From a virus, in the IMG/VR virus record IMGVR_UViG_3300007512_001412, positions 1 to 64,000 of that record: DNA of 64,000 bases; one strand, given 5' to 3'. The position numbers and the translations under genes are program-made. A model generated the notes under the pieces. It searched no databases and was not told the DNA's origin. It was given only the letters and a program-made list of their open reading frames with translations. Shown in pieces: positions 1-64,000 of the stretch (its first letter is position 1; every line of letters starts with the position of its first letter).

Positions 1-62
1 GGAGAGCCTCGACCGTCCCAATCGTCAGGCCAGAAGCGGGTGCTATTGAACGGGGGCCTCAT
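1..62 (-). CDS. Partial gene running off the left edge
   Basis: Reading leftwards, an ATG at 62 follows an AAGGAGA ribosome-binding site at about 70-76. Twenty codons are readable before the window ends, opening MRPPFNSTRFW. It is the last visible gene of the minus-strand lysis-like cluster. Too little is present to name a product. Confidence 0.5.
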   Translation of the reverse strand, partial: MRPPFNSTRFWPDDWDGRGS

Positions 63-103
63 GGTGTCTCTCCTTCACTCTTAAGCTTTGCGAGCGTGCG
101 CGA

Positions 104-614
104 CTAGCCCCCGGCCTGAGAGCCGAAGTACGCCGCCGTCGCGGCGGTGATGATGACCCCACCCCACTTGAGGATGGCACCCAGGACGGAGGCGGTCTGC
201 CCCCGGAGCCACTTCTGGCGCTCGCGCTCGTCCTGCTTCTGATCCGCGTGCCACCGATCGAGGCGTTCGCCCAGGGCGCGGACCTCCTTCCGCAACTCCC
301 CGGCGAGCGCGGTGACGACTTCCTCGATCTTCCCGTGGGCTTCCTGCTCCTCGCGGAGAATCAAGTCGAGGCTCGTCTGGACGCGCTCCGCCAACTCAGC
401 GGCTCCCCGAACCTCCGCAATCGCCCTTGCCAGCAGCGCTTCGACTTCTTCGGGGGGCACCGCGCACTCCGATCTTCGACAGCGTGTCCTTGAACGCGCG
501 GGCTGCGTCATGCAGTTGGCGCACCTGATCTTCTAGGGACGGGGGCGTGGGTGCAACAACGGATCGGGGGTCGGGGGGGAGCGGAAGGGACACGGACGGG
601 TCGGTGGGATTCAC
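104..614 (-). CDS. Coiled-coil/C-terminal TM protein (XhlA-like), needs a +1 frameshift
   Basis: The upstream frame starts at GTG 614, overlapping the preceding stop as GTGA, and encodes a Pro-rich start and a helical stretch (PSLEDQVRQLHDAARAF). The downstream frame continues the helix (EEVEALLARAIAEV), then a charged coiled coil, and ends in one membrane helix (VLGAILKWGGVIITAATAAYF) with a tiny tail. The two frames join only if one base is skipped, most naturally in the C6 run at 452-457 (plus strand G6). The span is 3n+1 bases, about 169 residues. Coiled coil plus terminal TM, beside an endolysin and a holin-like gene, resembles XhlA-type lysis accessory proteins; that function is inference. 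The alternative is a separate 135-aa ORF from ATG 511, whose first 15 residues are implausibly Arg-rich. Confidence 0.55.
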
Positions 615-832
615 GGAACCGGCTCCCTCTCCCCCATCCTGCGACCGCCGTCCGACTCGATCGCTTGGCCGAACAGCGTCTTGATCGCCCACCCCAGGAC
701 AGCGATTGCGCCGGCCTTGACCTCGTCGCTGGCGCTGCCGTTGAGGACGACGACGATCAGCCCAATCCCCAGGATGGTGCCGACGACAAGCATCCAGAAG
801 CGGTGCGAGTTGAGGGGGAGGACGTTCTTCAT
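611..832 (-). CDS. Small holin-like membrane protein
   Basis: This is a 73-aa protein with a strong membrane helix at about residues 12-31 (FWMLVVGTILGIGLIVVVL) and a second weaker hydrophobic stretch at about 40-55, ending in a charged tail (GGRRMGERE). Size, topology and position between the amidase gene and a coiled-coil/TM gene fit a holin or holin partner that permeabilises the inner membrane for the endolysin. The stop overlaps the next start (GTGA), so translation is probably coupled. No sequence family is recognised with confidence. Confidence 0.6.
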   Translation of the reverse strand: MKNVLPLNSHRFWMLVVGTILGIGLIVVVLNGSASDEVKAGAIAVLGWAIKTLFGQAIESDGGRRMGEREPVP

Positions 833-854
833 GTTTCGACCCTACCACCCGGGG

Positions 855-1316
855 CTAGGCGTGAACGATCAACCGTTGCCTCACGGCGACCCGCAGGTAC
901 TCCAGATCCACGTGCTTGCCGGGGCACGCGGTCGCGGACAACTCCTTGTGGCCCTTCACCGCGCGCTCGTCCAGGCCCCAGCGCCGGCAGGCGACGGCGA
1001 ACAGGTCCACGGCGGCGCGGAGCATCGGGTCGGGTAGCCGTTCCTCATGGAAGTTGCCGATCAGGCACACCCCGTAGGACACCCGGTTGTTCCCTCGCGC
1101 GTGCGCGCCGTACTCCCACGGCTCCCACACTTCATCGAGGTCGTACGGACGTCCCAGGATGATCTGGACGGGATCCCGATCGGTCGGCTGGCGGATCAGA
1201 TCGTGGTAGCCGACGTCGCGGAACCCGCGCGCGAGGTGAACCCACTCGACTTCGGCGCGCGTCCACGTGCGCGGGCACGCGCCGTGGTGCAAGACCAGCA
1301 GGGACGGTCCGGTCAT
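855..1316 (-). CDS. N-acetylmuramoyl-L-alanine amidase (Amidase_2/PGRP fold), endolysin
   Basis: This 153-aa protein carries Amidase_2 landmarks: the first zinc-ligand region LLVLHHGACP near the N-terminus, YGVCLIGNF in the core and the second ligand region GHKELSATACPG near residue 125. The family cleaves the amide bond between muramic acid and L-Ala in peptidoglycan. There is no signal peptide or TM, so it is probably a cytoplasmic endolysin released through the neighbouring holin-like protein. The start is ATG 1316, overlapping the upstream stop as ATGA; the longer open frame upstream overlaps a convincing gene and is rejected. A second, membrane-anchored amidase lies at 12673-13296. Confidence 0.85.
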   Translation of the reverse strand: MTGPSLLVLHHGACPRTWTRAEVEWVHLARGFRDVGYHDLIRQPTDRDPVQIILGRPYDLDEVWEPWEYGAHARGNNRVSYGVCLIGNFHEERLPDPMLRAAVDLFAVACRRWGLDERAVKGHKELSATACPGKHVDLEYLRVAVRQRLIVHA

Positions 1317-1726
1317 CGCAGCGTGCCCAACGGGGCGAGCACGGTCCAGTGCGTCACGCGCAGGAGGCCGGTGCCTCCCGGGTACGGGTCGAAGGCGAGC
1401 CGGTTGTTCGCGTAGATGACCGCGTGGTTGAGTCCACGCGGCCCGGGGCCGTGCGCGATCCAGTACAGCGGCGGCGCACCGGGCGGCAGGAGCACGGGCG
1501 GGCTGCTTCCCGATCCACGCACGGCGGCGTACCCCCGGCTCGCAGCGAACAGCGACAGCGCCTTCTGCATGTTGGCGAGGCCCGCCCGGACCCGCGCGTC
1601 CCCGGCGCGGAGTCCGCTTCGCGGGTCGGGGATGGCGTGGAGCGGCACGTTGAGCAGGGTCGCGTAGCACGCGAACAGGCAGTTGCCGAAGGGGTAGCCG
1701 AACCGATCCTGCTGCACCGGAGTCAT
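1313..1726 (-). CDS. Putative papain-like/C39-like cysteine peptidase
   Basis: This 137-aa protein opens QQDRFGYPFGNCLFACYATLL, placing a Cys in a GNCLFACYAT helix as in C39/papain-like folds. It later has NHAVIYANNRLAFDPYPGG, giving the His and Asp expected of a Cys-His-Asp triad. Similar small proteins occur in phages, usually unannotated. The start is leaderless: a TACACT -10 (1739-1734) ends 7 nt before ATG 1726 and no Shine-Dalgarno is present. It is the first gene of the lysis-like operon and couples to the amidase by ATGA. Peptidase activity is inferred from residues only; a role in lysis or peptidoglycan processing is plausible. Confidence 0.55.
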   Translation of the reverse strand: MTPVQQDRFGYPFGNCLFACYATLLNVPLHAIPDPRSGLRAGDARVRAGLANMQKALSLFAASRGYAAVRGSGSSPPVLLPPGAPPLYWIAHGPGPRGLNHAVIYANNRLAFDPYPGGTGLLRVTHWTVLAPLGTLR

Positions 1727-1733
1727 GGATCAG

Positions 1734-1739
1734 AGTGTA
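1734..1739 (-). promoter_or_regulatory. -10 element for leaderless lysis operon
   Basis: On the minus strand, TACACT (TANNNT class) ends 7 nt upstream of ATG 1726, so transcription should begin at or next to the start codon. There is no good -35 match 16-18 bp upstream. The same TACACT-to-start geometry recurs at 14402-14407. Confidence 0.5.
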
Positions 1740-1896
1740 CCGGAGGGCGACGGGGCGATCCGCACGTTTGAGCACCGGGGAGGCCAACCCCCGCTGCGCT
1801 GGAGCTTTTCGCGCGGCGGCAACCAGCAACCGGCCCCGCCACCCTCACTTTCTATGGGACCGCTCCCGCCGACTTGGGCCGAAGATTTCTCCGACG

Positions 1897-1925
1897 TTGA
1901 CAAACCGCAAGTAGCTTCGTAGCCT
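1897..1925 (+). promoter_or_regulatory. Promoter with TTGACA-N4-GCAAG element
   Basis: TTGACA (1897-1902), a 17-bp spacer and TAGCCT (1920-1925) precede the Cas4-like gene. The spacer begins AACCGCAAG. The same TTGACA-N4-GCAAG arrangement occurs at 14444, 19604 and 20167 (plus) and 36162 (minus). Confidence 0.7.
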
Positions 1926-1950
1926 GCCCGTGCTGATGGAGATTGAAACG

Positions 1951-2841
1951 ATGACCGACGCTGCGAAGTCGCTTCCCGACCCGTCGATCAACACCGGCAA
2001 GTCGCGCCGAGGTTGGTCCTTCTACGGCACGTGGCAGGTATGCAAGCGCAAGTGGGCGTACGACAACCTGGGGGACGAGGACGTCTTGGTCCCCTCCGGG
2101 CCTCCCACCTCCGACCCCCGGAACCTGGGGACGCTCGTCCACGCGCTGCTCGCGCGGGAGTACATGGATCGGATGGGCCACGCGCAGGAACCGATGCGCG
2201 CCTTCGCGTTCCGCGAGGGGCGGCGGCTCATGCTCCCCGACGAGGACATTGAGTTGGCGCTCTCCCGCGTGCGCCGGCACAACGCGATGTACCCGCTGGA
2301 CTTCACGCCCGTCGCGGTCGAAACGGAGTACGCCATCGGCATCCTCCCGGTGCGCGACAGCGACGGCGGCATGTCCGCGCGCGTCGTACCGGAGGGGACG
2401 CCGGGGTCGGTGCTGTTCAGCAACCGCGTGGACCTCGTCGGTGAGGATCGGCAGCGCCGGATCTGGACGATCGACCACAAGACCGCCGCCACCGTGAAGC
2501 CGGGGACGTCCCGGGGCTACGGGATGCACGGCACGTTCCACGGCATCTGGCACCTGGGGCGCACGCACTTCGGCAAGCGGTTCGCCGGCCCCCTGATCAA
2601 CTACGTGCAGACCCGATCCGGCCCGAAATTCAAGCGGGTGCGCCCGCCCGCCGCCCCGGCGCTGGTGCAGGGCTTCCCGATGCTGGTGATCGCCATCGTG
2701 TCGGAAATGAAGCTGTGGGAGCGCATCGCGCGCGGCAACCCCGACAAGTACCCGCCCGCGACCGACGAGAAGGTCTGCGAGGGCCGCTACGGACCGTGCG
2801 AATTCCAGGCACGTTGTCGCTTCGGGACGGGCCTCCTGTAG
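1951..2841 (+). CDS. Cas4/RecB-like PD-(D/E)XK nuclease with probable Fe-S cluster
   Basis: This 296-aa protein combines an N-terminal single Cys (TWQVCKRKWAYD, about residue 31), a nuclease core with DLVGEDRQRR...TIDHKTA (D...DHK, about residue 175) and a C-terminal Cys triplet CEGRYGPCEFQARC. One Cys plus a terminal triplet around a PD-(D/E)XK core is the Cas4/AddB-type [4Fe-4S] nuclease layout. A role in DNA end processing or recombination is inferred. ATG 1951 is chosen because GGAG at about 1938 is well spaced; an in-frame ATG at 1936 overlaps that site. It follows a strong promoter at 1897-1925 and opens the long plus-strand replication block. Confidence 0.75.
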   Translation: MTDAAKSLPDPSINTGKSRRGWSFYGTWQVCKRKWAYDNLGDEDVLVPSGPPTSDPRNLGTLVHALLAREYMDRMGHAQEPMRAFAFREGRRLMLPDEDIELALSRVRRHNAMYPLDFTPVAVETEYAIGILPVRDSDGGMSARVVPEGTPGSVLFSNRVDLVGEDRQRRIWTIDHKTAATVKPGTSRGYGMHGTFHGIWHLGRTHFGKRFAGPLINYVQTRSGPKFKRVRPPAAPALVQGFPMLVIAIVSEMKLWERIARGNPDKYPPATDEKVCEGRYGPCEFQARCRFGTGLL

Positions 2842-2870
2842 TACGATGGGGGCCGCTGATGGAGGTATGA

Positions 2871-3209
2871 ATGGGAGCCCACGGAGCGTCACGCGCTCGC
2901 GTCCTCACGCTTGTCCGCGAGGAACCACACGACAATCCGATCCCCGACGTAGCCATCGCTGCGGACCTGGGGATCAGCGAGCCGGCTGTCTCGCACATCC
3001 GACGAGCCATGACGATCCCGCCCTCGCGGGCGCGCGCGTCCATCTATGCAGAGGGCTACGCCATCGGCCCCGCCATCGGTCAGTGCCGGTGCTGCGTCGG
3101 GCGCTGGTACGAAATCCCCACGGGCCAGGGCGCGGTGCCCTGCCCGGAGGGCCACGGGCGGGTGCTCGCCAGCGGCTACCGGCTGGTGCTGCGGAACCCC
3201 TCCGTCTGA
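2871..3209 (+). CDS. Small HTH regulator with C-terminal zinc ribbon
   Basis: This 112-aa protein carries a helix-turn-helix (PDVAIAADLGISEPAVSHIR, about residues 25-45) followed by a Cys/His module (CRCCVGRWYE ... CPEGHG, about residues 70-95). It is probably a DNA-binding regulator. GGAGGT ends 4 nt before ATG 2871. It lies 30 bp after the Cas4-like gene and just before the regulatory region at 3276-3339, so it could control either neighbour. The family is not recognised more precisely. Confidence 0.65.
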   Translation: MGAHGASRARVLTLVREEPHDNPIPDVAIAADLGISEPAVSHIRRAMTIPPSRARASIYAEGYAIGPAIGQCRCCVGRWYEIPTGQGAVPCPEGHGRVLASGYRLVLRNPSV

Positions 3210-3275
3210 CCCGCCAGGATCGCTGCCCGGAGCCCCCACGGGGTGCCCGGTCCCCAAAAACGCTGTACGTCGGTT

Positions 3276-3301
3276 GATTGTCAAATGATTGTCAAGGGAT
3301 C
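3276..3301 (+). repeat. Two GATTGTCAA repeats spaced 11 bp
   Basis: GATTGTCAA occurs at 3276-3284 and 3287-3295, one helical turn apart, in an AT-rich patch upstream of the promoter at 3311-3339. AATGAT (about 3285-3290) and ATCATT (from 3299) also form a short inverted repeat. The layout looks like a regulator-binding site, but no regulator is assigned. Confidence 0.45.
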
Positions 3302-3310
3302 ATTATTTGG

Positions 3311-3339
3311 TTGTCGGGTAGCTATGCAGTAGCTACATT
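3311..3339 (+). promoter_or_regulatory. Promoter with tandem GTAGCTAC boxes (site A)
   Basis: TTGTCG (3311-3316), a 17-bp spacer and TACATT (3334-3339). The spacer contains GTAGCTAT (3318-3325) and GTAGCTAC (3329-3336), near-palindromic 8-bp boxes repeated at 11 bp. The same promoter-plus-box design recurs at 28848, 43024 and 45538. It should drive the gene at 3395 and the block downstream. Confidence 0.7.
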
Positions 3340-3394
3340 CAAGGTGTCAGAGGGACACAGCGCCGGTTGGCTGACCGGCCCAAGGAGAACCGCT

Positions 3395-4234
3395 ATGACG
3401 ACCGCTTTCGACCAGATCATCGCAATGGCGCAGGAGTTGGGGAACCCGACGCCCGCCGCGAAGCCCGCCGCCAACGTCGCCGCCGAGCCCGTCGAGGACG
3501 ACGGGCTTGACTTCGACATGGGCGCGACCACCGACGACGACGCCCCGACGCCCGACGACGTCACCGGGATCAACCCCGCCGCGACCATCATCGTCACCGA
3601 CCGCGAGGCCAAGCAGCGGGCCGCGAACGGCTGCCAGTCCTGCGACGGCACCGGCACCGAGCCGGGCAACCCCTCCGGCGATTGGTGCCGCGCCTGCGGC
3701 GGCACCGGCCTCCCCCTCACCGACCCCAACCACCCCGACCACACCCCCGAGAGTGGCTCCGACGACCCCATCGTGGACGACGGCCCCAACGGCGAGCCGC
3801 CCTCCAAGACCGACCTGATCGACGCGATCCGCGCCGAGCCCGCCCCGGACACCGACGACGACACCGACGACACCGACACCGACACCGACGCGGACGTCAC
3901 CGACGACGAGCCCGCCCCGGTCATGGTGGACGTCATGGACGTCAACGGGATCGTGGTCCCGGTGATCAGCGTCAACGCGATGCACGACGGCACCGCGACC
4001 TGCACCCGCTGCGGACGCACCGGGGACGCCGCCTCCGAGTTCGGCTGGCGCAAGGTCAAGCGGTTCGACAAGGACGGCAACCCGATCCGGGTCGAACAGC
4101 GCAACCAGCCTCAGTGCAAGGACTGCCGGAACCTCGCCGCCAAGAAGGCGTACGCCCGCCGCACCGGCAAGGTGTGGATCGACCCCGCCGACGACAAGTC
4201 CCTCGCGGGCTGCGCCGACAGCGAGGCCAAGTAG
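3395..4234 (+). CDS. Acidic protein with DnaJ-like zinc knuckles
   Basis: This 279-aa, very acidic protein contains CQSCDGTG...CRACGGTG (about residues 75-105), the CxxCxGxG knuckle of DnaJ zinc centres, then an Asp/Thr run (DTDDDTDDTDTDTDAD) and a C-terminal four-Cys ribbon (CTRCGRTG...CKDCR). There is no J domain, so it is not a DnaJ homologue. AAGGAG at 3382 supports ATG 3395; an open frame from 3278 crosses the promoter. It overlaps nothing and is followed 3 bp later by another zinc-ribbon gene. Function unknown; a nucleic-acid or protein-binding adaptor is possible. Confidence 0.7.
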   Translation: MTTAFDQIIAMAQELGNPTPAAKPAANVAAEPVEDDGLDFDMGATTDDDAPTPDDVTGINPAATIIVTDREAKQRAANGCQSCDGTGTEPGNPSGDWCRACGGTGLPLTDPNHPDHTPESGSDDPIVDDGPNGEPPSKTDLIDAIRAEPAPDTDDDTDDTDTDTDADVTDDEPAPVMVDVMDVNGIVVPVISVNAMHDGTATCTRCGRTGDAASEFGWRKVKRFDKDGNPIRVEQRNQPQCKDCRNLAAKKAYARRTGKVWIDPADDKSLAGCADSEAK

Positions 4235-4236
4235 CC

Positions 4237-5121
4237 ATGCCCCTCAACTTCAACCTGACCGGCATCGCCAACTTCAAGGACGTCTGCTACGACACGCGGA
4301 CCGACCCGCCCCCGACCCTGGATCGACCGGGACCGTGCCCCAAGTGCGGCGGTCCCGGCGAGATCATCGGCGCGGGCGAGGACGGGCGCATCGTCCTCTG
4401 CTTCGACTGCGACCACCGGCACAGCACGTTCCGGGTGTTCGTGGACTGCTCCCCCAACCCGTGGTCGCCGTCCGCGTTCACCTGCGCCCGGAGCGGCTGC
4501 GAGCGGACGGGCGAGCCCACCGACGACGACGATCAGTGCCCCTCCCCCGACTGCGACGGGCTACTCAAGCCGGTCGAGTGGGCGCGGCGCAGCGCCGTGA
4601 CCTACGTCCTGATCTGGAAGGCGTTGAGCCTGGACCTGGGGTCCATCACCGCCGACAACGTGGACGAGTGGATGCTGCGTCTGCGGCTCCACAGCGCCTT
4701 CCACGGCGACGAGCCCTGCGACCTGATCACCACGACCGAGAAGACGCTGGAGGATGCCATGAGCGGCCCCTTCGCGGGCCTCCCCGTCGCCACGATCCAC
4801 AAGCTGCTCGCGGAGGGGTGGGAGCCGCACTTCGTGGGGCCGACCCTGGACGTGCAGATCGACTTCGATGCGTTCCTCCGGGTGGACAACCCCGACGACC
4901 CCTGCCTCAAGGGGGCCGACGCCGCCCGCGTGATCCGCACCGCCCTGGAAGGCGACCGCTCCGCGATCCTGTTCCGCAAGCGGACCGCCCGCGCCCTGAC
5001 CCGCGCCGAGGTCGAGGCGCACATCGGACTGACCACCAACGTCACCACCGTCAAGCGGCACAAGTGGCTCAAGTCCATGAGCGCCGCCCACGACTGCCGC
5101 ATCGAGTGGGCGAAGGAGTAG
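4237..5121 (+). CDS. Multi-zinc-ribbon protein of unknown function
   Basis: This 294-aa protein has an N-terminal half holding three Cys pairs: CPKCGG, CFDCDH, and CARSGCERTG...CPSPDC, consistent with one to three zinc ribbons. The C-terminal half is helical (VEWARRSAVTYVLIWKAL; RTARALTRAEVEAHIGLTTN) and could hold an HTH near residues 260-285. It starts at ATG 4237, 3 bp after the preceding stop, so the pair is probably cotranscribed from the 3311 promoter. A transcription or replication accessory role is possible but unproven. Confidence 0.7.
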   Translation: MPLNFNLTGIANFKDVCYDTRTDPPPTLDRPGPCPKCGGPGEIIGAGEDGRIVLCFDCDHRHSTFRVFVDCSPNPWSPSAFTCARSGCERTGEPTDDDDQCPSPDCDGLLKPVEWARRSAVTYVLIWKALSLDLGSITADNVDEWMLRLRLHSAFHGDEPCDLITTTEKTLEDAMSGPFAGLPVATIHKLLAEGWEPHFVGPTLDVQIDFDAFLRVDNPDDPCLKGADAARVIRTALEGDRSAILFRKRTARALTRAEVEAHIGLTTNVTTVKRHKWLKSMSAAHDCRIEWAKE

Positions 5122-5124
5122 TAG

Positions 5125-5202
5125 ATGCTGTACCGCGACGACGACCGCCGGGTAGCGCCGGTACGACGACGCTTCCGCGTGCAGGGCTCGACTCTGCCGT
5201 AG
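5125..5202 (+). CDS. Possible 25-aa basic peptide
   Basis: ATG 5125 follows AAGGAG at 5113-5118 (the end of the previous gene). It encodes a 25-residue Arg-rich peptide (MLYRDDDRRVAPVRRRF...). The ribosome-binding site is good but the ORF is short and could be fortuitous. The rest of the 5203-5313 interval holds only GC-rich hairpins. Confidence 0.35.
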   Translation: MLYRDDDRRVAPVRRRFRVQGSTLP

Positions 5203-5313
5203 AGGACCGCCCAAGGGTTAGCGGGTGCGAGGCCCGCAAGCGTCTGAGCAGCCCCGGACCCCGGAGGGGACCCCGGAACCACCAACCTTCACCCTGAGCG
5301 GACGGACGAGCAC

Positions 5314-6012
5314 ATGAGCAGCACCCTTCGACGGGCCGCACGCCGGGAGGGCGACTTCTACGCCACCCCGCCGTGGGCCGTTCACCAGTTGATCGACCAC
5401 TACCCTGCCGTGTTGGAGGGCCGCACCCTCGACGCGGGTTGCGGGTCGGGCGCGATCATGCGCGTCCTGGCGGATCGGGGCGCGAACGTCTGCGGGATCG
5501 ACAACGACCCGGACCGCGCCGCGACGGCCAAGGCGGAGGGCTTCCTCGCGGTCGCGGGCGACTTCCTGACCGCCCCATTGCAGGAGGACATTCTCGACGG
5601 GGTCATCGCCAACCCGCCCTACCGGGACGCGGTGCCGTTCATCGAGCGGGCGTTGGGGATCGCGGAGCGGGTCACCTTCCTGCTGCGCCTCAACTTCCTG
5701 GGGTCGTCCCGATCCCGGCTCCACCTCCTGCGGGAGAGCGGCCTCGCGCGCGTGGACGTCCTGTCCAAGCGCCCGTCGTTCGTCGCCGTGGGCTCCTGCC
5801 GGGTCTGCAACGAAACGTGGTGGTGGCCCGCCACGGCGTCGGGCGAGGAAGTCCGACACCCCGCCTCGTTGGTCGCCTGCCCGATGGTCGGGCGCGCGGG
5901 CGGGTCGAAGGAATACCGGGTCACGCGCACGGACTCCTGCGACTACGCATGGTTCACCTGGGAGCGGGGCTCGACGGAGAGCCTGTTGACCGTGTTCCCG
6001 CTGCCTACTTGA
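5314..6012 (+). CDS. Class I N6-adenine-type DNA methyltransferase
   Basis: This 232-aa protein has SAM motif I LDAGCGSGAIM (about residue 40), an acidic loop GIDNDPDRA, and catalytic motif IV ANPPYRDA (about residue 100). NPPY is typical of N6-adenine or glutamine methyltransferases. A CRVCNETWWW Cys pair follows at about residue 167. No restriction endonuclease is adjacent, so it is probably a solitary enzyme acting on DNA, for example to evade host restriction. The substrate is inferred. The start is ATG 5314, 4-5 nt after GGACGAG. Confidence 0.75.
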   Translation: MSSTLRRAARREGDFYATPPWAVHQLIDHYPAVLEGRTLDAGCGSGAIMRVLADRGANVCGIDNDPDRAATAKAEGFLAVAGDFLTAPLQEDILDGVIANPPYRDAVPFIERALGIAERVTFLLRLNFLGSSRSRLHLLRESGLARVDVLSKRPSFVAVGSCRVCNETWWWPATASGEEVRHPASLVACPMVGRAGGSKEYRVTRTDSCDYAWFTWERGSTESLLTVFPLPT

Positions 6013-6081
6013 CATTGAAGTTGCCCGCCGACTCCGTCGCTCCTACCATCGCCGCCGCCACTGAGGGTGAGGGAGAGGGCT

Positions 6082-6297
6082 GTGGAGAGGATCGATCTGA
6101 CGTTGCCCCCGGGGCTGGACCGGGTGTTGGCGAGCGCGAGCGTACAACCGGGACGATCCGGGTGGATGCTGGTACTGGTGCCTCCAGCGGGACCGGCGAC
6201 GCGGATACCGCTGACGGCACGGTGCCCGGAGCAAGCGGACCGGGCGCTGACGGAATGGGCGGCGACGACGCTCCCGACGACGGTGCGCCCCCGCTGA
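6082..6297 (+). CDS. Small unknown protein, GTG start
   Basis: The 71-aa frame from GTG 6082 reads as a normal protein (VERIDLTLPPGLDRVLASAS... CPEQADRALTEWAATTL), while the helicase frame across the same bases is low-complexity Gly/Asp/Thr. A GAGGGAGAG ribosome-binding site lies just upstream. Its end overlaps the start of the helicase gene, suggesting coupling. Not recognised. Confidence 0.55.
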   Translation: MERIDLTLPPGLDRVLASASVQPGRSGWMLVLVPPAGPATRIPLTARCPEQADRALTEWAATTLPTTVRPR

Positions 6298-7802
6298 CGA
6301 TCCTCCCCGAAGTCCGTTCGTGGGTGTGGTCGTACCTCAAGGAGTACCAGCGCGAGGGCATCGCCAAGGTCATCGGGCGTGGCGACGGGGCGCTGTGGTG
6401 GCCCTGCGGCGCGGGCAAGACGGTCGCCGCGCAGATATGGGCGCTGTCCGGGCCTGAGAACGTCCTCGTCGTCTGCCGCGCCAACGCCCGGGAACAGTGG
6501 GCCGATTCGGTGTGGCACTTCACCCGGTGCCAGCCCCACGTGCTTCGCCCCACCGGCAACCGGCGCAAGGGCGACGAGTCGCTGGACGACTACATGGATC
6601 GGGCGCGGCGCGAGGGGTTCCGCCCCTTCCTGATCACCTCCTGGGGGTGCCTGCGGACGCTCCGCCCGGAGGTCGAGCAGTACGTGGACGCCTCCCGCCG
6701 CCTCGCGTTGGTGTGGGACGAGAGCCATTGCGCCAAGGACTACAAGCGGGCCAAGCGCGAGGCCAACGAAGACGGCGGCTTCGACTACATCCCCCTGGAC
6801 ACGATCGCTGCCATCGCCTCCCGGCTGGCTCCCAAGGCGGTGCGCCGGCTGAACCTGACCGCCACGCCCGATCCCGACCGGCCCCGGGACTGGTGGTCGC
6901 AATTCGATATCATGTCCCCCGGCAAGGTCTTCGCCCCGATCTTCCACCCCTTCGGCGTCCGCTACTGCAACGGCTTCCAGCACGAATACGGGTGGGACTA
7001 CTCCGGGTCGTCCCGCCTGACGGAGTTGAAGGCGCACGCCGCGCCGTGGGTCCATGAGGTAGACCCACAAATCCTCTACGACCAGTTGCCCCCCTGCCGG
7101 CGCGACGTGACCCGCCTGGATCGGGCGAGCCTGCGCTCGACCTCCAAGGATGCACGCGCGCGCGTGCGCGAGGCAGCGCAACGCCTGGGCCGGGAACGCA
7201 CCCAGGAGGCTGCGGAGGCTCTGATCGCCGCACAGATGGGCGCACGGGCCACGCAGAAGGACGCTCACCTCCGCGCCCGGGCGGAGGAATGCGCCATGTC
7301 GGGACAGAAGCTCCTGATCTTCACGGAGTTGCGCTCCCACGTGGACGACCTGGGGCCGTACATCCGGCACGCGCTCCCCCCCGACGTCCCGGTGTGGGCG
7401 TCCCACGGGGGCGACATGCCCCGGGTCCGTCGCCAGATCCAGTTGGACTACATGGCGCACAAGGGGGCGGCGGTCCTGATCGGGACCACGGCGGCGTGGG
7501 GCGAGTCGGTGGATCTGCAAGACACCGACCGGCTGATCATGTCGGCGCTCCCCTGGACCTGGGGCCGGATGTTCCAGGCGGAGGGACGACCGCGCCGCCT
7601 GGGTCAGACGCGGCCCCTGGTGATCGAGTACGTCATCGTGAAGGACGACCCCGACGAGGAACACGTGGTCGGCATCGTCACCGGCAAGCTCAAGGCGAAC
7701 CAGTCGCTTCACGACACCGACGTCATCGGCTCCCTGCGCGAAGCCCTACGGGGCGACCGGGACGAGATCGTCGCGGGCCTGCTGGCCCGGTACATGACGT
7801 GA
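6255..7802 (+). CDS. SNF2-like SF2 DNA helicase/ATPase
   Basis: This about 515-aa protein has complete SF2 motifs: a Q-like LKEYQREGIAKV, motif I PCGAGKTVAA (about residue 50), motif II VWDESHCAKD (DESH, about 155), motif III LTATPDPD (about 203), motif V-like TAAWGESVDLQ and motif VI QAEGRPRRLGQ (about 440). The GRPRRLGQ form is typical of SNF2/phage-type translocases. It probably remodels or unwinds DNA in replication or recombination. The start is uncertain: ATG 6255 is the best in-frame codon, and the open frame further upstream belongs to overlapping genes. Contrast with the split helicase at 9594 and 45596. Confidence 0.8.
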   Translation: MGGDDAPDDGAPPLTILPEVRSWVWSYLKEYQREGIAKVIGRGDGALWWPCGAGKTVAAQIWALSGPENVLVVCRANAREQWADSVWHFTRCQPHVLRPTGNRRKGDESLDDYMDRARREGFRPFLITSWGCLRTLRPEVEQYVDASRRLALVWDESHCAKDYKRAKREANEDGGFDYIPLDTIAAIASRLAPKAVRRLNLTATPDPDRPRDWWSQFDIMSPGKVFAPIFHPFGVRYCNGFQHEYGWDYSGSSRLTELKAHAAPWVHEVDPQILYDQLPPCRRDVTRLDRASLRSTSKDARARVREAAQRLGRERTQEAAEALIAAQMGARATQKDAHLRARAEECAMSGQKLLIFTELRSHVDDLGPYIRHALPPDVPVWASHGGDMPRVRRQIQLDYMAHKGAAVLIGTTAAWGESVDLQDTDRLIMSALPWTWGRMFQAEGRPRRLGQTRPLVIEYVIVKDDPDEEHVVGIVTGKLKANQSLHDTDVIGSLREALRGDRDEIVAGLLARYMT

Positions 7803-8087
7803 CCCCAGGGGAACGGACGCGGGAGGGCAGAGCGCCTGACAGCCAGCGGCGATTTTCCTGCGCTCTTGCGTTCCCTCGCCGCCCGTGCAGGCTCAGAACG
7901 AGGAAAGCCCCCCCGAAACCGGGGGGGCTCGCCAGGGCTGATGGAGGAACACGGGGACCGTGACCGCATCGCTATGATAGCGACCCTCACGGTGGAGTGC
8001 AACTAAATCGCCCCCGGGTTGCAGATCCACGCACGCGCGCACGTGATACCGTAACCCGGTCTGCGACCCCTGTGTGGAGCATCCCGA
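7803..8087. other. Intergenic region with GC-rich hairpin
   Basis: This 285-bp stretch holds a perfect stem (see 7906-7929) and a small dyad TCGCTAT-GA-TAGCGA near 7968-7984. A 21-codon ORF with a poor ribosome-binding site starts at 7941 and is not accepted as a gene. No convincing promoter is visible for the MoxR gene that follows. Confidence 0.5.
7906..7929 (+). terminator. GC-rich hairpin, possible terminator
   Basis: AGCCCCCCC (7906-7914) pairs with GGGGGGGCT (7921-7929) around a 6-nt loop, about 100 bp after the helicase stop. No T tract follows, so it may be a high-GC-type terminator, an attenuator or an mRNA-stabilising stem. Confidence 0.5.
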
Positions 8088-9584
8088 ATGGCAAAAGGCA
8101 GCAACGAGAAGGTCGTCCGGTCCCTGGCCGTGGCAATCCAGGCACCCGGACCGGGAGGCGTCCTCCTGGGAATCCCGATCCTGCTGTGGGGACCCCCCGG
8201 CGTCGGCAAGACCGCGCGCGTCGAGGACATTGCCGAGGCCCTGGGCTACCACATGGTCACGGTCCTGGCGTCCGTCCGCGAGCCGTCCGACTTCCTGGGT
8301 CTGCCGGTCCCGGTCAAGTCCACGGGTGAGGTCAGCTACTTCCCGCCCGATTGGGCGCGCGAGTTGAACGCGCACAGCGACAACCCGCACCCCGATCTCG
8401 ACAAGGTCAACAGGTTCAACAAGCAGCACGCGGCCAAGATCGCTCAGGGGCTCGTCACGGCCCGGACGCACGGTGCGATCGGCACCGGGCGGCGCGCGCT
8501 CCTGTTCCTCGATGAATTCAGCACCGCGACCCCGGCCACGCAGTCGGCGCTGCTGCGCGTCGTCCACGAACGGGTGGTGGGCGACCTCCAGTTGAACAGC
8601 AACGTCGCGGTCATCGCGGCGGCGAACCCGCCGTCCATGTCCCCGGGCGGTGAGGAGTTGAAGCCCCCGACCGTCAACCGCTTCATCCACATGGAGTGGT
8701 ATCCGCCCAACAAGGATCAGTGGGCGGCGTGGGTTCAGCGTTCGGCGGGCACGGCGGAGGAAGCCCCGACCTACCTCACCCCGACTGGAGCCGACCCCTA
8801 CGAGAAGCCCCCGCGCGTGAGCATCCCGCAGTTCCGCGTGGCCTACGCTCAGTGGGCCGGGTTCGGCGCGGGGTTCGTCAAGGCGATGACGAAGTCCAAG
8901 CTGGAGCAGGATCAGGTCAAGATCGAGCCGGGGTTCACGGACTACGCCCCCCTGTTCAACATGCCCCCCGCAGCGGCGATGGAACAGGACGACGACCACT
9001 TCGACGCCACGCTCTACGCATGGCCGTCCCCCCGATCCTGGGAGATCGCCCTGCGCGCGGGCGCGGCCTGTGTCGCGTCGTCGCAGTTGGACTTGATCCA
9101 GGGGATGCTCTGCGGCTCCATCGGTGACCCGCTCTGCACGGTGCTGAACCGCTGGGCGTTCGACCACGATGCCCGCCCGGAGGCCCCCGACAAGCTGCTG
9201 GCCGACCGGGCGAAGGGCGAGAAGTACGTCTGGAACGACGCCAGCAAGGTCAGCATGGACCTGGGCGGGTTGCTCCAGTACGCGCTGAACGACCCGGATC
9301 AGGCTGACGACGTCGTCGGCTGGATGATCGAGAACAGCGGAGCCACGCGGAGCGACGGCTACCCCACCGACATGCTCCAGGCCATCGTGTTCCCCGTGTG
9401 GGCCGCGTGGCCCCGGAGCCCCGAAGCCAAGGAGTTGCGAGCCAACTCCCCCGAAGCCTTCTCCCGCCTGGGGGCGGCGATGGCGCGGCTGCACCAGCAC
9501 TGGCAGACGGCGGAGCAAGCCCAGGCCGACGTCCTGGGCGTCAGCATCAGCGGCGGGCGCGGCGGCGGGGCGTTTTCATCGTAG
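8088..9584 (+). CDS. MoxR-type AAA+ ATPase
   Basis: This 498-aa protein has Walker A LLWGPPGVGKTA (about residue 33), Walker B LLFLDEFSTA (about 140), sensor 1 VIAAANPPSM (about 180), and the REPSDFLGLPV segment typical of MoxR/RavA-like ATPases. These act as chaperone-like remodellers with vWA-domain partners. The matching vWA gene (41943-42971) and DUF2201-like metallopeptidase gene (44512-45216) are on the opposite strand about 33 kb away. The C-terminal about 220 residues are not recognised. The gene is followed 9 bp later by the half-helicase gene at 9594. Confidence 0.8.
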   Translation: MAKGSNEKVVRSLAVAIQAPGPGGVLLGIPILLWGPPGVGKTARVEDIAEALGYHMVTVLASVREPSDFLGLPVPVKSTGEVSYFPPDWARELNAHSDNPHPDLDKVNRFNKQHAAKIAQGLVTARTHGAIGTGRRALLFLDEFSTATPATQSALLRVVHERVVGDLQLNSNVAVIAAANPPSMSPGGEELKPPTVNRFIHMEWYPPNKDQWAAWVQRSAGTAEEAPTYLTPTGADPYEKPPRVSIPQFRVAYAQWAGFGAGFVKAMTKSKLEQDQVKIEPGFTDYAPLFNMPPAAAMEQDDDHFDATLYAWPSPRSWEIALRAGAACVASSQLDLIQGMLCGSIGDPLCTVLNRWAFDHDARPEAPDKLLADRAKGEKYVWNDASKVSMDLGGLLQYALNDPDQADDVVGWMIENSGATRSDGYPTDMLQAIVFPVWAAWPRSPEAKELRANSPEAFSRLGAAMARLHQHWQTAEQAQADVLGVSISGGRGGGAFSS

Positions 9585-9593
9585 GAGGCCGAC

Positions 9594-12500
9594 ATGGCAA
9601 CCGATGTGATCCTCACCGAAGCGGACGGGCGGAAGTTTCTGACGCGAACGATGGGGCGCAGGATTCACTCCAGCCGCCTCGTCGCAATGGCCGACGAGGT
9701 CGTCGCCTCCCTGCTCATGGACGACATGGTCGCGGAGTTGATGGAGGGGAGCGGTAGCGACCCGGACGAGTGGGAGGGGTGCAACCACCTGATCTTCTGC
9801 GACGTCCTCGCACTCCAGGCGTTCGGCGTCGTGGAGTACGCCATGTACTACGCCCGCGCGTACGGCGCGTACGACGCGATGCGCGAGCTTCGGGAAGCCG
9901 GCGAAGGCGGCATGGCGCTGGCGCTGGAGTTGCAGGCGTGGGGCCTCTACCCGAAGACGGAGTGCATCATCGCGGAAGTCCTGGGCCTCGCCCGGTGCCA
10001 CCGTCCTTCGGTCGGCGCGAGCGGCGGTCCGGGCACCCCCCACGTGTTGGGGTGGGCGGCGGAAGACGCCATGATCCCGGTCGGGACGGACCCCCGCTAC
10101 ACCCCCGTCGTGGAGTACCTGCACCAATCCCTGCGGGACAACGCCCCGCCCCCCGACCCGAAGGGGATGGAGCACGCGGTCCTGTCGTACCCGTACGCGA
10201 AGGTGCGCCCGGTCAATCGGCTGTGGAGCGAAGCCCACTGGCGCGAGGCGATCGATCGCTGCGCGGTGATCAACGCGACGACCACCAGCAAAGCCGACGA
10301 CATGAAGACGATCGGCAACGAATTCAACGACGGGGCGATCAACGTCCTGTTCGCCAACAAGAAGGCGTACGAAGGCGTCGATCTCCAGACCCTCACGTGC
10401 GGACTGCACCACCTCGATCTGCCCTGGGAGCCGGGGACGTACACGCAGCGCAACGGACGCGCGGTGCGCCAGGGGTCGAAGCGCGACGTCGTCCAGATCC
10501 ACGCCTACCTGACGAGCGGGACGGTGGACTACTACCGCTTGGGGCGCATGGAGGGCCGGCGCAACTGGCTGGAATCCGTCATGGACGGCGGGCGCGCGTC
10601 GGCGGCGTCCGGGCTCACCGAAGACGACATGATCTCCATGATCGTCGGCTGCACCCTCCCCGCGCAGCAGAGCGCGGTCCGGGCTCGCCTGGAAGCCCGC
10701 GTGGCGCAGTTGAAGCGACAGCGGGCGCAGCAGAAGGCGGGTCTGATCCAGGCGATCGTCTTCGGGTACATCCAGTTGGGGTCCACGCTGCGCTGCAACT
10801 CCCTCCCCGGAGAGGACGCTTCGCCGTACCTCGTCGGCAAGATCAAGGAGGCGGGGAGGAAGCCCGCCGAGTTGAAGAAGAACGACGTCGCGGCGATCTA
10901 CACGTTCGCGGACGCCTTGATCCGCACGGTCCGCTGCGACGTGGACACGAAGACCGTGGGTCGGTGGACGGCAGACAACCGATCCGTGCAGATCACGAAG
11001 GTCGAGCGCGTCCGGGGCGGGCGGTTCGCGGCGATGGCAAGCAGTCCCGAAGACCCGCCCCTGCTCGACGGGGCGCTCTACCACCACGGCCCCGACCACC
11101 AAGAGTGGTACGGGCGCATGGGGCAGCGCACGGGGCAGGCGGGCGCATGGGACACTCGCGTGGGTCGGCCCATCCTTGTGAAGCAGGACGACGGCACGTA
11201 CGTCCACCTGGGGTGGCGCTGGGAGGGGCGCTGGGAGGAGCGGGCGCTGGTGGAGCAGGTTGACGGCGCGACGGAGATCGAGCCCAACTTCTCCCCCTAC
11301 GCCGACCCCACGGCGGTTCCCCCGACGCTCCACGTGGCCGACTTCGACTCGATCTTCGACCTCATGGAGACATGGGCGCGGATCGGCCCCCAGGCAGCAG
11401 CGGCGAAGGTCAAGGAGTGGTTCGACGTCAGCTACGTGAACCACCGCGCCGTGTTCCCGGGCACGTGGCCCGCCCGGTACGCATGGCTCAACGCCTTCCC
11501 CGACGCCTGGGTCGAGCACCATCGCTGGGATCTGTGGGTGCGGATCGGGGCAGATCCCGACCTCCTCGATTTCGTGTCGGTGCTCCCCTACGTGACCGAC
11601 ACGGACTACCTCCACGACGGGCTCCGAATCATCGACACGGAGGCGTCGATCCCCAACGCCATCCAGCGGAGCATCATCGTGTGGCGCACCCTCGCCACCG
11701 CGTTCTACCGGGTCCGCAAGCTGCGGGGGGCGAAGCAGGGCGGCTTCACCCCGATCCTCAAGGACCCCGACCCCGACACGATCGACTGGAGCCTGTGGCG
11801 CTCCTTGACCATCACGGCAGACGGGGTCACGGTCATGCAGCGGGACGAAGGCTCACCCCCTGTCCCCGTCCTCTACGAACACCCCGGTGACCTCGTCAAG
11901 CTGCATGGCGGATCGTACGGCTCCGGGGCCAGCGAGACGAGGCAGCGGTGGCACAGGGAGATCGTGGTGCAAGTCGAGCCGCCCAAGCCGAAACCGGGCG
12001 AGCGGGCTACCCGACCTCGCGCACGTAAGGTGGATGCGGCGGAGATTCCCAAGCTCCTGTTGCCCTGCGACAGCGACTTCCGCGTGTTCATGCTCGCCCT
12101 CCGGGGCACCGCTGCCAAGCCCTCGACCGCGCCCAAGAAGGCGGCGATCCGGGTGCTCAAGGAGTGGTTCGGGTCCGCGTGGAGTTGGGCGCAGCCCGCG
12201 AGGCTGCTCTCCGGTTCCCACCGGGAGGCGGAGGCGCGCAAGGACAAGGTCAACATCGGCCACTACACGGGCTCCGGGGGGAGCAAGACGCCCATGTGGG
12301 GTGTCGCGCAGATGTACCAACAGGTGCGTTTGCAGGAGCGCGACAAGCGGAGGCCCGCGTGGGGCTTCTCCCACGACGGCTCCATCTACACGATCCGGGG
12401 CACGGCAGGCCCGATCGGGCCGCGCACGCCGCACACGGACTTGCACACCGTGGGAAAGGGCAACGTCGGCTTCGCCGTGACCGACGCCGTCACCGGGGAG

Positions 12501-12668
12501 GACACCGTCGTCGTCCTGTCGCAGACCGGCAAGCTGCCGTTCATCCAAAACCCCGCCCAAGCTGCCGCCGCGCAGCAGCAAGCTGCCGCCGCGCAGGCGC
12601 TCCCCCCGGAGGCGGAGCCCAACGACATGAGCGCGGATCTGGCCCTGGACGACGAGGACGAGAGGTAG
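9594..12668 (+). CDS. 1,024-aa protein with isolated SF2 helicase C-terminal lobe
   Basis: Residues about 225-310 hold an SF2 second lobe: AVINATTTSKADDMKTIGNEF, motif V NVLFANKKAYEGVDLQ, LHHLDLPWEPGTYTQ, and motif VI QRNGRAVRQGSK. This matches the C-terminal lobe of large phage/mobile-element methylase-helicase (DarB-like) proteins. No Walker A or DEAH box is present anywhere, so it cannot be a helicase alone. The missing first lobe is on the 2,223-aa protein at 45596-52267. The rest is unrecognised, ending in an Ala/Gln-rich stretch and an acidic tail. A possible reconstituted enzyme is inference. Confidence 0.75.
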   Translation: MATDVILTEADGRKFLTRTMGRRIHSSRLVAMADEVVASLLMDDMVAELMEGSGSDPDEWEGCNHLIFCDVLALQAFGVVEYAMYYARAYGAYDAMRELREAGEGGMALALELQAWGLYPKTECIIAEVLGLARCHRPSVGASGGPGTPHVLGWAAEDAMIPVGTDPRYTPVVEYLHQSLRDNAPPPDPKGMEHAVLSYPYAKVRPVNRLWSEAHWREAIDRCAVINATTTSKADDMKTIGNEFNDGAINVLFANKKAYEGVDLQTLTCGLHHLDLPWEPGTYTQRNGRAVRQGSKRDVVQIHAYLTSGTVDYYRLGRMEGRRNWLESVMDGGRASAASGLTEDDMISMIVGCTLPAQQSAVRARLEARVAQLKRQRAQQKAGLIQAIVFGYIQLGSTLRCNSLPGEDASPYLVGKIKEAGRKPAELKKNDVAAIYTFADALIRTVRCDVDTKTVGRWTADNRSVQITKVERVRGGRFAAMASSPEDPPLLDGALYHHGPDHQEWYGRMGQRTGQAGAWDTRVGRPILVKQDDGTYVHLGWRWEGRWEERALVEQVDGATEIEPNFSPYADPTAVPPTLHVADFDSIFDLMETWARIGPQAAAAKVKEWFDVSYVNHRAVFPGTWPARYAWLNAFPDAWVEHHRWDLWVRIGADPDLLDFVSVLPYVTDTDYLHDGLRIIDTEASIPNAIQRSIIVWRTLATAFYRVRKLRGAKQGGFTPILKDPDPDTIDWSLWRSLTITADGVTVMQRDEGSPPVPVLYEHPGDLVKLHGGSYGSGASETRQRWHREIVVQVEPPKPKPGERATRPRARKVDAAEIPKLLLPCDSDFRVFMLALRGTAAKPSTAPKKAAIRVLKEWFGSAWSWAQPARLLSGSHREAEARKDKVNIGHYTGSGGSKTPMWGVAQMYQQVRLQERDKRRPAWGFSHDGSIYTIRGTAGPIGPRTPHTDLHTVGKGNVGFAVTDAVTGEDTVVVLSQTGKLPFIQNPAQAAAAQQQAAAAQALPPEAEPNDMSADLALDDEDER

Positions 12669-12672
12669 TCCG

Positions 12673-13296
12673 ATGGCACGCGGGAAGCTCTCCGACGACA
12701 CCCTGGTCTTGGCAGGCGCGGGCCTCCTGGCACTCGTCGTCCTGGCGGGGAGCGGCAAGGCCAAGAAGGGCCGCGCGTGCTCCCCGATCCGGGCTCCCCG
12801 GTCCACGCGCGGGTTCCCGGGTCGGGTGGCGTTCATCCCGGCCCATCAGGACAACTACGGGGGGCAGCGGCCCACCTCCGCGATCAACCGGATCGTGCTC
12901 CACACCACCGAAGGCGACACGGCGCGCGGCACGATCCGCTGGTTCCAGAAGTGTCGGGGGAGTGCGCCCTCGTCGGCGCACTACGTCCTCGACAAGAACG
13001 GCGCGATCACGCAGATGATCCCCGACGACTACGTCGCGTACCACGTGCGGAACGCCAACCGGGACAGCATCGGGATCGAGCACGTGGGCCGCGCCCACCG
13101 GGCCGACACATGGAACCCCCGGAACATGGCGTCGAGCGTGCGGCTGGCCGCGTGGCTGTCCAAGGCGTACAACATCCCGTCGTCCCGCATCGTCACGCAC
13201 GCCTCCCTCGATCCGGCGCGGCGCACCGACCCGGGACCGTACTTCAACGTGGCCGACTACAGGCGGCGCGTCCGGGCACTCACGGGACAGCCGTGA
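12673..13296 (+). CDS. Membrane-anchored N-acetylmuramoyl-L-alanine amidase
   Basis: This 207-aa protein starts with an N-terminal anchor (LVLAGAGLLALVVLAGSGKAKKG, residues 11-33), then an Amidase_2 domain: RIVLHTTEGD (zinc His), SAHYVLDKNGAITQM, DSIGIEHVG, and VTHASLDPARRTDPGPYF carrying the second His and the Asp-Pro-Gly signature. It cleaves the sugar-peptide amide bond in peptidoglycan. The uncleaved-looking anchor suggests a virion membrane or inner-membrane location, unlike the soluble amidase at 855-1316. It starts 5 bp after the half-helicase gene and couples to the next gene by GTGA. Confidence 0.85.
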   Translation: MARGKLSDDTLVLAGAGLLALVVLAGSGKAKKGRACSPIRAPRSTRGFPGRVAFIPAHQDNYGGQRPTSAINRIVLHTTEGDTARGTIRWFQKCRGSAPSSAHYVLDKNGAITQMIPDDYVAYHVRNANRDSIGIEHVGRAHRADTWNPRNMASSVRLAAWLSKAYNIPSSRIVTHASLDPARRTDPGPYFNVADYRRRVRALTGQP

Positions 13297-13988
13297 GCAG
13301 GAAGCCCCCGGAGCAACCCACGTGGGCGTCGGCGCACCCGTGGCTCCAGGCGGGGGCCAACGGGCTCCTGTTCGCGGTCGCGGCGTTCACGGTCCCGTTC
13401 CTGCTGCGGAAGCAACTCGCCAACGACCCCACCGGGAACAAGGGCGACCCGCTGGCCCCGGCGAAGCAGTCCCCCGACCCGAAGGCGTACGTGCCGCCCC
13501 ATGAGGCGAAGATCACCCCCGCGACTACGCGGACGGTGTGGGTGCGTCGCCTCGCTGCCGCCGATCCTCACGCGGGCGCGCGCGGGGTAGCCATCCTCCA
13601 AGCGCACACGCTGGTCGTCGGCGGGGTCCGGGTGACGGATCGAACGCGCGTCGAAACGATCCCGGTGACGTCGAACAACCTGCTCCACCGGGACGCGAGC
13701 CGCACCTACGGGGGCCACTGGACGGTGGTCGCAGCGGAGGAGTGGAAGTGGCCGCGCCCGGTGTACCGCTGGCGTCCGATCCGGGCCTACGCCTCGCTCG
13801 ATGAAGCGGCTGCGGATTGGCTCTCCGACCTCCCGCCCGAAGCCCGCGAGGGGCTGCGCGTCGGGGACCCGGTCATGTACTGGCGGGCAGTCGGATCGGG
13901 TCCGTACGAAGCGGAGTTGGTCGCGCTGTACAAGGTGCAGATGCAGCCCGCGCTCGTCATGCCCTCACGGGTGGGCCTCCGCCACTAG
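13293..13988 (+). CDS. Membrane-anchored protein, possibly glucosaminidase-derived
   Basis: This 231-aa protein starts at GTG 13293 (GTGA overlap with the amidase). A membrane helix lies at residues 18-37 (ANGLLFAVAAFTVPFLL). The C-terminal half includes GGHWTVVAAEEW, WRPIRAYASLDEAAADWL and GLRVGDPVMYWRAV, reminiscent of the FxxYxSxxxAxxD(Y/W)L segment of FlgJ-type glucosaminidases, but no catalytic Glu can be assigned. The probable context is cell-wall processing with the amidase. It ends tail-to-tail with the minus-strand gene at 13985. Confidence 0.5.
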   Translation: MSRKPPEQPTWASAHPWLQAGANGLLFAVAAFTVPFLLRKQLANDPTGNKGDPLAPAKQSPDPKAYVPPHEAKITPATTRTVWVRRLAAADPHAGARGVAILQAHTLVVGGVRVTDRTRVETIPVTSNNLLHRDASRTYGGHWTVVAAEEWKWPRPVYRWRPIRAYASLDEAAADWLSDLPPEAREGLRVGDPVMYWRAVGSGPYEAELVALYKVQMQPALVMPSRVGLRH

Positions 13989-14395
13989 GTCGGGGCGCGG
14001 ACCATGTTCCCGTACGCGACGTACGGGGTGGCGACGACTGTCTCCGGGCCGACGACGTCTGTCTCCAGCGTCATCCACGCGCCGTCGAAGATATCGATCG
14101 CCTGATCCCCCAGCATGTTCGTCAGGGACGTCTCGCTGGTCATGTTGAACGACGCCTTGTAGACGGTGGCCCCGCCCGCCGCTACCGGGTAGACCCGCGC
14201 GATGACCGTCTGCGCGGTGCCGTCCGTCACCAGCCGCACGCCCCGGAAGAACGCGGTCAGGAAGTTGGCGTCGGACGACGGGGTGTTGGGGTCCGCAGCC
14301 TGGATCTGCTGCCGCGCCGACTCCCCCCCGCCGGCTGCGAGGCCGGCGAAGGTGAGGTCGGGGCTCTGCGAGGCTTGGGTGAACGTCAGAGTCAC
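13985..14395 (-). CDS. Unknown 136-aa protein, leaderless GTG start
   Basis: The protein opens VTLTFTQASQSPDLTF and has a beta-rich composition (GTAQTVIARVYPVAAGGATVY; GAWMTLETDVVGPETVVATPY). No TM or catalytic motif is seen; a virion surface role is possible. A TACACT -10 (14407-14402) ends 6 nt before GTG 14395, so the mRNA is probably leaderless. It is a lone minus-strand gene in a plus-strand block, overlapping its convergent neighbour's stop by 4 bp (CTAG). Confidence 0.65.
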   Translation of the reverse strand: MTLTFTQASQSPDLTFAGLAAGGGESARQQIQAADPNTPSSDANFLTAFFRGVRLVTDGTAQTVIARVYPVAAGGATVYKASFNMTSETSLTNMLGDQAIDIFDGAWMTLETDVVGPETVVATPYVAYGNMVRAPT

Positions 14396-14401
14396 GGGCG
14401 G

Positions 14402-14407
14402 AGTGTA
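14402..14407 (-). promoter_or_regulatory. -10 element for leaderless gene at 14395
   Basis: TACACT on the minus strand, 6 nt upstream of GTG 14395. It is the same hexamer and spacing as at 1734-1739. It forms a divergent pair with the plus promoter at 14444-14473. Confidence 0.5.
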
Positions 14408-14443
14408 CTCCTTGGGGGCCGTGAGGAAAATGCAGATTGCGTG

Positions 14444-14473
14444 TTGACAAACCGCAAGGCCCGCCCGTAGGCT
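14444..14473 (+). promoter_or_regulatory. Promoter with TTGACA-N4-GCAAG element
   Basis: TTGACA (14444-14449), an 18-bp spacer beginning AACCGCAAG, and TAGGCT (14468-14473). The first 15 bases are identical to the promoter at 1897. It drives the recombination/replication operon from 14505. Confidence 0.7.
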
Positions 14474-14504
14474 CGCCGTGCTGACAGAGGAACGGACGGA
14501 GAGA

Positions 14505-15485
14505 ATGGCGCAACGTCGAACCGGGCCAGAGCCCTGCATCGTGGTCGTATACGGCGAGTCGAAGGTCGGGAAGACCGTGGATCTGCTGTACTCCGTCCCC
14601 AACGGGATCATCTTCACGCCCGCCCCGCGAGGGCTGGAAGCGTGGCGTCGGCTGACCCAGGTCAAGCCCAACGAGCGGCGCATCAACCGGGTGAGCGAGG
14701 CAATCGCCATCATCAAGAAGGAGAAGCCCCCTGCGGTGGGCTTCGATGACTTCTCCATCGCGCTCCAGCGGGAGCAGTTTGCCCTGGAGGCGAAGGGGCT
14801 GACCGGCTGGAAGCTGTGGGGCGCGATCAAGGGGATCGTCAACGCGCTGCGGGAAACGATCCTCGACCTGGGCGCGGTCTGCATCCTCAACCTGCATGAG
14901 AACCACCCGCGCTACGAAGGCGAGGGGCTGTTCAAGACGCGCGTGTCGCGGGGCGGTCCACTCATGCCGACCAAGGCGCTGTCGGCGTGGATCCCGCACG
15001 TGAGCCCCCTCGTCGTCCGGGCCATCAACAAGCCCCCCGGCGTGGCTGACTGGCCCGGGATGTACTCCTGCGACCCCTCCGACGCGGACTGGATCACGGG
15101 GGATCGGTGGTGCTCCACGCCGCCGTCGTCCCCGCTGAACATCCGTGAAGTCCTGCTCCGCGCGCGCGGCGTGGACCCGACCGTGGTGGTGCCCCCCCGC
15201 GCGCCGGGGCTCGCCGTCCTCGACAAGATGGCAGAGGGTGTCTGCAAGGGTCGCCTGACCGGCGCGTTCGCCACGGACGAGGCCGCTGCGGCGGGCCTCA
15301 CCAGCATGTTCCCGAAGCAGAAGCCCTCCGTCCTGCGATGGGCTTGGCGGGACGGCTGCGCCCGCGCCGCGCTGGAGCGCAGCGCCGATCACCTGTTCGC
15401 CATGTTCACCCACACACCCGACGCGGCCCCGGGCTCCGCGTGGGGAAGTAGTAGTGCTCGCCCGAACCAGACCCCCGCCGCGTGA
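14505..15485 (+). CDS. Sak4-like RecA-fold P-loop ATPase
   Basis: This 326-aa protein has Walker A VVVYGESKVGKTVDLL (about residue 16), a Walker-B-like AVGFDDFSIAL (about 75) and FKTRVSRGGPLMPTKAL, a layout typical of phage Sak4/AAA_24 single-strand-annealing or recombination ATPases. It is the first gene of an operon with an ssDNA-binding protein and DNA polymerase, which supports a role loading or annealing ssDNA. ATG 14505 is preferred to GTG 14478 because CGGAGAGA sits directly upstream. The C-terminal about 100 residues are unassigned. Confidence 0.65.
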   Translation: MAQRRTGPEPCIVVVYGESKVGKTVDLLYSVPNGIIFTPAPRGLEAWRRLTQVKPNERRINRVSEAIAIIKKEKPPAVGFDDFSIALQREQFALEAKGLTGWKLWGAIKGIVNALRETILDLGAVCILNLHENHPRYEGEGLFKTRVSRGGPLMPTKALSAWIPHVSPLVVRAINKPPGVADWPGMYSCDPSDADWITGDRWCSTPPSSPLNIREVLLRARGVDPTVVVPPRAPGLAVLDKMAEGVCKGRLTGAFATDEAAAAGLTSMFPKQKPSVLRWAWRDGCARAALERSADHLFAMFTHTPDAAPGSAWGSSSARPNQTPAA

Positions 15486-15518
15486 GCGCGGCACGTTCCC
15501 TGATGGAGAAAATTCGCT

Positions 15519-16118
15519 ATGGCTGAGAACAACCCCTACGTCGTGGACCTCTCCGACGCTTCGACCGACGTCGGTGGCGGCGGTCCCCCCGTCAACGAGG
15601 CGTTCAACCTGATCATCGGCACCCCCGTCGAGATCAAGCAGAACGCCAACGGCACGCCCCGCGTCGTCGTCCCCGTGCAGGTCAGCGACGGCCCGCACAA
15701 GGGCAAGGGCTTCCGCGCGCGCTTCAACTGGCCGACCGGCGACCCGAACAAGGACGGCTTCAAGAAGATGATGATGCTCCGTCTGCTCCAGGGCATCGGC
15801 GCTCCGCAGGACGTGATCAAGGCGGCGGATATCCGCACCATGCCGACGATGCTCCCCGGCAAGACCCTGGTGGGCTTCGTCAAGGACGACGGCGAGTACA
15901 TCAACGACAAGGGGCAGACCCGGCAGGGCCGCGACCTCGTCCCGTGCCTCCCCAACGAGGCGGCGGCGGCGCTCAAGGGCGAGTGGAACCCCTACGGCGG
16001 CTTCACGGAGGCGGGCGCGACCCCGACGACCACGCCGTCCAACGGGACGACCACGCCGACCCCCCAGGTCCCGTCGCAGAGCGGCTTCGACGGCCTGTTC
16101 GACGGCATCCCCGGCTAG
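15519..16118 (+). CDS. ssDNA-binding protein (DUF669-like)
   Basis: This 199-aa protein has an OB-like core with GTPVEIKQNANGTPRVVVPV, VSDGPHKGKGFRARFNW and LPGKTLVGFVKDDGE. A flexible Thr/Pro linker follows, then the terminal GFDGLFDGIPG, reminiscent of SSB C-terminal interaction tips. The pattern matches the phage DUF669-type ssDNA-binding family found beside Sak4-like proteins. The start ATG 15519 follows TGGAGAAAA. The hairpin at 16189-16213 lies about 70 bp downstream. Confidence 0.65.
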   Translation: MAENNPYVVDLSDASTDVGGGGPPVNEAFNLIIGTPVEIKQNANGTPRVVVPVQVSDGPHKGKGFRARFNWPTGDPNKDGFKKMMMLRLLQGIGAPQDVIKAADIRTMPTMLPGKTLVGFVKDDGEYINDKGQTRQGRDLVPCLPNEAAAALKGEWNPYGGFTEAGATPTTTPSNGTTTPTPQVPSQSGFDGLFDGIPG

Positions 16119-16188
16119 CCAACGCCGGTCCCTCTCGCGCGGACACGTCCTTTCCCGCGCGAGCCAGTGAAGGCTCCCCCCGCGTTCT

Positions 16189-16213
16189 CACCCCCCCCGA
16201 CTCGCGGGGGGTG
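16189..16213 (+). terminator. GC-rich hairpin between SSB and polymerase genes
   Basis: CACCCCCC (16189-16196) pairs with GGGGGGTG (16206-16213) around a 9-nt loop. There is no T tract. It may terminate or attenuate readthrough into the polymerase gene, whose ATG lies 26 bp later and lacks a clear ribosome-binding site. Confidence 0.45.
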
Positions 16214-16238
16214 CCTTCCGGCTGGCACTGACGCTCCC

Positions 16239-18974
16239 ATGACGTACGACCCGCGCCGCGACGGAGCCGACTGCGACCACTGTCCGATGCGACGGTGGCG
16301 CGGATCGGAGTGGACGCCTGTCCCTGCTGTAGAGGCGTCCGGTCGGCCTGACGGCATCCTCCTGGGAGAAGCCCCCGGCAAGCGCGAGGTCGAGAAGGGA
16401 GCCCCCTTCGTCGGCCCCTCCGGGGCGGAGTTGAACCTCGCCCTCAAGGCCGCGAGGATGAACCGCAAGCGGTACGACGTGGACAACGTCATCGCCTGCC
16501 GCGCCTTGCTGAACCGCCACGGCAAGGACGACTACCGACTGATCGAGATTCGGCTCAAGAAGGACAAGGCGGCGGGCAAGTCCCCCGACCATGAGAAGCA
16601 CCCGTCCGTCCACTGTCGCCCCCGGCTGGATCGCTGGCTCAAGCGGTCGGACAACGTCATCGCGATGGGCGCGACGGCGGCGAACGCCGTCCTGGGGGGC
16701 GCGCACAGCATCCTCTCGATCCGGGGAGGCCCCGCGTACAAGGGAACCGCCCGGGTCCTCCCGACCGTGCATCCCGCGTTCGTCGCCCGTGCCCGCCGCT
16801 GGCAGTTGGTCTACAAGGCGGATCTGAGGCGCGCGGAGCGGTTCTTCGCGGACCGGCTGGAGTGGTCGGACGCCCCGATCCTGTACGTCCCGACCCCGGC
16901 GAAGCTGCAAGCGTTCCTCGACGTCCCCGCGCCCCTGTGGACGTACGACGTCGAGACACCGATGGTCCCCGGCCCGCTGCACGCCCGGATCAACTGCGTG
17001 GCGATCGGGCGCAAGATCACCGACGACGAGTTGGCCGAGTGGATCCCCGGCCCCGACGACAACCCCGCGTTCCCCCCGGGGGAGATCGTGGTGGTGGTGC
17101 CCTTCCGATCCATCGAAACCGGGGAGCCCGTCTACAGCCCCGCCGACCAACGGGACGTGCGTCTGATGATCGCGTCGGCGTTCACGGACGGGCGGCTGTG
17201 GTGCGGGCACAACGCCGGCTGGTACGACCGGCTGGTGGTCGAGGAAGACCTGGGCGTGACCCCGGCTCCGCTGATGGACACGATCATGCTGTTCCGCCTC
17301 GCACACAGCGAGTTGCCGAAGTCCCTGGGCGTCGTCGGCACCATCTACACCGACGTCACCGCGTGGAAGATGGACAACGAGGGGAACAAGCTGGCGACGG
17401 ACGCGCGCAGCGACGACGAGTTGTGGGCCTACAACGCGAAGGATGTGATGGTCACGGCACGTATCGTGCCGCCGATTGTGCAGCAAGTACGACGTCGGCA
17501 GCAGGACCAGCCGTGCCCCGCGCGTCCGTCGCTGACGCTCCCGCAAGCCGACCACAAGATCCAGTCCTTCTGCGCGGGCCTGGGCCGCGTGGGGCTGCGG
17601 ATCGACCCCGACGCGCAGTACGTCATGGAGAAGGATCTGTCCGCGAAGGTGGCCGACGCCCGCGCCGCCATCGCAGCCACGCTCCCCTCACGGATCAACG
17701 CGATCAACCCCGCGTCCTACCCGCAGGTTCGCAAGGTGCTGTACGGTTCGCACGGCTTCCGTCTGGAGCCGAAGTCGTACACCGACACGGGCGAACCTTC
17801 GACGGGCGACGGTTCGATCCGCGAGCACCTCATGGACTCGCGGACTCCAGGCGATGCCGCCCGCTTCCTGTGGGCGCTCCGCAACTTCCGGTCGCTGCAC
17901 AAGCGGCTGACCTCGTTCGTCATCCCGCTGCGCCGCCGCTCCGTGGACCCGGAGAAGGGCTGCGTGGACGACGACGGACGCCTCCGGGTGTCGTGGTCGG
18001 CGCATGGGACGACGTCCGGGCGGCTGTCCTCGTCGCAGCCGATGAACGTCCAGAATTGGGAGAAGATCCTCCGCACCCTCGTCATCCCCTCTCCGGGCAA
18101 CGTCCTGATCGGCGCGGACTACGACCAACTGGAGGGTCGCCTGGGAGCCGCCACGGCGGGGATCAAGCACTACCTGCGCGCGTACGACGCGGGCCTGGAC
18201 GCACACCAGACGACGATGCACCTGACGGGCGGTGACATGATCTGGAGGATGCCGGGAGCGCCCCCTCACCCGGATCTGTACTTCCGCAAGGAGTGGCCCG
18301 CCGACCCGCAGGGGCGTTGGCCGGCAGGCGGGATCGGGGGCCGCTTTGACGAGTACAGGTCGCTGAACAAGAACTGGTACTACGGGCGGCAGTACGGCGC
18401 GGGGCACGAAACGGTCTGGAAGCTGCTCCGCGAAGTCGAGGCCGACTGCCCGCTGTGCAAGGGCGCGGGGTGCGGCACGTGCGTGTCGGGGACGGTGTTC
18501 ACGAACCGCGACCTCACCCTGCGCGAAGTCGAGGAAATGGGGGAGCGGTTCAGCGAGGCGTGCCCCGAAATGGCGCTGTGGTGGGAGAGGGAAACCGACT
18601 TCTTCCAAGAGCACGGGTTCAACTACGAACCGCTGATGGGCCGACGCCGCTTCTTTGAGGATGGGCTCGACAAGGACGGCGGCTTCTGCGACGTCATCAA
18701 CTTCAAGATCCAGCCCGCCGCCGCAGCCCTGATGAATTTCGCGTGCATCGACTTGGTGGACGCGGGGGTCGGCTGCGAGTTTGAAGGGCCGGGGACCGGC
18801 CCGATCCAACAGGGCCATGACTCCCTGCTGGTCGAGGCCCCGGAGCACCGCGCCGAAGAAGTGCGCCGCCTCGTTGAAGACTGCATGACGCAGACCCATC
18901 CCGCCTTCTACGGGTCCATGCGGTTCACCGCTACGGCCCGGATCACGCGCAACAACTGGAAGGAAGTCGCCTGA
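16239..18974 (+). CDS. Uracil-DNA glycosylase / 3'-5' exonuclease / PolA-family DNA polymerase fusion
   Basis: This 911-aa protein has three parts. Residues about 1-205 resemble family 4/5 UDG: GEAPGKREVEKGAPFVGPSG, TVHPAFVAR and four Cys (CDHC, IACRA, VHCRP) placed as for an Fe-S cluster. Residues about 230-420 form a DEDDy exonuclease: YDVET, HNAGWYDR, YNAKDVMVT. Residues about 470-905 form PolA: motif A GADYDQLEGR (about 626), motif B LNKNWYYGRQYGAG (about 710), motif C QQGHDSLLVE (about 857). Motif C has HDS instead of the usual HDE. A zinc knuckle CPLCKGAGCGTC is inserted just after motif B. It probably copies and proofreads viral DNA while excising or sensing uracil. ATG 16239 is the best start; the upstream open frame crosses the hairpin. 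Confidence 0.85.
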   Translation: MTYDPRRDGADCDHCPMRRWRGSEWTPVPAVEASGRPDGILLGEAPGKREVEKGAPFVGPSGAELNLALKAARMNRKRYDVDNVIACRALLNRHGKDDYRLIEIRLKKDKAAGKSPDHEKHPSVHCRPRLDRWLKRSDNVIAMGATAANAVLGGAHSILSIRGGPAYKGTARVLPTVHPAFVARARRWQLVYKADLRRAERFFADRLEWSDAPILYVPTPAKLQAFLDVPAPLWTYDVETPMVPGPLHARINCVAIGRKITDDELAEWIPGPDDNPAFPPGEIVVVVPFRSIETGEPVYSPADQRDVRLMIASAFTDGRLWCGHNAGWYDRLVVEEDLGVTPAPLMDTIMLFRLAHSELPKSLGVVGTIYTDVTAWKMDNEGNKLATDARSDDELWAYNAKDVMVTARIVPPIVQQVRRRQQDQPCPARPSLTLPQADHKIQSFCAGLGRVGLRIDPDAQYVMEKDLSAKVADARAAIAATLPSRINAINPASYPQVRKVLYGSHGFRLEPKSYTDTGEPSTGDGSIREHLMDSRTPGDAARFLWALRNFRSLHKRLTSFVIPLRRRSVDPEKGCVDDDGRLRVSWSAHGTTSGRLSSSQPMNVQNWEKILRTLVIPSPGNVLIGADYDQLEGRLGAATAGIKHYLRAYDAGLDAHQTTMHLTGGDMIWRMPGAPPHPDLYFRKEWPADPQGRWPAGGIGGRFDEYRSLNKNWYYGRQYGAGHETVWKLLREVEADCPLCKGAGCGTCVSGTVFTNRDLTLREVEEMGERFSEACPEMALWWERETDFFQEHGFNYEPLMGRRRFFEDGLDKDGGFCDVINFKIQPAAAALMNFACIDLVDAGVGCEFEGPGTGPIQQGHDSLLVEAPEHRAEEVRRLVEDCMTQTHPAFYGSMRFTATARITRNNWKEVA

Positions 18975-19312
18975 TGCCCGTCACCGTCACCGCCACCGAA
19001 GTCCTCGCCCTCAAGGGGGTCGCCGCGCGCAACGCGGTCTACCAGATGACCGATCCCGACGAGGTCCGCACCCTGCTGGATCGGGACAAGCGCAAGCTGA
19101 TCACAACGGCGGCGACCTCCCGGCTCGCCAAGCTGAACCGGCTCGCCGCCACGTTGGAGAAGGGCTGGCCCTGCTCCCGCTGTGGCACCGTGGGCGTCCA
19201 CGGGATGCGGAAGTGCAAGCGGACCCGCGTGGACGGGTCCTTCAAGGTGTGGGTGCGCCGACAGCCTCGCTGCGGTCCCTGCCGCAACATCAAGAAGGAG
19301 AAGACCCGATGA
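18974..19312 (+). CDS. Small basic zinc-ribbon protein
   Basis: This 112-aa protein is helical in its N-terminal half and carries CSRCGTVGVHGMRKCKRT followed by CGPCRN near the C-terminus, a likely four-Cys zinc site. It overlaps the polymerase stop by TGATG, so translation is coupled. It is probably a nucleic-acid-binding accessory of the replication operon. The family is unrecognised. Confidence 0.65.
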   Translation: MPVTVTATEVLALKGVAARNAVYQMTDPDEVRTLLDRDKRKLITTAATSRLAKLNRLAATLEKGWPCSRCGTVGVHGMRKCKRTRVDGSFKVWVRRQPRCGPCRNIKKEKTR

Positions 19313-19440
19313 AGAAGCCCGCCTCCAAGAAGTCCAAGCCCACCCTGCGCCGGGGGGCACCGCCCGCGCCGACCACAGTCGAGTTCCACCGAATCAGCGT
19401 CTCAGTTGGCGATGTTCGGAGCCCCGGAAGAGCGGGCTGA
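19309..19440 (+). CDS. Small basic 43-aa protein
   Basis: It starts at ATG 19309, overlapping the previous stop as ATGA. The N-terminus is Lys/Arg/Pro-rich (MKKPASKKSKPTLRRG) and the remainder reads TTVEFHRISVSVGDVRS. The coupling supports expression. Its last 29 bp overlap the methyltransferase remnant at 19412. Function unknown. Confidence 0.5.
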   Translation: MKKPASKKSKPTLRRGAPPAPTTVEFHRISVSVGDVRSPGRAG

Positions 19441-19540
19441 GTCACCGTCGTACTTGTCAGACCAGATCCTGACCTACATCGGGAACAAGAGGTCACTACT
19501 CGACTCGTGCGCTCCATGTGCCGCCCGCTCGCCACGCTGA
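19412..19540 (+). pseudogene. N-terminal remnant of a D12-class adenine DNA methyltransferase
   Basis: A 42-codon frame from ATG 19412 contains YLSDQILTYIGNKRSLLDS, which matches the first conserved block of D12-class N6-adenine methyltransferases (IGNKR-type motif before the SAM loop). After LLDS the frame reads a non-homologous Cys/Ala/Arg tail and stops at 19538-19540. No later motifs follow, so it looks like the stub left by a deletion. Two complete methyltransferases of other families lie at 38260 and 39390. Confidence 0.6.
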
Positions 19541-19603
19541 TCCTGCGGAAGTAGCGCGATGCGGGGGGGCCGCTGCACGCGGGCGGGGGGGCGGCCGCTG
19601 CAC

Positions 19604-19618
19604 TTGACATTCAGCAAG
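19604..19618 (+). promoter_or_regulatory. TTGACA-N4-GCAAG element upstream of HTH gene
   Basis: TTGACA (19604-19609), then TTCAGCAAG. No TANNNT is found at normal spacing, and ATG 19639 is only 30 bp downstream with GGAAGG between. It may be an operator copy rather than a full promoter. GCCGCTGCAC occurs twice just upstream. Confidence 0.5.
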
Positions 19619-19638
19619 CTGCCTGGAAGGGTGTGTCC

Positions 19639-19974
19639 ATGAGTACCGATCGACCCCCCGTCCTCTCGTCCCTGGACAACGTCCGCGTGGGCGACACCCG
19701 CGAGGCCAAGCTGGTCGAAGCGTTGCTCCGATCCGCGCAAGCGGACTACGCCGAGTCGGACTCCTTGAGGAAGGCGATCACGCTCGTCGCCCACCGCTGC
19801 GTCAAGAACGAGTGGACCGTCTACCGCTGGCTCCGGGGCATCGCCGCGCCCCCACGTGCGGCCCTCGCCGCCCTGGAACGCCTCGCGCATGACCGGGGCG
19901 TGCCGCTGGAGCCGGTCCCCGCAGAAGGGGCCGCTCCCGTCGAAGGCGTCGAGGACGCACCCCCCGCCGCCTGA
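19639..19974 (+). CDS. Small HTH-like regulator
   Basis: This 111-aa protein has a central segment ITLVAHRCVKNEWTVYRWLRG followed by AALAALERLAHDRGV, resembling a lambda/XRE-type helix-turn-helix in which VYRWLRG would be the recognition helix. The C-terminus is Pro/Ala-rich and disordered. Preceded by GGAAGG and the TTGACA-N4-GCAAG element. It is probably a DNA-binding regulator of the adjacent replication genes; the targets are unknown. Confidence 0.55.
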   Translation: MSTDRPPVLSSLDNVRVGDTREAKLVEALLRSAQADYAESDSLRKAITLVAHRCVKNEWTVYRWLRGIAAPPRAALAALERLAHDRGVPLEPVPAEGAAPVEGVEDAPPAA

Positions 19975-19978
19975 GCCG

Positions 19979-20170
19979 ATGAAGGACGTACCGTCCACGG
20001 TCCTCGCCCTCGCCTTGGTCATCGTGGTCATGGTCGCCATGTGGACGTCGGAGCACCCGTGGCTGCGCGTGCTCGTCGGTGCCTACATGGGCGTCGTCAT
20101 CGTGTCCGGGGTGTACCTGCTCCTGCGGCGAGGTGAGCGCCGGGGCAAGGGACCGCACGGCCCCCCTTGA
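19979..20170 (+). CDS. Small membrane protein with two TM helices
   Basis: This 63-aa protein has hydrophobic helices at about residues 7-22 (TVLALALVIVVMVAMW) and 31-49 (VLVGAYMGVVIVSGVYLLL), then a basic tail RRGERRGKG, suggesting the C-terminus is cytoplasmic. It starts 4 bp after the preceding stop. It could be a holin-like or superinfection-exclusion protein; no family is recognised. Confidence 0.55.
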   Translation: MKDVPSTVLALALVIVVMVAMWTSEHPWLRVLVGAYMGVVIVSGVYLLLRRGERRGKGPHGPP

Positions 20171-20196
20171 CATTCCGCAAGCAGGCGGGGTAGACC
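20167..20196 (+). promoter_or_regulatory. Promoter with TTGACA-N4-GCAAG element
   Basis: TTGACA (20167-20172), an 18-bp spacer starting TTCCGCAAG, then TAGACC (20191-20196). It precedes the SbcC-like gene, whose GGAGGT is at 20213-20218. Confidence 0.6.
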
Positions 20197-20223
20197 CTCC
20201 CTGCACGCACGCGGAGGTACTTG

Positions 20224-21996
20224 ATGGACAACGGACACGGCTCGATGGCGCTGCACGTAGTGCGCCTCACCACCAACTTCAAGCAGGACGGGTTCCCTGA
20301 CGGGCGCACCTTCGACCTGGGGCAGCGGACGGCGTTGTTCGGCCCCAACGGATCGGGGAAGTCGGCGGTCGTCCACGCGCTGCTGTGGGCACTGACCGGC
20401 GAGGTTCGTGGGTTCGCGGGCCGCGCCGTCGTCAAGGAGGCGCGCACGATCTGGCGCGCGAAGCCGAAGAAGGCGAAGACGTTGTTCGCGGAGGTGACGC
20501 TGTCGGACGGGCGCGTCATCCTGCGCCGGCAGAAGCGGTCCAACGGCGCGATCGACTGGAACGTGGACGGGATCGAAGTCCCCAAGAAGTCGCTCGCCAT
20601 CGCCACCGCGCTCGTCGCGGGCGAGGTCCGCGACAACCTGTTCGGTGCCCCGGCGACGGCGGAGCGATGGCTCGACGGCGTGCTCGACATTCCCCTCGCC
20701 GCGATCCTCGCGTCTGCGCTCGACGGTCGGCCCTGCGCCCCCTGCAAGGGGATCGGGTGCGACCTCTGCGACGAGGGGACGGTGAAGCTCGACGCGCTCA
20801 CGCGGGCGACCCTGGAAGCTGCCGCGCTCAACGCGGACACGGGGGCGACCCTGGTGGACTCCCTCCGCGCCGACGCGCGCGCCGCGAACAAGGAGGCGTC
20901 GGTCACCGACTCCGTGGTCGAGGAGATCGCCCATGACGTCCGCATCGTGACGGACGGCGAGTTGGAAGCCGCGACCACCAAGCGCGACACGCTCCGCGAG
21001 GGGCTGTGGAAGGCGCGGGAGCGCCAGCGCAACGCGACCGCCCTGCGGGGCCTCGCGGACGACATGCGCGCGGCGACCGCTGCCCTGGCGAAGCTGCCCC
21101 CCGGCGAGCCCAACGAGGGGAAGAAGCGGAAGCTGGTCGAGGACACGATGGCGGTCGCGGAGGACGCTGCCGCCCTGGGGCTGAACCGCTGCCCGTGCTG
21201 CGGCGGGGCGTCCAGCCCCGAAGCCCTCCGATCCCGCGCCACGGGGATGCAGGGGCTCCTGCTCTCGATGAAGGCGCAGAGCGCCGACGCGCACGAACGG
21301 GAACGCCTCAAGATCGCGATGACCGGGTTCCAGGGGCGGGCACAGGGGCTCCGCGCCTCGATGCCCGCCGACGACTTCGCCGCCGTGCGTGCGGGCACCT
21401 GGGAGGACCCGACGATGACCTGGGCGGCGTCCCTGGCGAAAGCCGAAGCGGTGCTGGACGACCTCCGGGCCGCGCGTGTGGGCGCGCAGGGGCCGAAGAT
21501 GGCGATGGCTCAGGCGGAGGCGCACCGCGCCCGCGCCGACGCGCTCACCGCCGCTGCGAACGCCGTGGAGCACGCGCGGGCCAAGCTGATCGCCAGCGCC
21601 GTCAAGACCTTGACGGCAGGGGCCAAGGCCCGCTTCCCGACGCGCTTCGGCAAGCCGGTGATCAAGCTGCGCCCGAAGGTGGTCCTGGGCGTGGATCGGG
21701 ACGGTGCCGAAGGCGACCCCTCCGAAGGGGAGATCGCCGCGCTGGTGCTCGCCTTGGCGGGAGCCGTCGCGGAGCGCCGCGCCGACACGGGCCTCTCCGT
21801 GCTGGTGCTCGATGACCGGGGCTTCGATGACGCCACCGTCGCGGACCTCCGCGAAGCGTTCAACCAGTGGGACGCGGGGATGCTGCTGCTCCCCGTGATC
21901 GCCAACCCCCCGGCCTGCGAGGGCTGGACCGACTTCAACTTCTGGCCCACGGAGGGCGGCACCGATGACCGACACGCTGACCACGTCACTCACTGA
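20224..21996 (+). CDS. Rad50/SbcC-like recombination ATPase
   Basis: This 590-aa protein has Walker A ALFGPNGSGKSAVVHALLWA (about residue 38), a knuckle CAPCKGIGCDLC (about 175), a central helical region with a zinc-hook-like CPCCGG (about 321), a signature-like DPSEGEIAALVLALAGA and a Walker-B-like LSVLVLDDRGF near residue 535. This is the compact SMC/Rad50 plan with short coiled coils. It probably works with a nuclease in DNA end processing; the Cas4-like nuclease at 1951 is a candidate, as no SbcD-like gene is in the window. ATG 20224 has ideal spacing from GGAGGT. Confidence 0.75.
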   Translation: MDNGHGSMALHVVRLTTNFKQDGFPDGRTFDLGQRTALFGPNGSGKSAVVHALLWALTGEVRGFAGRAVVKEARTIWRAKPKKAKTLFAEVTLSDGRVILRRQKRSNGAIDWNVDGIEVPKKSLAIATALVAGEVRDNLFGAPATAERWLDGVLDIPLAAILASALDGRPCAPCKGIGCDLCDEGTVKLDALTRATLEAAALNADTGATLVDSLRADARAANKEASVTDSVVEEIAHDVRIVTDGELEAATTKRDTLREGLWKARERQRNATALRGLADDMRAATAALAKLPPGEPNEGKKRKLVEDTMAVAEDAAALGLNRCPCCGGASSPEALRSRATGMQGLLLSMKAQSADAHERERLKIAMTGFQGRAQGLRASMPADDFAAVRAGTWEDPTMTWAASLAKAEAVLDDLRAARVGAQGPKMAMAQAEAHRARADALTAAANAVEHARAKLIASAVKTLTAGAKARFPTRFGKPVIKLRPKVVLGVDRDGAEGDPSEGEIAALVLALAGAVAERRADTGLSVLVLDDRGFDDATVADLREAFNQWDAGMLLLPVIANPPACEGWTDFNFWPTEGGTDDRHADHVTH

Positions 21997-22372
21997 TCCC
22001 GACCCCATCGTGGAGGCGATGGTCGCCTTCCAGTTGTACTGCTCGATGGGCTACCCCCCCGAAGCCGTCAAGATCGGCGTGGCGCACGTCCAAACGCAAC
22101 CGGAGGCAGCGCCCTCCCTCGTCACCGTCGCCGTGCTCCGGTGGGACGACAAGGAATTCGTGTCCTACTGGCAACCCAACGCCGAAAGCGGCGAGGACAG
22201 CAGCGCGCTCAACGCGCGCCTGCACGATTCGATGCCGATGTGGAACGCGCTCGACGGGGACGCCCGGAACGCGCTGGTCGAAGCATCGTGGACCCACGCC
22301 CACCGCGACGAGATCGTGGCGGCGATGGCAGCGAAGGGCCTGGCGGGGCTCGCTGCGCCGGTTACGCCATGA
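21965..22372 (+). CDS. Unknown 135-aa protein
   Basis: It overlaps the SbcC-like gene by 32 bp and couples to the next gene by ATGA. Segments include VEAMVAFQLYCSMGYPPEAV, PSLVTVAVLRWDDKEFVSYW and a helical, His-containing C-terminus (EASWTHAHRDEIVAAM). No TM and no recognised motif. The context suggests a recombination or replication accessory. Confidence 0.6.
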   Translation: MTDTLTTSLTDPDPIVEAMVAFQLYCSMGYPPEAVKIGVAHVQTQPEAAPSLVTVAVLRWDDKEFVSYWQPNAESGEDSSALNARLHDSMPMWNALDGDARNALVEASWTHAHRDEIVAAMAAKGLAGLAAPVTP

Positions 22373-22626
22373 TGCTCAAGATCAAGCAGTTGCAGCCCCC
22401 CGGTGCGCCTGAGTCCTGGGCCTACGTGGACCCCGAAGCGGTAAACGCCGTGACCCCGGCGAACCTCCAGAAGCGGTCCCCCCACCCGTTGAACCCGCAG
22501 CAGGTAGTCGAACAGACCCTCGCCAGCGGGACGATGCTGTACCTCCCCGGAGGCCAGATCGCGGTCGAGGGGTCACAGGAGGACGTCATGGACCTCCTGG
22601 GCCTGACTGTCCGGGTGGAGCACTAG
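22369..22626 (+). CDS. Unknown 85-aa protein
   Basis: It starts at ATG 22369 (ATGA overlap) with a second ATG immediately after. The sequence is beta-rich (WAYVDPEAVNAVTPANL; GTMLYLPGGQIAVEGSQEDV) and resembles small barrel-like host-takeover proteins in size only. It is the last plus-strand gene before a convergent minus-strand trio. Not recognised. Confidence 0.55.
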   Translation: MMLKIKQLQPPGAPESWAYVDPEAVNAVTPANLQKRSPHPLNPQQVVEQTLASGTMLYLPGGQIAVEGSQEDVMDLLGLTVRVEH

Positions 22627-22709
22627 CCCTGCCGGTAGCCGTCGTCGTAGGTGTCGGGCGTGGTCACGTTCGCGTTATATCACCGCGTCGGAGGGCCGCA
22701 CAGACCGGA

Positions 22710-23027
22710 TCATGCCGTGTGCTTGAGCCGGTCCATCTGCGCGGCCTGGAGTCGCCGCACCTCCGCCCGTGTCGGGGCGGGACGAAGTGGGAACGTCGGC
22801 CAGCCCCGTTGGCGCTGCCGGTCGTACCGATCCACGCTGCCGTAGAAGCCGTCGCAGGGGCCGTGGGTCGCCAGCCCGGACGGGTTGGTGCCGCGCCCGT
22901 AGGTGTTGCCGCACCCCGGGCAGATCCGGTAGTACCCGGCGAGGCGTGAGCCCGAAGCAGACGGGGCCTGCCGCAGCCATTGCCGCTGCAAGATCCACCG
23001 GAGCGTGGGGCACCGCTTCCGCCGCAT
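22710..23027 (-). CDS. Small basic protein with Cys pair
   Basis: This 105-aa protein starts at ATG 23027 (TGATG overlap). It is Arg-rich, with YYRICPGCGNTYGRG followed by HGPCDGFYG (possible zinc site) and a charged helical C-terminus (RAEVRRLQAAQMDRLKH). It is probably nucleic-acid-binding. It is the last gene of a three-gene minus operon. The 83 bp to the convergent plus gene contain only a 14-codon GTG ORF, not annotated. Confidence 0.55.
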   Translation of the reverse strand: MRRKRCPTLRWILQRQWLRQAPSASGSRLAGYYRICPGCGNTYGRGTNPSGLATHGPCDGFYGSVDRYDRQRQRGWPTFPLRPAPTRAEVRRLQAAQMDRLKHTA

Positions 23028-23380
23028 CAGCGCGCGCGTGCGAGGGCCGCTGCGGCTGCGATCTGCTCCGGGGTCGCGGTCTTCTCGCCTGAGTACACCG
23101 CGAGCAGGAAGTCGTAGGCTTCCTCGCCCCTCCGGGTCGCGTCCACGCGGCGTTGCCCCTTGTCCCACTCCGCCTGATCCACGGCGACGTCGGCCTTGGC
23201 TTCCTCGATCTGATCGAGCAGCGCCACCCGGAAGTCGCGCAGGGGGTGGTCGGAGGGGAGATCGGCGGGGATGATCTCCAGCAGCGCCAGCCCCACGATC
23301 GCGGACGGCTCCAGGCACAAGTCCTGCGCCTCCAGGGTCGGGCGGGGGTCGATGAAGAAGCGTCGTTGGTGTCGTCTCAC
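23027..23380 (-). CDS. Unknown helical 117-aa protein
   Basis: GTG 23380 overlaps the upstream stop as GTGA and is preferred to ATG 23392. After FFIDPRPTLEAQDLCLEPSA, the protein is amphipathic and helical (LDQIEEAKADVAVDQAEWD; EQIAAAAALARAR). No catalytic motif. It sits directly after a ribbon-helix-helix gene, so it may be a partner of that regulator or a toxin-antitoxin-like component; this is only positional inference. Confidence 0.55.
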   Translation of the reverse strand: MRRHQRRFFIDPRPTLEAQDLCLEPSAIVGLALLEIIPADLPSDHPLRDFRVALLDQIEEAKADVAVDQAEWDKGQRRVDATRRGEEAYDFLLAVYSGEKTATPEQIAAAAALARAR

Positions 23381-23679
23381 GTCAGGTTCCAATCGGGCTG
23401 TGCGGGTGCGTCGGACTCGTCGGGCGGGATCGGGGCAGGGGCGTCGGCGGCGGCTTCCTTCAAGCCCAGGAGGGCCGCGACGCTGCGCCGGTCGGCTTCA
23501 TGCGCTTCGATCGCGTTGATCCAGGCGGGGTCGGTGGGGAGCGCGGCGAGGTAGTCGGTGAGCGCCGCGTGTAGGACCGCCGCCATCGACGTCCCCCGCA
23601 CGTCGGCCACCTTCCGAAGCAGCGCCCGCTGGCGGCTGTTGAGGTGGATCGTGAACGGAGTGCCCTTGCTGTTGCTCAT
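23377..23679 (-). CDS. Ribbon-helix-helix (CopG/Arc-like) protein
   Basis: This 100-aa protein has an N-terminus FTIHLNSRQRALLRKVADVR then GTSMAAVLHAALTDYL, giving the beta-strand, helix, turn, helix pattern of ribbon-helix-helix DNA-binding proteins. The C-terminus is acidic. It is first in its operon, with a TATAGA-like -10 and GAGGT upstream. RHH dimers bind short tandem boxes, which makes it (with the RHH gene at 28608) a candidate reader of the GTAGCTAC boxes. A palindromic CATAGCTATG lies 227 bp upstream. Confidence 0.65.
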   Translation of the reverse strand: MSNSKGTPFTIHLNSRQRALLRKVADVRGTSMAAVLHAALTDYLAALPTDPAWINAIEAHEADRRSVAALLGLKEAAADAPAPIPPDESDAPAQPDWNLT

Positions 23680-24062
23680 GCGCGTGTACCTCTATAGGGG
23701 CCGGGGCGGCGGGTAGAGCAGGTTTGGCCCGTACTCGTTGAACAGCGCAAGCCCTACCCGACTGCCACGGCCCCCAGGAGTGTGCCGGTGGTGGATCGGG
23801 TCGTCAAGGGCGCAGTACATCGAATCCCGATCCTCCCTTCCAGGGATTAACGATTCTTTATCATTATCGTGAGAAAGTGGTTGTCAGGATCGATGGGGGG
23901 ATTATCATAGCTATGTCGATGGGGGGTCACCCCCCTGCTCCTGGGGAGCTATCCGCCTTGCATTGAGCAGGACGCTCCACCAGCCCAGCCGTTCAGTCGG
24001 TGGTGTGGAACCGGGGGGGTGCCTCCCCCATCGACGCTGATGGACTACCAACCGGAGACACC
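23680..24062. other. Repeat-rich divergent intergenic region
   Basis: This 383-bp non-coding gap separates divergent operons and is AT-richer in its middle. It contains a plus promoter TTGTCA (23881-23886), 16-bp spacer, TATCAT (23903-23908); a perfect palindrome CATAGCTATG (23906-23915); CGATGGGGGG twice (23891-23900, 23917-23926); a G6-TCA-C6 hairpin (23921-23935); and an inverted copy CCCCCATCGA (24025-24034). It looks like a control region or a replication/partition site. Confidence 0.6.
23881..23915 (+). promoter_or_regulatory. Promoter with CATAGCTATG palindrome
   Basis: TTGTCA, 16-bp spacer, TATCAT; the palindrome CATAGCTATG overlaps the -10. It shares the TTGT -35 and TAGCTA core with sites at 3311, 28848, 43024 and 45538 but has a single box. 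It would drive the small-gene operon from 24063. Confidence 0.55.
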
Positions 24063-24323
24063 ATGACCATGAGCAACCCCAACGACTTCGTCGCCGGCTA
24101 CCGCATCGAGGATGCGCTCGCCGCCCTGCGGGACGCCCGCAACCACCCGATGCCTGCGGGGGCCGCTGCCGCCGTCGAGGCGTGCATCGTCACGCTGGAG
24201 TCGTGCCAGCACTTGCTGCCGTCGCCCCAGGCGGTCCCCCCGTCCTGCCGGTTCCCGGCCCCCTCCGACCCGTCGTGGTCGAACACCCCCATCGTGGCGC
24301 TGCCGCCCGTGAGGAAGCCATGA
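24063..24323 (+). CDS. Unknown 86-aa protein
   Basis: ATG 24063 follows CGGAGACACC, a good ribosome-binding site; the open frame from 24000 is not needed. The helical N-terminus (GYRIEDALAALRDARNHPM; AAAAVEACIVTLESCQHLL) resembles small phage proteins of unknown role, and the C-terminus is Pro/Ser-rich. First gene of a chain of coupled small genes. Function unknown. Confidence 0.55.
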   Translation: MTMSNPNDFVAGYRIEDALAALRDARNHPMPAGAAAAVEACIVTLESCQHLLPSPQAVPPSCRFPAPSDPSWSNTPIVALPPVRKP

Positions 24324-24367
24324 GCCGCCTCTCCCCCTGGGCTCCGATTGCGCGGAGGCTCCGGTGA
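24320..24367 (+). CDS. Possible 15-aa coupling peptide
   Basis: ATG 24320 overlaps the previous stop as ATGA, encodes MSRLSPWAPIARRLR, and its stop overlaps GTG 24364 of the next gene as GTGA. It may serve only to pass ribosomes along the operon. Confidence 0.35.
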   Translation: MSRLSPWAPIARRLR

Positions 24368-24723
24368 ACTGCGGCTCCTGCGGAGAGGGGCCGCTGGCCT
24401 CCTACGGATACCTCCTGCTCGACCCGGGCGTGAAGGCGTGCTCGGACTGCATCGACAAGGAGAAGTCCGACCCGCGCTACCGTGGTGCCGAGGTCCAGGA
24501 GCTGCGGGACTACGCCGACCGGATGGTCAGCGTCCACGGCTGTGCCCCGGCCCAGGCCGACGCGGTTCGACACGCGGCCTCCGAGATGGAGGGAACGCAC
24601 AACCCCGACGACTGCCACCTCTGCAACGCGGAGCGCCACGAGGTCCCCTACTGCCGCAAGTGCGGCGCGTTGGACTCGGGGACCTGCCATTGCTGGCACG
24701 AGGACCTGGGAGGTAACCGATGA
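24364..24723 (+). CDS. Zinc-ribbon-rich 119-aa protein
   Basis: GTG start with GGAGG upstream. It has three Cys modules: CGSCGEG...CSDCID at the N-terminus, CHLCNAE in the middle, and CRKCGALDSGTCHCW at the C-terminus. It probably binds two zinc ions. Helical middle (VQELRDYADRMV). It couples to the next gene by ATGA. Function unknown; a nucleic-acid adaptor is plausible. Confidence 0.6.
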   Translation: MNCGSCGEGPLASYGYLLLDPGVKACSDCIDKEKSDPRYRGAEVQELRDYADRMVSVHGCAPAQADAVRHAASEMEGTHNPDDCHLCNAERHEVPYCRKCGALDSGTCHCWHEDLGGNR

Positions 24724-24953
24724 CCGGCAAGGACTGGCACGCCGCCCTCCGAGACGCCGCCACCCGCGCCCGGGAGCGCGAGGCCGCGAAGGACACGCGC
24801 CCCAAGCGCGGGACCCGCGTGGTCTGCGACAAGGGCGCGGGTGTCATCCACGGCCCCGACCCGACCAACAGCGCCCGCGTCATGGTGAACGTGAACGGGC
24901 GGCTGTACTCCGTCCACGCCCTGCTGACCTTCCCCGACGAACACGGGAGCTAG
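24720..24953 (+). CDS. Unknown 77-aa protein
   Basis: The start overlaps the previous stop (ATGA). Charged N-terminal helix (WHAALRDAATRARERE), then a small beta barrel-like segment (GTRVVCDKGAGVIHG; RVMVNVNGRLYSVHALL) of KOW/SH3-like size. No recognised family. Confidence 0.55.
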   Translation: MTGKDWHAALRDAATRAREREAAKDTRPKRGTRVVCDKGAGVIHGPDPTNSARVMVNVNGRLYSVHALLTFPDEHGS

Positions 24954-24955
24954 AC

Positions 24956-25207
24956 ATGAGTCCGATGATGGCGTACTACGTCCTGCCCGACCGCAAGACC
25001 GTGGTCGAGTACACCCTCGCCGCCACGCGCGGGATCGCCGCCACGCGCGACGGGATCATCCTGGCGCTCCCTGACGGAAGCGAGGGCTTCGTACCAGAGT
25101 CGCACGTCGTAAACGCCCGCCTGTTCGCCGTCCACCCCGACGAGAACGACCTGTGCAAGCGGGCCGACGACGGGACCATCATCTACCGGGGGGAGCCCCT
25201 GCCATGA
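24956..25207 (+). CDS. Unknown 83-aa protein
   Basis: ATG 24956 follows GGGAGC and lies 2 bp after the previous stop. Beta-rich sequence (MAYYVLPDRKTVVEYTLAA; GIILALPDGSEGFVPESHVV). It ends as ATGA with the dNMP kinase gene. No recognised family. Confidence 0.5.
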   Translation: MSPMMAYYVLPDRKTVVEYTLAATRGIAATRDGIILALPDGSEGFVPESHVVNARLFAVHPDENDLCKRADDGTIIYRGEPLP

Positions 25208-25992
25208 TCATCGGTCTGACCGGCAAGGCCGGGAGCGGTAGGACCACGGTGGCCCGCTTCCTGCGCGAGCAAGGGTTCGCCTCCCTGGCGTTCGCGGACC
25301 CGCGTGAGGCGTTCGTGCGCGAAGTCGAGGTTGCTGGCTGTGCCGTCTGGACTTGTGGTTACTGCAACTGGATCGGGGAGCACCCCGATCACGGCGAAGG
25401 TGGATTCACCTGTCCACGCTGCGAGGCCGTCGAACCGGCCAAGCGGCCCGTGACCGCCCAACTCGCGCTCCAACGTCTTGAGGAATGGGGCCGTGCCCTG
25501 GACCCCGACGTGTGGGCTCGCCTGGGCGTGCGCCGCGCGCAGGGGGTCCTCCGGGTGGCGCGGGGGACGGCCCCGCTTGCCGTGGGGTCGGAGCCCTTCC
25601 TCGCACGCCTCCGCTGCGAGGTGTCCTTTGGGGGCCGGGTGAACCTCGACGGGAGCTACCTCTCGCGCGACCCGTCGCCTCGCCCACCCGGCGTCGATCC
25701 GCTCCCCCTGATCCGGGGCGTCGTCATCACCGACTGCCGCTTCCCCAACGAGGCCGCTGCGATCCGCGAGGCCGGGGGTGTCATCTGGCGGGTGGAGCGC
25801 CCCGACACGTTCAAGGCGCTCACGATGGTCAACGTCCCCCCGAAGATGGCCCGCAAGGTCTTCGACGCCGCGTGGCGCTCCCACGCCTCCGAAACGGAGC
25901 AGGACGGCATCGAGGCCAACGTGGTCCTGATCAACGACGGCACCCTGGACGACTTGCGCGCCGAGGTGTCAAACGAGTTGCTGGAGGACTGA
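25204..25992 (+). CDS. Deoxynucleoside monophosphate kinase with zinc insert
   Basis: This 262-aa protein has P-loop IIGLTGKAGSGRTTVARFL at the N-terminus, then VVITDCRFPNEAAAIREAGG (about residue 175) and WRSHASETEQDG, all typical of phage dNMP kinases (T4 gp1-like), which phosphorylate dNMPs for viral DNA synthesis. It is unusual in carrying a four-Cys insert (CGYCNWIG...CPRC, about residues 57-80) after the P-loop. No usual lid arginines are assigned by eye. It is coupled on both sides (ATGA before, TGATG after). Confidence 0.8.
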   Translation: MIIGLTGKAGSGRTTVARFLREQGFASLAFADPREAFVREVEVAGCAVWTCGYCNWIGEHPDHGEGGFTCPRCEAVEPAKRPVTAQLALQRLEEWGRALDPDVWARLGVRRAQGVLRVARGTAPLAVGSEPFLARLRCEVSFGGRVNLDGSYLSRDPSPRPPGVDPLPLIRGVVITDCRFPNEAAAIREAGGVIWRVERPDTFKALTMVNVPPKMARKVFDAAWRSHASETEQDGIEANVVLINDGTLDDLRAEVSNELLED

Positions 25993-26363
25993 TGGGGACC
26001 GTCTACTACATCGTGGACCTCGACCGGCGCGAGGCGCTGTGCCTCAACAAGTGGCACTACCTCGACGGAGCGACGTCGCCGGGGGGCGACACCCTCCGCT
26101 CGACGCCCCACCCCTCCCGGCTCCCCGACGCGGAGCCGACGCACTTCGGCTACGTCCGCAACGCGCTGGCGAACGCGATCCTCGACGGGACCCCGGTCCC
26201 CGACGACGTCGTGACCCGGCTCGTCGCCTTCGTGCGTGATGCCGTCAAGCCGGTGCTGTGGGACGACAGCGCCGCCTTGTGCCCACCGTGGGAACGTGAG
26301 GCCGGCTCGCCCGTCGCGGGCTGGACCGTGATCGACTGGACGACCGGGGAGCTGGTGACATGA
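25992..26363 (+). CDS. Unknown 123-aa protein
   Basis: ATG 25992 overlaps the kinase stop (TGATG). It opens GTVYYIVDLDRREALCLNKW and includes RLVAFVRDAVKPVLWDDSAA and WTVIDWTTGELVT. The composition suggests a small globular alpha/beta protein. No TM and no recognised family. Its stop overlaps an ATG (26360), but the frame opened there degenerates into a shadow and is not annotated. Confidence 0.5.
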   Translation: MGTVYYIVDLDRREALCLNKWHYLDGATSPGGDTLRSTPHPSRLPDAEPTHFGYVRNALANAILDGTPVPDDVVTRLVAFVRDAVKPVLWDDSAALCPPWEREAGSPVAGWTVIDWTTGELVT

Positions 26364-26462
26364 CCGACGCTCTTGCACCTCCGGGCGTACCGGAAGCAGC
26401 ACAAGATCGTGACGACGTACCTCATTCCGCGGACCGTGGGACACCCCCAAGGAGACAACGAC

Positions 26463-26931
26463 ATGATCGTGGATCGACAGACCCTCACCCCGGCTCAGGG
26501 CGGCTCCTTGCCGACCCTGCCGACGCACGATTGGCAACCGTGGGCGACCCTCCCGGTCCCGTCGCGGGGCCTGGACGCCGCGAGCAGGGAGTACTCGCTG
26601 CCCCGCCGACGCTGCAAGCGGTGCGGGAAGATCGAGGTCGGGATCGGGGACGGCCCCGCGCCCCCCGGCGACCCCGCCTGCCGGGGCTGATCCTGACAAC
26701 GACTGCGACGGCTACGTCCCCAACTGGACGTTCGCGCCTTGCGCAGCGTGCGGGAAGCTGCGACACATCAACGGGCGGGACCGCTCCGTCACCCTGGTGG
26801 AGCACCTGAGCGACGGGGACAGCGCCTTGGCCGCGTGGGAGAGCGCCGCGCAGGAGGGGCCGGGACGGCACATGACGGACGAGGAATTCATCGCGGCCTT
26901 GAGCCAGTCGGACGTGCGGGAGGGTCCGTGA
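26463..26931 (+). CDS. Zinc-ribbon protein interrupted by a +1 shift
   Basis: ATG 26463 has a strong AAGGAG 9 nt upstream. The first frame encodes a 75-aa ORF with CKRCGKIEVG and stops at TGA 26688-26690. The +1 frame then reads DPDNDCDGYVPNWTFAPCAACG and a normal acidic helical C-terminus, ending at 26929-26931 where its stop overlaps the recombinase GTG. That coupling supports the second frame being translated, yet it has no start codon near its beginning. The span is 3n+1 bases, about 155 residues if joined. Alternatives are a sequence error or a shortened real gene. A TTG at 26373 could extend the first frame upstream. Confidence 0.5.
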
Positions 26932-28010
26932 CCGACGACGGACCAAATCGTCAAGAGCTTGTCAAGGATCCATTCCCGGTGGAGCGGGAAGGGCTCCCGG
27001 TTCGCGGTCCCTTGGGCGTCCCGGCGACCGTCGCCCGTGACCCGGATCTGACGGAGGACGAGGTCGAGGCGATCAAGGCGACGATGGCGCAAGCCGACGC
27101 CGACAACACCAAGCGGGCGTACACGGCGGCGTGGCGGTCCTTCACGGACTGGTGCGAGCGTCGGGGGGCGACTCCCCTGCCCTGCACCCCGGTGACGCTG
27201 GCGGCGTACCTGCGGCTCGCCACGCAGCGGGACGGGTCGCCCTACACGGTGTCCTCGCTGTCCCTGCACCTGTCCGCGATCAAGCGGGCGCACCGCACGT
27301 GGAACCTCGCCGCCCCCACGGAGCACCCGTACGTCTACCAGACGTGGCGCGGGCTGCGCCGGGAGCGTGGCACCCACCAACAGGGAGCGACCGCGCTGAC
27401 CGCCGACTTGCTGCGGAAGGTGGTCGCCGGCATCCCCCCGGGGGTGCAGGGGATGCGGGATCGGGCGCTGCTGCTGGTCGGCTTCGCCGGGGCGTTCCGA
27501 CGCAGCGAGTTGGTCGCCCTGCGGCTCTGTGACGTGCGCCTGCTGCCCGAAGGGGTGCGCCTCCGGGTGGAGCGCCGCAAGACCGGCGACGAGCCGGTGT
27601 GGCTCGACTTCCGGCGCTCCGGGGGCCTGTACTGCCCCGTGGACGCCTTGGGCGACTACATCGATGCCCTGGCCGCGTCGGACACCCCGCTGTCCATCGC
27701 GGAGGGGGGCCGGGGAACGGCGCTGTGGCGGCAGCACGGCACGGGCGCGGGGGGCCTCTCTGCGGGCTCCGTCCGGTTGGTGGTTCGCCGTGCGTGCGAC
27801 CGCGTGGGGCTCGACCCGGACCTGTTCAGCGCGCACAGCCTCCGATCCGGGTTCGCCACGTCGGCGGCGGAGAGCGGTCTGAGCGCGATGGAGATCAGGG
27901 AGGCGGGCGGCTGGAAGTCGGTCGTCACCGTGGACCGCTACGTCCAACACCGCCGCCAGATGGGGGCCGACGCGCCCCGCTCCCGCGTCATCGCGGACCT
28001 GACCGACTAG
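26928..28010 (+). CDS. Tyrosine recombinase (integrase family)
   Basis: This 360-aa protein has an N-terminal core-binding domain (NTKRAYTAAWRSFTDWC; SSLSLHLSAIKRAH) and a catalytic domain with Arg I AGAFRRSELVALR, the HSLRSGFATS box (HxxR), a Trp in GGWKSVVTVDRY in the usual His/Trp position, and the nucleophile Tyr in DRYVQH. It performs site-specific strand exchange, for integration, dimer resolution or inversion. GTG 26928 is coupled to the upstream stop. It lies 0.9 kb from a serine recombinase. No attachment site could be identified. Confidence 0.85.
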   Translation: MTDDGPNRQELVKDPFPVEREGLPVRGPLGVPATVARDPDLTEDEVEAIKATMAQADADNTKRAYTAAWRSFTDWCERRGATPLPCTPVTLAAYLRLATQRDGSPYTVSSLSLHLSAIKRAHRTWNLAAPTEHPYVYQTWRGLRRERGTHQQGATALTADLLRKVVAGIPPGVQGMRDRALLLVGFAGAFRRSELVALRLCDVRLLPEGVRLRVERRKTGDEPVWLDFRRSGGLYCPVDALGDYIDALAASDTPLSIAEGGRGTALWRQHGTGAGGLSAGSVRLVVRRACDRVGLDPDLFSAHSLRSGFATSAAESGLSAMEIREAGGWKSVVTVDRYVQHRRQMGADAPRSRVIADLTD

Positions 28011-28357
28011 ACGACGTGGACCGTAGCCGTCCCGCGTGCGATGTACAGATCCTTGACCTGACGCACCGTGGGGTGCTCGACGCCGTGCGCCCGGATCGTG
28101 GCGCGCAGAGGGAAGGTGCTCCCCACGGTCCCCGGCTTGGGCGGGTACGCGATGATCTTGAGCTTGACGTCATGGGGGTCGGCGGGGGCCTCCACGATCT
28201 CATAGATCGCGCCGGGGACGACGCCCCGGACCCGGAAGCCGACGAGCCGGTCGGTGCGCTGTACCGCAGTCTCACCGCGCTTCGGGAACGCCAGGAGGCC
28301 GATCGCGCCCGCACCCAGGAGTAGGGGCCACAGGAGAGGGGATCGGGACTTCGCCAT
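28007..28357 (-). CDS. Membrane-anchored 116-aa protein
   Basis: One N-terminal membrane helix (LLWPLLLGAGAIGLLAFP, residues 8-25) follows a basic MAKSRS, then a soluble beta-rich domain (VRGVVPGAIYEIVEAP; DVKLKIIAYPPKPG; LYIARGTATVHVV). It is probably an envelope or virion membrane protein facing outward. TAGCTT with an extended TGG lies 6 nt before ATG 28357, so it is probably leaderless. Its stop overlaps the recombinase stop tail-to-tail. Function unknown. Confidence 0.6.
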   Translation of the reverse strand: MAKSRSPLLWPLLLGAGAIGLLAFPKRGETAVQRTDRLVGFRVRGVVPGAIYEIVEAPADPHDVKLKIIAYPPKPGTVGSTFPLRATIRAHGVEHPTVRQVKDLYIARGTATVHVV

Positions 28358-28363
28358 GCGGGG

Positions 28364-28369
28364 AAGCTA
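28364..28369 (-). promoter_or_regulatory. -10 for leaderless gene at 28357
   Basis: TAGCTT preceded by TGG (extended -10) on the minus strand, 6 nt upstream of ATG 28357. No -35 match is evident. Confidence 0.5.
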
Positions 28370-28375
28370 CCACGG

Positions 28376-28675
28376 TCAGCCTTCCTCGCGGTACGGATCG
28401 TAGGGCTGCGCGCCGGGGGCGTCGTCGTAGGGGTCGTCGTAGAGCCCGTCGTGTTCGCGGGCGGGGGAGAGTCCGTGCCCCGCGACCCGGGCGCGACCAC
28501 GCGCCATCGCGTCGGGGACGTCCTCGCGGACCAGGGTCAGGGAGTCGCGGACGATCAGTGCGCCCGTGCCGGGAATGTCGATCAGGTCCGCAGCGGTGCC
28601 GACGACGTCAGCCGCCCTCTGTGCTCCCCTCGCCCGGTTCACCCACGCCTCGATCCGGTCCCACGGAATACCCAT
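28376..28675 (-). CDS. Unknown 99-aa protein
   Basis: ATG 28675 lies inside the end of the upstream gene. The N-terminal part is helical (IEAWVNRARGAQRAADVVG; TGALIVRDSLTLVREDV) and the C-terminus is acidic, Tyr/Asp/Pro-rich (GLYDDPYDDAPGAQPYDPY). It could be a small virion or partner protein of the RHH gene upstream. No recognised family. Confidence 0.5.
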   Translation of the reverse strand: MGIPWDRIEAWVNRARGAQRAADVVGTAADLIDIPGTGALIVRDSLTLVREDVPDAMARGRARVAGHGLSPAREHDGLYDDPYDDAPGAQPYDPYREEG

Positions 28676-28841
28676 CCATGCTCTCCCGCCGTGCCTTCCG
28701 CAGAATGGTATCCGCTTCGCGGAGGCCCGCCGACCGGAAGAACACGGTGGCAGGGATTCCTTGTACGCGGGCGGCGTCCGCGATCCGCTCCCACTCGTCT
28801 TCACGCAGCGGGATGCCTCGATTCTTCCTTCGTTCAACCAT
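28608..28841 (-). CDS. Putative ribbon-helix-helix regulator, leaderless
   Basis: This 77-aa protein has an N-terminus RRKNRGIPLREDEWERIADA, then RVQGIPATVFFRSAGLREAD, which fits the strand-helix-turn-helix pattern of RHH repressors; the Gly/Glu-rich tail is disordered. ATG 28841 lies 6 nt after a TATACT -10, so it is leaderless, and its own promoter contains tandem GTAGCTAC-type boxes. RHH proteins such as MetJ bind tandem 8-bp boxes, so autoregulation and control of other GTAGCTAC promoters is a specific hypothesis. Confidence 0.55.
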   Translation of the reverse strand: MVERRKNRGIPLREDEWERIADAARVQGIPATVFFRSAGLREADTILRKARRESMDGYSVGPDRGVGEPGEGSTEGG

Positions 28842-28847
28842 GCTGAT

Positions 28848-28876
28848 AGTATAGCTACACCGTAGCGATACTACAA
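28848..28876 (-). promoter_or_regulatory. Divergent promoter with tandem GTAGCTAC-type boxes (site D)
   Basis: Minus strand: TTGTAG (28876-28871), 17-bp spacer, TATACT (28853-28848). The spacer region holds ATAGCTAC (28851-28858) and GTAGCGAT (28862-28869), start-to-start 11 bp. It drives the RHH gene at 28841. The serine recombinase ATG (28887) lies 11 bp to the other side, so a bound regulator should affect both. Confidence 0.65.
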
Positions 28877-28886
28877 CGAGGTTTGC

Positions 28887-29507
28887 ATGAGCGAGGACGG
28901 ATCGGAGCGCGTGTCCACCGCGATCTACACGCGCGTGTCCACGCGGGCGCAGGCGCGTGAGTGCGGCACGGAGTACCAGCGGGAGCCGCTACTCGCCCTG
29001 GCGGCGACTTGGGGCCTGGACCTGACGGGAGTCTTCGCGGACGGCCCTCCGGGGGACAACGAGGACGCCTTCCGGGGCGACCTGGGGATGCCGGGGCGGG
29101 ATCGGCTCCTCGACGCGGTGCGGAGCGGGCGGTTCAACTGCGTCCTGATCTGGCGACTCGACCGCATCGCGCAGACCCCCGATGACCTGATCGACGTCCT
29201 GCGGGAGCTTGACCAGTGGGGCGTGCGCCTCGTCAGCTACAGCGAGTCGTTCGATTCCACAACGCCACGCGGTCGCGCTATGGTAGCCATCGTTGACGCG
29301 ATGGCGGATCTTCGATACCAGACCTTGCGCGAGCGGACCCAGGCGGGCTTGGATCGCAAGCGCGCGAAGGAAGTCGGCGCGGCCCCTCTCCCCACGGGCG
29401 GGGAAGCCCGGGAAGCCCTCGCGGAGCACGGCTCCGTACGCCGCGCCTCCCGTGCCCTGGGCGTGTCGATCCATGATTTCCGGGGCATCGTGTTACAACC
29501 GGACTGA
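28887..29507 (+). CDS. Small serine recombinase (resolvase/invertase family)
   Basis: This 206-aa protein has AIYTRVSTRAQA (nucleophile Ser about residue 18), VLIWRLDRIAQTPDDLI with the conserved LDR, STTPRGRAMVAIVDAMADL and LRERTQAGLDRKRA, then a C-terminal HTH (GSVRRASRALGVSIHDFRG). This is the compact resolvase/invertase plan. A usual Arg/Ser after LDR is replaced (IAQT). It may resolve dimers or invert or integrate DNA. It shares a control region with the RHH gene and is coupled to the next gene by TGATG. Confidence 0.85.
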   Translation: MSEDGSERVSTAIYTRVSTRAQARECGTEYQREPLLALAATWGLDLTGVFADGPPGDNEDAFRGDLGMPGRDRLLDAVRSGRFNCVLIWRLDRIAQTPDDLIDVLRELDQWGVRLVSYSESFDSTTPRGRAMVAIVDAMADLRYQTLRERTQAGLDRKRAKEVGAAPLPTGGEAREALAEHGSVRRASRALGVSIHDFRGIVLQPD

Positions 29508-30466
29508 TGCCCCACCCCACCTACGCTCTCCTGGGCGCAGCGGGCTACATCGCCCCTCGCCACCTCGACGCCATTGCCGCGACCGGAGGCACCCTCGTCG
29601 CAGCGGCAGACCCCCACGATTCGGTCGGCATCCTCGACAAGCACTTCCCCGACGCGGCGTTCTTCGCCGGCCCCGACTGCGACGAGCGGTTGTTCGGAGC
29701 CATCGCGCGGCGCGACCTGGGGCACGTGGATCGGGTGGTGGTCTGCTCCCCCAACGACCTGCACGTCGTCCACACGGTCAGCGCCCTCAAGGTGGGCTGC
29801 GACGTCATCTGCGAGAAGCCCCTGGCCCTGACGACCACCGGGATCGCGGCGATCCAGCGGGCGGAGCAGGAGAGCGGTCGGCAGGCGTGGACCGTGGTGC
29901 AGCTTCGACACCTCCCCCGCATCCTCGATCTTCGGCCCCGGTGGCGCTCCACGGGCACGCAGTCCCGTGCCCGGGTGACGCTGTCCTACGTGACCCGGCG
30001 TGGTCCCTGGTACGCCGAATCGTGGAAGGGGGACCCCTCCCGATCCGGGGGCCTCCTGTTCAACCTGGGGATCCATTTCCTCGACCTGTTGACGTGGTGC
30101 TTCGGCCCCCTGGAGTCGTGGGACACGCTCCTCGCGGAGCCCCACCGGAAGCGCGGCACGTTCCGCTTGGCAAGCGCGGACGTCGAGTGGTTCCTGTCGT
30201 CGGACGCGCGGGATCTGGACAACGGCGACGTCGCGCAGCGGCGCATGACGGTCAACGGGGCGGAGGTCAACCTCGACCCCAACTTCGTCGCCGGCACGCA
30301 CACCGTCGTCTACCAGTGGATCAACTCCGGTAACGGCTTCGGCCCCGCCGACGTGCTGCCGGGGATCGAAGCCGCGTACCAGATCGGGTCACAGGTATCC
30401 GGCGCACCGCAGCGCGTACCGGAACGCGACGTCCCCGCCGCCACGGCGCGGGCGAGTGCCGATTGA
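29507..30466 (+). CDS. Gfo/Idh/MocA sugar-nucleotide dehydrogenase (WlbA/WbpB-like)
   Basis: This 319-aa protein has a Rossmann start YALLGAAGYIAPRHLDAIAA, then VVVCSPNDLHVVHTV and DVICEKPLALTT (the EKP catalytic Lys motif), SYVTRRGPWYAESWKGDPS and GGLLFNLGIHFLDLL. The GAAGYIAPRH and SWKGDxxxSGG features are characteristic of UDP-N-acetylglucosaminuronate 3-dehydrogenases (WlbA/WbpB). It should oxidise a UDP-sugar acid toward an amino-sugar precursor. Its place in a glycan cassette is supported by the nearby glycosyltransferases. Its last 78 bp overlap the convergent sulfotransferase gene. Confidence 0.8.
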   Translation: MPHPTYALLGAAGYIAPRHLDAIAATGGTLVAAADPHDSVGILDKHFPDAAFFAGPDCDERLFGAIARRDLGHVDRVVVCSPNDLHVVHTVSALKVGCDVICEKPLALTTTGIAAIQRAEQESGRQAWTVVQLRHLPRILDLRPRWRSTGTQSRARVTLSYVTRRGPWYAESWKGDPSRSGGLLFNLGIHFLDLLTWCFGPLESWDTLLAEPHRKRGTFRLASADVEWFLSSDARDLDNGDVAQRRMTVNGAEVNLDPNFVAGTHTVVYQWINSGNGFGPADVLPGIEAAYQIGSQVSGAPQRVPERDVPAATARASAD

Positions 30467-31036
30467 CGCTGTGTCGAGCGGGCGGAGCCGGTAGAGCTTG
30501 GGCGAGCCTCCCCGGGGGGTTCGCCGCGCAGCGGGGGGGAGAAACTCCGGGTAGGTGGAAAACTCCACACGGGACGTCAGGTCAAGGGCAGCGGCCAACT
30601 CCTCTTGGACGGCGTCCGGTTCGGTAACGAGGCGTTCGTAGCGGACCTCCGCCGTGATCAGGTCGGGGTAGGCGTCCCGCTGCTTCATGGTTGCGGTCCA
30701 CCGCGCAGGCGGCACGTAGTTGCGGTCCGACGTGATGACGTCCCGCCCGTCCCTGACGATGTTCACGATCCGCAGCCCCGACGCCCGCATGGTCGCGGCC
30801 TGCTCGTCCAGGGACTCCTGCTGGAGTGCTTCGGAAAAGATCGTCCAGCCCTTGCGCTTCGCTACCCACACGGGGCCGGGGTTGCGGTCGGCAACGGCGG
30901 TCAGCCGTCCGAAGGGGACTTCGTACTCCCCCTTGGGTCCGTAGAGCAGCCGCACGCCCGCGAAGGCGTTGAACATGCGGAACAGGAGCGTGGTGCCCGA
31001 CTTCGCGCAACCCGTGATCAGGATCGGAGCAGCCAT
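30389..31036 (-). CDS. Sulfotransferase-like protein
   Basis: This 215-aa protein opens PILITGCAKSGTTLLFRMF, the 5'-phosphosulfate-binding loop, and has RIVNIVRDGRDVITSDR, the 3'-phosphate-binding Arg/Ser region. This is the PAPS-dependent sulfotransferase pattern. The likely substrate is a glycan or other surface molecule, given neighbouring glycosyltransferases. The acceptor is unknown. A leaderless start is indicated by TAGGAT (31047-31042) 5 nt before ATG 31036. Its C-terminal region overlaps the convergent dehydrogenase gene. Confidence 0.75.
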   Translation of the reverse strand: MAAPILITGCAKSGTTLLFRMFNAFAGVRLLYGPKGEYEVPFGRLTAVADRNPGPVWVAKRKGWTIFSEALQQESLDEQAATMRASGLRIVNIVRDGRDVITSDRNYVPPARWTATMKQRDAYPDLITAEVRYERLVTEPDAVQEELAAALDLTSRVEFSTYPEFLPPAARRTPRGGSPKLYRLRPLDTASIGTRPRRGGGDVAFRYALRCAGYL

Positions 31037-31041
31037 GCCGT

Positions 31042-31047
31042 ATCCTA
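31042..31047 (-). promoter_or_regulatory. -10 for leaderless sulfotransferase gene
   Basis: TAGGAT on the minus strand, 5 nt upstream of ATG 31036. Identical hexamer to 36204-36209. Confidence 0.45.
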
Positions 31048-31103
31048 CTCCGACCCCCGCGTGTACACGCAGGGATTCAAGCCGATCAACGCGGTCGGGT
31101 GGA

Positions 31104-31622
31104 TCACGGCTTCGTCCACACGTGCCAGCGCAGCGTGGGAGCCCACTTCGTTCCGGTGAACGCCGGGGCTTTCTGCACGTGGGTCACGGGCTCGATCCCC
31201 AAGCGGAACAGACGCCCGCCCGAACGGAGCGCATCCTTGACTCGCTTCTCCGCCCCCGCCCTCACAGAGTCCCGTAGGTGCCGGATCACGAACAGGTCGA
31301 GGACGACGTCGTACTCCCGATTGGGGATCGTGCCCGTGGCGAGGATGGTCGGGTTCCGGGGGGCGAGCCCGTGCAGCAGCACCTCGTACTGCTTGAACGC
31401 CCGAATGCGGGAGGCGTCCGGGTCCACGCCCACGTAGTTGCCCGGGTCGAGGTACGGGATCAAGTGGATCCCCGTGCGACCGGAGCCGCAGCCGAAGTCG
31501 AGCACGTGGTCCTCTGCGCGGAGCCCTCCGTGTCCGACCAAGAAGTCGAAGTGGTAGCGCCCCAAGACCCACGGGCGTCCGTAGAGGTGATGGTGGTCCT
31601 CACGGAGAAGCTGGGGGTCCAC
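31104..31622 (-). CDS. Class I SAM-dependent methyltransferase (small-molecule/glycan type)
   Basis: This 172-aa protein has DHVLDFGCGSGRTGIHLIPY (motif I), NYVGVDPDASRIRAF (motif II), then EYDVVLDLFVIRHL and SGGRLFRLGIEPVTH. The absence of NPPY and DNA-binding parts argues for a small-molecule, sugar or protein substrate. GTG 31622, 11 nt after GAGGA, is the best start; the longer open frame upstream looks like a shadow. Part of the glycan cassette by position. Confidence 0.65.
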   Translation of the reverse strand: MDPQLLREDHHHLYGRPWVLGRYHFDFLVGHGGLRAEDHVLDFGCGSGRTGIHLIPYLDPGNYVGVDPDASRIRAFKQYEVLLHGLAPRNPTILATGTIPNREYDVVLDLFVIRHLRDSVRAGAEKRVKDALRSGGRLFRLGIEPVTHVQKAPAFTGTKWAPTLRWHVWTKP

Positions 31623-31674
31623 TACCTGTACTTCCTCGCCGGACGGGAATCGGCGCGGACGAGTTGTTGGGGGG

Positions 31675-31902
31675 CTACTCCCACCATCGCAGCGCCTTCC
31701 ACGCCGCCCCGTCCAACCACTCGATGTGGTCCGGGCCAACCCCGTGCGAGGTGTAGCAGTCGCGGAGGCGTTCCTCGTACACGCCCTCCGCAAAGCGGGG
31801 CCAGAAACCGAAGTCCGCGAAGTGCGCGCGCTCGGACTGGCTGTCGTAGTAGGAGCCGTCGTACACGCACGTGACTTGCAGCGTCGGCACTCGGAGGATC
31901 AC
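31675..31902 (-). CDS. Unknown 75-aa protein
   Basis: From GTG 31902 the protein reads RVPTLQVTCVYDGSYYDS, then RAHFADFGFWPRFAEGVYEE and WLDGAAWKALRWWE, aromatic-rich and plausible. The start is uncertain; there is no good ribosome-binding site. It lies just after a small frameshifted gene. No recognised family. Confidence 0.5.
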   Translation of the reverse strand: MILRVPTLQVTCVYDGSYYDSQSERAHFADFGFWPRFAEGVYEERLRDCYTSHGVGPDHIEWLDGAAWKALRWWE

Positions 31903-31906
31903 ACGG

Positions 31907-32078
31907 TCACGGCGGTGCTGGTGCCACGATTCGGGTGCCACCTCCCGCCAACGCGGTCCCGTGGTGAAGGGTGATGCTCTTGCCATCTTCGGGCTTGGTG
32001 TCCTCCCAGCACGTGCGGTCGATGCACAGGGAGTACTCGCCGTTCGTGCACGCCGTCGTGGGTGATAAGGGAACGCAT
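31907..32078 (-). CDS. Small protein requiring a +1 shift
   Basis: ATG 32078 has an excellent AAAGGAGA upstream and opens MRSLITHDG. After about nine codons the +1 frame reads CTNGEYSLCIDRTCWED and continues with normal codon composition (GKSITLHHGTALAGGGTR) to TGA 31907-31909, whereas the zero frame becomes Arg/His/Pro-rich. Joined length is 3n+1 bases, about 56 residues. It is either a +1 frameshift, around GAC GGC G, or one extra base in the sequence. Confidence 0.45.
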
Positions 32079-32124
32079 GAAAGTAGTCTCCTTTAGACTG
32101 GGGGTTAGTAAGTCCCTTATCCCA

Positions 32125-32143
32125 GAAACTATCCAATAGTTAC
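32125..32143 (-). promoter_or_regulatory. Degenerate tandem-box site (site E)
   Basis: Plus strand GAAACTAT-CCA-ATAGTTAC: two 8-bp elements start-to-start 11 bp, also a perfect AACTAT/ATAGTT dyad, in an AT-rich gap upstream of the gene at 32078. It resembles the GTAGCTAC boxes but with A for G in the core. No confident -10 or -35. Confidence 0.35.
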
Positions 32144-33138
32144 TGTTCAGCGTCGTACATCTTGGCGCTTTCCTCATCGTTAACTCTAATGATGAGGATG
32201 TCCCTCCAGCCCATCCAATCCCCCAGTTCGCTGTCCAAGACGAACTGGGCGACGTCCGGAAGCCGCTCTTGCGGGATGCCGTGCTCCTCTATCAGCTTCT
32301 CTGTGAGGGTAGCGCCTGTGTAGCTCAGCCCATAGCTGAGCCCTTTGTGGGTGTTGAATACCAGCATGAAGCTATCGGGCTGCATCAGTCCACCTTCCAT
32401 CCCTGCTCCTCGCCTGCGACCGTCGTCGTAGCCGTCGCAGTCGCAGTCGCAGTCCTCGTGGCAGGGGCAGAGGCACGCGCCCGGGTCGGGGTTCCAGCGC
32501 CGCTGCGGGGCAGCGCGGCGCTTCGCCGCGCGCATCCTCTCCAGCTTCTCCATGTCGAACAGCACGTCCACGAGCACGAGGTTGCCGTCCTCGTCGGACC
32601 CGACGTTCCGGGGGCTGATCTCAAACGTGTAGGACGCCCCGTAGTTGCTAGCACCGTCCCGCAGCGCCTCCATCGCCTCCAGCAGGGGCCCGGACATGCC
32701 GGCCTGCTCCGCGCACTCGACCGTCTCGGCCAGGACGTTGTGGCCCATGTGGATCGTGTTCCAACCCTTCGCCCGCGCCCGGTTGTACACGGCGGTCTGC
32801 GCCTCCTGCCAGCAGCGCCGGAGGATCTGGTACGCCTGCCAGTCGTGCGTGTCGGCCTTGCGGAGCGGCATCCTGTACAGGGGCATGGCGAAGACCTTGC
32901 CCGTGCGCGTGTAGCCCAGGTGCTCGACGGCGGGGAGGTGGGGGTTCTCCGGGTCGTCCCGGTGGATATCCGCCAGGATCTCCTTGTCGTAGATATCCTC
33001 GGGCACCGTCACGTAGACGTTGTCGTCGTCGTCTGCGTAGGCGGTCGCGAACGCGCCCTTGCCGATGCGGCGCACCGCGATCGGGCCCGACTCCGGGCTG
33101 GAGAGGATGCCGCGCGAGATCGTGTAGTCGTCCTGCAT
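32140..33138 (-). CDS. Protein-kinase-like fold protein with Cys-rich linker
   Basis: This 332-aa protein begins with AVRRIGKGAFATAYADDDD (Gly-rich loop) and TGKVFAMPLYRMPL, then SYTFEISPRNVGSDEDGNLVLVDVLF (about residue 170), which matches the catalytic-loop Asn and metal-Asp arrangement of atypical phage kinases, with Ser-Pro-Arg in place of HRD. A linker CLCPCHEDCDCDCDGYDD follows, then a distinct about 80-aa C-terminal segment that could have begun as its own gene (ATG with GGAAGG upstream). A leaderless start is indicated by TAGGCT 7 nt before ATG 33138. Kinase activity is uncertain because no clear HRD Asp is present. Confidence 0.6.
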   Translation of the reverse strand: MQDDYTISRGILSSPESGPIAVRRIGKGAFATAYADDDDNVYVTVPEDIYDKEILADIHRDDPENPHLPAVEHLGYTRTGKVFAMPLYRMPLRKADTHDWQAYQILRRCWQEAQTAVYNRARAKGWNTIHMGHNVLAETVECAEQAGMSGPLLEAMEALRDGASNYGASYTFEISPRNVGSDEDGNLVLVDVLFDMEKLERMRAAKRRAAPQRRWNPDPGACLCPCHEDCDCDCDGYDDGRRRGAGMEGGLMQPDSFMLVFNTHKGLSYGLSYTGATLTEKLIEEHGIPQERLPDVAQFVLDSELGDWMGWRDILIIRVNDEESAKMYDAEQ

Positions 33139-33145
33139 GGGAGGC

Positions 33146-33151
33146 AGCCTA
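33146..33151 (-). promoter_or_regulatory. -10 for leaderless kinase-like gene
   Basis: TAGGCT preceded by TGG (extended -10), minus strand, ending 7 nt upstream of ATG 33138. Same hexamer as the promoter at 14468. Confidence 0.5.
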
Positions 33152-33205
33152 CCAGGGCTTCTTCTCCAGGGACGGGTGGACCTACCCCATCGCGCACCAC
33201 TACGG

Positions 33206-34000
33206 CTACCGCACCGACCAAGCGTGGCGTCCTTCCAGGGCGCGAAGCGCCTGCCCCGTCTGCGACCCCAGGCGGTCCACCAGGGGACTGAAGGGCGCGG
33301 CTTCGATCCGGTCCGCGACCTTCATCAGCGCGTCCCACTTCGTCATGTTCACGGCGCTCTTGACGTCCACCATGATCCCGTGGTCCCGGGCTTGGAGCCG
33401 GGTCCACTTCAACGGGGACCACCGATCCACCACCGCGAGGCGCGGGCACAACGACGCGATGCGATACTCCGCCATCGTGTCCAAACCGGAAGGAAGCGCG
33501 GGCCAGAGCCGCCACTTGCACGCCTCCAACACCTCGCGCCCGTACCACCGACCCGCCCCGATCAGCCGTGTCGTCGCCTTGCCGTACCCGGACCACCAGA
33601 CGCACTTGCCCGTCTTGAGGTCCGCGAACCAAATGTCGCGGAACCCGACCAGCGGGGACGACGCCCGGGCGGCGTAGACCCGGAACAGGTCGGGGCTCAA
33701 GAAGTCGTCCGACCCGATGACGATGACGCCCGCAGGGTCCAGCGTGCGCGCTACGTCCAGGGTCGCGTTGTACTTCGTCCCCAGGGGTTGGTTCGCGTGT
33801 TCGACGTAGTGCCAGCCCGCTGCTTCGACGTCGGCCCGGGGGTCGCCGTTCGGGTCGTCCTCCGATCCCGCCGCGACGAGACTGAGGTCGAGGGGGCACT
33901 CAGGATCAGCGGCGATGCGCGCGTGGTGCTCCAGGCACGCACGGGACAGCCCGCGCCGGCCCCACAGGGTGGTGACCAGGGTCGCCTTCGGGCGGGTCAT
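33206..34000 (-). CDS. GT-A/family 2-like glycosyltransferase
   Basis: This 264-aa protein opens KATLVTTLWGRRGLSRACLE and contains GVIVIGSDDFLSPDLFRVY, the DxD-type metal/nucleotide-sugar motif of GT-A enzymes, then FRDIWFADLKTG and ALPSGLDTMAEYRIA. It is likely to transfer a sugar to a viral or host surface glycan. ATG 34000 overlaps the upstream stop (ATGA), coupling it to the large bifunctional glycosyltransferase. No membrane segment; the acceptor is unknown. Confidence 0.7.
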   Translation of the reverse strand: MTRPKATLVTTLWGRRGLSRACLEHHARIAADPECPLDLSLVAAGSEDDPNGDPRADVEAAGWHYVEHANQPLGTKYNATLDVARTLDPAGVIVIGSDDFLSPDLFRVYAARASSPLVGFRDIWFADLKTGKCVWWSGYGKATTRLIGAGRWYGREVLEACKWRLWPALPSGLDTMAEYRIASLCPRLAVVDRWSPLKWTRLQARDHGIMVDVKSAVNMTKWDALMKVADRIEAAPFSPLVDRLGSQTGQALRALEGRHAWSVR

Positions 34001-36126
34001 CGTCGCTCCGTCTTCACGTAGTGGTACAGCGCCTCCAGGCGACGGGCGACGACGTCGGGGTGGTGGGTTGCGTAGGCCCACCGACGACTTCGGAGCGAGG
34101 CGTTCCCCCACACCCGATCCCCGTTGCGTAGGCGGCGGAGAGCGTCCACCAGGGTGTCCGGGGTCACGTCGATCACCGGCATGTCCGGGTAGACCGACCG
34201 CGCCCACGCCGACGTCCCGGTCAGGACCGGCTGGCCCATCGCCATCGACTCCACCGCGCTCATGCCGTAGATCCCGACGCTGAATTGGTCGAAGTAGGCG
34301 TGGCACGTCGCCTTCTGCGCGAGGCATTCGGCGTTGTCCACACCCTCGATGACGACGCCTTCGATATCCATCCCCTCGCCCCGGAGGGCGTCCACGGCGT
34401 CGAGGAAGGTCTGCGTGCCCTTGAACGCCCGGTTGGTCGTCGCGTGGGCGACCCGGAAGGGCGCGGAGCCCCGATCCACGCCCCCCCAGGACGCGCACCG
34501 CTCTCCACCTTGGGAGGTGGCGTCGTTCCCCAAGGACGCCAGGACCAGGGGGACGTGGTACGGCATGTCGCTGCACAGCATGGTCGGGTCCCACGCCGAC
34601 AGGCCCAAGATCCCGGTGTGCTCATGCCACCGGATCAAGGAGGTGCGCCGCTCCCGCAAGACCGACCCCATGTACTGCACCAGGGAGTTGCCGGCGTGCG
34701 CGTAGTCGGGCCACTGGACCCCCGGGAGGTCTTCGGGGGGCAGCAGGAAGTGAATGACGTCGGCCTGCTCTGCGAGCCGTTGGACCGCCAGGATCGTGTT
34801 CCCCACGTTGTCCTCGACCACCACCGTCCCGTTCGGGACCGGGTAGCCGTGGGGGTGGCGACGGTAGAGCACGAACGAGACTTCCAGCCCGGTGTGCTCC
34901 CGAAGGGCGGCGACGAGGCCGCTGGCCTGCCCCGCGACGTCCCGCGAGGCGACGACGAGCACGGTCTTGGGCGGTGCCGTGTGGCGGGGAGCGCCCCGGG
35001 ACGGCCAACCCCCCTCCCAGGCGCGTGACCCCATGCCCCGGATGCGCGCGGCCTGCACGCGCAGCGCCGTCAGATCCAGCCCGGAGTCGAGGACGCCGCT
35101 GTCCGTCAGCGCCGTCAGGATCCCGGGCACCCGATCGAGCACAGCCGACACCCCGGGCGAGCCCAAGGCCAACGCCGATGCCCGCCCGTACAGCCCCAGG
35201 GCCGCGATCTGGAGGGCGACCACCCAGGCGTCCGGGCTCAGTGCGTAGCTCTCGCCCTGGGAGAGCCCTTGCGCGAGGACGCGCAGGGCCGCGACGTCTT
35301 CTCCCTGGAGGAGCAACGCGCGCGCGAGGATGATCCAGGGGTTGACGTTGGTCAGCACCCCTTCGGGGTCGCCCGCCTTGCGCGCTTCGCGGTGAGCATG
35401 GATCCCCGCGTGCGCGACGGCCAGGGCCTCGTCCCATCGGCCCAACGTCGCCAGGGCGCGGGCCTCGACGTACGTCCGGTGAGGGTGCCCTTCGGGGAGC
35501 TTGGCGCGGGCGAGGCGGATCGTGCGCTCCGCGTTGCGCGTGTGCCCGTCTTCGGCGTAGCCCGTGTGCCGGATGGAGGTGTCCGTGAAGGAGCCGACCC
35601 GGTGCTCCGGGGTGAAGTCGGGGGTCAGGTGGACCGGGTACTTGTACCGGATGCCCGCAGATCGCCGGAACACCCGGGGCTGCACGGTGCTCTCCCTCCC
35701 CTCGCTCGACGTGGACACCACCGGCAGCATGATGGCGTCCACCGGGGGCCTGTCCTCCGACAGCAACCCGTAGAGGGCTTCGCCGTCTACGACGCGGTCG
35801 TCGCCGTCGAGGATCACGATCCAGGGGTCCAGGGGGACGTCGGTGGGGTTGAACACGCCAGCGGGCGCGCACAGATGGTCGATCAAGTCGAGGCCGACGT
35901 TCCGACTGCGGGCGAAGTCGTCGTCCCACGGGTCCACGGTCATGTGGATCGGGACGCGGTGCTCGCCGCCCAGGTTGTGCGCGACCTCGACCGTGTCGTC
36001 CGTCGATCCGGTGTCCACGATCACCCAGGCGTCCACAAGGCCGGCGCAGGAAGCGAACAGGTCGGGGAGGTTCTTCGCCTCGTCCTTGACGATCATGGAG
36101 GCGACGACGAGCGGCAGCTTCGGCAT
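33997..36126 (-). CDS. Bifunctional glycosyltransferase: GT2, TPR-like middle, GT-B domain
   Basis: This 709-aa protein has an N-terminal GT2 domain, VVASMIVKDEAKNLPDLF, VIVDTGSTDDTVEVA, WIVILDGDDRVV (about residue 105); a TPR-like helical middle (about 230-370: TYVEARALATLGRWDEAL); and a C-terminal GT-B domain with AHATTNRAFKGTQTFLDAVD and FSVGIYGMSAVESMAMGQPV (about 618), the donor-binding region of GT4-like enzymes. It could add two sugars in sequence. Leaderless: the -10-like CAGGCT ends 6 nt before ATG 36126. Coupled to the following GT gene. Confidence 0.75.
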   Translation of the reverse strand: MPKLPLVVASMIVKDEAKNLPDLFASCAGLVDAWVIVDTGSTDDTVEVAHNLGGEHRVPIHMTVDPWDDDFARSRNVGLDLIDHLCAPAGVFNPTDVPLDPWIVILDGDDRVVDGEALYGLLSEDRPPVDAIMLPVVSTSSEGRESTVQPRVFRRSAGIRYKYPVHLTPDFTPEHRVGSFTDTSIRHTGYAEDGHTRNAERTIRLARAKLPEGHPHRTYVEARALATLGRWDEALAVAHAGIHAHREARKAGDPEGVLTNVNPWIILARALLLQGEDVAALRVLAQGLSQGESYALSPDAWVVALQIAALGLYGRASALALGSPGVSAVLDRVPGILTALTDSGVLDSGLDLTALRVQAARIRGMGSRAWEGGWPSRGAPRHTAPPKTVLVVASRDVAGQASGLVAALREHTGLEVSFVLYRRHPHGYPVPNGTVVVEDNVGNTILAVQRLAEQADVIHFLLPPEDLPGVQWPDYAHAGNSLVQYMGSVLRERRTSLIRWHEHTGILGLSAWDPTMLCSDMPYHVPLVLASLGNDATSQGGERCASWGGVDRGSAPFRVAHATTNRAFKGTQTFLDAVDALRGEGMDIEGVVIEGVDNAECLAQKATCHAYFDQFSVGIYGMSAVESMAMGQPVLTGTSAWARSVYPDMPVIDVTPDTLVDALRRLRNGDRVWGNASLRSRRWAYATHHPDVVARRLEALYHYVKTERR

Positions 36127-36132
36127 GGGCGC

Positions 36133-36162
36133 AGCCTGCCGTAGCTACTTGCGTCCTGTCAA
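36133..36162 (-). promoter_or_regulatory. Promoter with TTGACA-N4-GCAAG element, leaderless
   Basis: Minus strand: TTGACA (36162-36157), 18-bp spacer GGACGCAAGTAGCTACGG, then CAGGCT (36138-36133), 6 nt before ATG 36126. The spacer combines the GCAAG element with one GTAGCTAC box, linking the two regulatory motifs seen elsewhere. Confidence 0.6.
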
Positions 36163-36203
36163 CCGACAAGGGGATCGGCGTGGACCGCTCTCGCGCGTGC
36201 GCG

Positions 36204-36209
36204 TAGGAT
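36204..36209 (+). promoter_or_regulatory. -10 for leaderless fibre gene
   Basis: TAGGAT ends 7 nt before ATG 36217; TGGACC lies 17 bp upstream as a weak -35. It forms a divergent pair with the promoter at 36133-36162. Confidence 0.45.
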
Positions 36210-36216
36210 CCTGACC

Positions 36217-37239
36217 ATGACGGTCACACAGATCCAGCCCACGCCCCCCAACGGCACGCCGTTCGTACCTGGGGACGTGTGGCCCCGCCCGTCCAACGTC
36301 ATCATCGTGGACAGCGTCAACGGGGACGACGCGGATCCCGATCCCGCTGGCTACAAGACCATCGCGGCGGGACTCGCCGTCGCCGCCGCAGGGGACGCGG
36401 TGTTCTGCTACGGCACCTTCACCGAAGGGTCACTCACGATCCCGGCCCAGGTGTACGTCAACATGACAGCGGCGGTGTTCACCACCAGCGCCTCCCCCGG
36501 GATGACGTTGAACAACGGCGCGTGGCTCGACTTCAACAGCTTCAACGTCGCCGCCAACCACGTCGGCATCCAATCGGGAGCCCTGGCCCGCGTACAGGTC
36601 CGGGGCAACGCGCTGGTCGCCACGGGCGCGGACGCCATCGGCCTCGACGTCCCCTCGGGGACGACCATGCAGGCGCAGATCACACAGGTCAACGACGGGG
36701 CCGGCAACATCGAAGCCGCTCAGGTCGCGGGCAGTCTGTTCCTGACCACGCAGGATCTTCGGGCGACGATCGGCTTCGATATCAACGGGGGCACGGCGTA
36801 CGTCAACGCCAACGTGATCGCCTGCACCACGGCGGTCGAGATCGACGCCACGGGGCAAATCTACTGCACCGCGTCCGACATTTCGGGGGTCCAGACCATC
36901 GCGGCGGGCGGCGGGGGAGTCTTCCAGATCGCGGGCCGGCGCGTCAGCCGCACGGTCAGCATCACGGACGCGGACAGCCCGTTCAGCGCGAACGACGACG
37001 ACGGGATCGATCAGGTCTACTGCGACACCAGCGGCGGTCCCATCACGGTGAACCTCCCCGCAGCGGGTGGCGACAACGTCAACCGCGAGATCAACGTCAA
37101 GAACACCGACACCGGGGTCAACGACGTCACCGTACAGGTCACGGGCGGCGGCAACATCGACAGCGCCGCGACGTTCACCCTGTCAGCAGAGGACGCGATC
37201 TCCTGCCGCAGCAGCGGTGGTCAGTGGTGGATCGTCTAG
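36217..37239 (+). CDS. Beta-helix protein, probable fibre/spike or receptor-binding
   Basis: This 340-aa protein has successive short beta repeats with Asn/Gly turns (GSLTIPAQVYVNMTAAVF; GMTLNNGAWLDFNSFNVAAN; QVRGNALVATGADAIGLDV; GGTAYVNANVIACTTAVE), typical of right-handed beta-helices in phage fibres and spikes. A C-terminal domain (GPITVNLPAAGGDN; ISCRSSGGQWWIV) is common at fibre tips. No signal peptide. The adjacent glycan cassette suggests surface-structure functions. No lyase residues are identifiable, so enzymatic activity is not claimed. Confidence 0.7.
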   Translation: MTVTQIQPTPPNGTPFVPGDVWPRPSNVIIVDSVNGDDADPDPAGYKTIAAGLAVAAAGDAVFCYGTFTEGSLTIPAQVYVNMTAAVFTTSASPGMTLNNGAWLDFNSFNVAANHVGIQSGALARVQVRGNALVATGADAIGLDVPSGTTMQAQITQVNDGAGNIEAAQVAGSLFLTTQDLRATIGFDINGGTAYVNANVIACTTAVEIDATGQIYCTASDISGVQTIAAGGGGVFQIAGRRVSRTVSITDADSPFSANDDDGIDQVYCDTSGGPITVNLPAAGGDNVNREINVKNTDTGVNDVTVQVTGGGNIDSAATFTLSAEDAISCRSSGGQWWIV

Positions 37240-37362
37240 GTGACGTACCTCCCCTCGCAATCCTTCAACATGGCCCCGTTCCACATCGGGACGTTCAACG
37301 CGGGCAAGTGCAAGGTCACCTGGGAGGGCTACCGTATCTACCGCGCGAAGGCTCCAGCATGA
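37240..37362 (+). CDS. Small 40-aa protein in fibre operon
   Basis: GTG 37240 directly follows the fibre stop and the stop overlaps the next ATG (ATGA). It reads VTYLPSQSFNMAPF then GKCKVTWEGYRIY. Its first residues (TYLPS) match those of the next gene, hinting at a duplicated N-terminal motif. Probably a virion component; unrecognised. Confidence 0.5.
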   Translation: MTYLPSQSFNMAPFHIGTFNAGKCKVTWEGYRIYRAKAPA

Positions 37363-38141
37363 CCTACCTCCCTTCGGCAAGCGGCAACTCCCCCATCGGC
37401 CCGCGCTGGACCGTGGACGGCGCGACGGTGTGGCAGAACCACGCGCTCGCGGACGTGGCGGATCTGATTGCTTCCCCAGGCGTCGGCGTGTGGGGCTCGT
37501 CGGCCCAGGTGAACGGCGCGGTCATCAGCGGCTCCGCGCTGTCGATCACCAACAACGGCGGGGTCGCGCTCAACTACAAGAGCACCGACGTCAACACCGC
37601 TTACTGGTACTACTGGACGGCCCCGCGACCCCAACTCGGCTCCCTGGTCGTGCCGACCGGGCGCGTGCTCGCCGCAGGCCACATCCAGACCGACACCGCG
37701 CTCGGCGCGACGGACCCCGCCAACTTCCAGACGGGCAGCATCATCGTCCAACGGGACGCTGCTGCCGCCGCAGGGAATTGGGTCCGACTCAACATCGGCA
37801 ACTACGGAGCCCCGGACAGCGCCCTGGTCGCGCGCGTGGACTACGAAAGCGCGGCCCCCGCCGCGTGGTCATCCGGGCTCACCTCGTCGTCGCAGGGCGC
37901 ATGGTGGCGCGTCGTCGCCTACCAGGGGAACACCGGGATCGACTTTGAGTTTGCGGACGCGGCGCACACCGCCGACCCCTCGACGCTGGCGTGGGCGGCA
38001 GTCAACACCACGCCGTACAACATCGGGTTGAGCACCGACACCGACGTGCGGATCATGGTCAGCACGCTGAACATCGGGGTGACGACCGCGATCCAGTGGA
38101 ACCACCGGCACCTCCAGATGGGCTACCCCGAAGCGGCCTAG
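37359..38141 (+). CDS. Probable virion surface protein, lectin-like fold
   Basis: This 260-aa protein, coupled to the preceding small gene, has beta-sandwich-like segments with aromatic residues (NTAYWYYWTAPRPQLGSLVV; WVRLNIGNYGAPDSALVARV; AWWRVVAYQGNTGIDFEFAD; IQWNHRHLQMGYPEAA). The composition is like concanavalin-type or carbohydrate-binding structural proteins of virions. No catalytic motif is assigned. It ends the fibre operon and faces the minus-strand methyltransferase genes. Confidence 0.55.
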   Translation: MTYLPSASGNSPIGPRWTVDGATVWQNHALADVADLIASPGVGVWGSSAQVNGAVISGSALSITNNGGVALNYKSTDVNTAYWYYWTAPRPQLGSLVVPTGRVLAAGHIQTDTALGATDPANFQTGSIIVQRDAAAAAGNWVRLNIGNYGAPDSALVARVDYESAAPAAWSSGLTSSSQGAWWRVVAYQGNTGIDFEFADAAHTADPSTLAWAAVNTTPYNIGLSTDTDVRIMVSTLNIGVTTAIQWNHRHLQMGYPEAA

Positions 38142-38259
38142 CGGTCTGCGCCTCCTACCCGAACGACACGGCGGCTTCACCCCGCGAGCGCAGGATCGCG
38201 GCCCGTTGGACAGGATCACAGGTGGATCCGGCTGTCGATCCCTACTCTTGATCGGCTCT

Positions 38260-39252
38260 CTAGAACAGCGTGGTTTGGCGACTGGACGGCACTCTTGATT
38301 GCAGTTCATGCGGCGTAACAGTCTTGCGCCGAATGACGATGCGAAAATAGGGTGACCTGCCGTTAATACGCAGGTCTTTTCCATCGTCACCCTTGCGGAA
38401 CCTGACGATGTCGAATTGCTCTGGATTGTGCTTGTGCAGGAAAGTGATCGGGACGCCCATCAGGCCAAACCAATCCGACGGAATATCCTTGGTCTTATCC
38501 ACATTGATCCCGTCGAGATTGTCGTAATGCGGGTACTCACTCTCGTTTCCCTCATAGGTCCTGGTCAGTGGAACATTGATGTGTCTCTTCTCGATGTCAA
38601 GGGTGGTCAGCCACAGGCTATTGTTTGTAGCAACTATGCGTTCTCCTTTATCGTTGATCCGCGCCTCAGTGCCATACAATTCATAGTGATCTGGAACAAT
38701 GAACCCGGAAATCGCCCGACCCAACCCTACTCCAAGCCAGATCTTGCCGTCCTGGAGTAGCTTGAAAACGTCCTTGTAGGTGATAGCGTTAACCGTCGCG
38801 ATGATGAGGATATCTTTACGATATCTAGTCATAACTGACACGAACTTTCGCAACAGCGAATAGGGAGGATTTGTGACAACTATATCTGCCTCGTTGAGCA
38901 GTTCGATGCATTCCGCGCTCCGGAAATCTCCATCGCCCCTTAGGGAAGTCAGATCGCCCGCTTCGAAAGTACGACGCTCTTCTTCTAGTCCGGTGTACGA
39001 AAGGTAGCTCCCGCGTCCGCCGGCCCGCATCGCGTATCCAGTGGCAATGAGCCTCTTCAGCCCCAATGACTCAAAGTGGTCATAGAAGTAGCGGACGAAG
39101 TTGCTTTCCAACGCTTGATCTGTGTTGCAGTACACCGTCTTACCACGGAAATGATTGCCGTAGTGCTGCAATTCGCGATCAATATCAACTCGTTGCGTAT
39201 AGAACTCATCGTTCTTGTTCCTTTTCGCTTTGGTTAGCAGAGTGCGATCCAT
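38260..39252 (-). CDS. EcoRI-methylase-family adenine DNA methyltransferase
   Basis: This 330-aa protein starts MDRTLLTKAKRNKNDEFYTQ and contains GKTVYCNTDQALESNFVRYF and ADIVVTNPPYSLLRKFVSV (motif IV NPPY). This matches the adenine-specific EcoRI-family methyltransferases, which methylate adenine in a palindromic site. No cognate endonuclease is present, so it is probably a solitary anti-restriction enzyme. The gene is clearly AT-richer than its neighbours, a sign of recent transfer. ATG 39252 matches the family N-terminus better than 39294. Confidence 0.85.
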   Translation of the reverse strand: MDRTLLTKAKRNKNDEFYTQRVDIDRELQHYGNHFRGKTVYCNTDQALESNFVRYFYDHFESLGLKRLIATGYAMRAGGRGSYLSYTGLEEERRTFEAGDLTSLRGDGDFRSAECIELLNEADIVVTNPPYSLLRKFVSVMTRYRKDILIIATVNAITYKDVFKLLQDGKIWLGVGLGRAISGFIVPDHYELYGTEARINDKGERIVATNNSLWLTTLDIEKRHINVPLTRTYEGNESEYPHYDNLDGINVDKTKDIPSDWFGLMGVPITFLHKHNPEQFDIVRFRKGDDGKDLRINGRSPYFRIVIRRKTVTPHELQSRVPSSRQTTLF

Positions 39253-39389
39253 AGTTCTTACCACTTTCAACCTGCTCTCCGTAGCGCACGACAAGGTGGA
39301 TCGGGCGGCGTGGCGGCTTCACGGGATTGGTCAAGACGCCCGTCCTAGACCATTGGTCCTATCGACACAGACCACTGGGCGGAGGCCGA

Positions 39390-40451
39390 TCAAGGACGTA
39401 TACCCAAGATGAGGACCTCACCAGCAATCCGACCACTGAGGGCGTATTGGTAGCCTTCAACCTCGTTGAGTTGGACACGCCGCCCTCGGATCTCCATGAG
39501 GGAAACCAACTCGGAAATTGGCGGCGAGCCGTCCGCTCGGTAGGAAAGTGCCACGGTCCGCGCCTCATCAAAGTGATCGAGGGTCTTCTCAAAGCACTCA
39601 ACCAACCTCTTCGGCTTGTTCCAGAGGTTCGGGCGTTTGGCTAGAGGCTTGTGCTTTCTGCCCGAATCGAGCAAGCCATCCCAGGACTCATAGAGCAGAA
39701 GCCCATCGAGGAAGTGATAGAATTCGTGGTAGTCAACCGATGTGCCGCGCGCGTTTGTGTACGGCGCGTCGAGATAGACCAAGTCGAAGTCAGTCGGCAA
39801 CTGCCAGACGTCCTCACATAGGCTCTGGCATGGGACCTCACCTTGGAAGATTGCACGGTTGAACTCGTCAGAGAAGACTCTCAGATAGTGGCCGAACGAC
39901 CTATCCCAGGTCACCTTGTTGCCGAAGGACCTCTTCACCTGATTGGTCCGCATGTAGAGGTTCGCACGGTGAAAGAGGTTGTATGGCCGCTTGATGATGC
40001 ACGCTTGAAACAGAACTGACCAAACCACCGCTCGCACGCTGGGGTCCTCAATTTGGGCTATCTCAACGACTGCTCCGTCGAGCCAGCGGTTCTCTTTGCT
40101 CGTGTAGTAGATATCACCGAACGTCGATTCGATGAATCCGCCGCCCTTTGCGTTGGCACCTGCATCAATGACCCTCTCGATCACGTCGCTTGCAACCGTC
40201 GTCGAGTCGTTCTCGATCAGTGCAAGCCCTATCTGTTGGTTGCACCGAAGATAGTCGTTGTAGGTGACCCCCTTGCCCGCCTCCTTGAGCGCGTAGGCGA
40301 CCACGCCCGTGCCCCCAAATGCGTCGAGTGCCGTATCGAACTCAAGGCTCGACAGAGTCTCGCAGATCCACCGAACAAGTTTCTGCTTGCTCCCCTGGTA
40401 GCGGGTTTGGGGAAAATTGCGCGCGGGCAATGGCGACGCTCGGTCAGCCAC
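39390..40451 (-). CDS. D12-class N6-adenine DNA methyltransferase
   Basis: This 353-aa protein has QTRYQGSKQKLVRWI (D12 first block), TALDAFGGTGVVAYALKEAG (SAM motif I) and DFDLVYLDAPYTNARG (catalytic DAPY, a D-P-P-Y variant with Ala). A 'type II-like' target domain lies between. It probably methylates adenine in DNA. Lower GC like its neighbour at 38260, from which it is separated by 137 bp without clear signals; together they form a transferred pair. GTG 40451 is chosen; it overlaps the upstream stop by 8 bp. Confidence 0.8.
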   Translation of the reverse strand: MADRASPLPARNFPQTRYQGSKQKLVRWICETLSSLEFDTALDAFGGTGVVAYALKEAGKGVTYNDYLRCNQQIGLALIENDSTTVASDVIERVIDAGANAKGGGFIESTFGDIYYTSKENRWLDGAVVEIAQIEDPSVRAVVWSVLFQACIIKRPYNLFHRANLYMRTNQVKRSFGNKVTWDRSFGHYLRVFSDEFNRAIFQGEVPCQSLCEDVWQLPTDFDLVYLDAPYTNARGTSVDYHEFYHFLDGLLLYESWDGLLDSGRKHKPLAKRPNLWNKPKRLVECFEKTLDHFDEARTVALSYRADGSPPISELVSLMEIRGRRVQLNEVEGYQYALSGRIAGEVLILGIRP

Positions 40452-40677
40452 GTCGGATACCCCACTCGCCCAGGTCGTAGTTGACGGTGAAGCGCACGCC
40501 CCGGAAGACGTACCCCTGTTCACCGAAGTCCTGCCGTGCGGCTTCGATCGGCCCGAGAGCCTCCTCGACGGCGGCGAATAGGGCCGAGCCCACTTCCGCA
40601 GAACCGGCTTTGCCCAGCGCAATGGCGGCGGCGTTCGCCCGGTCTTCGATCTTCCTCGCCGGGGTGCGGACGCGCAT
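40444..40677 (-). CDS. Unknown 77-aa protein
   Basis: ATG 40677 overlaps the upstream stop. Ala-rich helical region (IEDRANAAAIALGKAG; ALFAAVEEALGPIEAARQDF) followed by YVFRGVRFTVNYDLGEWG. No family recognised. It marks the left edge of the high-GC block; the transferred methyltransferase pair begins at its 3' end. Confidence 0.55.
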   Translation of the reverse strand: MRVRTPARKIEDRANAAAIALGKAGSAEVGSALFAAVEEALGPIEAARQDFGEQGYVFRGVRFTVNYDLGEWGIRRG

Positions 40678-41174
40678 CAGTCACCGTCGTCGTCGGTCAG
40701 GTCGTCCAGCGCGTCGTCCACGGCGTCGGTGACGTCCCCGATGGTGCGCCCGATGTGCCCCAACTCCGACACGCCGAAGATCATGGCGATGGCGTTGAGG
40801 AAGCCCGCCGCCGCCCGGGCGATCTTCACGGCGATCTTCCACGTCTTCGGCTGCGTGCTCTCCAACCAGTCCTGCACGGCCTGGGGCAGCTTCGGCTCCA
40901 TCGTGCCGGCCCCGCTGAACGTGACGTAGGAGCCCTTGCCGCCGCCCACGTAGACGCGCTCGACCTCCTGCCAGCCGTAGGGGCGCATCATTTCCGCGAC
41001 CTTGTTCCAGTGGACCGCGTGCCACACGCTCGCCGCCGACAGCGTGGTCGGGGGGCCGAAGGCGACCGTCACGAACACCCGATCCGGCAGCGCCGGCTTG
41101 GGCACCCCGTCACCGGGGACGTAGGGGTTGGCGACGAGGTCAGCGATGGCAGTCGGGTTGATCAGGTCGGGCAT
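40677..41174 (-). CDS. Unknown 165-aa protein
   Basis: It opens MPDLINPTAIADLVANPYV, includes VERVYVGGGKGSYVTFSGAG, a hydrophobic stretch AAAGFLNAIAMIFGVSELGHI that may contact membrane, and an acidic tail (DALDDLTDDDGD). Coupled upstream and downstream by stop/start overlaps. Unrecognised; it may be a virion component. Confidence 0.6.
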   Translation of the reverse strand: MPDLINPTAIADLVANPYVPGDGVPKPALPDRVFVTVAFGPPTTLSAASVWHAVHWNKVAEMMRPYGWQEVERVYVGGGKGSYVTFSGAGTMEPKLPQAVQDWLESTQPKTWKIAVKIARAAAGFLNAIAMIFGVSELGHIGRTIGDVTDAVDDALDDLTDDDGD

Positions 41175-41845
41175 CAGGTGCGCTCTCCGTAGGCCGACTG
41201 TGCGACTTCGTACTCCGCCTCCATGCCGGGATCGTAGTCGTAGTCGTCGTCGGGCTCGTCATCGTGATCCGGCGCGCGGCTGTCGCCCTCGTCCAACCCG
41301 CCCGGAGTCAGGATCAGGTCGGGGTGCGTGATCACCACGGCTCCCGACTTGGTGACCCACACCTCCGCGCCGGTCGGGAAGCGGTGGTAGTAGACGCGCC
41401 CCGCGTCGGGGAGGTCGTACCCCAGGACCGGGAACACCTCGCCGTCCTCCAGCGTGTCCATCGCCAGGAACGCCCCGGGGCCAAGCCGCAGCGCGGGTTC
41501 CTCTTGGAGCACGCGGACCTCGCACGCGGTGCCGTCCGTCCACGTGGAGCAGGCTTCGTACAGGTCCAACAACTCCCGGTCGTCGGCCTCCTGCGCTTCC
41601 TCCGCTTCGTCCTCCGATCCCGCCCCGGGGGTCGCGCAGCACGCGGCCTTGCCCGGTTGCACGGGGCCGAACATCGCGGCCCTCATGGCATTGACGAGGG
41701 CGACCGACAACTCGTCGGCGTCGTCATCGTCTTCAAACAGGTGCGCGTGGTTGTCCAGCACGCCTTGGATCAGTTGGGGAATCGACACCCCCGCATCATC
41801 GGCCTCACGCGCGCGTGTGTCTAGCCCGTTCGCGTCGTTCGACAC
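41174..41845 (-). CDS. Unknown acidic 223-aa protein
   Basis: GTG 41845 has GGGAG upstream. The protein is strongly acidic (LFEDDDDADELSVALVNAM; DHDDEPDDDYDYDPGMEAEY), with a Cys pair KAACCATPG and a small globular part (GPGAFLAMDTLEDGEVFPVL; VVITHPDLILTPGG). It follows the terminator at 41903, so it probably has its own transcript start or is reached by readthrough. Function unknown. Confidence 0.55.
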   Translation of the reverse strand: MSNDANGLDTRAREADDAGVSIPQLIQGVLDNHAHLFEDDDDADELSVALVNAMRAAMFGPVQPGKAACCATPGAGSEDEAEEAQEADDRELLDLYEACSTWTDGTACEVRVLQEEPALRLGPGAFLAMDTLEDGEVFPVLGYDLPDAGRVYYHRFPTGAEVWVTKSGAVVITHPDLILTPGGLDEGDSRAPDHDDEPDDDYDYDPGMEAEYEVAQSAYGERT

Positions 41846-41902
41846 CGGCTCCCAAACGCCCCAGGAAGCCCCCAGGACGTCCCAGGAGGCCAGAACGACG
41901 AA

Positions 41903-41926
41903 CCCCCCGGCGCGGACGCCGGGGGG
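41903..41926 (-). terminator. Perfect 10-bp GC hairpin downstream of vWA gene
   Basis: CCCCCCGGCG (41903-41912) and CGCCGGGGGG (41917-41926) around CGGA. On the minus strand it lies 17 bp after the vWA stop and is followed by TTCGTCGTTC. The best terminator in the window. Confidence 0.65.
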
Positions 41927-41942
41927 CCGTTTCCTGGGGGAG

Positions 41943-42971
41943 CTACGCGCGGGGCTGGCGGCGAGCGCCCTGCTCCGGGCGCATGACGGCGACCTTGGCG
42001 TAGCCGCTGGTCGCGGCCTTGGTGCTGCGGACGGTGGACTCCGCGACCTTGCTGCCGTCCCACTCGGGGACGAGGACGATGACCACGTTCCGCAGGGGCG
42101 TCGTCTTCGGCCACCGCGTCCCGCCGTCCGTGAAGACCACGGTCATCTTCGGCGCGGGCTTGATCTTCGCCGCCGCTTCCAGCCCGACGCCCATGTCGGT
42201 GCCGCCGCCGCCCTTGAGCATCGTGGTGATCTTCGCCTTGTTGAAGACGCGGGTCGCCGCCTGATGCGCCTGGGTGTCCACGGGGATCAGGAACACCTTG
42301 CTGACACCCCGGACCTTGAGCAGCTTCGCGGTTTCGGTCGCCGCGAGGCCCAGGGCACCGGAGCCCATCGAACCGGAGGTGTCCACGACGACGCAGACGT
42401 TGACTTCGGAGCCGCGCATCGACGGGAACACCGGAGCGCCCCGGTAGGACGTCGAGCGGCGACCGGGCTTCTTGTAGGTGTAGTCCTCCTTGCGCGCCGT
42501 CGTCAGCGACGTGTTGACGGCGTTCTTGAGGTACTTCTCCCACCGGACCTGCTTGGGGGACGTGACGTCGTCGGCCCACCGCTTGGAGTTGCCCGCGGCG
42601 GTCCCGCGACCGGAGCCGCCTGCGGAGGGGGCCGGGTCATCGATGTACTGCTCGATCTGCTTCGCTTCGGCGCGGCGGGCGTTCGCCCACTCCTCGTCGG
42701 TGCGCTCGATCGGGAGGTCCCCGAATTCCTTCACCGCCGCCGCCTCCGCCGCGTTGGTCGCTGCGGGGTCGCCGCCTGCACCGGAGCCGCACTCGCCGTG
42801 ACCGACGCCGTCGCCGCCGCTGCCGCCGCTGCCGCCGCCCTCGCCGGGGTCGCCGTTCTCGTCGCCGTTGCCGCCACCGTCGCCGCCGTCGCCGTCGTCG
42901 CCACGGGGGCGAAGGACGACGCTGCTCAGGGGCGTTCCGTTGGGGTCGAGAGTCTGCTGTCCTGCGCTCAT
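41943..42971 (-). CDS. vWA-domain protein, predicted MoxR partner
   Basis: This 342-aa protein has a Gly/Asp-rich N-terminal linker (GDDGDGGDGGGNGDENGDP), a helical stretch, then a von Willebrand A domain with the MIDAS motif VCVVVDTSGSMGSGALGLA (DxSxS, about residue 195), the conserved Thr/Gly segment LKGGGGTDMGVGLEAA and VVFTDGG. This resembles the vWA half of DUF2201/CoxE-type proteins that work with MoxR ATPases. The ATPase is at 8088 and the metallopeptidase-like half at 44512. Own promoter at 43024-43052; AGGAGG precedes ATG 42971. Confidence 0.8.
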   Translation of the reverse strand: MSAGQQTLDPNGTPLSSVVLRPRGDDGDGGDGGGNGDENGDPGEGGGSGGSGGDGVGHGECGSGAGGDPAATNAAEAAAVKEFGDLPIERTDEEWANARRAEAKQIEQYIDDPAPSAGGSGRGTAAGNSKRWADDVTSPKQVRWEKYLKNAVNTSLTTARKEDYTYKKPGRRSTSYRGAPVFPSMRGSEVNVCVVVDTSGSMGSGALGLAATETAKLLKVRGVSKVFLIPVDTQAHQAATRVFNKAKITTMLKGGGGTDMGVGLEAAAKIKPAPKMTVVFTDGGTRWPKTTPLRNVVIVLVPEWDGSKVAESTVRSTKAATSGYAKVAVMRPEQGARRQPRA

Positions 42972-43023
42972 GTCGTTTCCTCCTGGCGAGCCCTTCGCCG
43001 GGGCCGGGTGTCGGCCCACCACC

Positions 43024-43052
43024 AATGTAGGGTCGCTACCAGATAGCTACAA
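43024..43052 (-). promoter_or_regulatory. Promoter with tandem GTAGCTAC-type boxes (site C)
   Basis: Minus strand: TTGTAG (43052-43047), 17-bp spacer, TACATT (43029-43024). Plus-strand boxes ATAGCTAC (43043-43050) and GTCGCTAC (43032-43039) start 11 bp apart. It drives the vWA gene. The surrounding 42972-43150 gap holds nothing else recognised. Confidence 0.65.
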
Positions 43053-43150
43053 CCCTTTTCTTTCCACAGGGGCTACGTACAGCGTTTTTTCCAAGCGACC
43101 TCGCACGGCAAGACCTGCAGCAGCGCCAGCAGCAATCCAGGGAAAGTAGC

Positions 43151-44515
43151 TCATCGCGGACGTGGGAGTCGGTGGGACCGAGAGCGCCGCGTCGGATCTC
43201 CCCCAATGTACGACGGGATCTGTCCGTCGAACTGTGCGATGGCACCGTCTACGATCACGGTGCGCCCGTCGCGGTCACGGACCTCCGTCCAGTCGTGGCC
43301 GATGTGATCGACCTCCTCCTCGGCATCCTCGCTCCAGATCGGTGCGGCCAGGACGGCAAACCCGTCGAGGACATGAACAGCGTCCCATCCGTCTCTGCGG
43401 AGCACGCGGGTCCAAGCCGCCGCGTTCGCGTCACAACTGTCTGCGACGCGGCCCTGTTCGATGATGCAGGTATGAACCTCATGCCGATTCGCGGCGACGG
43501 CCTCCCGCAACGCCCGCGATGCTCCAGGGGAGACGTAGACCGGATACGCCTCGACCGACGCACGCAGCGCCGGGTTTCGGTTCTCCATGCGCGCGAAGGG
43601 GGCCTTACGCCGCGAGGACGCCAGGATCGCGTCCACGATGCTGTTCCAGTGCGCCTTGCTCGCGTCCAGCCCTGACAGCCCCGCGATGCCGCCGCCCTTG
43701 AGCAGCTTGTTGTACTTGGTGGTGAACGACTTGGGGAGGACTCCGATGCGAACGCCCCCCTGGACGTAGAGCGGGACCGACTCGGCGGCGAGGTCCAAGT
43801 CGTTGAAGTCGCGTGCCGCCAGGATGCGCTTGCGGATCGCCTCGACCTCGCGTGCGAAGCGATCGAACGGCGGCCCCTCGGCTCGACGCCCGCGCCGCCC
43901 GGACTGACCTCGCCGCGCAAGTCCCAGAGCCGCGCCAGCGGGGATCACCGTGACTTGCTGGTTGCCGTTGGCGTCGGGCTCCGACGCCGTTTCCACGATC
44001 CCGTCCTGCCCCGCGAAGGGACCGTCCACGATCGTCACGGGGTCGCCGGGGCTGTAGACGTTGGGGCCGTCGCCGCCCCCTCCGCCGTCCTCACCCTCGC
44101 CGCCTTCACCGCCGCCGCCTCCGCCGCCCCCGCCGCCGTCGTCATCGTCCAGATCCCCCAGGTCGTCGCCGCTGCCCACGATGGGCTGGCCTGCCAGGGG
44201 CGGGATCGGGGCAGCGGGACCGCCGCCACCGGAGCCCTGCGGGGTCGCCCACGGGGGCACACCGCCCGCCTGGGGCGCGCGGGACACCGTGTTGATGGGG
44301 GACGAGCCGTCGCTGCCCGTGCGGAGCAGCGTCTTGAACGACTGGCCCTTGAGGGGGCCGTCCGTCCAGCGGATCGAGAGGAACGCCGGTAGGACGCGCG
44401 TGACGACGCCTTCGCTGCCGTACCACTGGTCGTCGCCGGGGTAGAAGCCGTTGCCGATGTACTCGACCCGGTCGCCCTGGTTCACCGGGACGGGGCCGTG
44501 GATCATGTTGCTCAT
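43151..44515 (-). CDS. Protein with two KOW/SH3-like segments and Gly/Asp linker
   Basis: This 454-aa protein has an N-terminal QGDRVEYIGNGFYPGDDQWY...EGVVTRVLPAFLSIRW and a second YSPGDPVTIVDGPFAGQDGI, each with the G-D-x-V...G-x-x-G pattern of KOW-like barrels, separated by a long Gly/Asp/Glu linker. The C-terminal about 250 residues include a helical part (DRFAREVEAIRKRILAARDF) and VHVLDGFAVLAAPIWSED. It sits between the metallopeptidase-like and vWA genes, coupled to the former by ATGA, so it is probably a third component of that module. Confidence 0.6.
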   Translation of the reverse strand: MSNMIHGPVPVNQGDRVEYIGNGFYPGDDQWYGSEGVVTRVLPAFLSIRWTDGPLKGQSFKTLLRTGSDGSSPINTVSRAPQAGGVPPWATPQGSGGGGPAAPIPPLAGQPIVGSGDDLGDLDDDDGGGGGGGGGGEGGEGEDGGGGGDGPNVYSPGDPVTIVDGPFAGQDGIVETASEPDANGNQQVTVIPAGAALGLARRGQSGRRGRRAEGPPFDRFAREVEAIRKRILAARDFNDLDLAAESVPLYVQGGVRIGVLPKSFTTKYNKLLKGGGIAGLSGLDASKAHWNSIVDAILASSRRKAPFARMENRNPALRASVEAYPVYVSPGASRALREAVAANRHEVHTCIIEQGRVADSCDANAAAWTRVLRRDGWDAVHVLDGFAVLAAPIWSEDAEEEVDHIGHDWTEVRDRDGRTVIVDGAIAQFDGQIPSYIGGDPTRRSRSHRLPRPR

Positions 44516-45216
44516 GGCGTGCTCCGGTGTGCCGGATCGACCGGCGCGTACTCGACGTTCTGCTTGCCGTTGGCGTCGGGCGGGGTCGCGGAGATCACGA
44601 CGACCTCCCGGCCCTTGTACTTGCCGCGCTTCGGCTTGGCCCGGTCACCGACCGCCCACACCTTCTTGGGCGGCGGGGGCTTCTTGCCCTTCTTCTTCTC
44701 GACCGCGTAGTACAGGTCCGCGCTGTACCCTTCGGGAGCGCCGATCTGTCCGGGCTGGAGCGCCCACCGCTGGATCTTGAATTCCTCCCACACCCCGTCG
44801 AGCAGCGCGTAGAGGCGCGTCAGGTCGTCGTTGATCTCCCGATCCCCGGCGCGGTTCCACAGGACTTGGTCGTAGCCGTTCGCTTCCTGGCGCGCGGCGT
44901 GGTTGTACTTGATGTGGCCGTGCTCATGGAGCAAGTCGGCGGCGAGCGCGAGCAGTCGCCGCTTGTCCCGTCCTTCCTCCGTTTCCCCTCCGGGGTCGGT
45001 GGCGGGATCGGGGTCGGGCCACTTGGCGAACGAGGGGCGGTAGAACAGGTGCCCCTTCGTGTTCACCGCCATCGTCTTGACCTTGCCGCTGACGTCTTCC
45101 ACGAACGTCAGCTTGTAGAGGATATCCGCCGTCCAGGGCATCGCGGTCAGCGCGAGTCCCCGCGCCATCTGCATCAGCCCGTGGGCTTCTTCATCCTTGT
45201 AGTACTTGCGTGCCAT
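44512..45216 (-). CDS. DUF2201-like putative metallopeptidase
   Basis: This 234-aa protein contains LALAADLLHEHGHIKYNHAA (about residue 95), an H-E-x-x-H arrangement, then LWNRAGDREINDDLTRLYAL, the N-x-A-x-D-x-x-I-N pattern that follows the zinc motif in DUF2201_N domains. The C-terminus holds a KOW-like segment (WAVGDRAKPKRGKYKGREVV). In bacteria DUF2201 joins this domain to a vWA domain and pairs with MoxR; here the vWA half is a separate gene at 41943. TGATG overlap with the upstream gene. Peptidase activity is predicted, not shown. Confidence 0.7.
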   Translation of the reverse strand: MARKYYKDEEAHGLMQMARGLALTAMPWTADILYKLTFVEDVSGKVKTMAVNTKGHLFYRPSFAKWPDPDPATDPGGETEEGRDKRRLLALAADLLHEHGHIKYNHAARQEANGYDQVLWNRAGDREINDDLTRLYALLDGVWEEFKIQRWALQPGQIGAPEGYSADLYYAVEKKKGKKPPPPKKVWAVGDRAKPKRGKYKGREVVVISATPPDANGKQNVEYAPVDPAHRSTP

Positions 45217-45518
45217 CAGGTGCGCTCCAGCCCCTCGACCTCGTACGGGTCGGGGCGTCGGATGGTGGGGTTGTGCGCCGTGATCTCCCCGGAGGGGTCC
45301 AGCGTCAACGTCGCCTCCACGATCCACAAGCCGGTGTCGGGGAACGACAGGACGTCCCCGGTGTCGCCGTTGAGGATCCACCCCTCGTCCGTGTTGGACG
45401 CGAGGGCGAGGTCTTGGACTTCGGTGTCGAGGGCCGCGAGCAACACCCCGTAGACCACCGTGGTTTCCCCGGAGGGATCGGGAACCCCGTAGGTTCCTCC
45501 GTAGAGCAGCTTCGCCAT
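45216..45518 (-). CDS. Unknown 100-aa protein, first gene of MoxR-partner operon
   Basis: It opens MAKLLYGGTYGVPDPSGETT and is acidic and beta-rich (GLWIVEATLTLDPSGEITAH). GGAAGGAGG precedes ATG 45518; the box-containing promoter at 45538-45566 lies 20 bp upstream. Coupled to the metallopeptidase-like gene. No family recognised. Confidence 0.6.
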   Translation of the reverse strand: MAKLLYGGTYGVPDPSGETTVVYGVLLAALDTEVQDLALASNTDEGWILNGDTGDVLSFPDTGLWIVEATLTLDPSGEITAHNPTIRRPDPYEVEGLERT

Positions 45519-45537
45519 GTCGGCCTCCTTCCACGTG

Positions 45538-45566
45538 AAGATAGCTACAAAATAGCTACCTCACAA
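45538..45566 (-). promoter_or_regulatory. Promoter with tandem GTAGCTAC-type boxes (site B)
   Basis: Minus strand: TTGTGA (45566-45561), 17-bp spacer, TATCTT (45543-45538). Plus-strand ATAGCTAC at 45541-45548 and 45552-45559, exactly 11 bp apart. Nearly superimposable on site A at 3311-3339. Confidence 0.7.
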
Positions 45567-45595
45567 GTCTTTTCTTCGGGAGGCTGGCCCGGAGG

Positions 45596-48500
45596 CTACC
45601 CGACCCCCATTCCGCCGCTCGCTACCGACTCCATCTGGAGTGTCGCCGCCAAAGCCTCCGCGCTGGTGAGCGCGGCGGCGTCCACCCCGATCCGGCTCAG
45701 GGCCGCTGTGCTCAACGCGCCGCCCGCCTCGTCCGCACCGAAGGCGAGCAGGGAGGCGAGCGCCACCCGGGTCAGAGGACCGGGGTGTCCGTCGAGGTAC
45801 GCCGCCACAGCCGGGTACGCATCTTCGGAGTCACCCGCCGCGTCGTCGTTCGCGGCTTCCCGCAACTCGTCCTCGCGGAGCAGGGGCACGATCTCATGGA
45901 GGCCCCCCGCACCGAAGGTAGCCGACAGCGTGCCGGGAGCCTCGCTGCTCCTGCTCCGCTGGACCCACTGGCGCGACTGCACCAGCGCGGTGTGCGCGAG
46001 CGAGGCGTTCAGGATGGCTTCGGGGCGCGTCCACCCCACGGGCTGTGCCCCCGTGGACTCGACCTCGTCGTTCCATGCGTCCCACAACTCTTTGTGCAGA
46101 TCCCGCACCGCCGACGCGACCACGTAGCCGCGCCACGTGGCGACGTAGATCGCGGCCTCGCCCTTGCCGGGGCGGAACGCCAGCACGATCTCCAGAAGCT
46201 CCCGGGGATGCGCCGTGAAGTACGGATCGGTGAGGATCACAGGGGAGGGGGTGCCCCGGGGGTAACGCTTGCCGTCCGGGGCGACCGGAGCCGGCACCAG
46301 GGGCAGATCCTTGGGCTCCCCGCTTATGTCCTTCGTCGGAATGTGCCGGATGCGGAGCATGTCCCGGCGTCCGTCGCCGTGCTTCGGCCACGCCACGTTG
46401 AAGGGCTGGAGGGTCTGTTCGCCCTGCACGGTGGTCGGGGTGATCGCGGCGAGCACGCCCCCGTTGCCGATGGGGAGCGCGGTCTGGAGCGCGTCCACGT
46501 ACGTGTCGATGGACGACTTCTTCTTCTTGCCGTCGTCGGCAGCGGTGTAGCTCGCTTCGGACGACGAGGCGGCAAACTCCAGGCCCACGTGCGCCGCCGT
46601 GCGGCCCATCTTCTGCATGACGCCCATGAGGTTGCCGATGTTCTCCGCCGCGCCCGTCGCCTTCGCCGTCAGCGCCGTCTGGTACGCCACGTAGCGACGG
46701 TACTGCTCCGGGGACATGCCGATCTCGACGCGGCGCGTCGGGGGTGCGATCGGCACCTTGCCGCCCGTGAACACGGCCCACTTGTTCCGTTCGGGATCGG
46801 TCGCGTCCAGGGTGGGCGCGTGCTGCGTGACCAAGCTGCCGTCGTCCAGGCGACCCTCGACGGCGTAGTCACCCACGGCGTCCCCGTCGAAGATCCGCAG
46901 CCGATCCTGCGCGCGCACGTGCTCCGTGGAGCCGTCCACGGGGATGAAGTGCCCGCGCACCGTGCCGTCCTGCCCGGTCATCGTGGTAAACACGGATCGG
47001 GAGCCGTTCCCGATCATCCTCCCGCGCAGGGCTTCGGCGTCGTCCACCGTCTTGCGGTTGGCGTAGCGCCGGAACAGGGCCAGGAATTCGTCTTGGTTGC
47101 GGAACGGAGGGACGACCGCCAGCCGCTCCTGCGGCTCCGACGAGGGCTTCGCCACGATCTTCGGCTCGATCTCCACGTACCGGCTGATGAATTCCTCCGG
47201 GGAGTTGATCCCGACCGGAGTGAACACCGACGAGTCCCGCTTCCCGGGCTCTCCGATGTACTGGAACAGGTTGTAGAATTCGATCGGGGACGTCGTCGCC
47301 GGGGTCGCGGTGAGCAGGACCACCCGCCCGTTGTTCCGCCGCACCGCCGCCGCCCGGAATTCCAACTGCCACGCGCTCTTGGAGTTGCCCGTGGTGTACA
47401 GGTACTCGACCTTGCCCTGGCCCAACGAGCCGCGCTTCTGCGGTTCGTACAGCGACTTGAAGCCCTTGTGCGCCTCGTCCACGACGAGGAAATCCACGCC
47501 GGTCGCGTCCCACGTGATCAACTCGCCTGCGGACGTCAGCGCCGGGGGCTTCGGGACGGCGGAGAGCCGTCGTCCCAGCGCCGCAGCCGCCTTCTGCGAC
47601 ATGCGCTTGCCGCTGATGCTCTCATAGTCCTGCACCGGATCGGACACCTCGACGGTGTACGGCCCCCATGATCCGTGGGCGTTGAGCCACTGAGCGACGT
47701 CCTGCGCGGCTTCGACGTTCGTCAGGGGGGACACGGCTCCGGTCTGGAGGTCGCGCGCGGCGTACCCGACGCCGTAGTAGGCCCCGTTGCGCTGCGCGCC
47801 CTTCGGCGCTTCCTCGCCGCTGCGCTTGAACGGCGGCGGCACCGGGTAGCCGTCCGGGTACTGGTTGCGCCGGCTGGGGAGGAACACCACGCCCGCGTAG
47901 ACGTCGTCGGGGAGCACGAACCGATGCGCGTAGGGGGTCACCCCGAAGCCCTGTGTCGGAGCCGGCAGGCCACTGTTGGCGAAGCCGGGGACGTGCCTCG
48001 GGTTGACAGTCTCCCCGTTCACGTCCACGACCCACGCCTTCTCCGGGGCGGCGAGGAGCCGTTCGTACAGGGCCGCGACGGCAACGTCATGGGCCTCGCG
48101 CTTCGGCTGCAAGCGATCCGCGATCCACTCCATGACCGCCTGCACGCGGAAGGGGGCACGGGGATCGTTGATCTCGTCTTCCAGGGTCGCCACGTACTCC
48201 GCCAGCGACATGCCCTTGGGGACGTCGCCAATGTCCAGGCCCGCTGCGGGCTGGATCCGGGTGCCTACGGGGATCGCCTGCGGGGCGACTCCCTGGACCG
48301 GAGGGCCGGTCGCCGCGCCCTTCTCCCACGGGATGTACTCCGTCCCCCGGGGGTCACGGAGGATGATCAGGTACGGCCCGCTGCCGTCGCTGTCCATCTT
48401 GATGACGCGCGCGATCTCCTGGCCGTGCGGCGCGTCGATGAAGACGTACTTGGGATTTGCCGGGGAGATTCCGCTCGCTGTGAGGATGGAGGAATCCCCG

Positions 48501-51500
48501 ATGTACAGCTTCTCGGACACGAACCCTTCGGTCTGCGCCGTGTAGGGCGGGTTCTCGTTCCGCAGCCCACCGGGTCGCGTGGGGGGGTTCTTCGGGTTCA
48601 GCGGGTGGAGCGCGACACGGTGGAGCGCATCCAAATCCAACGCGGATCGCGCGTTCGCCTTGGCGATCGACTCGATCCACTGGTTGGGATCATACGGATC
48701 GGGGTAGCGCAGGACGACCCAGGTCTTCGTGTTGCCGCTCCGTCGCTGCGCCGATCTCAAGTCGGGGCGGCCGGTTGCTTCAAGTCCCCGGGGCTGGTGC
48801 CCCGACGCGACGTACTTCACGGCGAAGCCGCTCTCTCTCACCCCGGCGAACGTGGTGGGAGAGCCAAGGGGCTGCGTGGTGACGGTTTCCTTCGCCAGCA
48901 GCCCCAGGAGCGCCTTCGACGCCCGAATGAGGCGTTCCCGCAACTCGTAGCCTTCGGTGTAGCCCACCGACGTCGTCACGGCGCGGCCGCTCGCGGACTT
49001 GCGGCCCGTGTCGATGTTGATCGACTTGAACAGGCTCTCCTCGATGGACTGGAGGATCGCGGGGGTAGCGAGCACGTGCTCCCGCACGGACGCATCGTCC
49101 AGGGGGAGCGCGTCGAGGCGGGACGCGGGGACGAACACCGCGTCGAAGCGCCCGGAGCGGAATTCCGCCCACTTGTCCGCGACCTCCGTGGGGGTTTCAT
49201 CCTCCGCCTTGAGTGGAGGCGGGGCCTGCGTCTTGCGGATCGGGGTGCCGTCGTCCTTGGTCCCGACCGTGTAGACGCCGCCGTGCAGCGCGATGAATTC
49301 GCCTTCCCGGCGCGACATTTCCGTCGCCACGCGGCGCACCTCGATGGCGTAGAGCGTGGGGTCAGCCTTGAGGTCCGCGATCGTCGCCTTGAATTCCACG
49401 CGGGAGACAGCCTTCCTGGCAGGCTTCCCCTTGCTCACGACGGTGACCGGCTTGACCTGGGATCGGACCCCCTTGTTCCCCGCCGCGACCGCCGCTTCGG
49501 TGCGCCGGAAGGCTTCGTGGAACAACTCCTGCGCCAACCGCACGGAGCGGAGCCGCAGCGGGTGTCGCTTCGCGCGCTTGTTCGGGATCTTGGTCGGGGG
49601 TCGGTACTTCTTGCCGATGATCTCGACCCGGTAGTCGGGAAACTGCTTGAGCAGATCCGCCGTCCACTTCGGGATCAGCGTGTTGGGGACGACGAACACC
49701 GGGCGCTTGGCAAGGCCCCGCTGCTTGGCGTACGCCATCGCCAGGATCGCCACGTTGGTCTTGCCGACGCCGACGCCCATCGCCAGGAGCCCGCCGCCTT
49801 CCTCGACCAGACGGCGCGCGCCCGCCGACTGGTAGGGGTACGGGGCCATCTTGTTCGACGTGCCGTCCGGGCCGACGCCTTCATAGTCGTCCTTGGTCAC
49901 CGGCCCCGCCCGGACCAGCCCCTCCGCGACGTTGTCCGTGTCGTACTCGGGCAGGACGTAGCTGCGCCAGCGCACGTTGTACGCATGGACGACCTGACGT
50001 CGGTGCTCGACGCCCTGGTCGGAGTCGAGGAAGGAGAGCAGGGAGGTGTTGAACCCGGAGGCGTACGCTTCCCGCTGCGCGTCCTTCCGCTTCGCCGTGA
50101 TCATGGACACGGCAGCACCGATCCGCCGTGGCAGATCCGTGGGGGGGATCGAGGGGAACATCGCGCTCAGGTTGGCCCAATCCTGCTGCGTCTTGTTCGG
50201 CCTACAGATATCCGCGAGGTCGCCCAACGTCCACGTGTGGCCCGCCTGGACCGCCACGTTCCCCAGGAGAGCCTGGAGGGTCGCTTCTCCTTCGGGCCAC
50301 AACTCCGCGCGCCATCCCGGCCCCTTCATGCGCGAGAGGACCGGGACCGACGTCAGTGCGTTGGGGCTGAAACAGGAAACGTCGCTGTTGAGGTAGCCCA
50401 GGAGGTAGCGGGTCCGGTGGCTGATCGAGTTCTGGTAGCCGCTCTCCCACGCGGACTTCGACGCGAGGGCTGCGTACGGGATCAACGCGAACACGTACAC
50501 CCGATCCCCGGGCTGGTAGGCCGCGTCCGGGTTCAACTCCCGAAGCTCGCGCAGCGGCATCCGGTAGGAGGCCGCGATGCTCTCCGGGGTGTCCCCCTGC
50601 TCGACGGTGTAGGGGCGCTCCCACGCCAGGGACGTAGCGAACATGCCGCGCCGCAGGCGCACGCGCACGGGCGCGTAGTCCCTGCCCGTGTTCTCCGCGT
50701 CCCTGATCTCCCCGAAGTCCCTGATCCGCTTGTACGTCCACACGTCCACGTAGCCCTTGCCCGTCCTGTACAGGTCTTCTTCGGTCAGAACCGGGGCGGC
50801 GTCGGGGAGCCAGTAGTCGAGGCGCTTGTTGTGCGGCGGGGACAGGGCTTCCCCGGTGGGGACGTCTTCGGGGACGTCCTCCGTGTCGAAGGTGTAGTCG
50901 GTCCCCAAGGTGGTCTTCGACCAGTCGCCGGGGTGCGGGATCTGCACGTACTGGTTGATCCAGGCGTTGAGCGTTTCCACCGGGAGGTACGTGTCGCGGA
51001 CGTCGAGCGCCGGGGCCAGATCCTCCGCCCAATCGGCGTCCCGCGTGTACCCGGCAAACTCGTCGTGCTGCACCATCCCCGCCGTGTAGAGGAACGCGGG
51101 GAGCGCGGGGATCGGCGGGGGCTCACCCGCTGCCAGCACCGTGTCCAGCCGCGTCTTCTTGTTCGTCAGGAGCCGGGAGTAGTAGTCCCGCGTGGGCATC
51201 ATGCGCGAGAGCACGGGGGAGCCGTGGAGATCGGCGTCGAAGCGCCAGCCGTGGTCGTGGAACAGGGCGTTCAGCAGGCTGGTTCCCAGCGTGTCCCGAT
51301 CCACGTCCGGGTCGGACGAGGCCGACACCCACTCGTCCACGAACGCATCGATGTACAGGACCCCTTCGCCCGCCCGGTACATCCAGAGGGCGGAGGCTTC
51401 CAGATCCTCTGCGACGTCCCACGGCCCCGGGTACTCCGTCAACGCCGCAGGCATCGTGCGGAATTCGGGGATCACGTGGCCGTTCGTGTCGAAGACGTGC

Positions 51501-52267
51501 AGGAAGGTGTCCAACTCCGTCGCCGCGCCCGGAGACAAGGCGTTCGGCCCCGCGTGGGGGTCGCCGTGGACCGTGTGCCAGCCCATGATCGCGTCGGACA
51601 ATTCGTACCAGTACGCGCGCGCTTCCTCGCGCCCACTCGCGTCGTCGCGCTGGCGGGCGGCGGCGTACCCCAGGAGGCGCGCGCCGATGACCAGGGCTTC
51701 CTCCTCCGGGTTCTTGGTACGGATGCCTTCTGCGGGTCGGACCTTCGGCTTCGACGGCTTCGACGCCCGCGACGGCTTCGCTCCCGGCTTGATCGGCTTG
51801 TGCCCGATCGCCTCGATCGCCGTGGCGATTGCGCCCCACACCGGCTTGGCGTACGCCACGTACCGGCGCAGCTTGTCGGCGTCCATCTCCATCAGGTCTT
51901 CGGCAACCGGACCCGTTCGCAGGAACAGCGCGTCGTAGCAGACCTTGATTTCTTCGGGGGACACCCACCGCTGGCACTGTTCGCCCAGGACGTTCGGGAG
52001 CAGCGTCTTGACGAATTCCTCGTTGGCGAGCGCAGACGAGTAAAGCTCCTGCGCCTCCGCCCGCCGCATCGTGACGACGATCTGGTTGAGCTTGGGGTCG
52101 GCGTACATCGAGAGGCGCAGCGGCCCCGGCTGGACCTCCGTCCCCACCGCAGCGGCGAACATGGCCGGATCATCGTGCCCCGGGGGGAGGTGCCTTCCGA
52201 CGACCGCGACCGCCCGGTTGACGACTTCGCGGACCCACGTGTCGCCCTGCTGGTTCCCGTTGCTCAC
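45596..52267 (-). CDS. 2,223-aa polyvalent protein: LysM plus isolated SF2 helicase first lobe
   Basis: GTG 52267 overlaps the upstream stop (GTGA). Around residues 550-600 lies a LysM-like motif (YTVEQGDTPESIAASYRMPL ... QPGDRVYVF). SF2 motif I is LLAMGVGVGKTNVAILAMAY (about 829), followed by PVFVVPNTLIPKW (Ia), but motif II DFLVVDEAHKGF comes only at about 1596 and motif III VVLLTATPATTSPIEF at about 1652. That leaves about 760 residues inserted between Ia and II. No motif V or VI follows; they occur in the 1,024-aa protein at 9594. Large size and LysM suggest a virion-borne, DarB-like injected protein. The rest is unrecognised. Confidence 0.8.
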   Translation of the reverse strand: MSNGNQQGDTWVREVVNRAVAVVGRHLPPGHDDPAMFAAAVGTEVQPGPLRLSMYADPKLNQIVVTMRRAEAQELYSSALANEEFVKTLLPNVLGEQCQRWVSPEEIKVCYDALFLRTGPVAEDLMEMDADKLRRYVAYAKPVWGAIATAIEAIGHKPIKPGAKPSRASKPSKPKVRPAEGIRTKNPEEEALVIGARLLGYAAARQRDDASGREEARAYWYELSDAIMGWHTVHGDPHAGPNALSPGAATELDTFLHVFDTNGHVIPEFRTMPAALTEYPGPWDVAEDLEASALWMYRAGEGVLYIDAFVDEWVSASSDPDVDRDTLGTSLLNALFHDHGWRFDADLHGSPVLSRMMPTRDYYSRLLTNKKTRLDTVLAAGEPPPIPALPAFLYTAGMVQHDEFAGYTRDADWAEDLAPALDVRDTYLPVETLNAWINQYVQIPHPGDWSKTTLGTDYTFDTEDVPEDVPTGEALSPPHNKRLDYWLPDAAPVLTEEDLYRTGKGYVDVWTYKRIRDFGEIRDAENTGRDYAPVRVRLRRGMFATSLAWERPYTVEQGDTPESIAASYRMPLRELRELNPDAAYQPGDRVYVFALIPYAALASKSAWESGYQNSISHRTRYLLGYLNSDVSCFSPNALTSVPVLSRMKGPGWRAELWPEGEATLQALLGNVAVQAGHTWTLGDLADICRPNKTQQDWANLSAMFPSIPPTDLPRRIGAAVSMITAKRKDAQREAYASGFNTSLLSFLDSDQGVEHRRQVVHAYNVRWRSYVLPEYDTDNVAEGLVRAGPVTKDDYEGVGPDGTSNKMAPYPYQSAGARRLVEEGGGLLAMGVGVGKTNVAILAMAYAKQRGLAKRPVFVVPNTLIPKWTADLLKQFPDYRVEIIGKKYRPPTKIPNKRAKRHPLRLRSVRLAQELFHEAFRRTEAAVAAGNKGVRSQVKPVTVVSKGKPARKAVSRVEFKATIADLKADPTLYAIEVRRVATEMSRREGEFIALHGGVYTVGTKDDGTPIRKTQAPPPLKAEDETPTEVADKWAEFRSGRFDAVFVPASRLDALPLDDASVREHVLATPAILQSIEESLFKSINIDTGRKSASGRAVTTSVGYTEGYELRERLIRASKALLGLLAKETVTTQPLGSPTTFAGVRESGFAVKYVASGHQPRGLEATGRPDLRSAQRRSGNTKTWVVLRYPDPYDPNQWIESIAKANARSALDLDALHRVALHPLNPKNPPTRPGGLRNENPPYTAQTEGFVSEKLYIGDSSILTASGISPANPKYVFIDAPHGQEIARVIKMDSDGSGPYLIILRDPRGTEYIPWEKGAATGPPVQGVAPQAIPVGTRIQPAAGLDIGDVPKGMSLAEYVATLEDEINDPRAPFRVQAVMEWIADRLQPKREAHDVAVAALYERLLAAPEKAWVVDVNGETVNPRHVPGFANSGLPAPTQGFGVTPYAHRFVLPDDVYAGVVFLPSRRNQYPDGYPVPPPFKRSGEEAPKGAQRNGAYYGVGYAARDLQTGAVSPLTNVEAAQDVAQWLNAHGSWGPYTVEVSDPVQDYESISGKRMSQKAAAALGRRLSAVPKPPALTSAGELITWDATGVDFLVVDEAHKGFKSLYEPQKRGSLGQGKVEYLYTTGNSKSAWQLEFRAAAVRRNNGRVVLLTATPATTSPIEFYNLFQYIGEPGKRDSSVFTPVGINSPEEFISRYVEIEPKIVAKPSSEPQERLAVVPPFRNQDEFLALFRRYANRKTVDDAEALRGRMIGNGSRSVFTTMTGQDGTVRGHFIPVDGSTEHVRAQDRLRIFDGDAVGDYAVEGRLDDGSLVTQHAPTLDATDPERNKWAVFTGGKVPIAPPTRRVEIGMSPEQYRRYVAYQTALTAKATGAAENIGNLMGVMQKMGRTAAHVGLEFAASSSEASYTAADDGKKKKSSIDTYVDALQTALPIGNGGVLAAITPTTVQGEQTLQPFNVAWPKHGDGRRDMLRIRHIPTKDISGEPKDLPLVPAPVAPDGKRYPRGTPSPVILTDPYFTAHPRELLEIVLAFRPGKGEAAIYVATWRGYVVASAVRDLHKELWDAWNDEVESTGAQPVGWTRPEAILNASLAHTALVQSRQWVQRSRSSEAPGTLSATFGAGGLHEIVPLLREDELREAANDDAAGDSEDAYPAVAAYLDGHPGPLTRVALASLLAFGADEAGGALSTAALSRIGVDAAALTSAEALAATLQMESVASGGMGVG

Positions 52268-54747
52268 GCTGCCGATCCTTCCCACGTAATCGGGTCGCCC
52301 ACAAGACCCTGCGCCTTCGTCTGCTCCAGCAGGCGGATCGCTTCGGTGCGGATCGCGGAGGCCCACACCCGTTGATCCGCATCGGAGGGATCCGCCACGG
52401 TCGCGTCGGGGGTGAAGTCGATCCCGAAGCGGTTGGGGTAACGCTTCTGGTAGTCCACCAGCACGCGCGTGAGCACGGTGACGTCGATGGTGGGCGTCGT
52501 CACCGTGTAGACCAAGCGGGTCTTGAGCCCCGTCAAGGCGGAGTCCACCGTCGCCTCGACGCCGCCTTCGACCGTCGCCAGCTTCACGGCGAGCGTTCCC
52601 ATCCCCGCGTGTTCGCCTGCGGGGATGAACACCGCTTCGGGCTCCCACTCCGACATGACGCCCGTGAAGGTGAACCCTGCGGGACCGAAGGCGTTGTTGA
52701 GCCAGTCGGTCCAGCGGTCCGACTCCGCGCTGAATTGCCCCCGGAGGGTCGCGTCCGACGTCCCGGGCTCGACCACCGCCACCGGGTTGCCGGCGACCGC
52801 CGCGCCTTGCGTCCCGATCAGCGCGTCGATCGCCCCTTCGGGACCGGAGAGCCAGAAGAAGGGCTTGACCCCACCGGGGAGGATGGTGTCGTCATCGTCG
52901 GCGGGGAACCCAGTGACCGCCCCTTCGGGGGTGGGGAGGCTCCACGCGCCTCCCGTCTTCTTGGCTCCGGGCACCTGGGACACGAACGTCGAGTCCGCGA
53001 GCACGAACCCACCGTCCAGTCGCAGCACGCGACCGACTACTTCGGCGGGCGGATTGAGCGGGTTGACCGGGCCGGGGCCGACGTGGGCCAGGAAGGCGTC
53101 GGGCGTGAGCACGGAGTACCCCGTGCCGTCCTGCCACGCGCCGCTCTGCTGCGCGGACGTCGCCCCGACGATGGCGACGAGTCGCCACGCGGTGCCTCCG
53201 CCGTCCGGGCCGCGCACCGTGCGCGCCTCGATCTCCGTGGACGTGTCCAGATCCAGCGCGGCGGGTGCGTCCGTCCACAGCTTGACCGTGTCCTCTGCCG
53301 CGACCGCGTCGCCACGCAGCCACTCCCCGATCGCTTCGATCAGGAGCGAGTCGTCAAAGTCTTCGTACTGGCCCGCGTCGATGGCGGCTTCCAGGGCTTC
53401 CTCGACCTTGGCGTACAGGGTGTGGTTGGTGGCGGCGTCCCCCAACTCCTGTGCCGCGACGGCGATGAACCCCAACAGCGCCGTCTTGGAGGGCTCCCCG
53501 CTCACACCCGCGCCCACGGGGGCGGGCGGAACCGGGACGGGGGCGAGCGCCGACTTCCTGCGGACGTCGTAGTTGGCGGGATCGGCTTGCGGCGTCCCCA
53601 CGGGGGAGAACATCGCCTGCTGCTCCGCCATCTGGCGGAGGTACGCCTCGTCGTCGTCCTCGTCCAACAGGTGCGGCGTCTGCCCGGGGGCCGTGAACCA
53701 CAACTGCCACGGGGTGTCCACGGGGACCGGACCGGGCGGGGGCGTCCCGACGTTCAGATCCGGGCGCGACGGCGGTTCCGTCATCGGCGTCGGGGCGATC
53801 TGCTCCGTCGTGTTGACGGGGAGGCCCCCCAGGACGGACCCGGCGACCGGGTCGCTCGCGGCCAGGATCGCCTCGTTCAGCGCATCGGCGGCGGGGCCGA
53901 TGAAGCCCTGCCGCATGGTGGTGCGGAAGCGGTACTCCCGATCCTCCGGGGGCGCGGCGGCGGCGTCGCTGCGGATCTGCGCGACCGTCAGGACGTAGTC
54001 CTCCGCCTCGCCCACCTCGTCCTCGATCCGCTGCGCCAGGGCTGCGGCCCGATCCGCCAGCGTGAACAGGGAGAGGTCTTCGACGGAGGCGTGAACCGCC
54101 GACGCGAGGGGACCGCCCAGGTCCGGGTAGCGCGCGGCTTCCTTGTCGAAGGCGTCCGTGATCGCCTTGGACGCCGCGATGGCGTCCACGCCGCCTGCGG
54201 GGTCCAGCAGGGGGCTGTCGCCCCGGACGACCGCTTCCAGGGCACGCTGCACCTCGACCGCCGTCGCGGTGAGCCCCGCGCGCGCGACCCCGGCCTGGAG
54301 GTCGGCAAGGCGCTTCGCCACGGACGGCGGGTTGATCGCGGTGGCGAGGTCCACCAACTCCTGCGACAGATCCGCGAAGGACGGACCGACGACCGGGGGC
54401 GGCGGGGCGACAACGGGTGCGACGACCGGGGGCGAGGGCGGAGGCGCTACCGGAGCCGGGGGAGCCGGGGGCGGAGGCGCAACGACCGGGGGAGCCGGGG
54501 CCGGGATCGCGTCGATGGCGGGCTGGAGGCGCGTGAGGAAGCGCATGAGCCCGTCGCGGACCACGGCGATGATCTGATCCGTCTGCGGATCGTCCTGGCT
54601 GACCGCATCGTGTGCCGCGTCGAGCATGGCGACCGCCTTGCGCGTGTCGGCCTGTAGATCGACGGGCAGCGCCGCGTAGTACGGGCGGATTGCTTCCGCA
54701 AGTCCGTCCGACAGCGCCTTGATCTGCTGGAGGCGCGGATCGCCCAT
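52264..54747 (-). CDS. Unknown 827-aa protein with Pro-rich linker
   Basis: A helical N-terminus (IKALSDGLAEAIRPYYAAL; DQIIAVVRDGLMRFLTRLQ), a Pro/Ala/Val linker (about residues 83-125), a long helical region (ELVDLATAINPPSVAKRLAD; DRAAALAQRIEDEVGEAEDY), an acidic middle (LLDEDDDEAYLRQMAEQQAM) and a C-terminal alpha/beta part (VYTVTTPTIDVTVLTRVLVD). Coupled to the 2,223-aa gene by GTGA, suggesting the two act or are packaged together. No catalytic motif recognised; a structural or injected virion protein is likely. Confidence 0.6.
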   Translation of the reverse strand: MGDPRLQQIKALSDGLAEAIRPYYAALPVDLQADTRKAVAMLDAAHDAVSQDDPQTDQIIAVVRDGLMRFLTRLQPAIDAIPAPAPPVVAPPPPAPPAPVAPPPSPPVVAPVVAPPPPVVGPSFADLSQELVDLATAINPPSVAKRLADLQAGVARAGLTATAVEVQRALEAVVRGDSPLLDPAGGVDAIAASKAITDAFDKEAARYPDLGGPLASAVHASVEDLSLFTLADRAAALAQRIEDEVGEAEDYVLTVAQIRSDAAAAPPEDREYRFRTTMRQGFIGPAADALNEAILAASDPVAGSVLGGLPVNTTEQIAPTPMTEPPSRPDLNVGTPPPGPVPVDTPWQLWFTAPGQTPHLLDEDDDEAYLRQMAEQQAMFSPVGTPQADPANYDVRRKSALAPVPVPPAPVGAGVSGEPSKTALLGFIAVAAQELGDAATNHTLYAKVEEALEAAIDAGQYEDFDDSLLIEAIGEWLRGDAVAAEDTVKLWTDAPAALDLDTSTEIEARTVRGPDGGGTAWRLVAIVGATSAQQSGAWQDGTGYSVLTPDAFLAHVGPGPVNPLNPPAEVVGRVLRLDGGFVLADSTFVSQVPGAKKTGGAWSLPTPEGAVTGFPADDDDTILPGGVKPFFWLSGPEGAIDALIGTQGAAVAGNPVAVVEPGTSDATLRGQFSAESDRWTDWLNNAFGPAGFTFTGVMSEWEPEAVFIPAGEHAGMGTLAVKLATVEGGVEATVDSALTGLKTRLVYTVTTPTIDVTVLTRVLVDYQKRYPNRFGIDFTPDATVADPSDADQRVWASAIRTEAIRLLEQTKAQGLVGDPITWEGSAA

Positions 54748-54763
54748 CCCGCCCTCCTTCTAC

Positions 54764-56641
54764 CTACAGGGACGCGGCCTGCGCGAAGATATCAGCGAAC
54801 GCCGACGACGGCTTCGGCGCGGGCCGGGGCTTCGGCGCAGCCGCCGGGGTGGGGTCCACGCCCTTGCGCGCTACGAGGCGCTGGTGCAGGGCAGCCGCGT
54901 TGGCGAACACCGACTCCCTGGAGCGGGTGAACGTCTGCTCGCCCGCCCGGAATTGCGGCATCGTGACGATCGACATGCCGTCCTGCGCGACCGCGACCAG
55001 CAACTTCGCGCCGCCGTTGGCCTTGTTGTAGTTGCCCTTGCTGTTGGGCTCGACCGCCTGCACCTGTCCGTGCTTGAGCTTCTTGCCGTCCCTGAAGCTG
55101 ATGTAGCTGCCGACGAGGCGCTTCTGCGTGACGGTCGGGTTCTTCCGCGTCCCGCTCGCCCCGGGGCCGGCCCCCGGGGCCACGTACACGGTCGCCTCGG
55201 TCGCAGCGGGCTTGCTGGACGCCTCCCGCTCGGCGTCCACCCGCCCTCGGATGGCTTCCATTTCCGCCTGCGTGAGGCCCTTCCGTCCCCGTGACTTCGG
55301 GAAGCGTCCGTCCCCCGCGAGGTACTTCCGGTACTGCGTTTCGTACTTCTGCGCGGCCGGGGACACCGGGGGCGCGGGCTTGCTGGACGCCGCCGCCTTC
55401 TTCGCGGACGCCGCCGCGATCCGGGTGACCTGGGAGTAGCCGTTCTTGGTCTTGATCTTGACGGTGCCGCCGATCTTGGTGAACGAGATCGGCTTCCCGG
55501 CTTCGTAGCGCGAGCCCTTCTTGGTCCACGTCTTCGTGGACGCGGCGATCTGCTTGCGCCGGTTGCCGCTCTTGACCCACACCTTGCGGCCCGCCTTCGG
55601 CTTGGCGGCAGCGGGCTTCGGCTTGGCCTTGCCGTTGCCGTTCGCCTTCGCGGGAGCCTTCTTCGCGGGCTTCGCCTTCTTCTGCGCGGCGGCGGCGTCC
55701 TTGAGCTTGCGGACGATCCCCTTGGACGGGACGACGCTGCGGTAGACACCCTTGGTGCCGACCTTGCGGACGCGCCACACCCACTTGCCCTTCACCTTGG
55801 CGACCTTCTCGATCTTGCCGACGAAGTCCTTGTCCTTGCCCTTGAGGACGACGACCCACTGGCCGACGCGGTTCTTCACCGACGCCGGGGCTTCGTTCTT
55901 CTTCGCCGCCGCCTTCCGCTTCTTGAGCGCGATGGCGGCGGTGCGGACCTTGTCCGACCGCGTCTTGCGAGCCGTGGCGATGGACACGCGCGGCTTGCCG
56001 GTCTTCTTGTTCGTGCGCGCCTTGCGCTCCGCCGCCTTGCGCGCGGGGGACTTCATCACGGACTGCGGGACGCAGGACGCCGTGACGATCTTGGCGATGG
56101 CAGCGTAGCCGTCCATCGCAGCCTTCTTGAAGCTGGGGGAGGTGCCGCCCTTGACGTTCTGCGCCTTGCCCCGGGCGGTGTACCACTTCTTGTTGGTCAG
56201 GCCCGCTGCGGACGTCCAGCCCTTCCCGGGCTTGCCGACGACCGCGAGGCGACCGTAGCCGGTCAGATCCCGGTACAGGACGACTTCGACGCTGCGCGTG
56301 GTGACCTCCAAGTAGCCCTTCCACTGGCCCTTGAGATCGGTCGCGCCCTTCGCCGCCTTGGTGGGGATCGCCTTCGCCGCCGCCTGGAGCGCCTTGACGA
56401 CCGCCGCTTCGTTCGACCCCTTCGCCGTCTTCACGTTGGGGGCGTCGGACGCCTTGCCGTTGCTCCACAGCTTGAGCCCGGAGTCGGACTGGCAGACGAG
56501 CACGGATCGGCCCTTCGTGGGGGCCGCGACGTAGTAGATCCGACCCATCGGGGAGTTGCCCTCTGCCCGGAGGCCCAGGGGAACGTCAGCGGTGGGTCCA
56601 ACGACGCGGATCGGGATGTGCGTGGGCTTCTTGACGGCCAT
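54764..56641 (-). CDS. 625-aa Lys/Ala-rich, histone-H1-like virion protein
   Basis: After an ordered N-terminus (HIPIRVVGPTADVPLGLRAE), much of the protein is Lys/Arg/Ala/Pro-rich (KKAKPAKKAPAKANGNGKAK; AARKAAERKARTNKKTGKPR), like H1/HMG tails. Two or three KOW-like barrels are visible (GQWVVVLKGKDKDFVGKIEK; GGTVKIKTKNGYSQVTRI; GSYISFRDGKKLKHGQV). It probably binds nucleic acid, as a genome-condensing virion protein or scaffold. ATG 56641 matches the composition change; the longer frame upstream is a shadow. Other readings include a ribosome- or RNA-binding protein. Confidence 0.65.
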   Translation of the reverse strand: MAVKKPTHIPIRVVGPTADVPLGLRAEGNSPMGRIYYVAAPTKGRSVLVCQSDSGLKLWSNGKASDAPNVKTAKGSNEAAVVKALQAAAKAIPTKAAKGATDLKGQWKGYLEVTTRSVEVVLYRDLTGYGRLAVVGKPGKGWTSAAGLTNKKWYTARGKAQNVKGGTSPSFKKAAMDGYAAIAKIVTASCVPQSVMKSPARKAAERKARTNKKTGKPRVSIATARKTRSDKVRTAAIALKKRKAAAKKNEAPASVKNRVGQWVVVLKGKDKDFVGKIEKVAKVKGKWVWRVRKVGTKGVYRSVVPSKGIVRKLKDAAAAQKKAKPAKKAPAKANGNGKAKPKPAAAKPKAGRKVWVKSGNRRKQIAASTKTWTKKGSRYEAGKPISFTKIGGTVKIKTKNGYSQVTRIAAASAKKAAASSKPAPPVSPAAQKYETQYRKYLAGDGRFPKSRGRKGLTQAEMEAIRGRVDAEREASSKPAATEATVYVAPGAGPGASGTRKNPTVTQKRLVGSYISFRDGKKLKHGQVQAVEPNSKGNYNKANGGAKLLVAVAQDGMSIVTMPQFRAGEQTFTRSRESVFANAAALHQRLVARKGVDPTPAAAPKPRPAPKPSSAFADIFAQAASL

Positions 56642-56645
56642 GAGG

Positions 56646-57485
56646 TCAACTCCTTGAAGACGTCCGCGCTGACGCCAGCGCGAGGATACCAAAGACAGCA
56701 GCGACGACTGCGATGATCGGGACAGCGGTGGAGACAGCAGTCCCCGCCTCTTGAACGGACTCGATTGCACCCCGGGCCGACGCGACTGCGCGTTCCAGCT
56801 TGTCCAGGGTGTCCTTGAGCTTGGGCCACAGCCACAAGCCGACTGCCAGGGCGAGCACGCCGACGAGCACGCCGACGAGGATCGGGGCAACCCCGAAGGA
56901 ATCTTCGACGGGCGTCCCGTCACGGAGGGCGGGGCCGATGGCGGCTCCCAGGTTGATGCCGTCGTAGTAGGTCGCCTCGACGTCATGCAGGATCGGGAGG
57001 ACCCCCCCGATGCCTTCGACGTCTTCCATGCCCCGGGGGAGCATCGGCTTGCCGCTCATGCTGTCGCGGGGCGTCAGCCCCATCGAGAGCGCAGCCATCC
57101 ACCCGTACCACTCGCGGTTCGCCTTGCTCCACACGCGCGCGGAGAGGTGAGGCTTCCCGTTGTCGAGGACCGTCCGCATCTTCGCCATGTGGTCGAGGAC
57201 GACCCGGAAGATCGCGAAGGCGCGTTGCTGCTCCTTGTCGTCCTTCCCGATCCGCTCCGCGATCGGCACGGCGGCTTCCAACGCCTTGCGGGCGATGGGC
57301 CGCATGGTGGAGAGGTCGCGCCACCACGCCAGGACACTCTTGCCCTCCTGCGCGGCTTCGCGTCGCACGCGCTCCAGGCAGAAGGGCGCGGGGAGGTCGC
57401 AGGACAAGGCCCCCAGGCGCACGCCGACGACGGCACCGTCCCGTAGGACCGCCTCGTCTTCGTACATGCGGGGGGCGTACGTCAT
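56646..57485 (-). CDS. Unknown 279-aa protein with two C-terminal TM helices
   Basis: The soluble N-terminal two-thirds (RMYEDEAVLRDGAVVGVRLG; AVPIAERIGKDDKEQQRAFA; KANREWYGWMAALSMGLTP) is followed by a membrane helix APILVGVLVGVLALAVGLWL, an amphipathic connector, and a second helix STAVPIIAVVAAVFGILALA near the C-terminus. Probably a membrane-embedded virion protein. Lies 4 bp from its neighbour on each side in the minus operon. Unrecognised. Confidence 0.6.
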   Translation of the reverse strand: MTYAPRMYEDEAVLRDGAVVGVRLGALSCDLPAPFCLERVRREAAQEGKSVLAWWRDLSTMRPIARKALEAAVPIAERIGKDDKEQQRAFAIFRVVLDHMAKMRTVLDNGKPHLSARVWSKANREWYGWMAALSMGLTPRDSMSGKPMLPRGMEDVEGIGGVLPILHDVEATYYDGINLGAAIGPALRDGTPVEDSFGVAPILVGVLVGVLALAVGLWLWPKLKDTLDKLERAVASARGAIESVQEAGTAVSTAVPIIAVVAAVFGILALASARTSSRS

Positions 57486-57488
57486 GCC

Positions 57489-58328
57489 CTACTTGACCTT
57501 CCCCTTGATCATCAGGAGTCCACCGATTCCGACCAGTGCCGCCACCGCCATGAGCCCCATGCCGCCTCCCGCGTCACCGCCGCGTTCCTTGAGCGCCCGG
57601 ACGTCGGCCAGGAGCGCGTGGCTGTACGCCGTGCCGCCCGCGAGCGCGAACGCCACGCCTGCGGAACGGAACCGGATGCCGCTGGAGGAGGCGGCGATGC
57701 CGCCCAGCGACGTGACGCGCTGGTCGGTGCCGTCGTAGACCGCGCCCGATCCGCCGCCCAGGAAGCCCGACGCGGCCTCACGCCACCGCTGATCCAGGGC
57801 GAGCCAGTCGGAGCCCCGGTTGGGGATCGAGTCGAGGACGCGCCGCGCGTCCGTCAGGTTGCGGAGCATCGACTTGACGGCGAACTTGATCTTCTTCCGG
57901 GGAGCCGACCGGATGCCCTGCGCCTTCGCCGCCACCGCTTGGAGCGCCGACGACGTCCACGCGGACGCCGGGAGCCACTGGCCCGCGCCCCACGTGTAGG
58001 GGGCAGGGCGTCCCGAGCTGCCGCGTCCCGGGCGTCCCGGGCGTCCCGGGCGTCCCGGGCTGCCGCGTCCCGGGCGTCCCGACCCACCCTCTTGGATCAG
58101 GGGAGCCCCCTCCTCCGCGAGCGTGTTCATCAACCCCTGCCCCTGGTTGGGGAAGATGAAGTCGAGGATCTGCTGTCCGCGACCCCCGCCGCCGCTCTGG
58201 ACGTTGCTGCTCTTGCCGCCGCCGCTCTGGACGTTGCTGCTCTTGCCGCCGCCCTGCTGCGACAGGGTGTTGACGATGTTGTCGAAGAAGCCGCCGACCT
58301 GTGTGCGTTCGCCGTAGTCGTACATCAT
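57489..58328 (-). CDS. 279-aa protein with Gly-rich and collagen-like repeats, C-terminal TM
   Basis: The N-terminal region carries a perfect 10-residue duplication GGGKSSNVQS, then a collagen-like Gly-x-x tract rich in GRPGRG. A helical domain follows (AAKAQGIRSAPRKKIKFAVK; DARRVLDSIPNRGSDWLALD), and a C-terminal TM helix MGLMAVAALVGIGGLLMIKG ending GKVK. Collagen-like tracts are common in viral surface or internal structural proteins. Its repeats are variable-length prone. Confidence 0.6.
   Translation of the reverse strand: MMYDYGERTQVGGFFDNIVNTLSQQGGGKSSNVQSGGGKSSNVQSGGGGRGQQILDFIFPNQGQGLMNTLAEEGAPLIQEGGSGRPGRGSPGRPGRPGRPGRGSSGRPAPYTWGAGQWLPASAWTSSALQAVAAKAQGIRSAPRKKIKFAVKSMLRNLTDARRVLDSIPNRGSDWLALDQRWREAASGFLGGGSGAVYDGTDQRVTSLGGIAASSSGIRFRSAGVAFALAGGTAYSHALLADVRALKERGGDAGGGMGLMAVAALVGIGGLLMIKGKVK
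58008..58083. repeat. 9-bp GC-rich tandem repeats encoding collagen-like tract
   Basis: Multiple copies of CGTCCCGGG in tandem, interrupted by GCTGCCG units, inside the gene at 57489. They encode Gly-Arg-Pro triplets on the minus strand and are likely to vary in copy number. Confidence 0.8.
58186..58245. repeat. Two identical 30-bp tandem repeats
   Basis: The 30-bp unit at 58186-58215 is repeated exactly at 58216-58245, encoding the duplicated GGGKSSNVQS segment in the gene at 57489. Confidence 0.85.
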
Positions 58329-58334
58329 GAAGCC

Positions 58335-59138
58335 TCAGAATCCGGTGTTGAAGTAGGTTCCGCTGCCCCACCCCGGGTAGCGAGAGAGATCGCCTGCGGG
58401 CGCGAGGTCGCGCGGCTGCGCGTAGTTGGTGCTCCACCCTTGCCGGGTGGGGAGCGTGTTCTGGATGCGGTCGTAGCGCGGGCGCACGGGGGGCGCGGGG
58501 AGCGGGTTCATGTGAACCGCCAGCGGGGACTGCCCGCCGCGCCGCGCCTTGGCCCGGTCGTACGCCGGATCAGCGACACCCTGCGCGCCGAAGGGGTTGC
58601 GGGCCGATCCGTCGTCGCGCGCTTCCGCCTCACCCTGGCGGAAGTAGTAATTCCAGTCCTTGCCGCCGAAGCAGTCTTGGCCGTAGGGCCAGCCGCGAGG
58701 CGTGCGATCGACCCACCAGTCATGGACCTCCCGATCACCGGGCACCGCACCGAAGGCAGCGTCGAACAACGCTTCTTCCTCCGTGAGCACGGCGTCCTGT
58801 AGGAGTCCGCTCTCGATGAAGTCGAACCAGCCGATCGCCGGCTGCACGTCGAGCACGCGCCGGGAGGCCCCGTGTGCGAGCACGCGCGAGCCGTCCGGGT
58901 AGCCCCACAGCGCCACGCCCCGCCTCCGATCGACGCCCTCCACGCGCGCCACGCCGCCAAACTGCGGCACGGCGGCGTGAAGCCACCGGGGCACCGGCAC
59001 GGGCCGACCGCGCAGAGCGGCTGCGCGCTTCGTCGCCTCGCGCTTCGCCACGTCCCCCTGATCCGGTCCCCCGTCGAGGGATCGGTTCATGGCGACGAGC
59101 AGGAAGCCGACGAGGGCCGCGACGGGGAGGAACGGCAT
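58335..59138 (-). CDS. Membrane-anchored 267-aa protein
   Basis: N-terminal anchor PFLPVAALVGFLLVAMNR, then a soluble domain with VPRWLHAAVPQFGGVARVEG, GDREVHDWWVDRTPRGWPYG and CFGGKDWNYYFRQGEAEARD; Pro/Arg-rich and Tyr-rich C-terminus. The single Cys-Phe-Gly-Gly and conserved-looking Trp/Tyr are unassigned. Its anchor resembles those at 12673, 28007 and 59148. Probably virion-membrane or envelope-associated; unrecognised. Confidence 0.6.
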   Translation of the reverse strand: MPFLPVAALVGFLLVAMNRSLDGGPDQGDVAKREATKRAAALRGRPVPVPRWLHAAVPQFGGVARVEGVDRRRGVALWGYPDGSRVLAHGASRRVLDVQPAIGWFDFIESGLLQDAVLTEEEALFDAAFGAVPGDREVHDWWVDRTPRGWPYGQDCFGGKDWNYYFRQGEAEARDDGSARNPFGAQGVADPAYDRAKARRGGQSPLAVHMNPLPAPPVRPRYDRIQNTLPTRQGWSTNYAQPRDLAPAGDLSRYPGWGSGTYFNTGF

Positions 59139-59147
59139 CGGAGACTC

Positions 59148-59432
59148 CTAGCCGTAGTACCCGGGGTAGTACCCCATGCTCGCCTGCTGCATCTGCTCCC
59201 GGGCGCGCGCCTTCGCGCCGCCCGACCCGGGCTGCATCTGCTGCATCTGCTCCATGCGGCGGCGCTTGACCTCCTCGCGCTTGTCCACGTCGGAGGCACC
59301 GCCACCGCCGCCTGCGGGCGGGAGGCTGGGCGGGAGATCAACCGTGACGTCCACGGACGCGGCCTGGGAACGGCGGGCCAGGAGCAGCAGGGCTGCGCCG
59401 CCGCCGAGCAAGTACATGGTGGATCGCTTCAT
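59148..59432 (-). CDS. Small membrane-anchored 94-aa protein
   Basis: N-terminal helix MYLLGGGAALLLLARRSQA, then a Pro/Gly-rich linker and a highly charged Gln/Met-rich helix (KREEVKRRRMEQMQQM) ending in MGYYPGYYG. The anchor plus coiled-coil-like region suggests a virion minor membrane protein or spanin-like linker; no lipobox is seen. Good AGGAGAAA upstream of ATG 59432. Confidence 0.6.
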   Translation of the reverse strand: MKRSTMYLLGGGAALLLLARRSQAASVDVTVDLPPSLPPAGGGGGASDVDKREEVKRRRMEQMQQMQPGSGGAKARAREQMQQASMGYYPGYYG

Positions 59433-59444
59433 GGTGTCTTTCTC

Positions 59445-59582
59445 CTAGGGGGTGTTCATCGTGGGAGGGTGTCCATCGGCATCCCGAACCTGCGGGACGT
59501 CATCTTCCAGAGTCTCTTCACGCAGAGCAGATGCACCGACACGGTTCATGTGGGCTTGCCACTTTTCTCTCTGATAGCTCAT
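59445..59582 (-). CDS. Small 45-aa protein
   Basis: ATG 59582 overlaps the upstream stop (TGATG) with AGGAGG six bases before it. It opens MSYQREKWQAHMNRVGASAL and is acidic in its second half. The strong ribosome-binding site and coupling support expression. Unrecognised. Confidence 0.6.
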   Translation of the reverse strand: MSYQREKWQAHMNRVGASALREETLEDDVPQVRDADGHPPTMNTP

Positions 59583-60082
59583 CACGGCCTCCTGGGTGTT
59601 TGAGTAAGAAGATTTCGGTACTGCTTAGGTGTAATCCTCAAGGTTGGCCCAACCTGCTGTGCGCGAGGGTACTTACCCTTGACTGCCTGCCACCCCTTTC
59701 GAGGACCTGCCCCAGGTCGATAGCCTTCGTCTACGAAGCCCAGCCAAATGCGGAAGGCAGGAGACTTCAGAGCGTAAATGAGCCACCCACGGCGGGGGAT
59801 CCCGTTACGGTCATTCCCTGCGTTGACTGCTTGAGCAAGAACGCGCCCTCGGTACACAGCCTTACCGAAGGTCGCGGACAGCCGACGGCCGAACGCGGAG
59901 TAGTGGACGAGCGCGTGACACTTGGCGTGTTCCCACCCCGCGGCGTACGCCGCAGCCTGCCACGATCCGGCCTTGGGCTTGGGGAAGGCGTACTCCCGAT
60001 CGGAGGCCACACCGGAGTTGTACGCGAAGTAGGCCGTCCAGCCCCGCGCCCGCCAGTCCTTCTTGTCCACGCCACCGAACAT
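59582..60082 (-). CDS. Unknown 166-aa basic protein
   Basis: Segments include WTAYFAYNSGVASDREYAFP, WEHAKCHALVHYSAFGRRLS and FRIWLGFVDEGYRPGAGPRK. Aromatic and basic, no TM. Its second half (about 59580-59900) is noticeably AT-richer than surrounding genes, hinting at different origin. Coupled to both neighbours by TGATG overlaps. Function unknown. Confidence 0.6.
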   Translation of the reverse strand: MFGGVDKKDWRARGWTAYFAYNSGVASDREYAFPKPKAGSWQAAAYAAGWEHAKCHALVHYSAFGRRLSATFGKAVYRGRVLAQAVNAGNDRNGIPRRGWLIYALKSPAFRIWLGFVDEGYRPGAGPRKGWQAVKGKYPRAQQVGPTLRITPKQYRNLLTQTPRRP

Positions 60083-61311
60083 CAGGTCATCCCTCCGCCG
60101 AAGTCGAGGTTGGTCGCCTCCGTGCCGAAGTCCGGGCCGACCCCTTCGACCCCCGTGATCTCCGTCAGGGAGTTCGCGTCACGCACGGACCATGACTTGT
60201 CCTGATCCATGTCCGCGCCGCCGAACACGTCACCGCTGAACTCGTCGGCCAGAAGGCGCGCGGTGTTCCGGCGCAGCCGTTCCTCCGCGTACTCGTCCGC
60301 GTACGCCTGCGCCTGGGGCTGCGGCTGCGTGGGCGGGATCACGTTGACCTGATAGACCCGCTTGCTGATCCTGTACCCGCCGACCATGGCCGTGGTCCCG
60401 AACCTCGCAGACGACTGCGACGGGATGAACGACGGCTTGGACAGCGACTGCGACGGGATGAACGACGGCTTGGACAGCGACTGCGACGGGATGGACAGCG
60501 ACGGCTGCGACGTGCCCGCCGGGGCCAGCCCGCCGGGGTAGTAGTAGCTGGTGAAGCTCACCGGGCGGACGATGAAACGCCAGCCGCCCTTGCGGGGGAC
60601 GGAGAAGCCCACCTCGCGGCTCAGGATCCGCCGTGCCGCCTCGCGCGCGTGTCCCGGGTTGGGGGCGGGGAGCGTGATCCTCCAGACGTCCTGGCCTCCG
60701 GGGGTCACGAACCAGCGCCCGCCGCGCGTCTGCGGGATCGCCTGGGGGACGACTGCCGGGGACACGGGGACGTTGGCGTCGGTGAACCCGGGCAGCGTCT
60801 TGTTGAAGGGCGAGCCCTTGCTGCTGTCGATGAACGACGGATCGGCGGTCTTGTTGAACGACACGTTGCTGGTCAGCGCGCCGAAGCCGCCCTCGCACGT
60901 GGCGCACCCGAACAGGTTGGGGTCCCAGCCTTCGGGGACCTCGCCGGGGCGCACCATGCCTGCCGGGGGGACGCCCCACTGAGGCGGGAGGTTCAGACCG
61001 GCGGGGATGCGTCCGAAGGCGGATCGAGCCATCGCTTCCTTGAACTGCTCCTCGTCGTTGCGGCCCAGGGCCTCGATCGCGTCGCGCTGCCACGTCGGCG
61101 GCACGTAGCGGTAGGTGCGCGTGCTGCGCCGCCGCTTCTTGTGGGCGTGGAACTGCGCCTTGTGCTCCCGGGCGGCTTCCCGCGCGAGCCACGCCTGCGC
61201 GGTGGTGTGCCAGGAGAGATCCGGCCCTCCGAAGCTGTCACCCGCGAAGTGAACCCCCGCGCGCTGGAGCCGGTAGGCCGCTGCGGCGTCGATGGCATCG
61301 GTCTTGAACAT
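60082..61311 (-). CDS. Unknown 409-aa probable virion protein with repeats
   Basis: It opens MFKTDAIDAAAAYRLQRAGV, contains a basic helical stretch (REHKAQFHAHKKRRRSTRTY), a Cys pair FGCATCEGGFG, a domain with FVTPGGQDVWRITLP, and a tandem repeat SLSKPSFIPSQ (two and a half copies; 33-bp DNA repeat near 60413-60500). Its acidic C-terminus includes repeated FGG motifs. TGATG overlaps on both sides. No family recognised; a structural role is likely from context. Confidence 0.6.
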   Translation of the reverse strand: MFKTDAIDAAAAYRLQRAGVHFAGDSFGGPDLSWHTTAQAWLAREAAREHKAQFHAHKKRRRSTRTYRYVPPTWQRDAIEALGRNDEEQFKEAMARSAFGRIPAGLNLPPQWGVPPAGMVRPGEVPEGWDPNLFGCATCEGGFGALTSNVSFNKTADPSFIDSSKGSPFNKTLPGFTDANVPVSPAVVPQAIPQTRGGRWFVTPGGQDVWRITLPAPNPGHAREAARRILSREVGFSVPRKGGWRFIVRPVSFTSYYYPGGLAPAGTSQPSLSIPSQSLSKPSFIPSQSLSKPSFIPSQSSARFGTTAMVGGYRISKRVYQVNVIPPTQPQPQAQAYADEYAEERLRRNTARLLADEFSGDVFGGADMDQDKSWSVRDANSLTEITGVEGVGPDFGTEATNLDFGGGMT

Positions 61312-63320
61312 CAGGAGCCTCCAATGCGGCGCTGCGCGCCTAGGTTCGCCGGGGAGGGCCACGCGAAGTGACCGGCGAGGTTCTTCCGCAGGTTCCGAAC
61401 GGCTCGCGCGAGCGCGCGCGGGTCGGTCTGCGGTGTTGCGGCGGCGAGCACTCGGATCTGCGCTGCCACCCGGGCAGGATACTCCCCCAATTCGCCGTTT
61501 CCGTCCAGCATCGCCGCTTCCTCTGCAAGCCCCTCCGCGCACATGAGGTGCTTGCCGATGCAATCGGGGCACTGACGCCGGGGATCGGTGAGGTGCTGCT
61601 CCAGCAGGATCAACTGCTTGCACACCTCGCGCATGTTGAAGCGCGGATCGCGCAGGGGAAGGAGTCCGTCCTTGTCCAGCATGGCTGTCTCCCCACCGAA
61701 TCCGCCCACGCTCCAGACGGAGCCCTTCGGGATGATCGAGGTCTGCTCCGACAGCACCTTGAGGATGCCCCCGCCCGGTCCCTGGCCCGGGAGCACGGGG
61801 ATGCCCCGTCGCTGACGCTCCTGCGTGAACGCCCAGGACTGGATCGACTGCGCCGACTTCCCGATCGCTTCCGCGAGCCGCATCGCCAGGAGCGCGGTGA
61901 CGGCAGAGGCCGCGTGGATCTTGACCGGCCCCTGCTCCGACTGGACGGTGGCCCCCTTGTGGGACACCTCGCGGCCAAACGCGGTGCGCTCCGCCGCGCC
62001 CATGACGTCGCTCGCCTTGACCCCCTGCGCCGCGATGTACTCGCGGATCTGACCGATGGTCGGGCCGATGGGGTACTTCAACTCGCGCTGCTGCGCGACG
62101 GAGAGCCCGTAGACCCACAGCGGGAGTACGATCTGGTCGGGGAGGATGCCGTTGATGTTCAGCCGCAACGCGGACGTCAACGCCGCGTTCCGGGTCGGGA
62201 ATGGCGCAACGCCCCGATCCACATCCACGCGGAACTCCGCCTGCGGGAACATCATCTTGAGCTTGGCGGGCGAGAACATGTCGGTCGGAGCGGACTCCAA
62301 CGGACGGTTGAGCCCCATGATCGCCGCGAGGTCGAACAGGTTGCGGTAGACGTCGAAGCCTGCGAGGACGTCCCAAAACTTCACGGCCATGCGCCGCCAG
62401 CCGACGACGTTGCCCGTGTTGCGGAGCCCGGGGCTGTTGATATCCATGATGCCGCGCGTCCGCGTGCGGATCCGCTCGACTTTGTTCTCCAACTGCCGGA
62501 TGCGCCACTGTGGCTTGCGCTTGGCGTTCTTCAACTGCTGACGGGCCGCGTTGTACTCCTTGAGCGTGCGGTCGAGGCCCTGCATGGCCTGCCCCCACTT
62601 GTTCCGCGCCCGCCGGTACGCGACGACGGGATCGTCCTCGCGGATCACGGCGGCGGAGATCAACTCCATGACGCCGACCACCGCCTTGGCGACCTCCGCG
62701 ACGGCAGCGCCGCCGCCCTCGCCGTCCCCCTGGCCTCCGCCGCCCTTGTAGGCGGCCGACACGTTGGCCACCATGGAGCCGTAGACGACTACGCTGGCGC
62801 TGTCCCCTTCGATCCGCACGCCGCGCCCGCGCGTGGCGACGTAGCCGCCGAACGGGGCGTCGGCGGAGGGGCCGATGGACGTGGGAACGAGCGGAGCCGC
62901 CTTCACGGGCGCACCGTCCGCGCGCTTCGCGCCCTTGAAGAACAGGTCCAGGGCGGTCTGCGCGGCCTGCGCGAGTCGGCGGTGCCGCCACCGCTGCCCT
63001 TCCGACGTACCCCGGCGGGTCTGATCCAACTGCTGCCCCGCGCTCTGGACGTCCACGACGGCGTCGTTGAGCGCGTTGAGCGCGGCCTGCGCCTGCCACA
63101 CCTCGTCAGCGGTCGGGACCATGCCCTTCGCCGCAGCCTGACTCCACGCCGACTGGTACGCCCGCAGGAGGCTCTGAACGGACGAGTCCACACCGGGCAT
63201 CGCGTCCCCGATGACAACGGGGTGCATCGCACCGAAGCCGTCTACGAACACCTCGCGCCGCCCTTCCTCGTCAGCGAGGCGCGGGTCGCGGGCGATCTTT
63301 CCCCGGTGTGCCCAAGTCAT
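61311..63320 (-). CDS. Unknown 669-aa probable virion protein with CPDC motif
   Basis: The long N-terminal half includes a Gly-rich linker (YKGGGGQGDGEGGG) and coiled-coil segments (GLDRTLKEYNAARQQLKNAK; RQLENKVERIRTRTRG). Near residues 570-610 it has FNMREVCKQLILLEQHL, CPDCIGKHLMCAEGLAEEAA, a compact Cys/His element that looks like the most conserved part. No known catalytic site. ATGA/TGATG coupled with neighbours. Probably structural or membrane-associated by operon context. Confidence 0.6.
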   Translation of the reverse strand: MTWAHRGKIARDPRLADEEGRREVFVDGFGAMHPVVIGDAMPGVDSSVQSLLRAYQSAWSQAAAKGMVPTADEVWQAQAALNALNDAVVDVQSAGQQLDQTRRGTSEGQRWRHRRLAQAAQTALDLFFKGAKRADGAPVKAAPLVPTSIGPSADAPFGGYVATRGRGVRIEGDSASVVVYGSMVANVSAAYKGGGGQGDGEGGGAAVAEVAKAVVGVMELISAAVIREDDPVVAYRRARNKWGQAMQGLDRTLKEYNAARQQLKNAKRKPQWRIRQLENKVERIRTRTRGIMDINSPGLRNTGNVVGWRRMAVKFWDVLAGFDVYRNLFDLAAIMGLNRPLESAPTDMFSPAKLKMMFPQAEFRVDVDRGVAPFPTRNAALTSALRLNINGILPDQIVLPLWVYGLSVAQQRELKYPIGPTIGQIREYIAAQGVKASDVMGAAERTAFGREVSHKGATVQSEQGPVKIHAASAVTALLAMRLAEAIGKSAQSIQSWAFTQERQRRGIPVLPGQGPGGGILKVLSEQTSIIPKGSVWSVGGFGGETAMLDKDGLLPLRDPRFNMREVCKQLILLEQHLTDPRRQCPDCIGKHLMCAEGLAEEAAMLDGNGELGEYPARVAAQIRVLAAATPQTDPRALARAVRNLRKNLAGHFAWPSPANLGAQRRIGGS

Positions 63321-63982
63321 GCGCCCAAGTCCTTCCCTTGCGCGAGGCGGGTGCGCTTGCGCTTGCGTGCCATGCCCTCACCGTACCCGTGGGACACGTC
63401 CCGAAGGACGACGAACCCGATCCCGGCTGCGATCAGGAACGGCCACGGCCCCAGGCCCGGGGGGGCGGGCGGGAGGCCCGCCTGTCCCGACCGGGTGGCG
63501 ATGGCTTGCTGCACCGCGTCGGCCAACTCGTTGACCGGGACGTTGTGCGTCAGCTTGTTGACCTTGTCGTAGATCGCTTGCAGCTTGTTGAAGTACCCCT
63601 CGCAGTCCATCACGTGCGCGCCCAGGCCCACGGCGGTCGCAATGTCCCGCAGGGACCATGTGAGGTTCCACGCGGGACCGACCGGGGGGAAGCGAAAGAC
63701 CTTCTCCGCGATCTCGCCCAGGCTCCCACCGCCGTAGAGCCAGCGCATGACGACGCCCCGCTCCGGGCTGCTCATGTACCAGCAGTCCATCCCGGCGTAG
63801 TTGCGGGGGGACGACTTGATCATGCGCTCCGCCCGGATCAGGAGCCCCTGCGCGAGCGCGTGGACGTCGCTGGGGAGCCGACCGGCGCGGAAGGATCGGT
63901 CCAGCCCACGCTGCAACGCGAGGTTGTTCCGCAGCGCGTTGCCCTGCGCGATCTTGCTCACGTTGTCCACGCGCCGCGTCAT
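63317..63982 (-). CDS. Unknown 221-aa protein with C-terminal TM
   Basis: Helical N-terminal part (RRVDNVSKIAQGNALRNNLA; DVHALAQGLLIRAERMIKSS), a middle with NYAGMDCWYMSSPERGVV and AHVMDCEGYFNKLQAIYDKV, then Pro/Gly and a TM helix GPWPFLIAAGIGFVVLRDV and a basic tail ARKRKRTRLAQGK. Coupled downstream by ATGA. Upstream sequence leaves the window 18 bp later, so operon membership beyond is unknown. Confidence 0.6.
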   Translation of the reverse strand: MTRRVDNVSKIAQGNALRNNLALQRGLDRSFRAGRLPSDVHALAQGLLIRAERMIKSSPRNYAGMDCWYMSSPERGVVMRWLYGGGSLGEIAEKVFRFPPVGPAWNLTWSLRDIATAVGLGAHVMDCEGYFNKLQAIYDKVNKLTHNVPVNELADAVQQAIATRSGQAGLPPAPPGLGPWPFLIAAGIGFVVLRDVSHGYGEGMARKRKRTRLAQGKDLGA

Positions 63983-64000
63983 CGTCCGCTCCCGTGCAAC

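Follow-up and report, generated by a model that had tools for sequence, protein, structure and literature searches.

Two large proteins encoded by a phage-like genome (record IMGVR_UViG_3300007512_001412), denoted P0001 and P0002, carry, judging by their sequences, the two RecA lobes of a single DarB-type SWI2/SNF2 motor. ATP hydrolysis by SF2 motors takes place in the cleft that separates their two RecA lobes, which a single chain normally tethers to each other; the DarB-type SWI2/SNF2 ATPases translocate on duplex DNA. In the stretch that we analyzed (the window; the first 64,000 nucleotides of the record) the tether is cut, the genes lie around 33 kb apart on opposite strands and the residues of the motor have been kept, making the pair a natural test of a two-chain SF2 motor. 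The reading we prefer, to which we assign a probability of about two in three, is that of a derived fission combined with an inversion, with both proteins reassembling into a working motor in trans. The features that define the two proteins are the following.

9594..12668, plus strand: P0001, 1,024 aa, with a complete RecA lobe 2 (around residues 24-345) followed by some 640 aa without detected relatives
9777..9803, plus strand: motif IV, GCNHLIFCD, around residues 62-70 of P0001, aligned with CGHIIFCE, CGNLIFVD and CGNIIFVN of fused relatives
10353..10388, plus strand: motif V, ANKKAYEGVDLQ, residues 254-265 of P0001, from translation and alignment
10446..10475, plus strand: motif VI, QRNGRAVRQG, residues 285-294 of P0001, from translation and alignment
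45596..52267, minus strand: P0002, 2,223 aa, GTG start, with an N-terminal region followed by RecA lobe 1 of a DarB-type SF2 motor and by a tail of around 320 aa
49757..49777, minus strand: motif I (Walker A), GVGVGKT, residues 831-837 of P0002, from translation, aligned with the fused relatives L034 and L011
47468..47479, minus strand: motif II, DEAH, residues 1597-1600 of P0002, from translation and alignment
47300..47311, minus strand: motif III, TATP, residues 1653-1656 of P0002, from translation and alignment
45599..46564, minus strand: tail of P0002, residues 1902-2223, about as long as the inter-lobe spacer of the fused relatives

Both reading frames are open throughout and coding-like, with a third-position GC in the ORF frame of 0.91 for P0001 and 0.88 for P0002, and their codon composition is that of the other large genes of the genome. 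The presence of motifs I, II and III in the larger protein, as put forward in the initial annotation, was borne out by the alignment; residues 807-895 of this protein match the PFAM family ResIII (E 4e-7) and its N-terminal region gave a LysM-like match. For the smaller protein the initial annotation had listed motifs V and VI, and both are present, residues 232-294 matching Helicase_C (E 9e-8), but motif IV and the helix preceding it had been missed and lobe 2 is in fact complete. More explicitly, the start of P0001 (HSSRLVAMADEVVAS...CNHLIFCD) aligns with the first helix and the motif IV strand of the trimmed Nannocystis relatives (SPKLTECAKRVAAS...CGHIIFCE). The stretch DPRY...HAVLSYP, which was considered as motif IV at one stage, was the product of a poor alignment and was replaced by CNHLIFCD once the relatives had been trimmed. 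The AlphaFold model of residues 1-400 of P0001 is weak (mean pLDDT 50) and the order of its elements fits a lobe 2, with a strand at 64-68, helices at 72-132 and then a strand at 223-226, at low confidence beyond residue 105. The top matches obtained with this weak model in Foldseek were nearly all SF2 helicases, none of them with an E-value below 0.001.

On the other side of the break, P0002 aligns through the conserved segments MSPEQYRRYVAYQ and MGRTAAHVGLE up to around residue 1902. Since the first helix and motif IV of lobe 2 are aligned at the start of P0001, lobe 2 is whole in that protein, and in combination with the extent of the lobe-1 alignment this places the cut in the linker between the two RecA lobes. 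Profile comparison recovered no lobe-2 sequence in the last 320 or so residues of P0002, nor a convincing match to anything else, in agreement with the initial annotation, which had noted nothing resembling motifs V and VI in the larger protein; the AF2 model of residues 1570-2223 (mean pLDDT 38) was too poor to use. A tail stretch, AIYVATWRGY...EAILNASLAHT, was evaluated as a degenerate second lobe 2 and rejected, as its weak profile matches fell only in the inter-lobe spacer.

Broken phage genes with split inteins are known, and these precedents raise the question whether a split intein, or else a trans-splicing intron, joins the two halves. That such a joining takes place here is extremely unlikely, considering that neither protein contains a PFAM intein domain, that no Rfam family was found in the window, that residues 1750-2223 of P0002 include no cysteine and that lobe 2 begins around 24 residues after the start of P0001, which is too short for a C-intein. 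An N-intein at the end of one half with a C-intein at the start of the other was thus not found in this pair.

That the two proteins belong to one motor is supported by their match to successive, non-overlapping stretches of the same DarB-type PHROGs profiles. Within phrog_11801, positions 1032-1193 correspond to residues 1577-1746 of P0002 (E 1e-43) and positions 1384-1541 to residues 221-379 of P0001 (E 3e-26). Five complete (fused) DarB-type proteins showed collinear Blast matches to both P0002 and P0001; in the one of Bordetella phage PHB04, P0002 accounts for the part up to residue 1321 and P0001 for the part that starts at residue 1438. The initial annotation had already proposed that the two lobes of one motor are distributed over two proteins, and the collinearity with fused homologs and the placement in the same clade (see below) support this proposal. 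It had also set the helicase at 6255 apart, rightly so, as this protein (6255-7802) comes with a C-terminal domain of its own and constitutes a distinct enzyme.

In the nearest relatives, which were found through the lobe-2 alignment, both lobes reside in one ORF. These are L034 (3,703 aa when read from the full contig) of G002 (IMGVR_UViG_3300025141_000040), a syntenic virus of 105.7 kb, and L011 (2,685 aa) of G003 (IMGVR_UViG_3300045738_001144), an 18-kb contig. Both share an unusual layout with the split pair, in that several hundred residues separate motif Ia from motif II and around 700 aa follow lobe 1b before motif V is reached; in the split pair the tail of P0002 and the head of P0001 also add up to around 700 aa. 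Residues 2395-2794 of L034 are collinear with residues 26-377 of P0001 (26% identity, E 3e-27). A search with P0001 alone as the query gave no relatives.

The same arrangement dominated the wider survey. Lobe 1b and lobe 2 were located in one ORF in 78 of 80 viral loci, the two exceptions being a locus cut by the contig end and a frameshifted one. Locus L052, which had been considered as a second natural split, was rejected for its frameshifted gene. Among 15 bacterial loci, 12 of which were from Nannocystis or Polyangia, both lobes shared an ORF in 14, and in the remaining one (L108) the Walker A segment lay in a different frame. Within five whole Nannocystis/Polyangia genomes no orphan lobe was present among the strong matches, the strong lobe-1 and lobe-2 matches being in the same ORFs. 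The check suggested in the initial annotation, whether the halves co-occur or are fused in relatives, thus yielded a fused gene and not one half; the whole gene is found in close relatives, as expected of a non-contiguous split gene. In the lobe-1 tree the lobe of P0002 is sister to L011 and L034 (100/99), adjoining Nannocystis, and in the lobe-2 core tree the lobe of P0001 falls in a clade with L011, L034 and Nannocystis (96/89), where a constrained clade of P0001, L011 and L034 was not rejected (p 0.19). Given the fused gene in the nearest relatives and in the survey loci, the comparison of sequences shows that the split of the helicase is derived from an ancestral fused gene.

A derived split need not have left a functional motor. 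The two halves may no longer meet after the inversion, P0002 being kept for its N-terminal or other domains and P0001 for a new C-terminal domain, with the helicase parts drifting. The C-terminal part of P0001, around 640 aa without a relative in the fused proteins, could carry such a retained function; for residues 380-1024 no homology was detected in G002, G003, G004, the genome's own genes or the Nannocystis loci. However, motifs I, II, III, IV, V and VI are intact, and the conserved residues of motifs I to VI were kept in both halves at the level of the fused relatives: in the Walker A segment none of the 11 near-invariant columns has changed, the motif V/VI segment retains 20 of 23, and although 8 of the 24 near-invariant columns of lobe 1b differ, L011 and L034 depart equally. 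Furthermore, the branch of P0001 in the lobe-2 core tree is long (1.19) but nearly equaled by the stem of L011 and L034 (1.08), hence not clearly longer. A dead motor is therefore unlikely in our view. Reassembly is favored mainly because decay of one of the halves would otherwise be expected.

The position of the two genes was compared with that in G002, with which the genome shares more than 30 genes and, when both are read as circles, the gene order over most of the length. The elements involved are listed below.

8088..9584, plus strand: MoxR-type AAA ATPase, directly upstream of P0001; in G002 it adjoins the DUF2201 genes
9583..9598, plus strand: one arm of a 16-bp inverted repeat, AGGAGGCCGACATGGC, comprising the ribosome-binding site and the start of P0001 (ATGGC)
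28887..29507, plus strand: serine resolvase, whose homolog closely follows the fused helicase in G002 and is likewise located on its downstream side in G003
41943..42971, minus strand: DUF2201 vWA-like MoxR partner, displaced by the same rearrangement
44512..45216, minus strand: DUF2201_N metallopeptidase-like MoxR partner, displaced by the same rearrangement
45514..45529, minus strand: the other arm of the 16-bp repeat, AGGAGGCCGACATGGC, where the gene that follows P0002 (45216-45518) starts

The order in G002 is MoxR, the DUF2201 genes and the replication genes; the fused helicase is located on the far side and precedes a structural-type module. In the genome studied, lobe 2 takes the place of the DUF2201 block and the DUF2201 block adjoins lobe 1, both reversed in strand. 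When the inversion is undone, lobe 2 closely follows lobe 1, both reading the same way, and the MoxR ATPase is back with its DUF2201/vWA partners. In eight phage records with both a MoxR and a vWA gene, the two are around 1.9 kb apart on the same strand, as read from their positions, and their separation here is therefore derived as well. One rearrangement has broken two functional modules in a phage-like genome, the helicase and the MoxR-vWA set, for which a syntenic relative with a fused helicase is at hand for comparison. The replication genes between the moved blocks have mostly kept their direction relative to G002, and for that reason the minimum required is two nested inversions or an equivalent inverted exchange. 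Besides these, a number of smaller inversions relative to G002, of single genes (e.g. 33997-36126), were observed. A role of the serine resolvase in the inversion is possible.

The 16-bp repeat is exact and its only two copies in the 77-kb contig are those at the two junctions. Among 3,403 gene pairs it constitutes the longest common start context (16 bp; the runner-up pair shares 14); around 20 other inverted 16-mers occur in the genome by chance, so that the repeat stands out by its position and not by its length. Alternatively, contig pieces may have been wrongly joined, with a fused gene in the true genome, and the P0001 side of the junction is indeed covered by one contig only, which is linear and incomplete. 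Such an assembly error is nevertheless very improbable. A second contig, 99.98% identical over 38 kb, likewise contains the P0002 side together with the stop codon of P0002 and the following gene; both ORFs have clean starts and ends with signals of their own (P0001 is 10 bp and 4 bp away from its neighbors), and the repeat is shorter than the usual assembly words. Moreover, when the join is undone, the two ORFs become neighbors but are still separated by a stop and a spacer, and no fused ORF results. The record itself (77 kb, linear) is probably incomplete, and an intact or second copy of the helicase could be present in the unseen part of the genome, given the 106 kb of the relative.

Considering the above, we propose that a single ancestral gene, encoding a DarB-type SWI2/SNF2-like motor, was split within the stretch for the linker of the RecA lobes, either by a fission that created two adjacent ORFs and was followed by the inversion, or by the inversion itself. 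The inversion, ending at the repeat formed by a ribosome-binding site and a start codon, would have carried lobe 2 behind MoxR and the genes formerly after MoxR behind lobe 1. P0001 and P0002 would then bind each other, lobe 1 (motifs I and II) and lobe 2 (the arginines of motif VI) would jointly form the interface for ATP hydrolysis, and a working DNA translocase would be rebuilt in trans.

The initial annotation had suggested that one half could be injected with the genome and the other made in the cell. As a switch, this would mean that the genes are purposely placed in different expression programs, lobe 1 traveling in the particle and lobe 2 being made after entry, which would confine the activity of the motor to the early phase in a new host. 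The two genes belong to modules transcribed in opposite directions, P0001 having genes for MoxR, a methyltransferase, a helicase and a polymerase nearby, which agrees with this, as does the fact that DarB of phage P1 is a head protein, protecting DNA in cis against type I restriction (PMC5512222). However, a virion protein was sought in this genome and none was identified, and the rearrangement provides a plain evolutionary explanation for the layout that requires no regulatory switch, which we accordingly regard as quite improbable. A related reading is likewise improbable: the lobes would be separately encoded under different control, and formation of the translocase would require the presence of both proteins in the infected cell, a two-key lock that resulted from the inversion and could still flip through the 16-bp repeat.

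The split motor can be related to several known systems. By sequence, the motor belongs to the family of DarB of phage P1 and the DarB-type methylase-helicases (PHROG 11801, 1685 and 10089; 'polyvalent proteins', PMC5512222). In this family strand 1 of lobe 2 is followed by a multihelical insert (PMC5512222), which is seen in the P0001 alignments and in its model, at low confidence past residue 105. Like other members, the pair has motifs I, II and III in lobe 1 (P0002) and motifs IV, V and VI in lobe 2 (P0001), yet the lobes do not share one polypeptide. P1 DarB is a single polypeptide with an N-terminal adenine methylase, whereas here there are two polypeptides and no PFAM methylase was recognized in P0001, P0002, L011 or L034. 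The 'methylase-helicase' wording of the initial annotation is therefore not supported for this branch, and methylation-based protection is not expected from these two proteins. The next clade out (41-46% identity in lobe 1b) consists of DarB-type genes from Nannocystis and Polyangia (Myxococcota), of which one genome carries up to four, but they are fused with a compact inter-lobe spacing, and the one scanned (L106) has an Eco57I-type methylase. Split helicase genes as such are already known: non-contiguous split genes of the Nanoarchaeota include that of a 'large helicase-related protein' (PMC3655853). We found no report of a phage SF2 motor cut between its lobes in the open-access literature. 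As in the Nanoarchaeota, a whole gene has become two distant ORFs; the genomes there are cellular and the helicase is of another family.

The separation of the MoxR ATPase gene from its DUF2201 partners and the split of the helicase into two lobes are one rearrangement. The genes concerned in the window are:

8088-9584, plus strand, MoxR ATPase
41943-42971, minus strand, DUF2201/vWA partner of MoxR
44512-45216, minus strand, DUF2201_N partner of MoxR

Between MoxR and its two partners lie 33 kb, and the strands are opposite; in G002, the syntenic relative with a fused helicase, the three genes are found near one another, and in eight phage records MoxR and vWA are around 1.9 kb apart. The DUF2201 protein is encoded by two ORFs in the window, with a 454-aa gene in between, and by two adjacent ORFs in G002. 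The label 'HNH endonuclease' (phrog_1314) for this family looks wrong, because its Pfam match is to a metallopeptidase/vWA. Elsewhere in the window, a single protein (16239-18974) combines an N-terminal uracil-DNA-glycosylase domain with a family A DNA polymerase.

In G003, a second relative, a further ORF comes immediately after the gene for the fused helicase:

L103 (G003 segment) 1648-4902, minus strand, separate ORF of 1,085 aa

Judged by eye, the beginning of this ORF is similar to the C-terminal part of the G002 protein, and the break points therefore differ between relatives. Among these relatives, the motor itself is broken only in the window's genome. The same 9-bp tandem repeat, TGGGCTCGG, occurs in the same direction at both ends of G002 (L097 start and L102 end), which suggests a circular or complete genome that was cut within the repeat.

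Two features may concern the virion:

52264-64000, continuing to 76912 of the contig, presumed structural module
66465-67037 of the contig (8466-9038 of its segment L003), protein of 190 aa

PHROG matches are nearly absent from this module, and several of its small proteins carry an N-terminal membrane-type segment. The gene at 57489-58328 contains near-identical short direct repeats (58006-58263), rich in Gly, Lys and Ser. Two tandem copies in G002 share around 60% identity with the 190-aa protein, a candidate major capsid protein for which the phage collection contained no relative. Neither the 77-kb contig nor the 105.7-kb G002 yielded a large terminase (phrog_2). Possibly, the virus is not a tailed phage.

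A single Nannocystis genome can hold as many as four genes of the DarB methylase-helicase type (L106-L117, bacterial loci), and this provides an indirect hint that myxobacteria are the hosts of this virus group.
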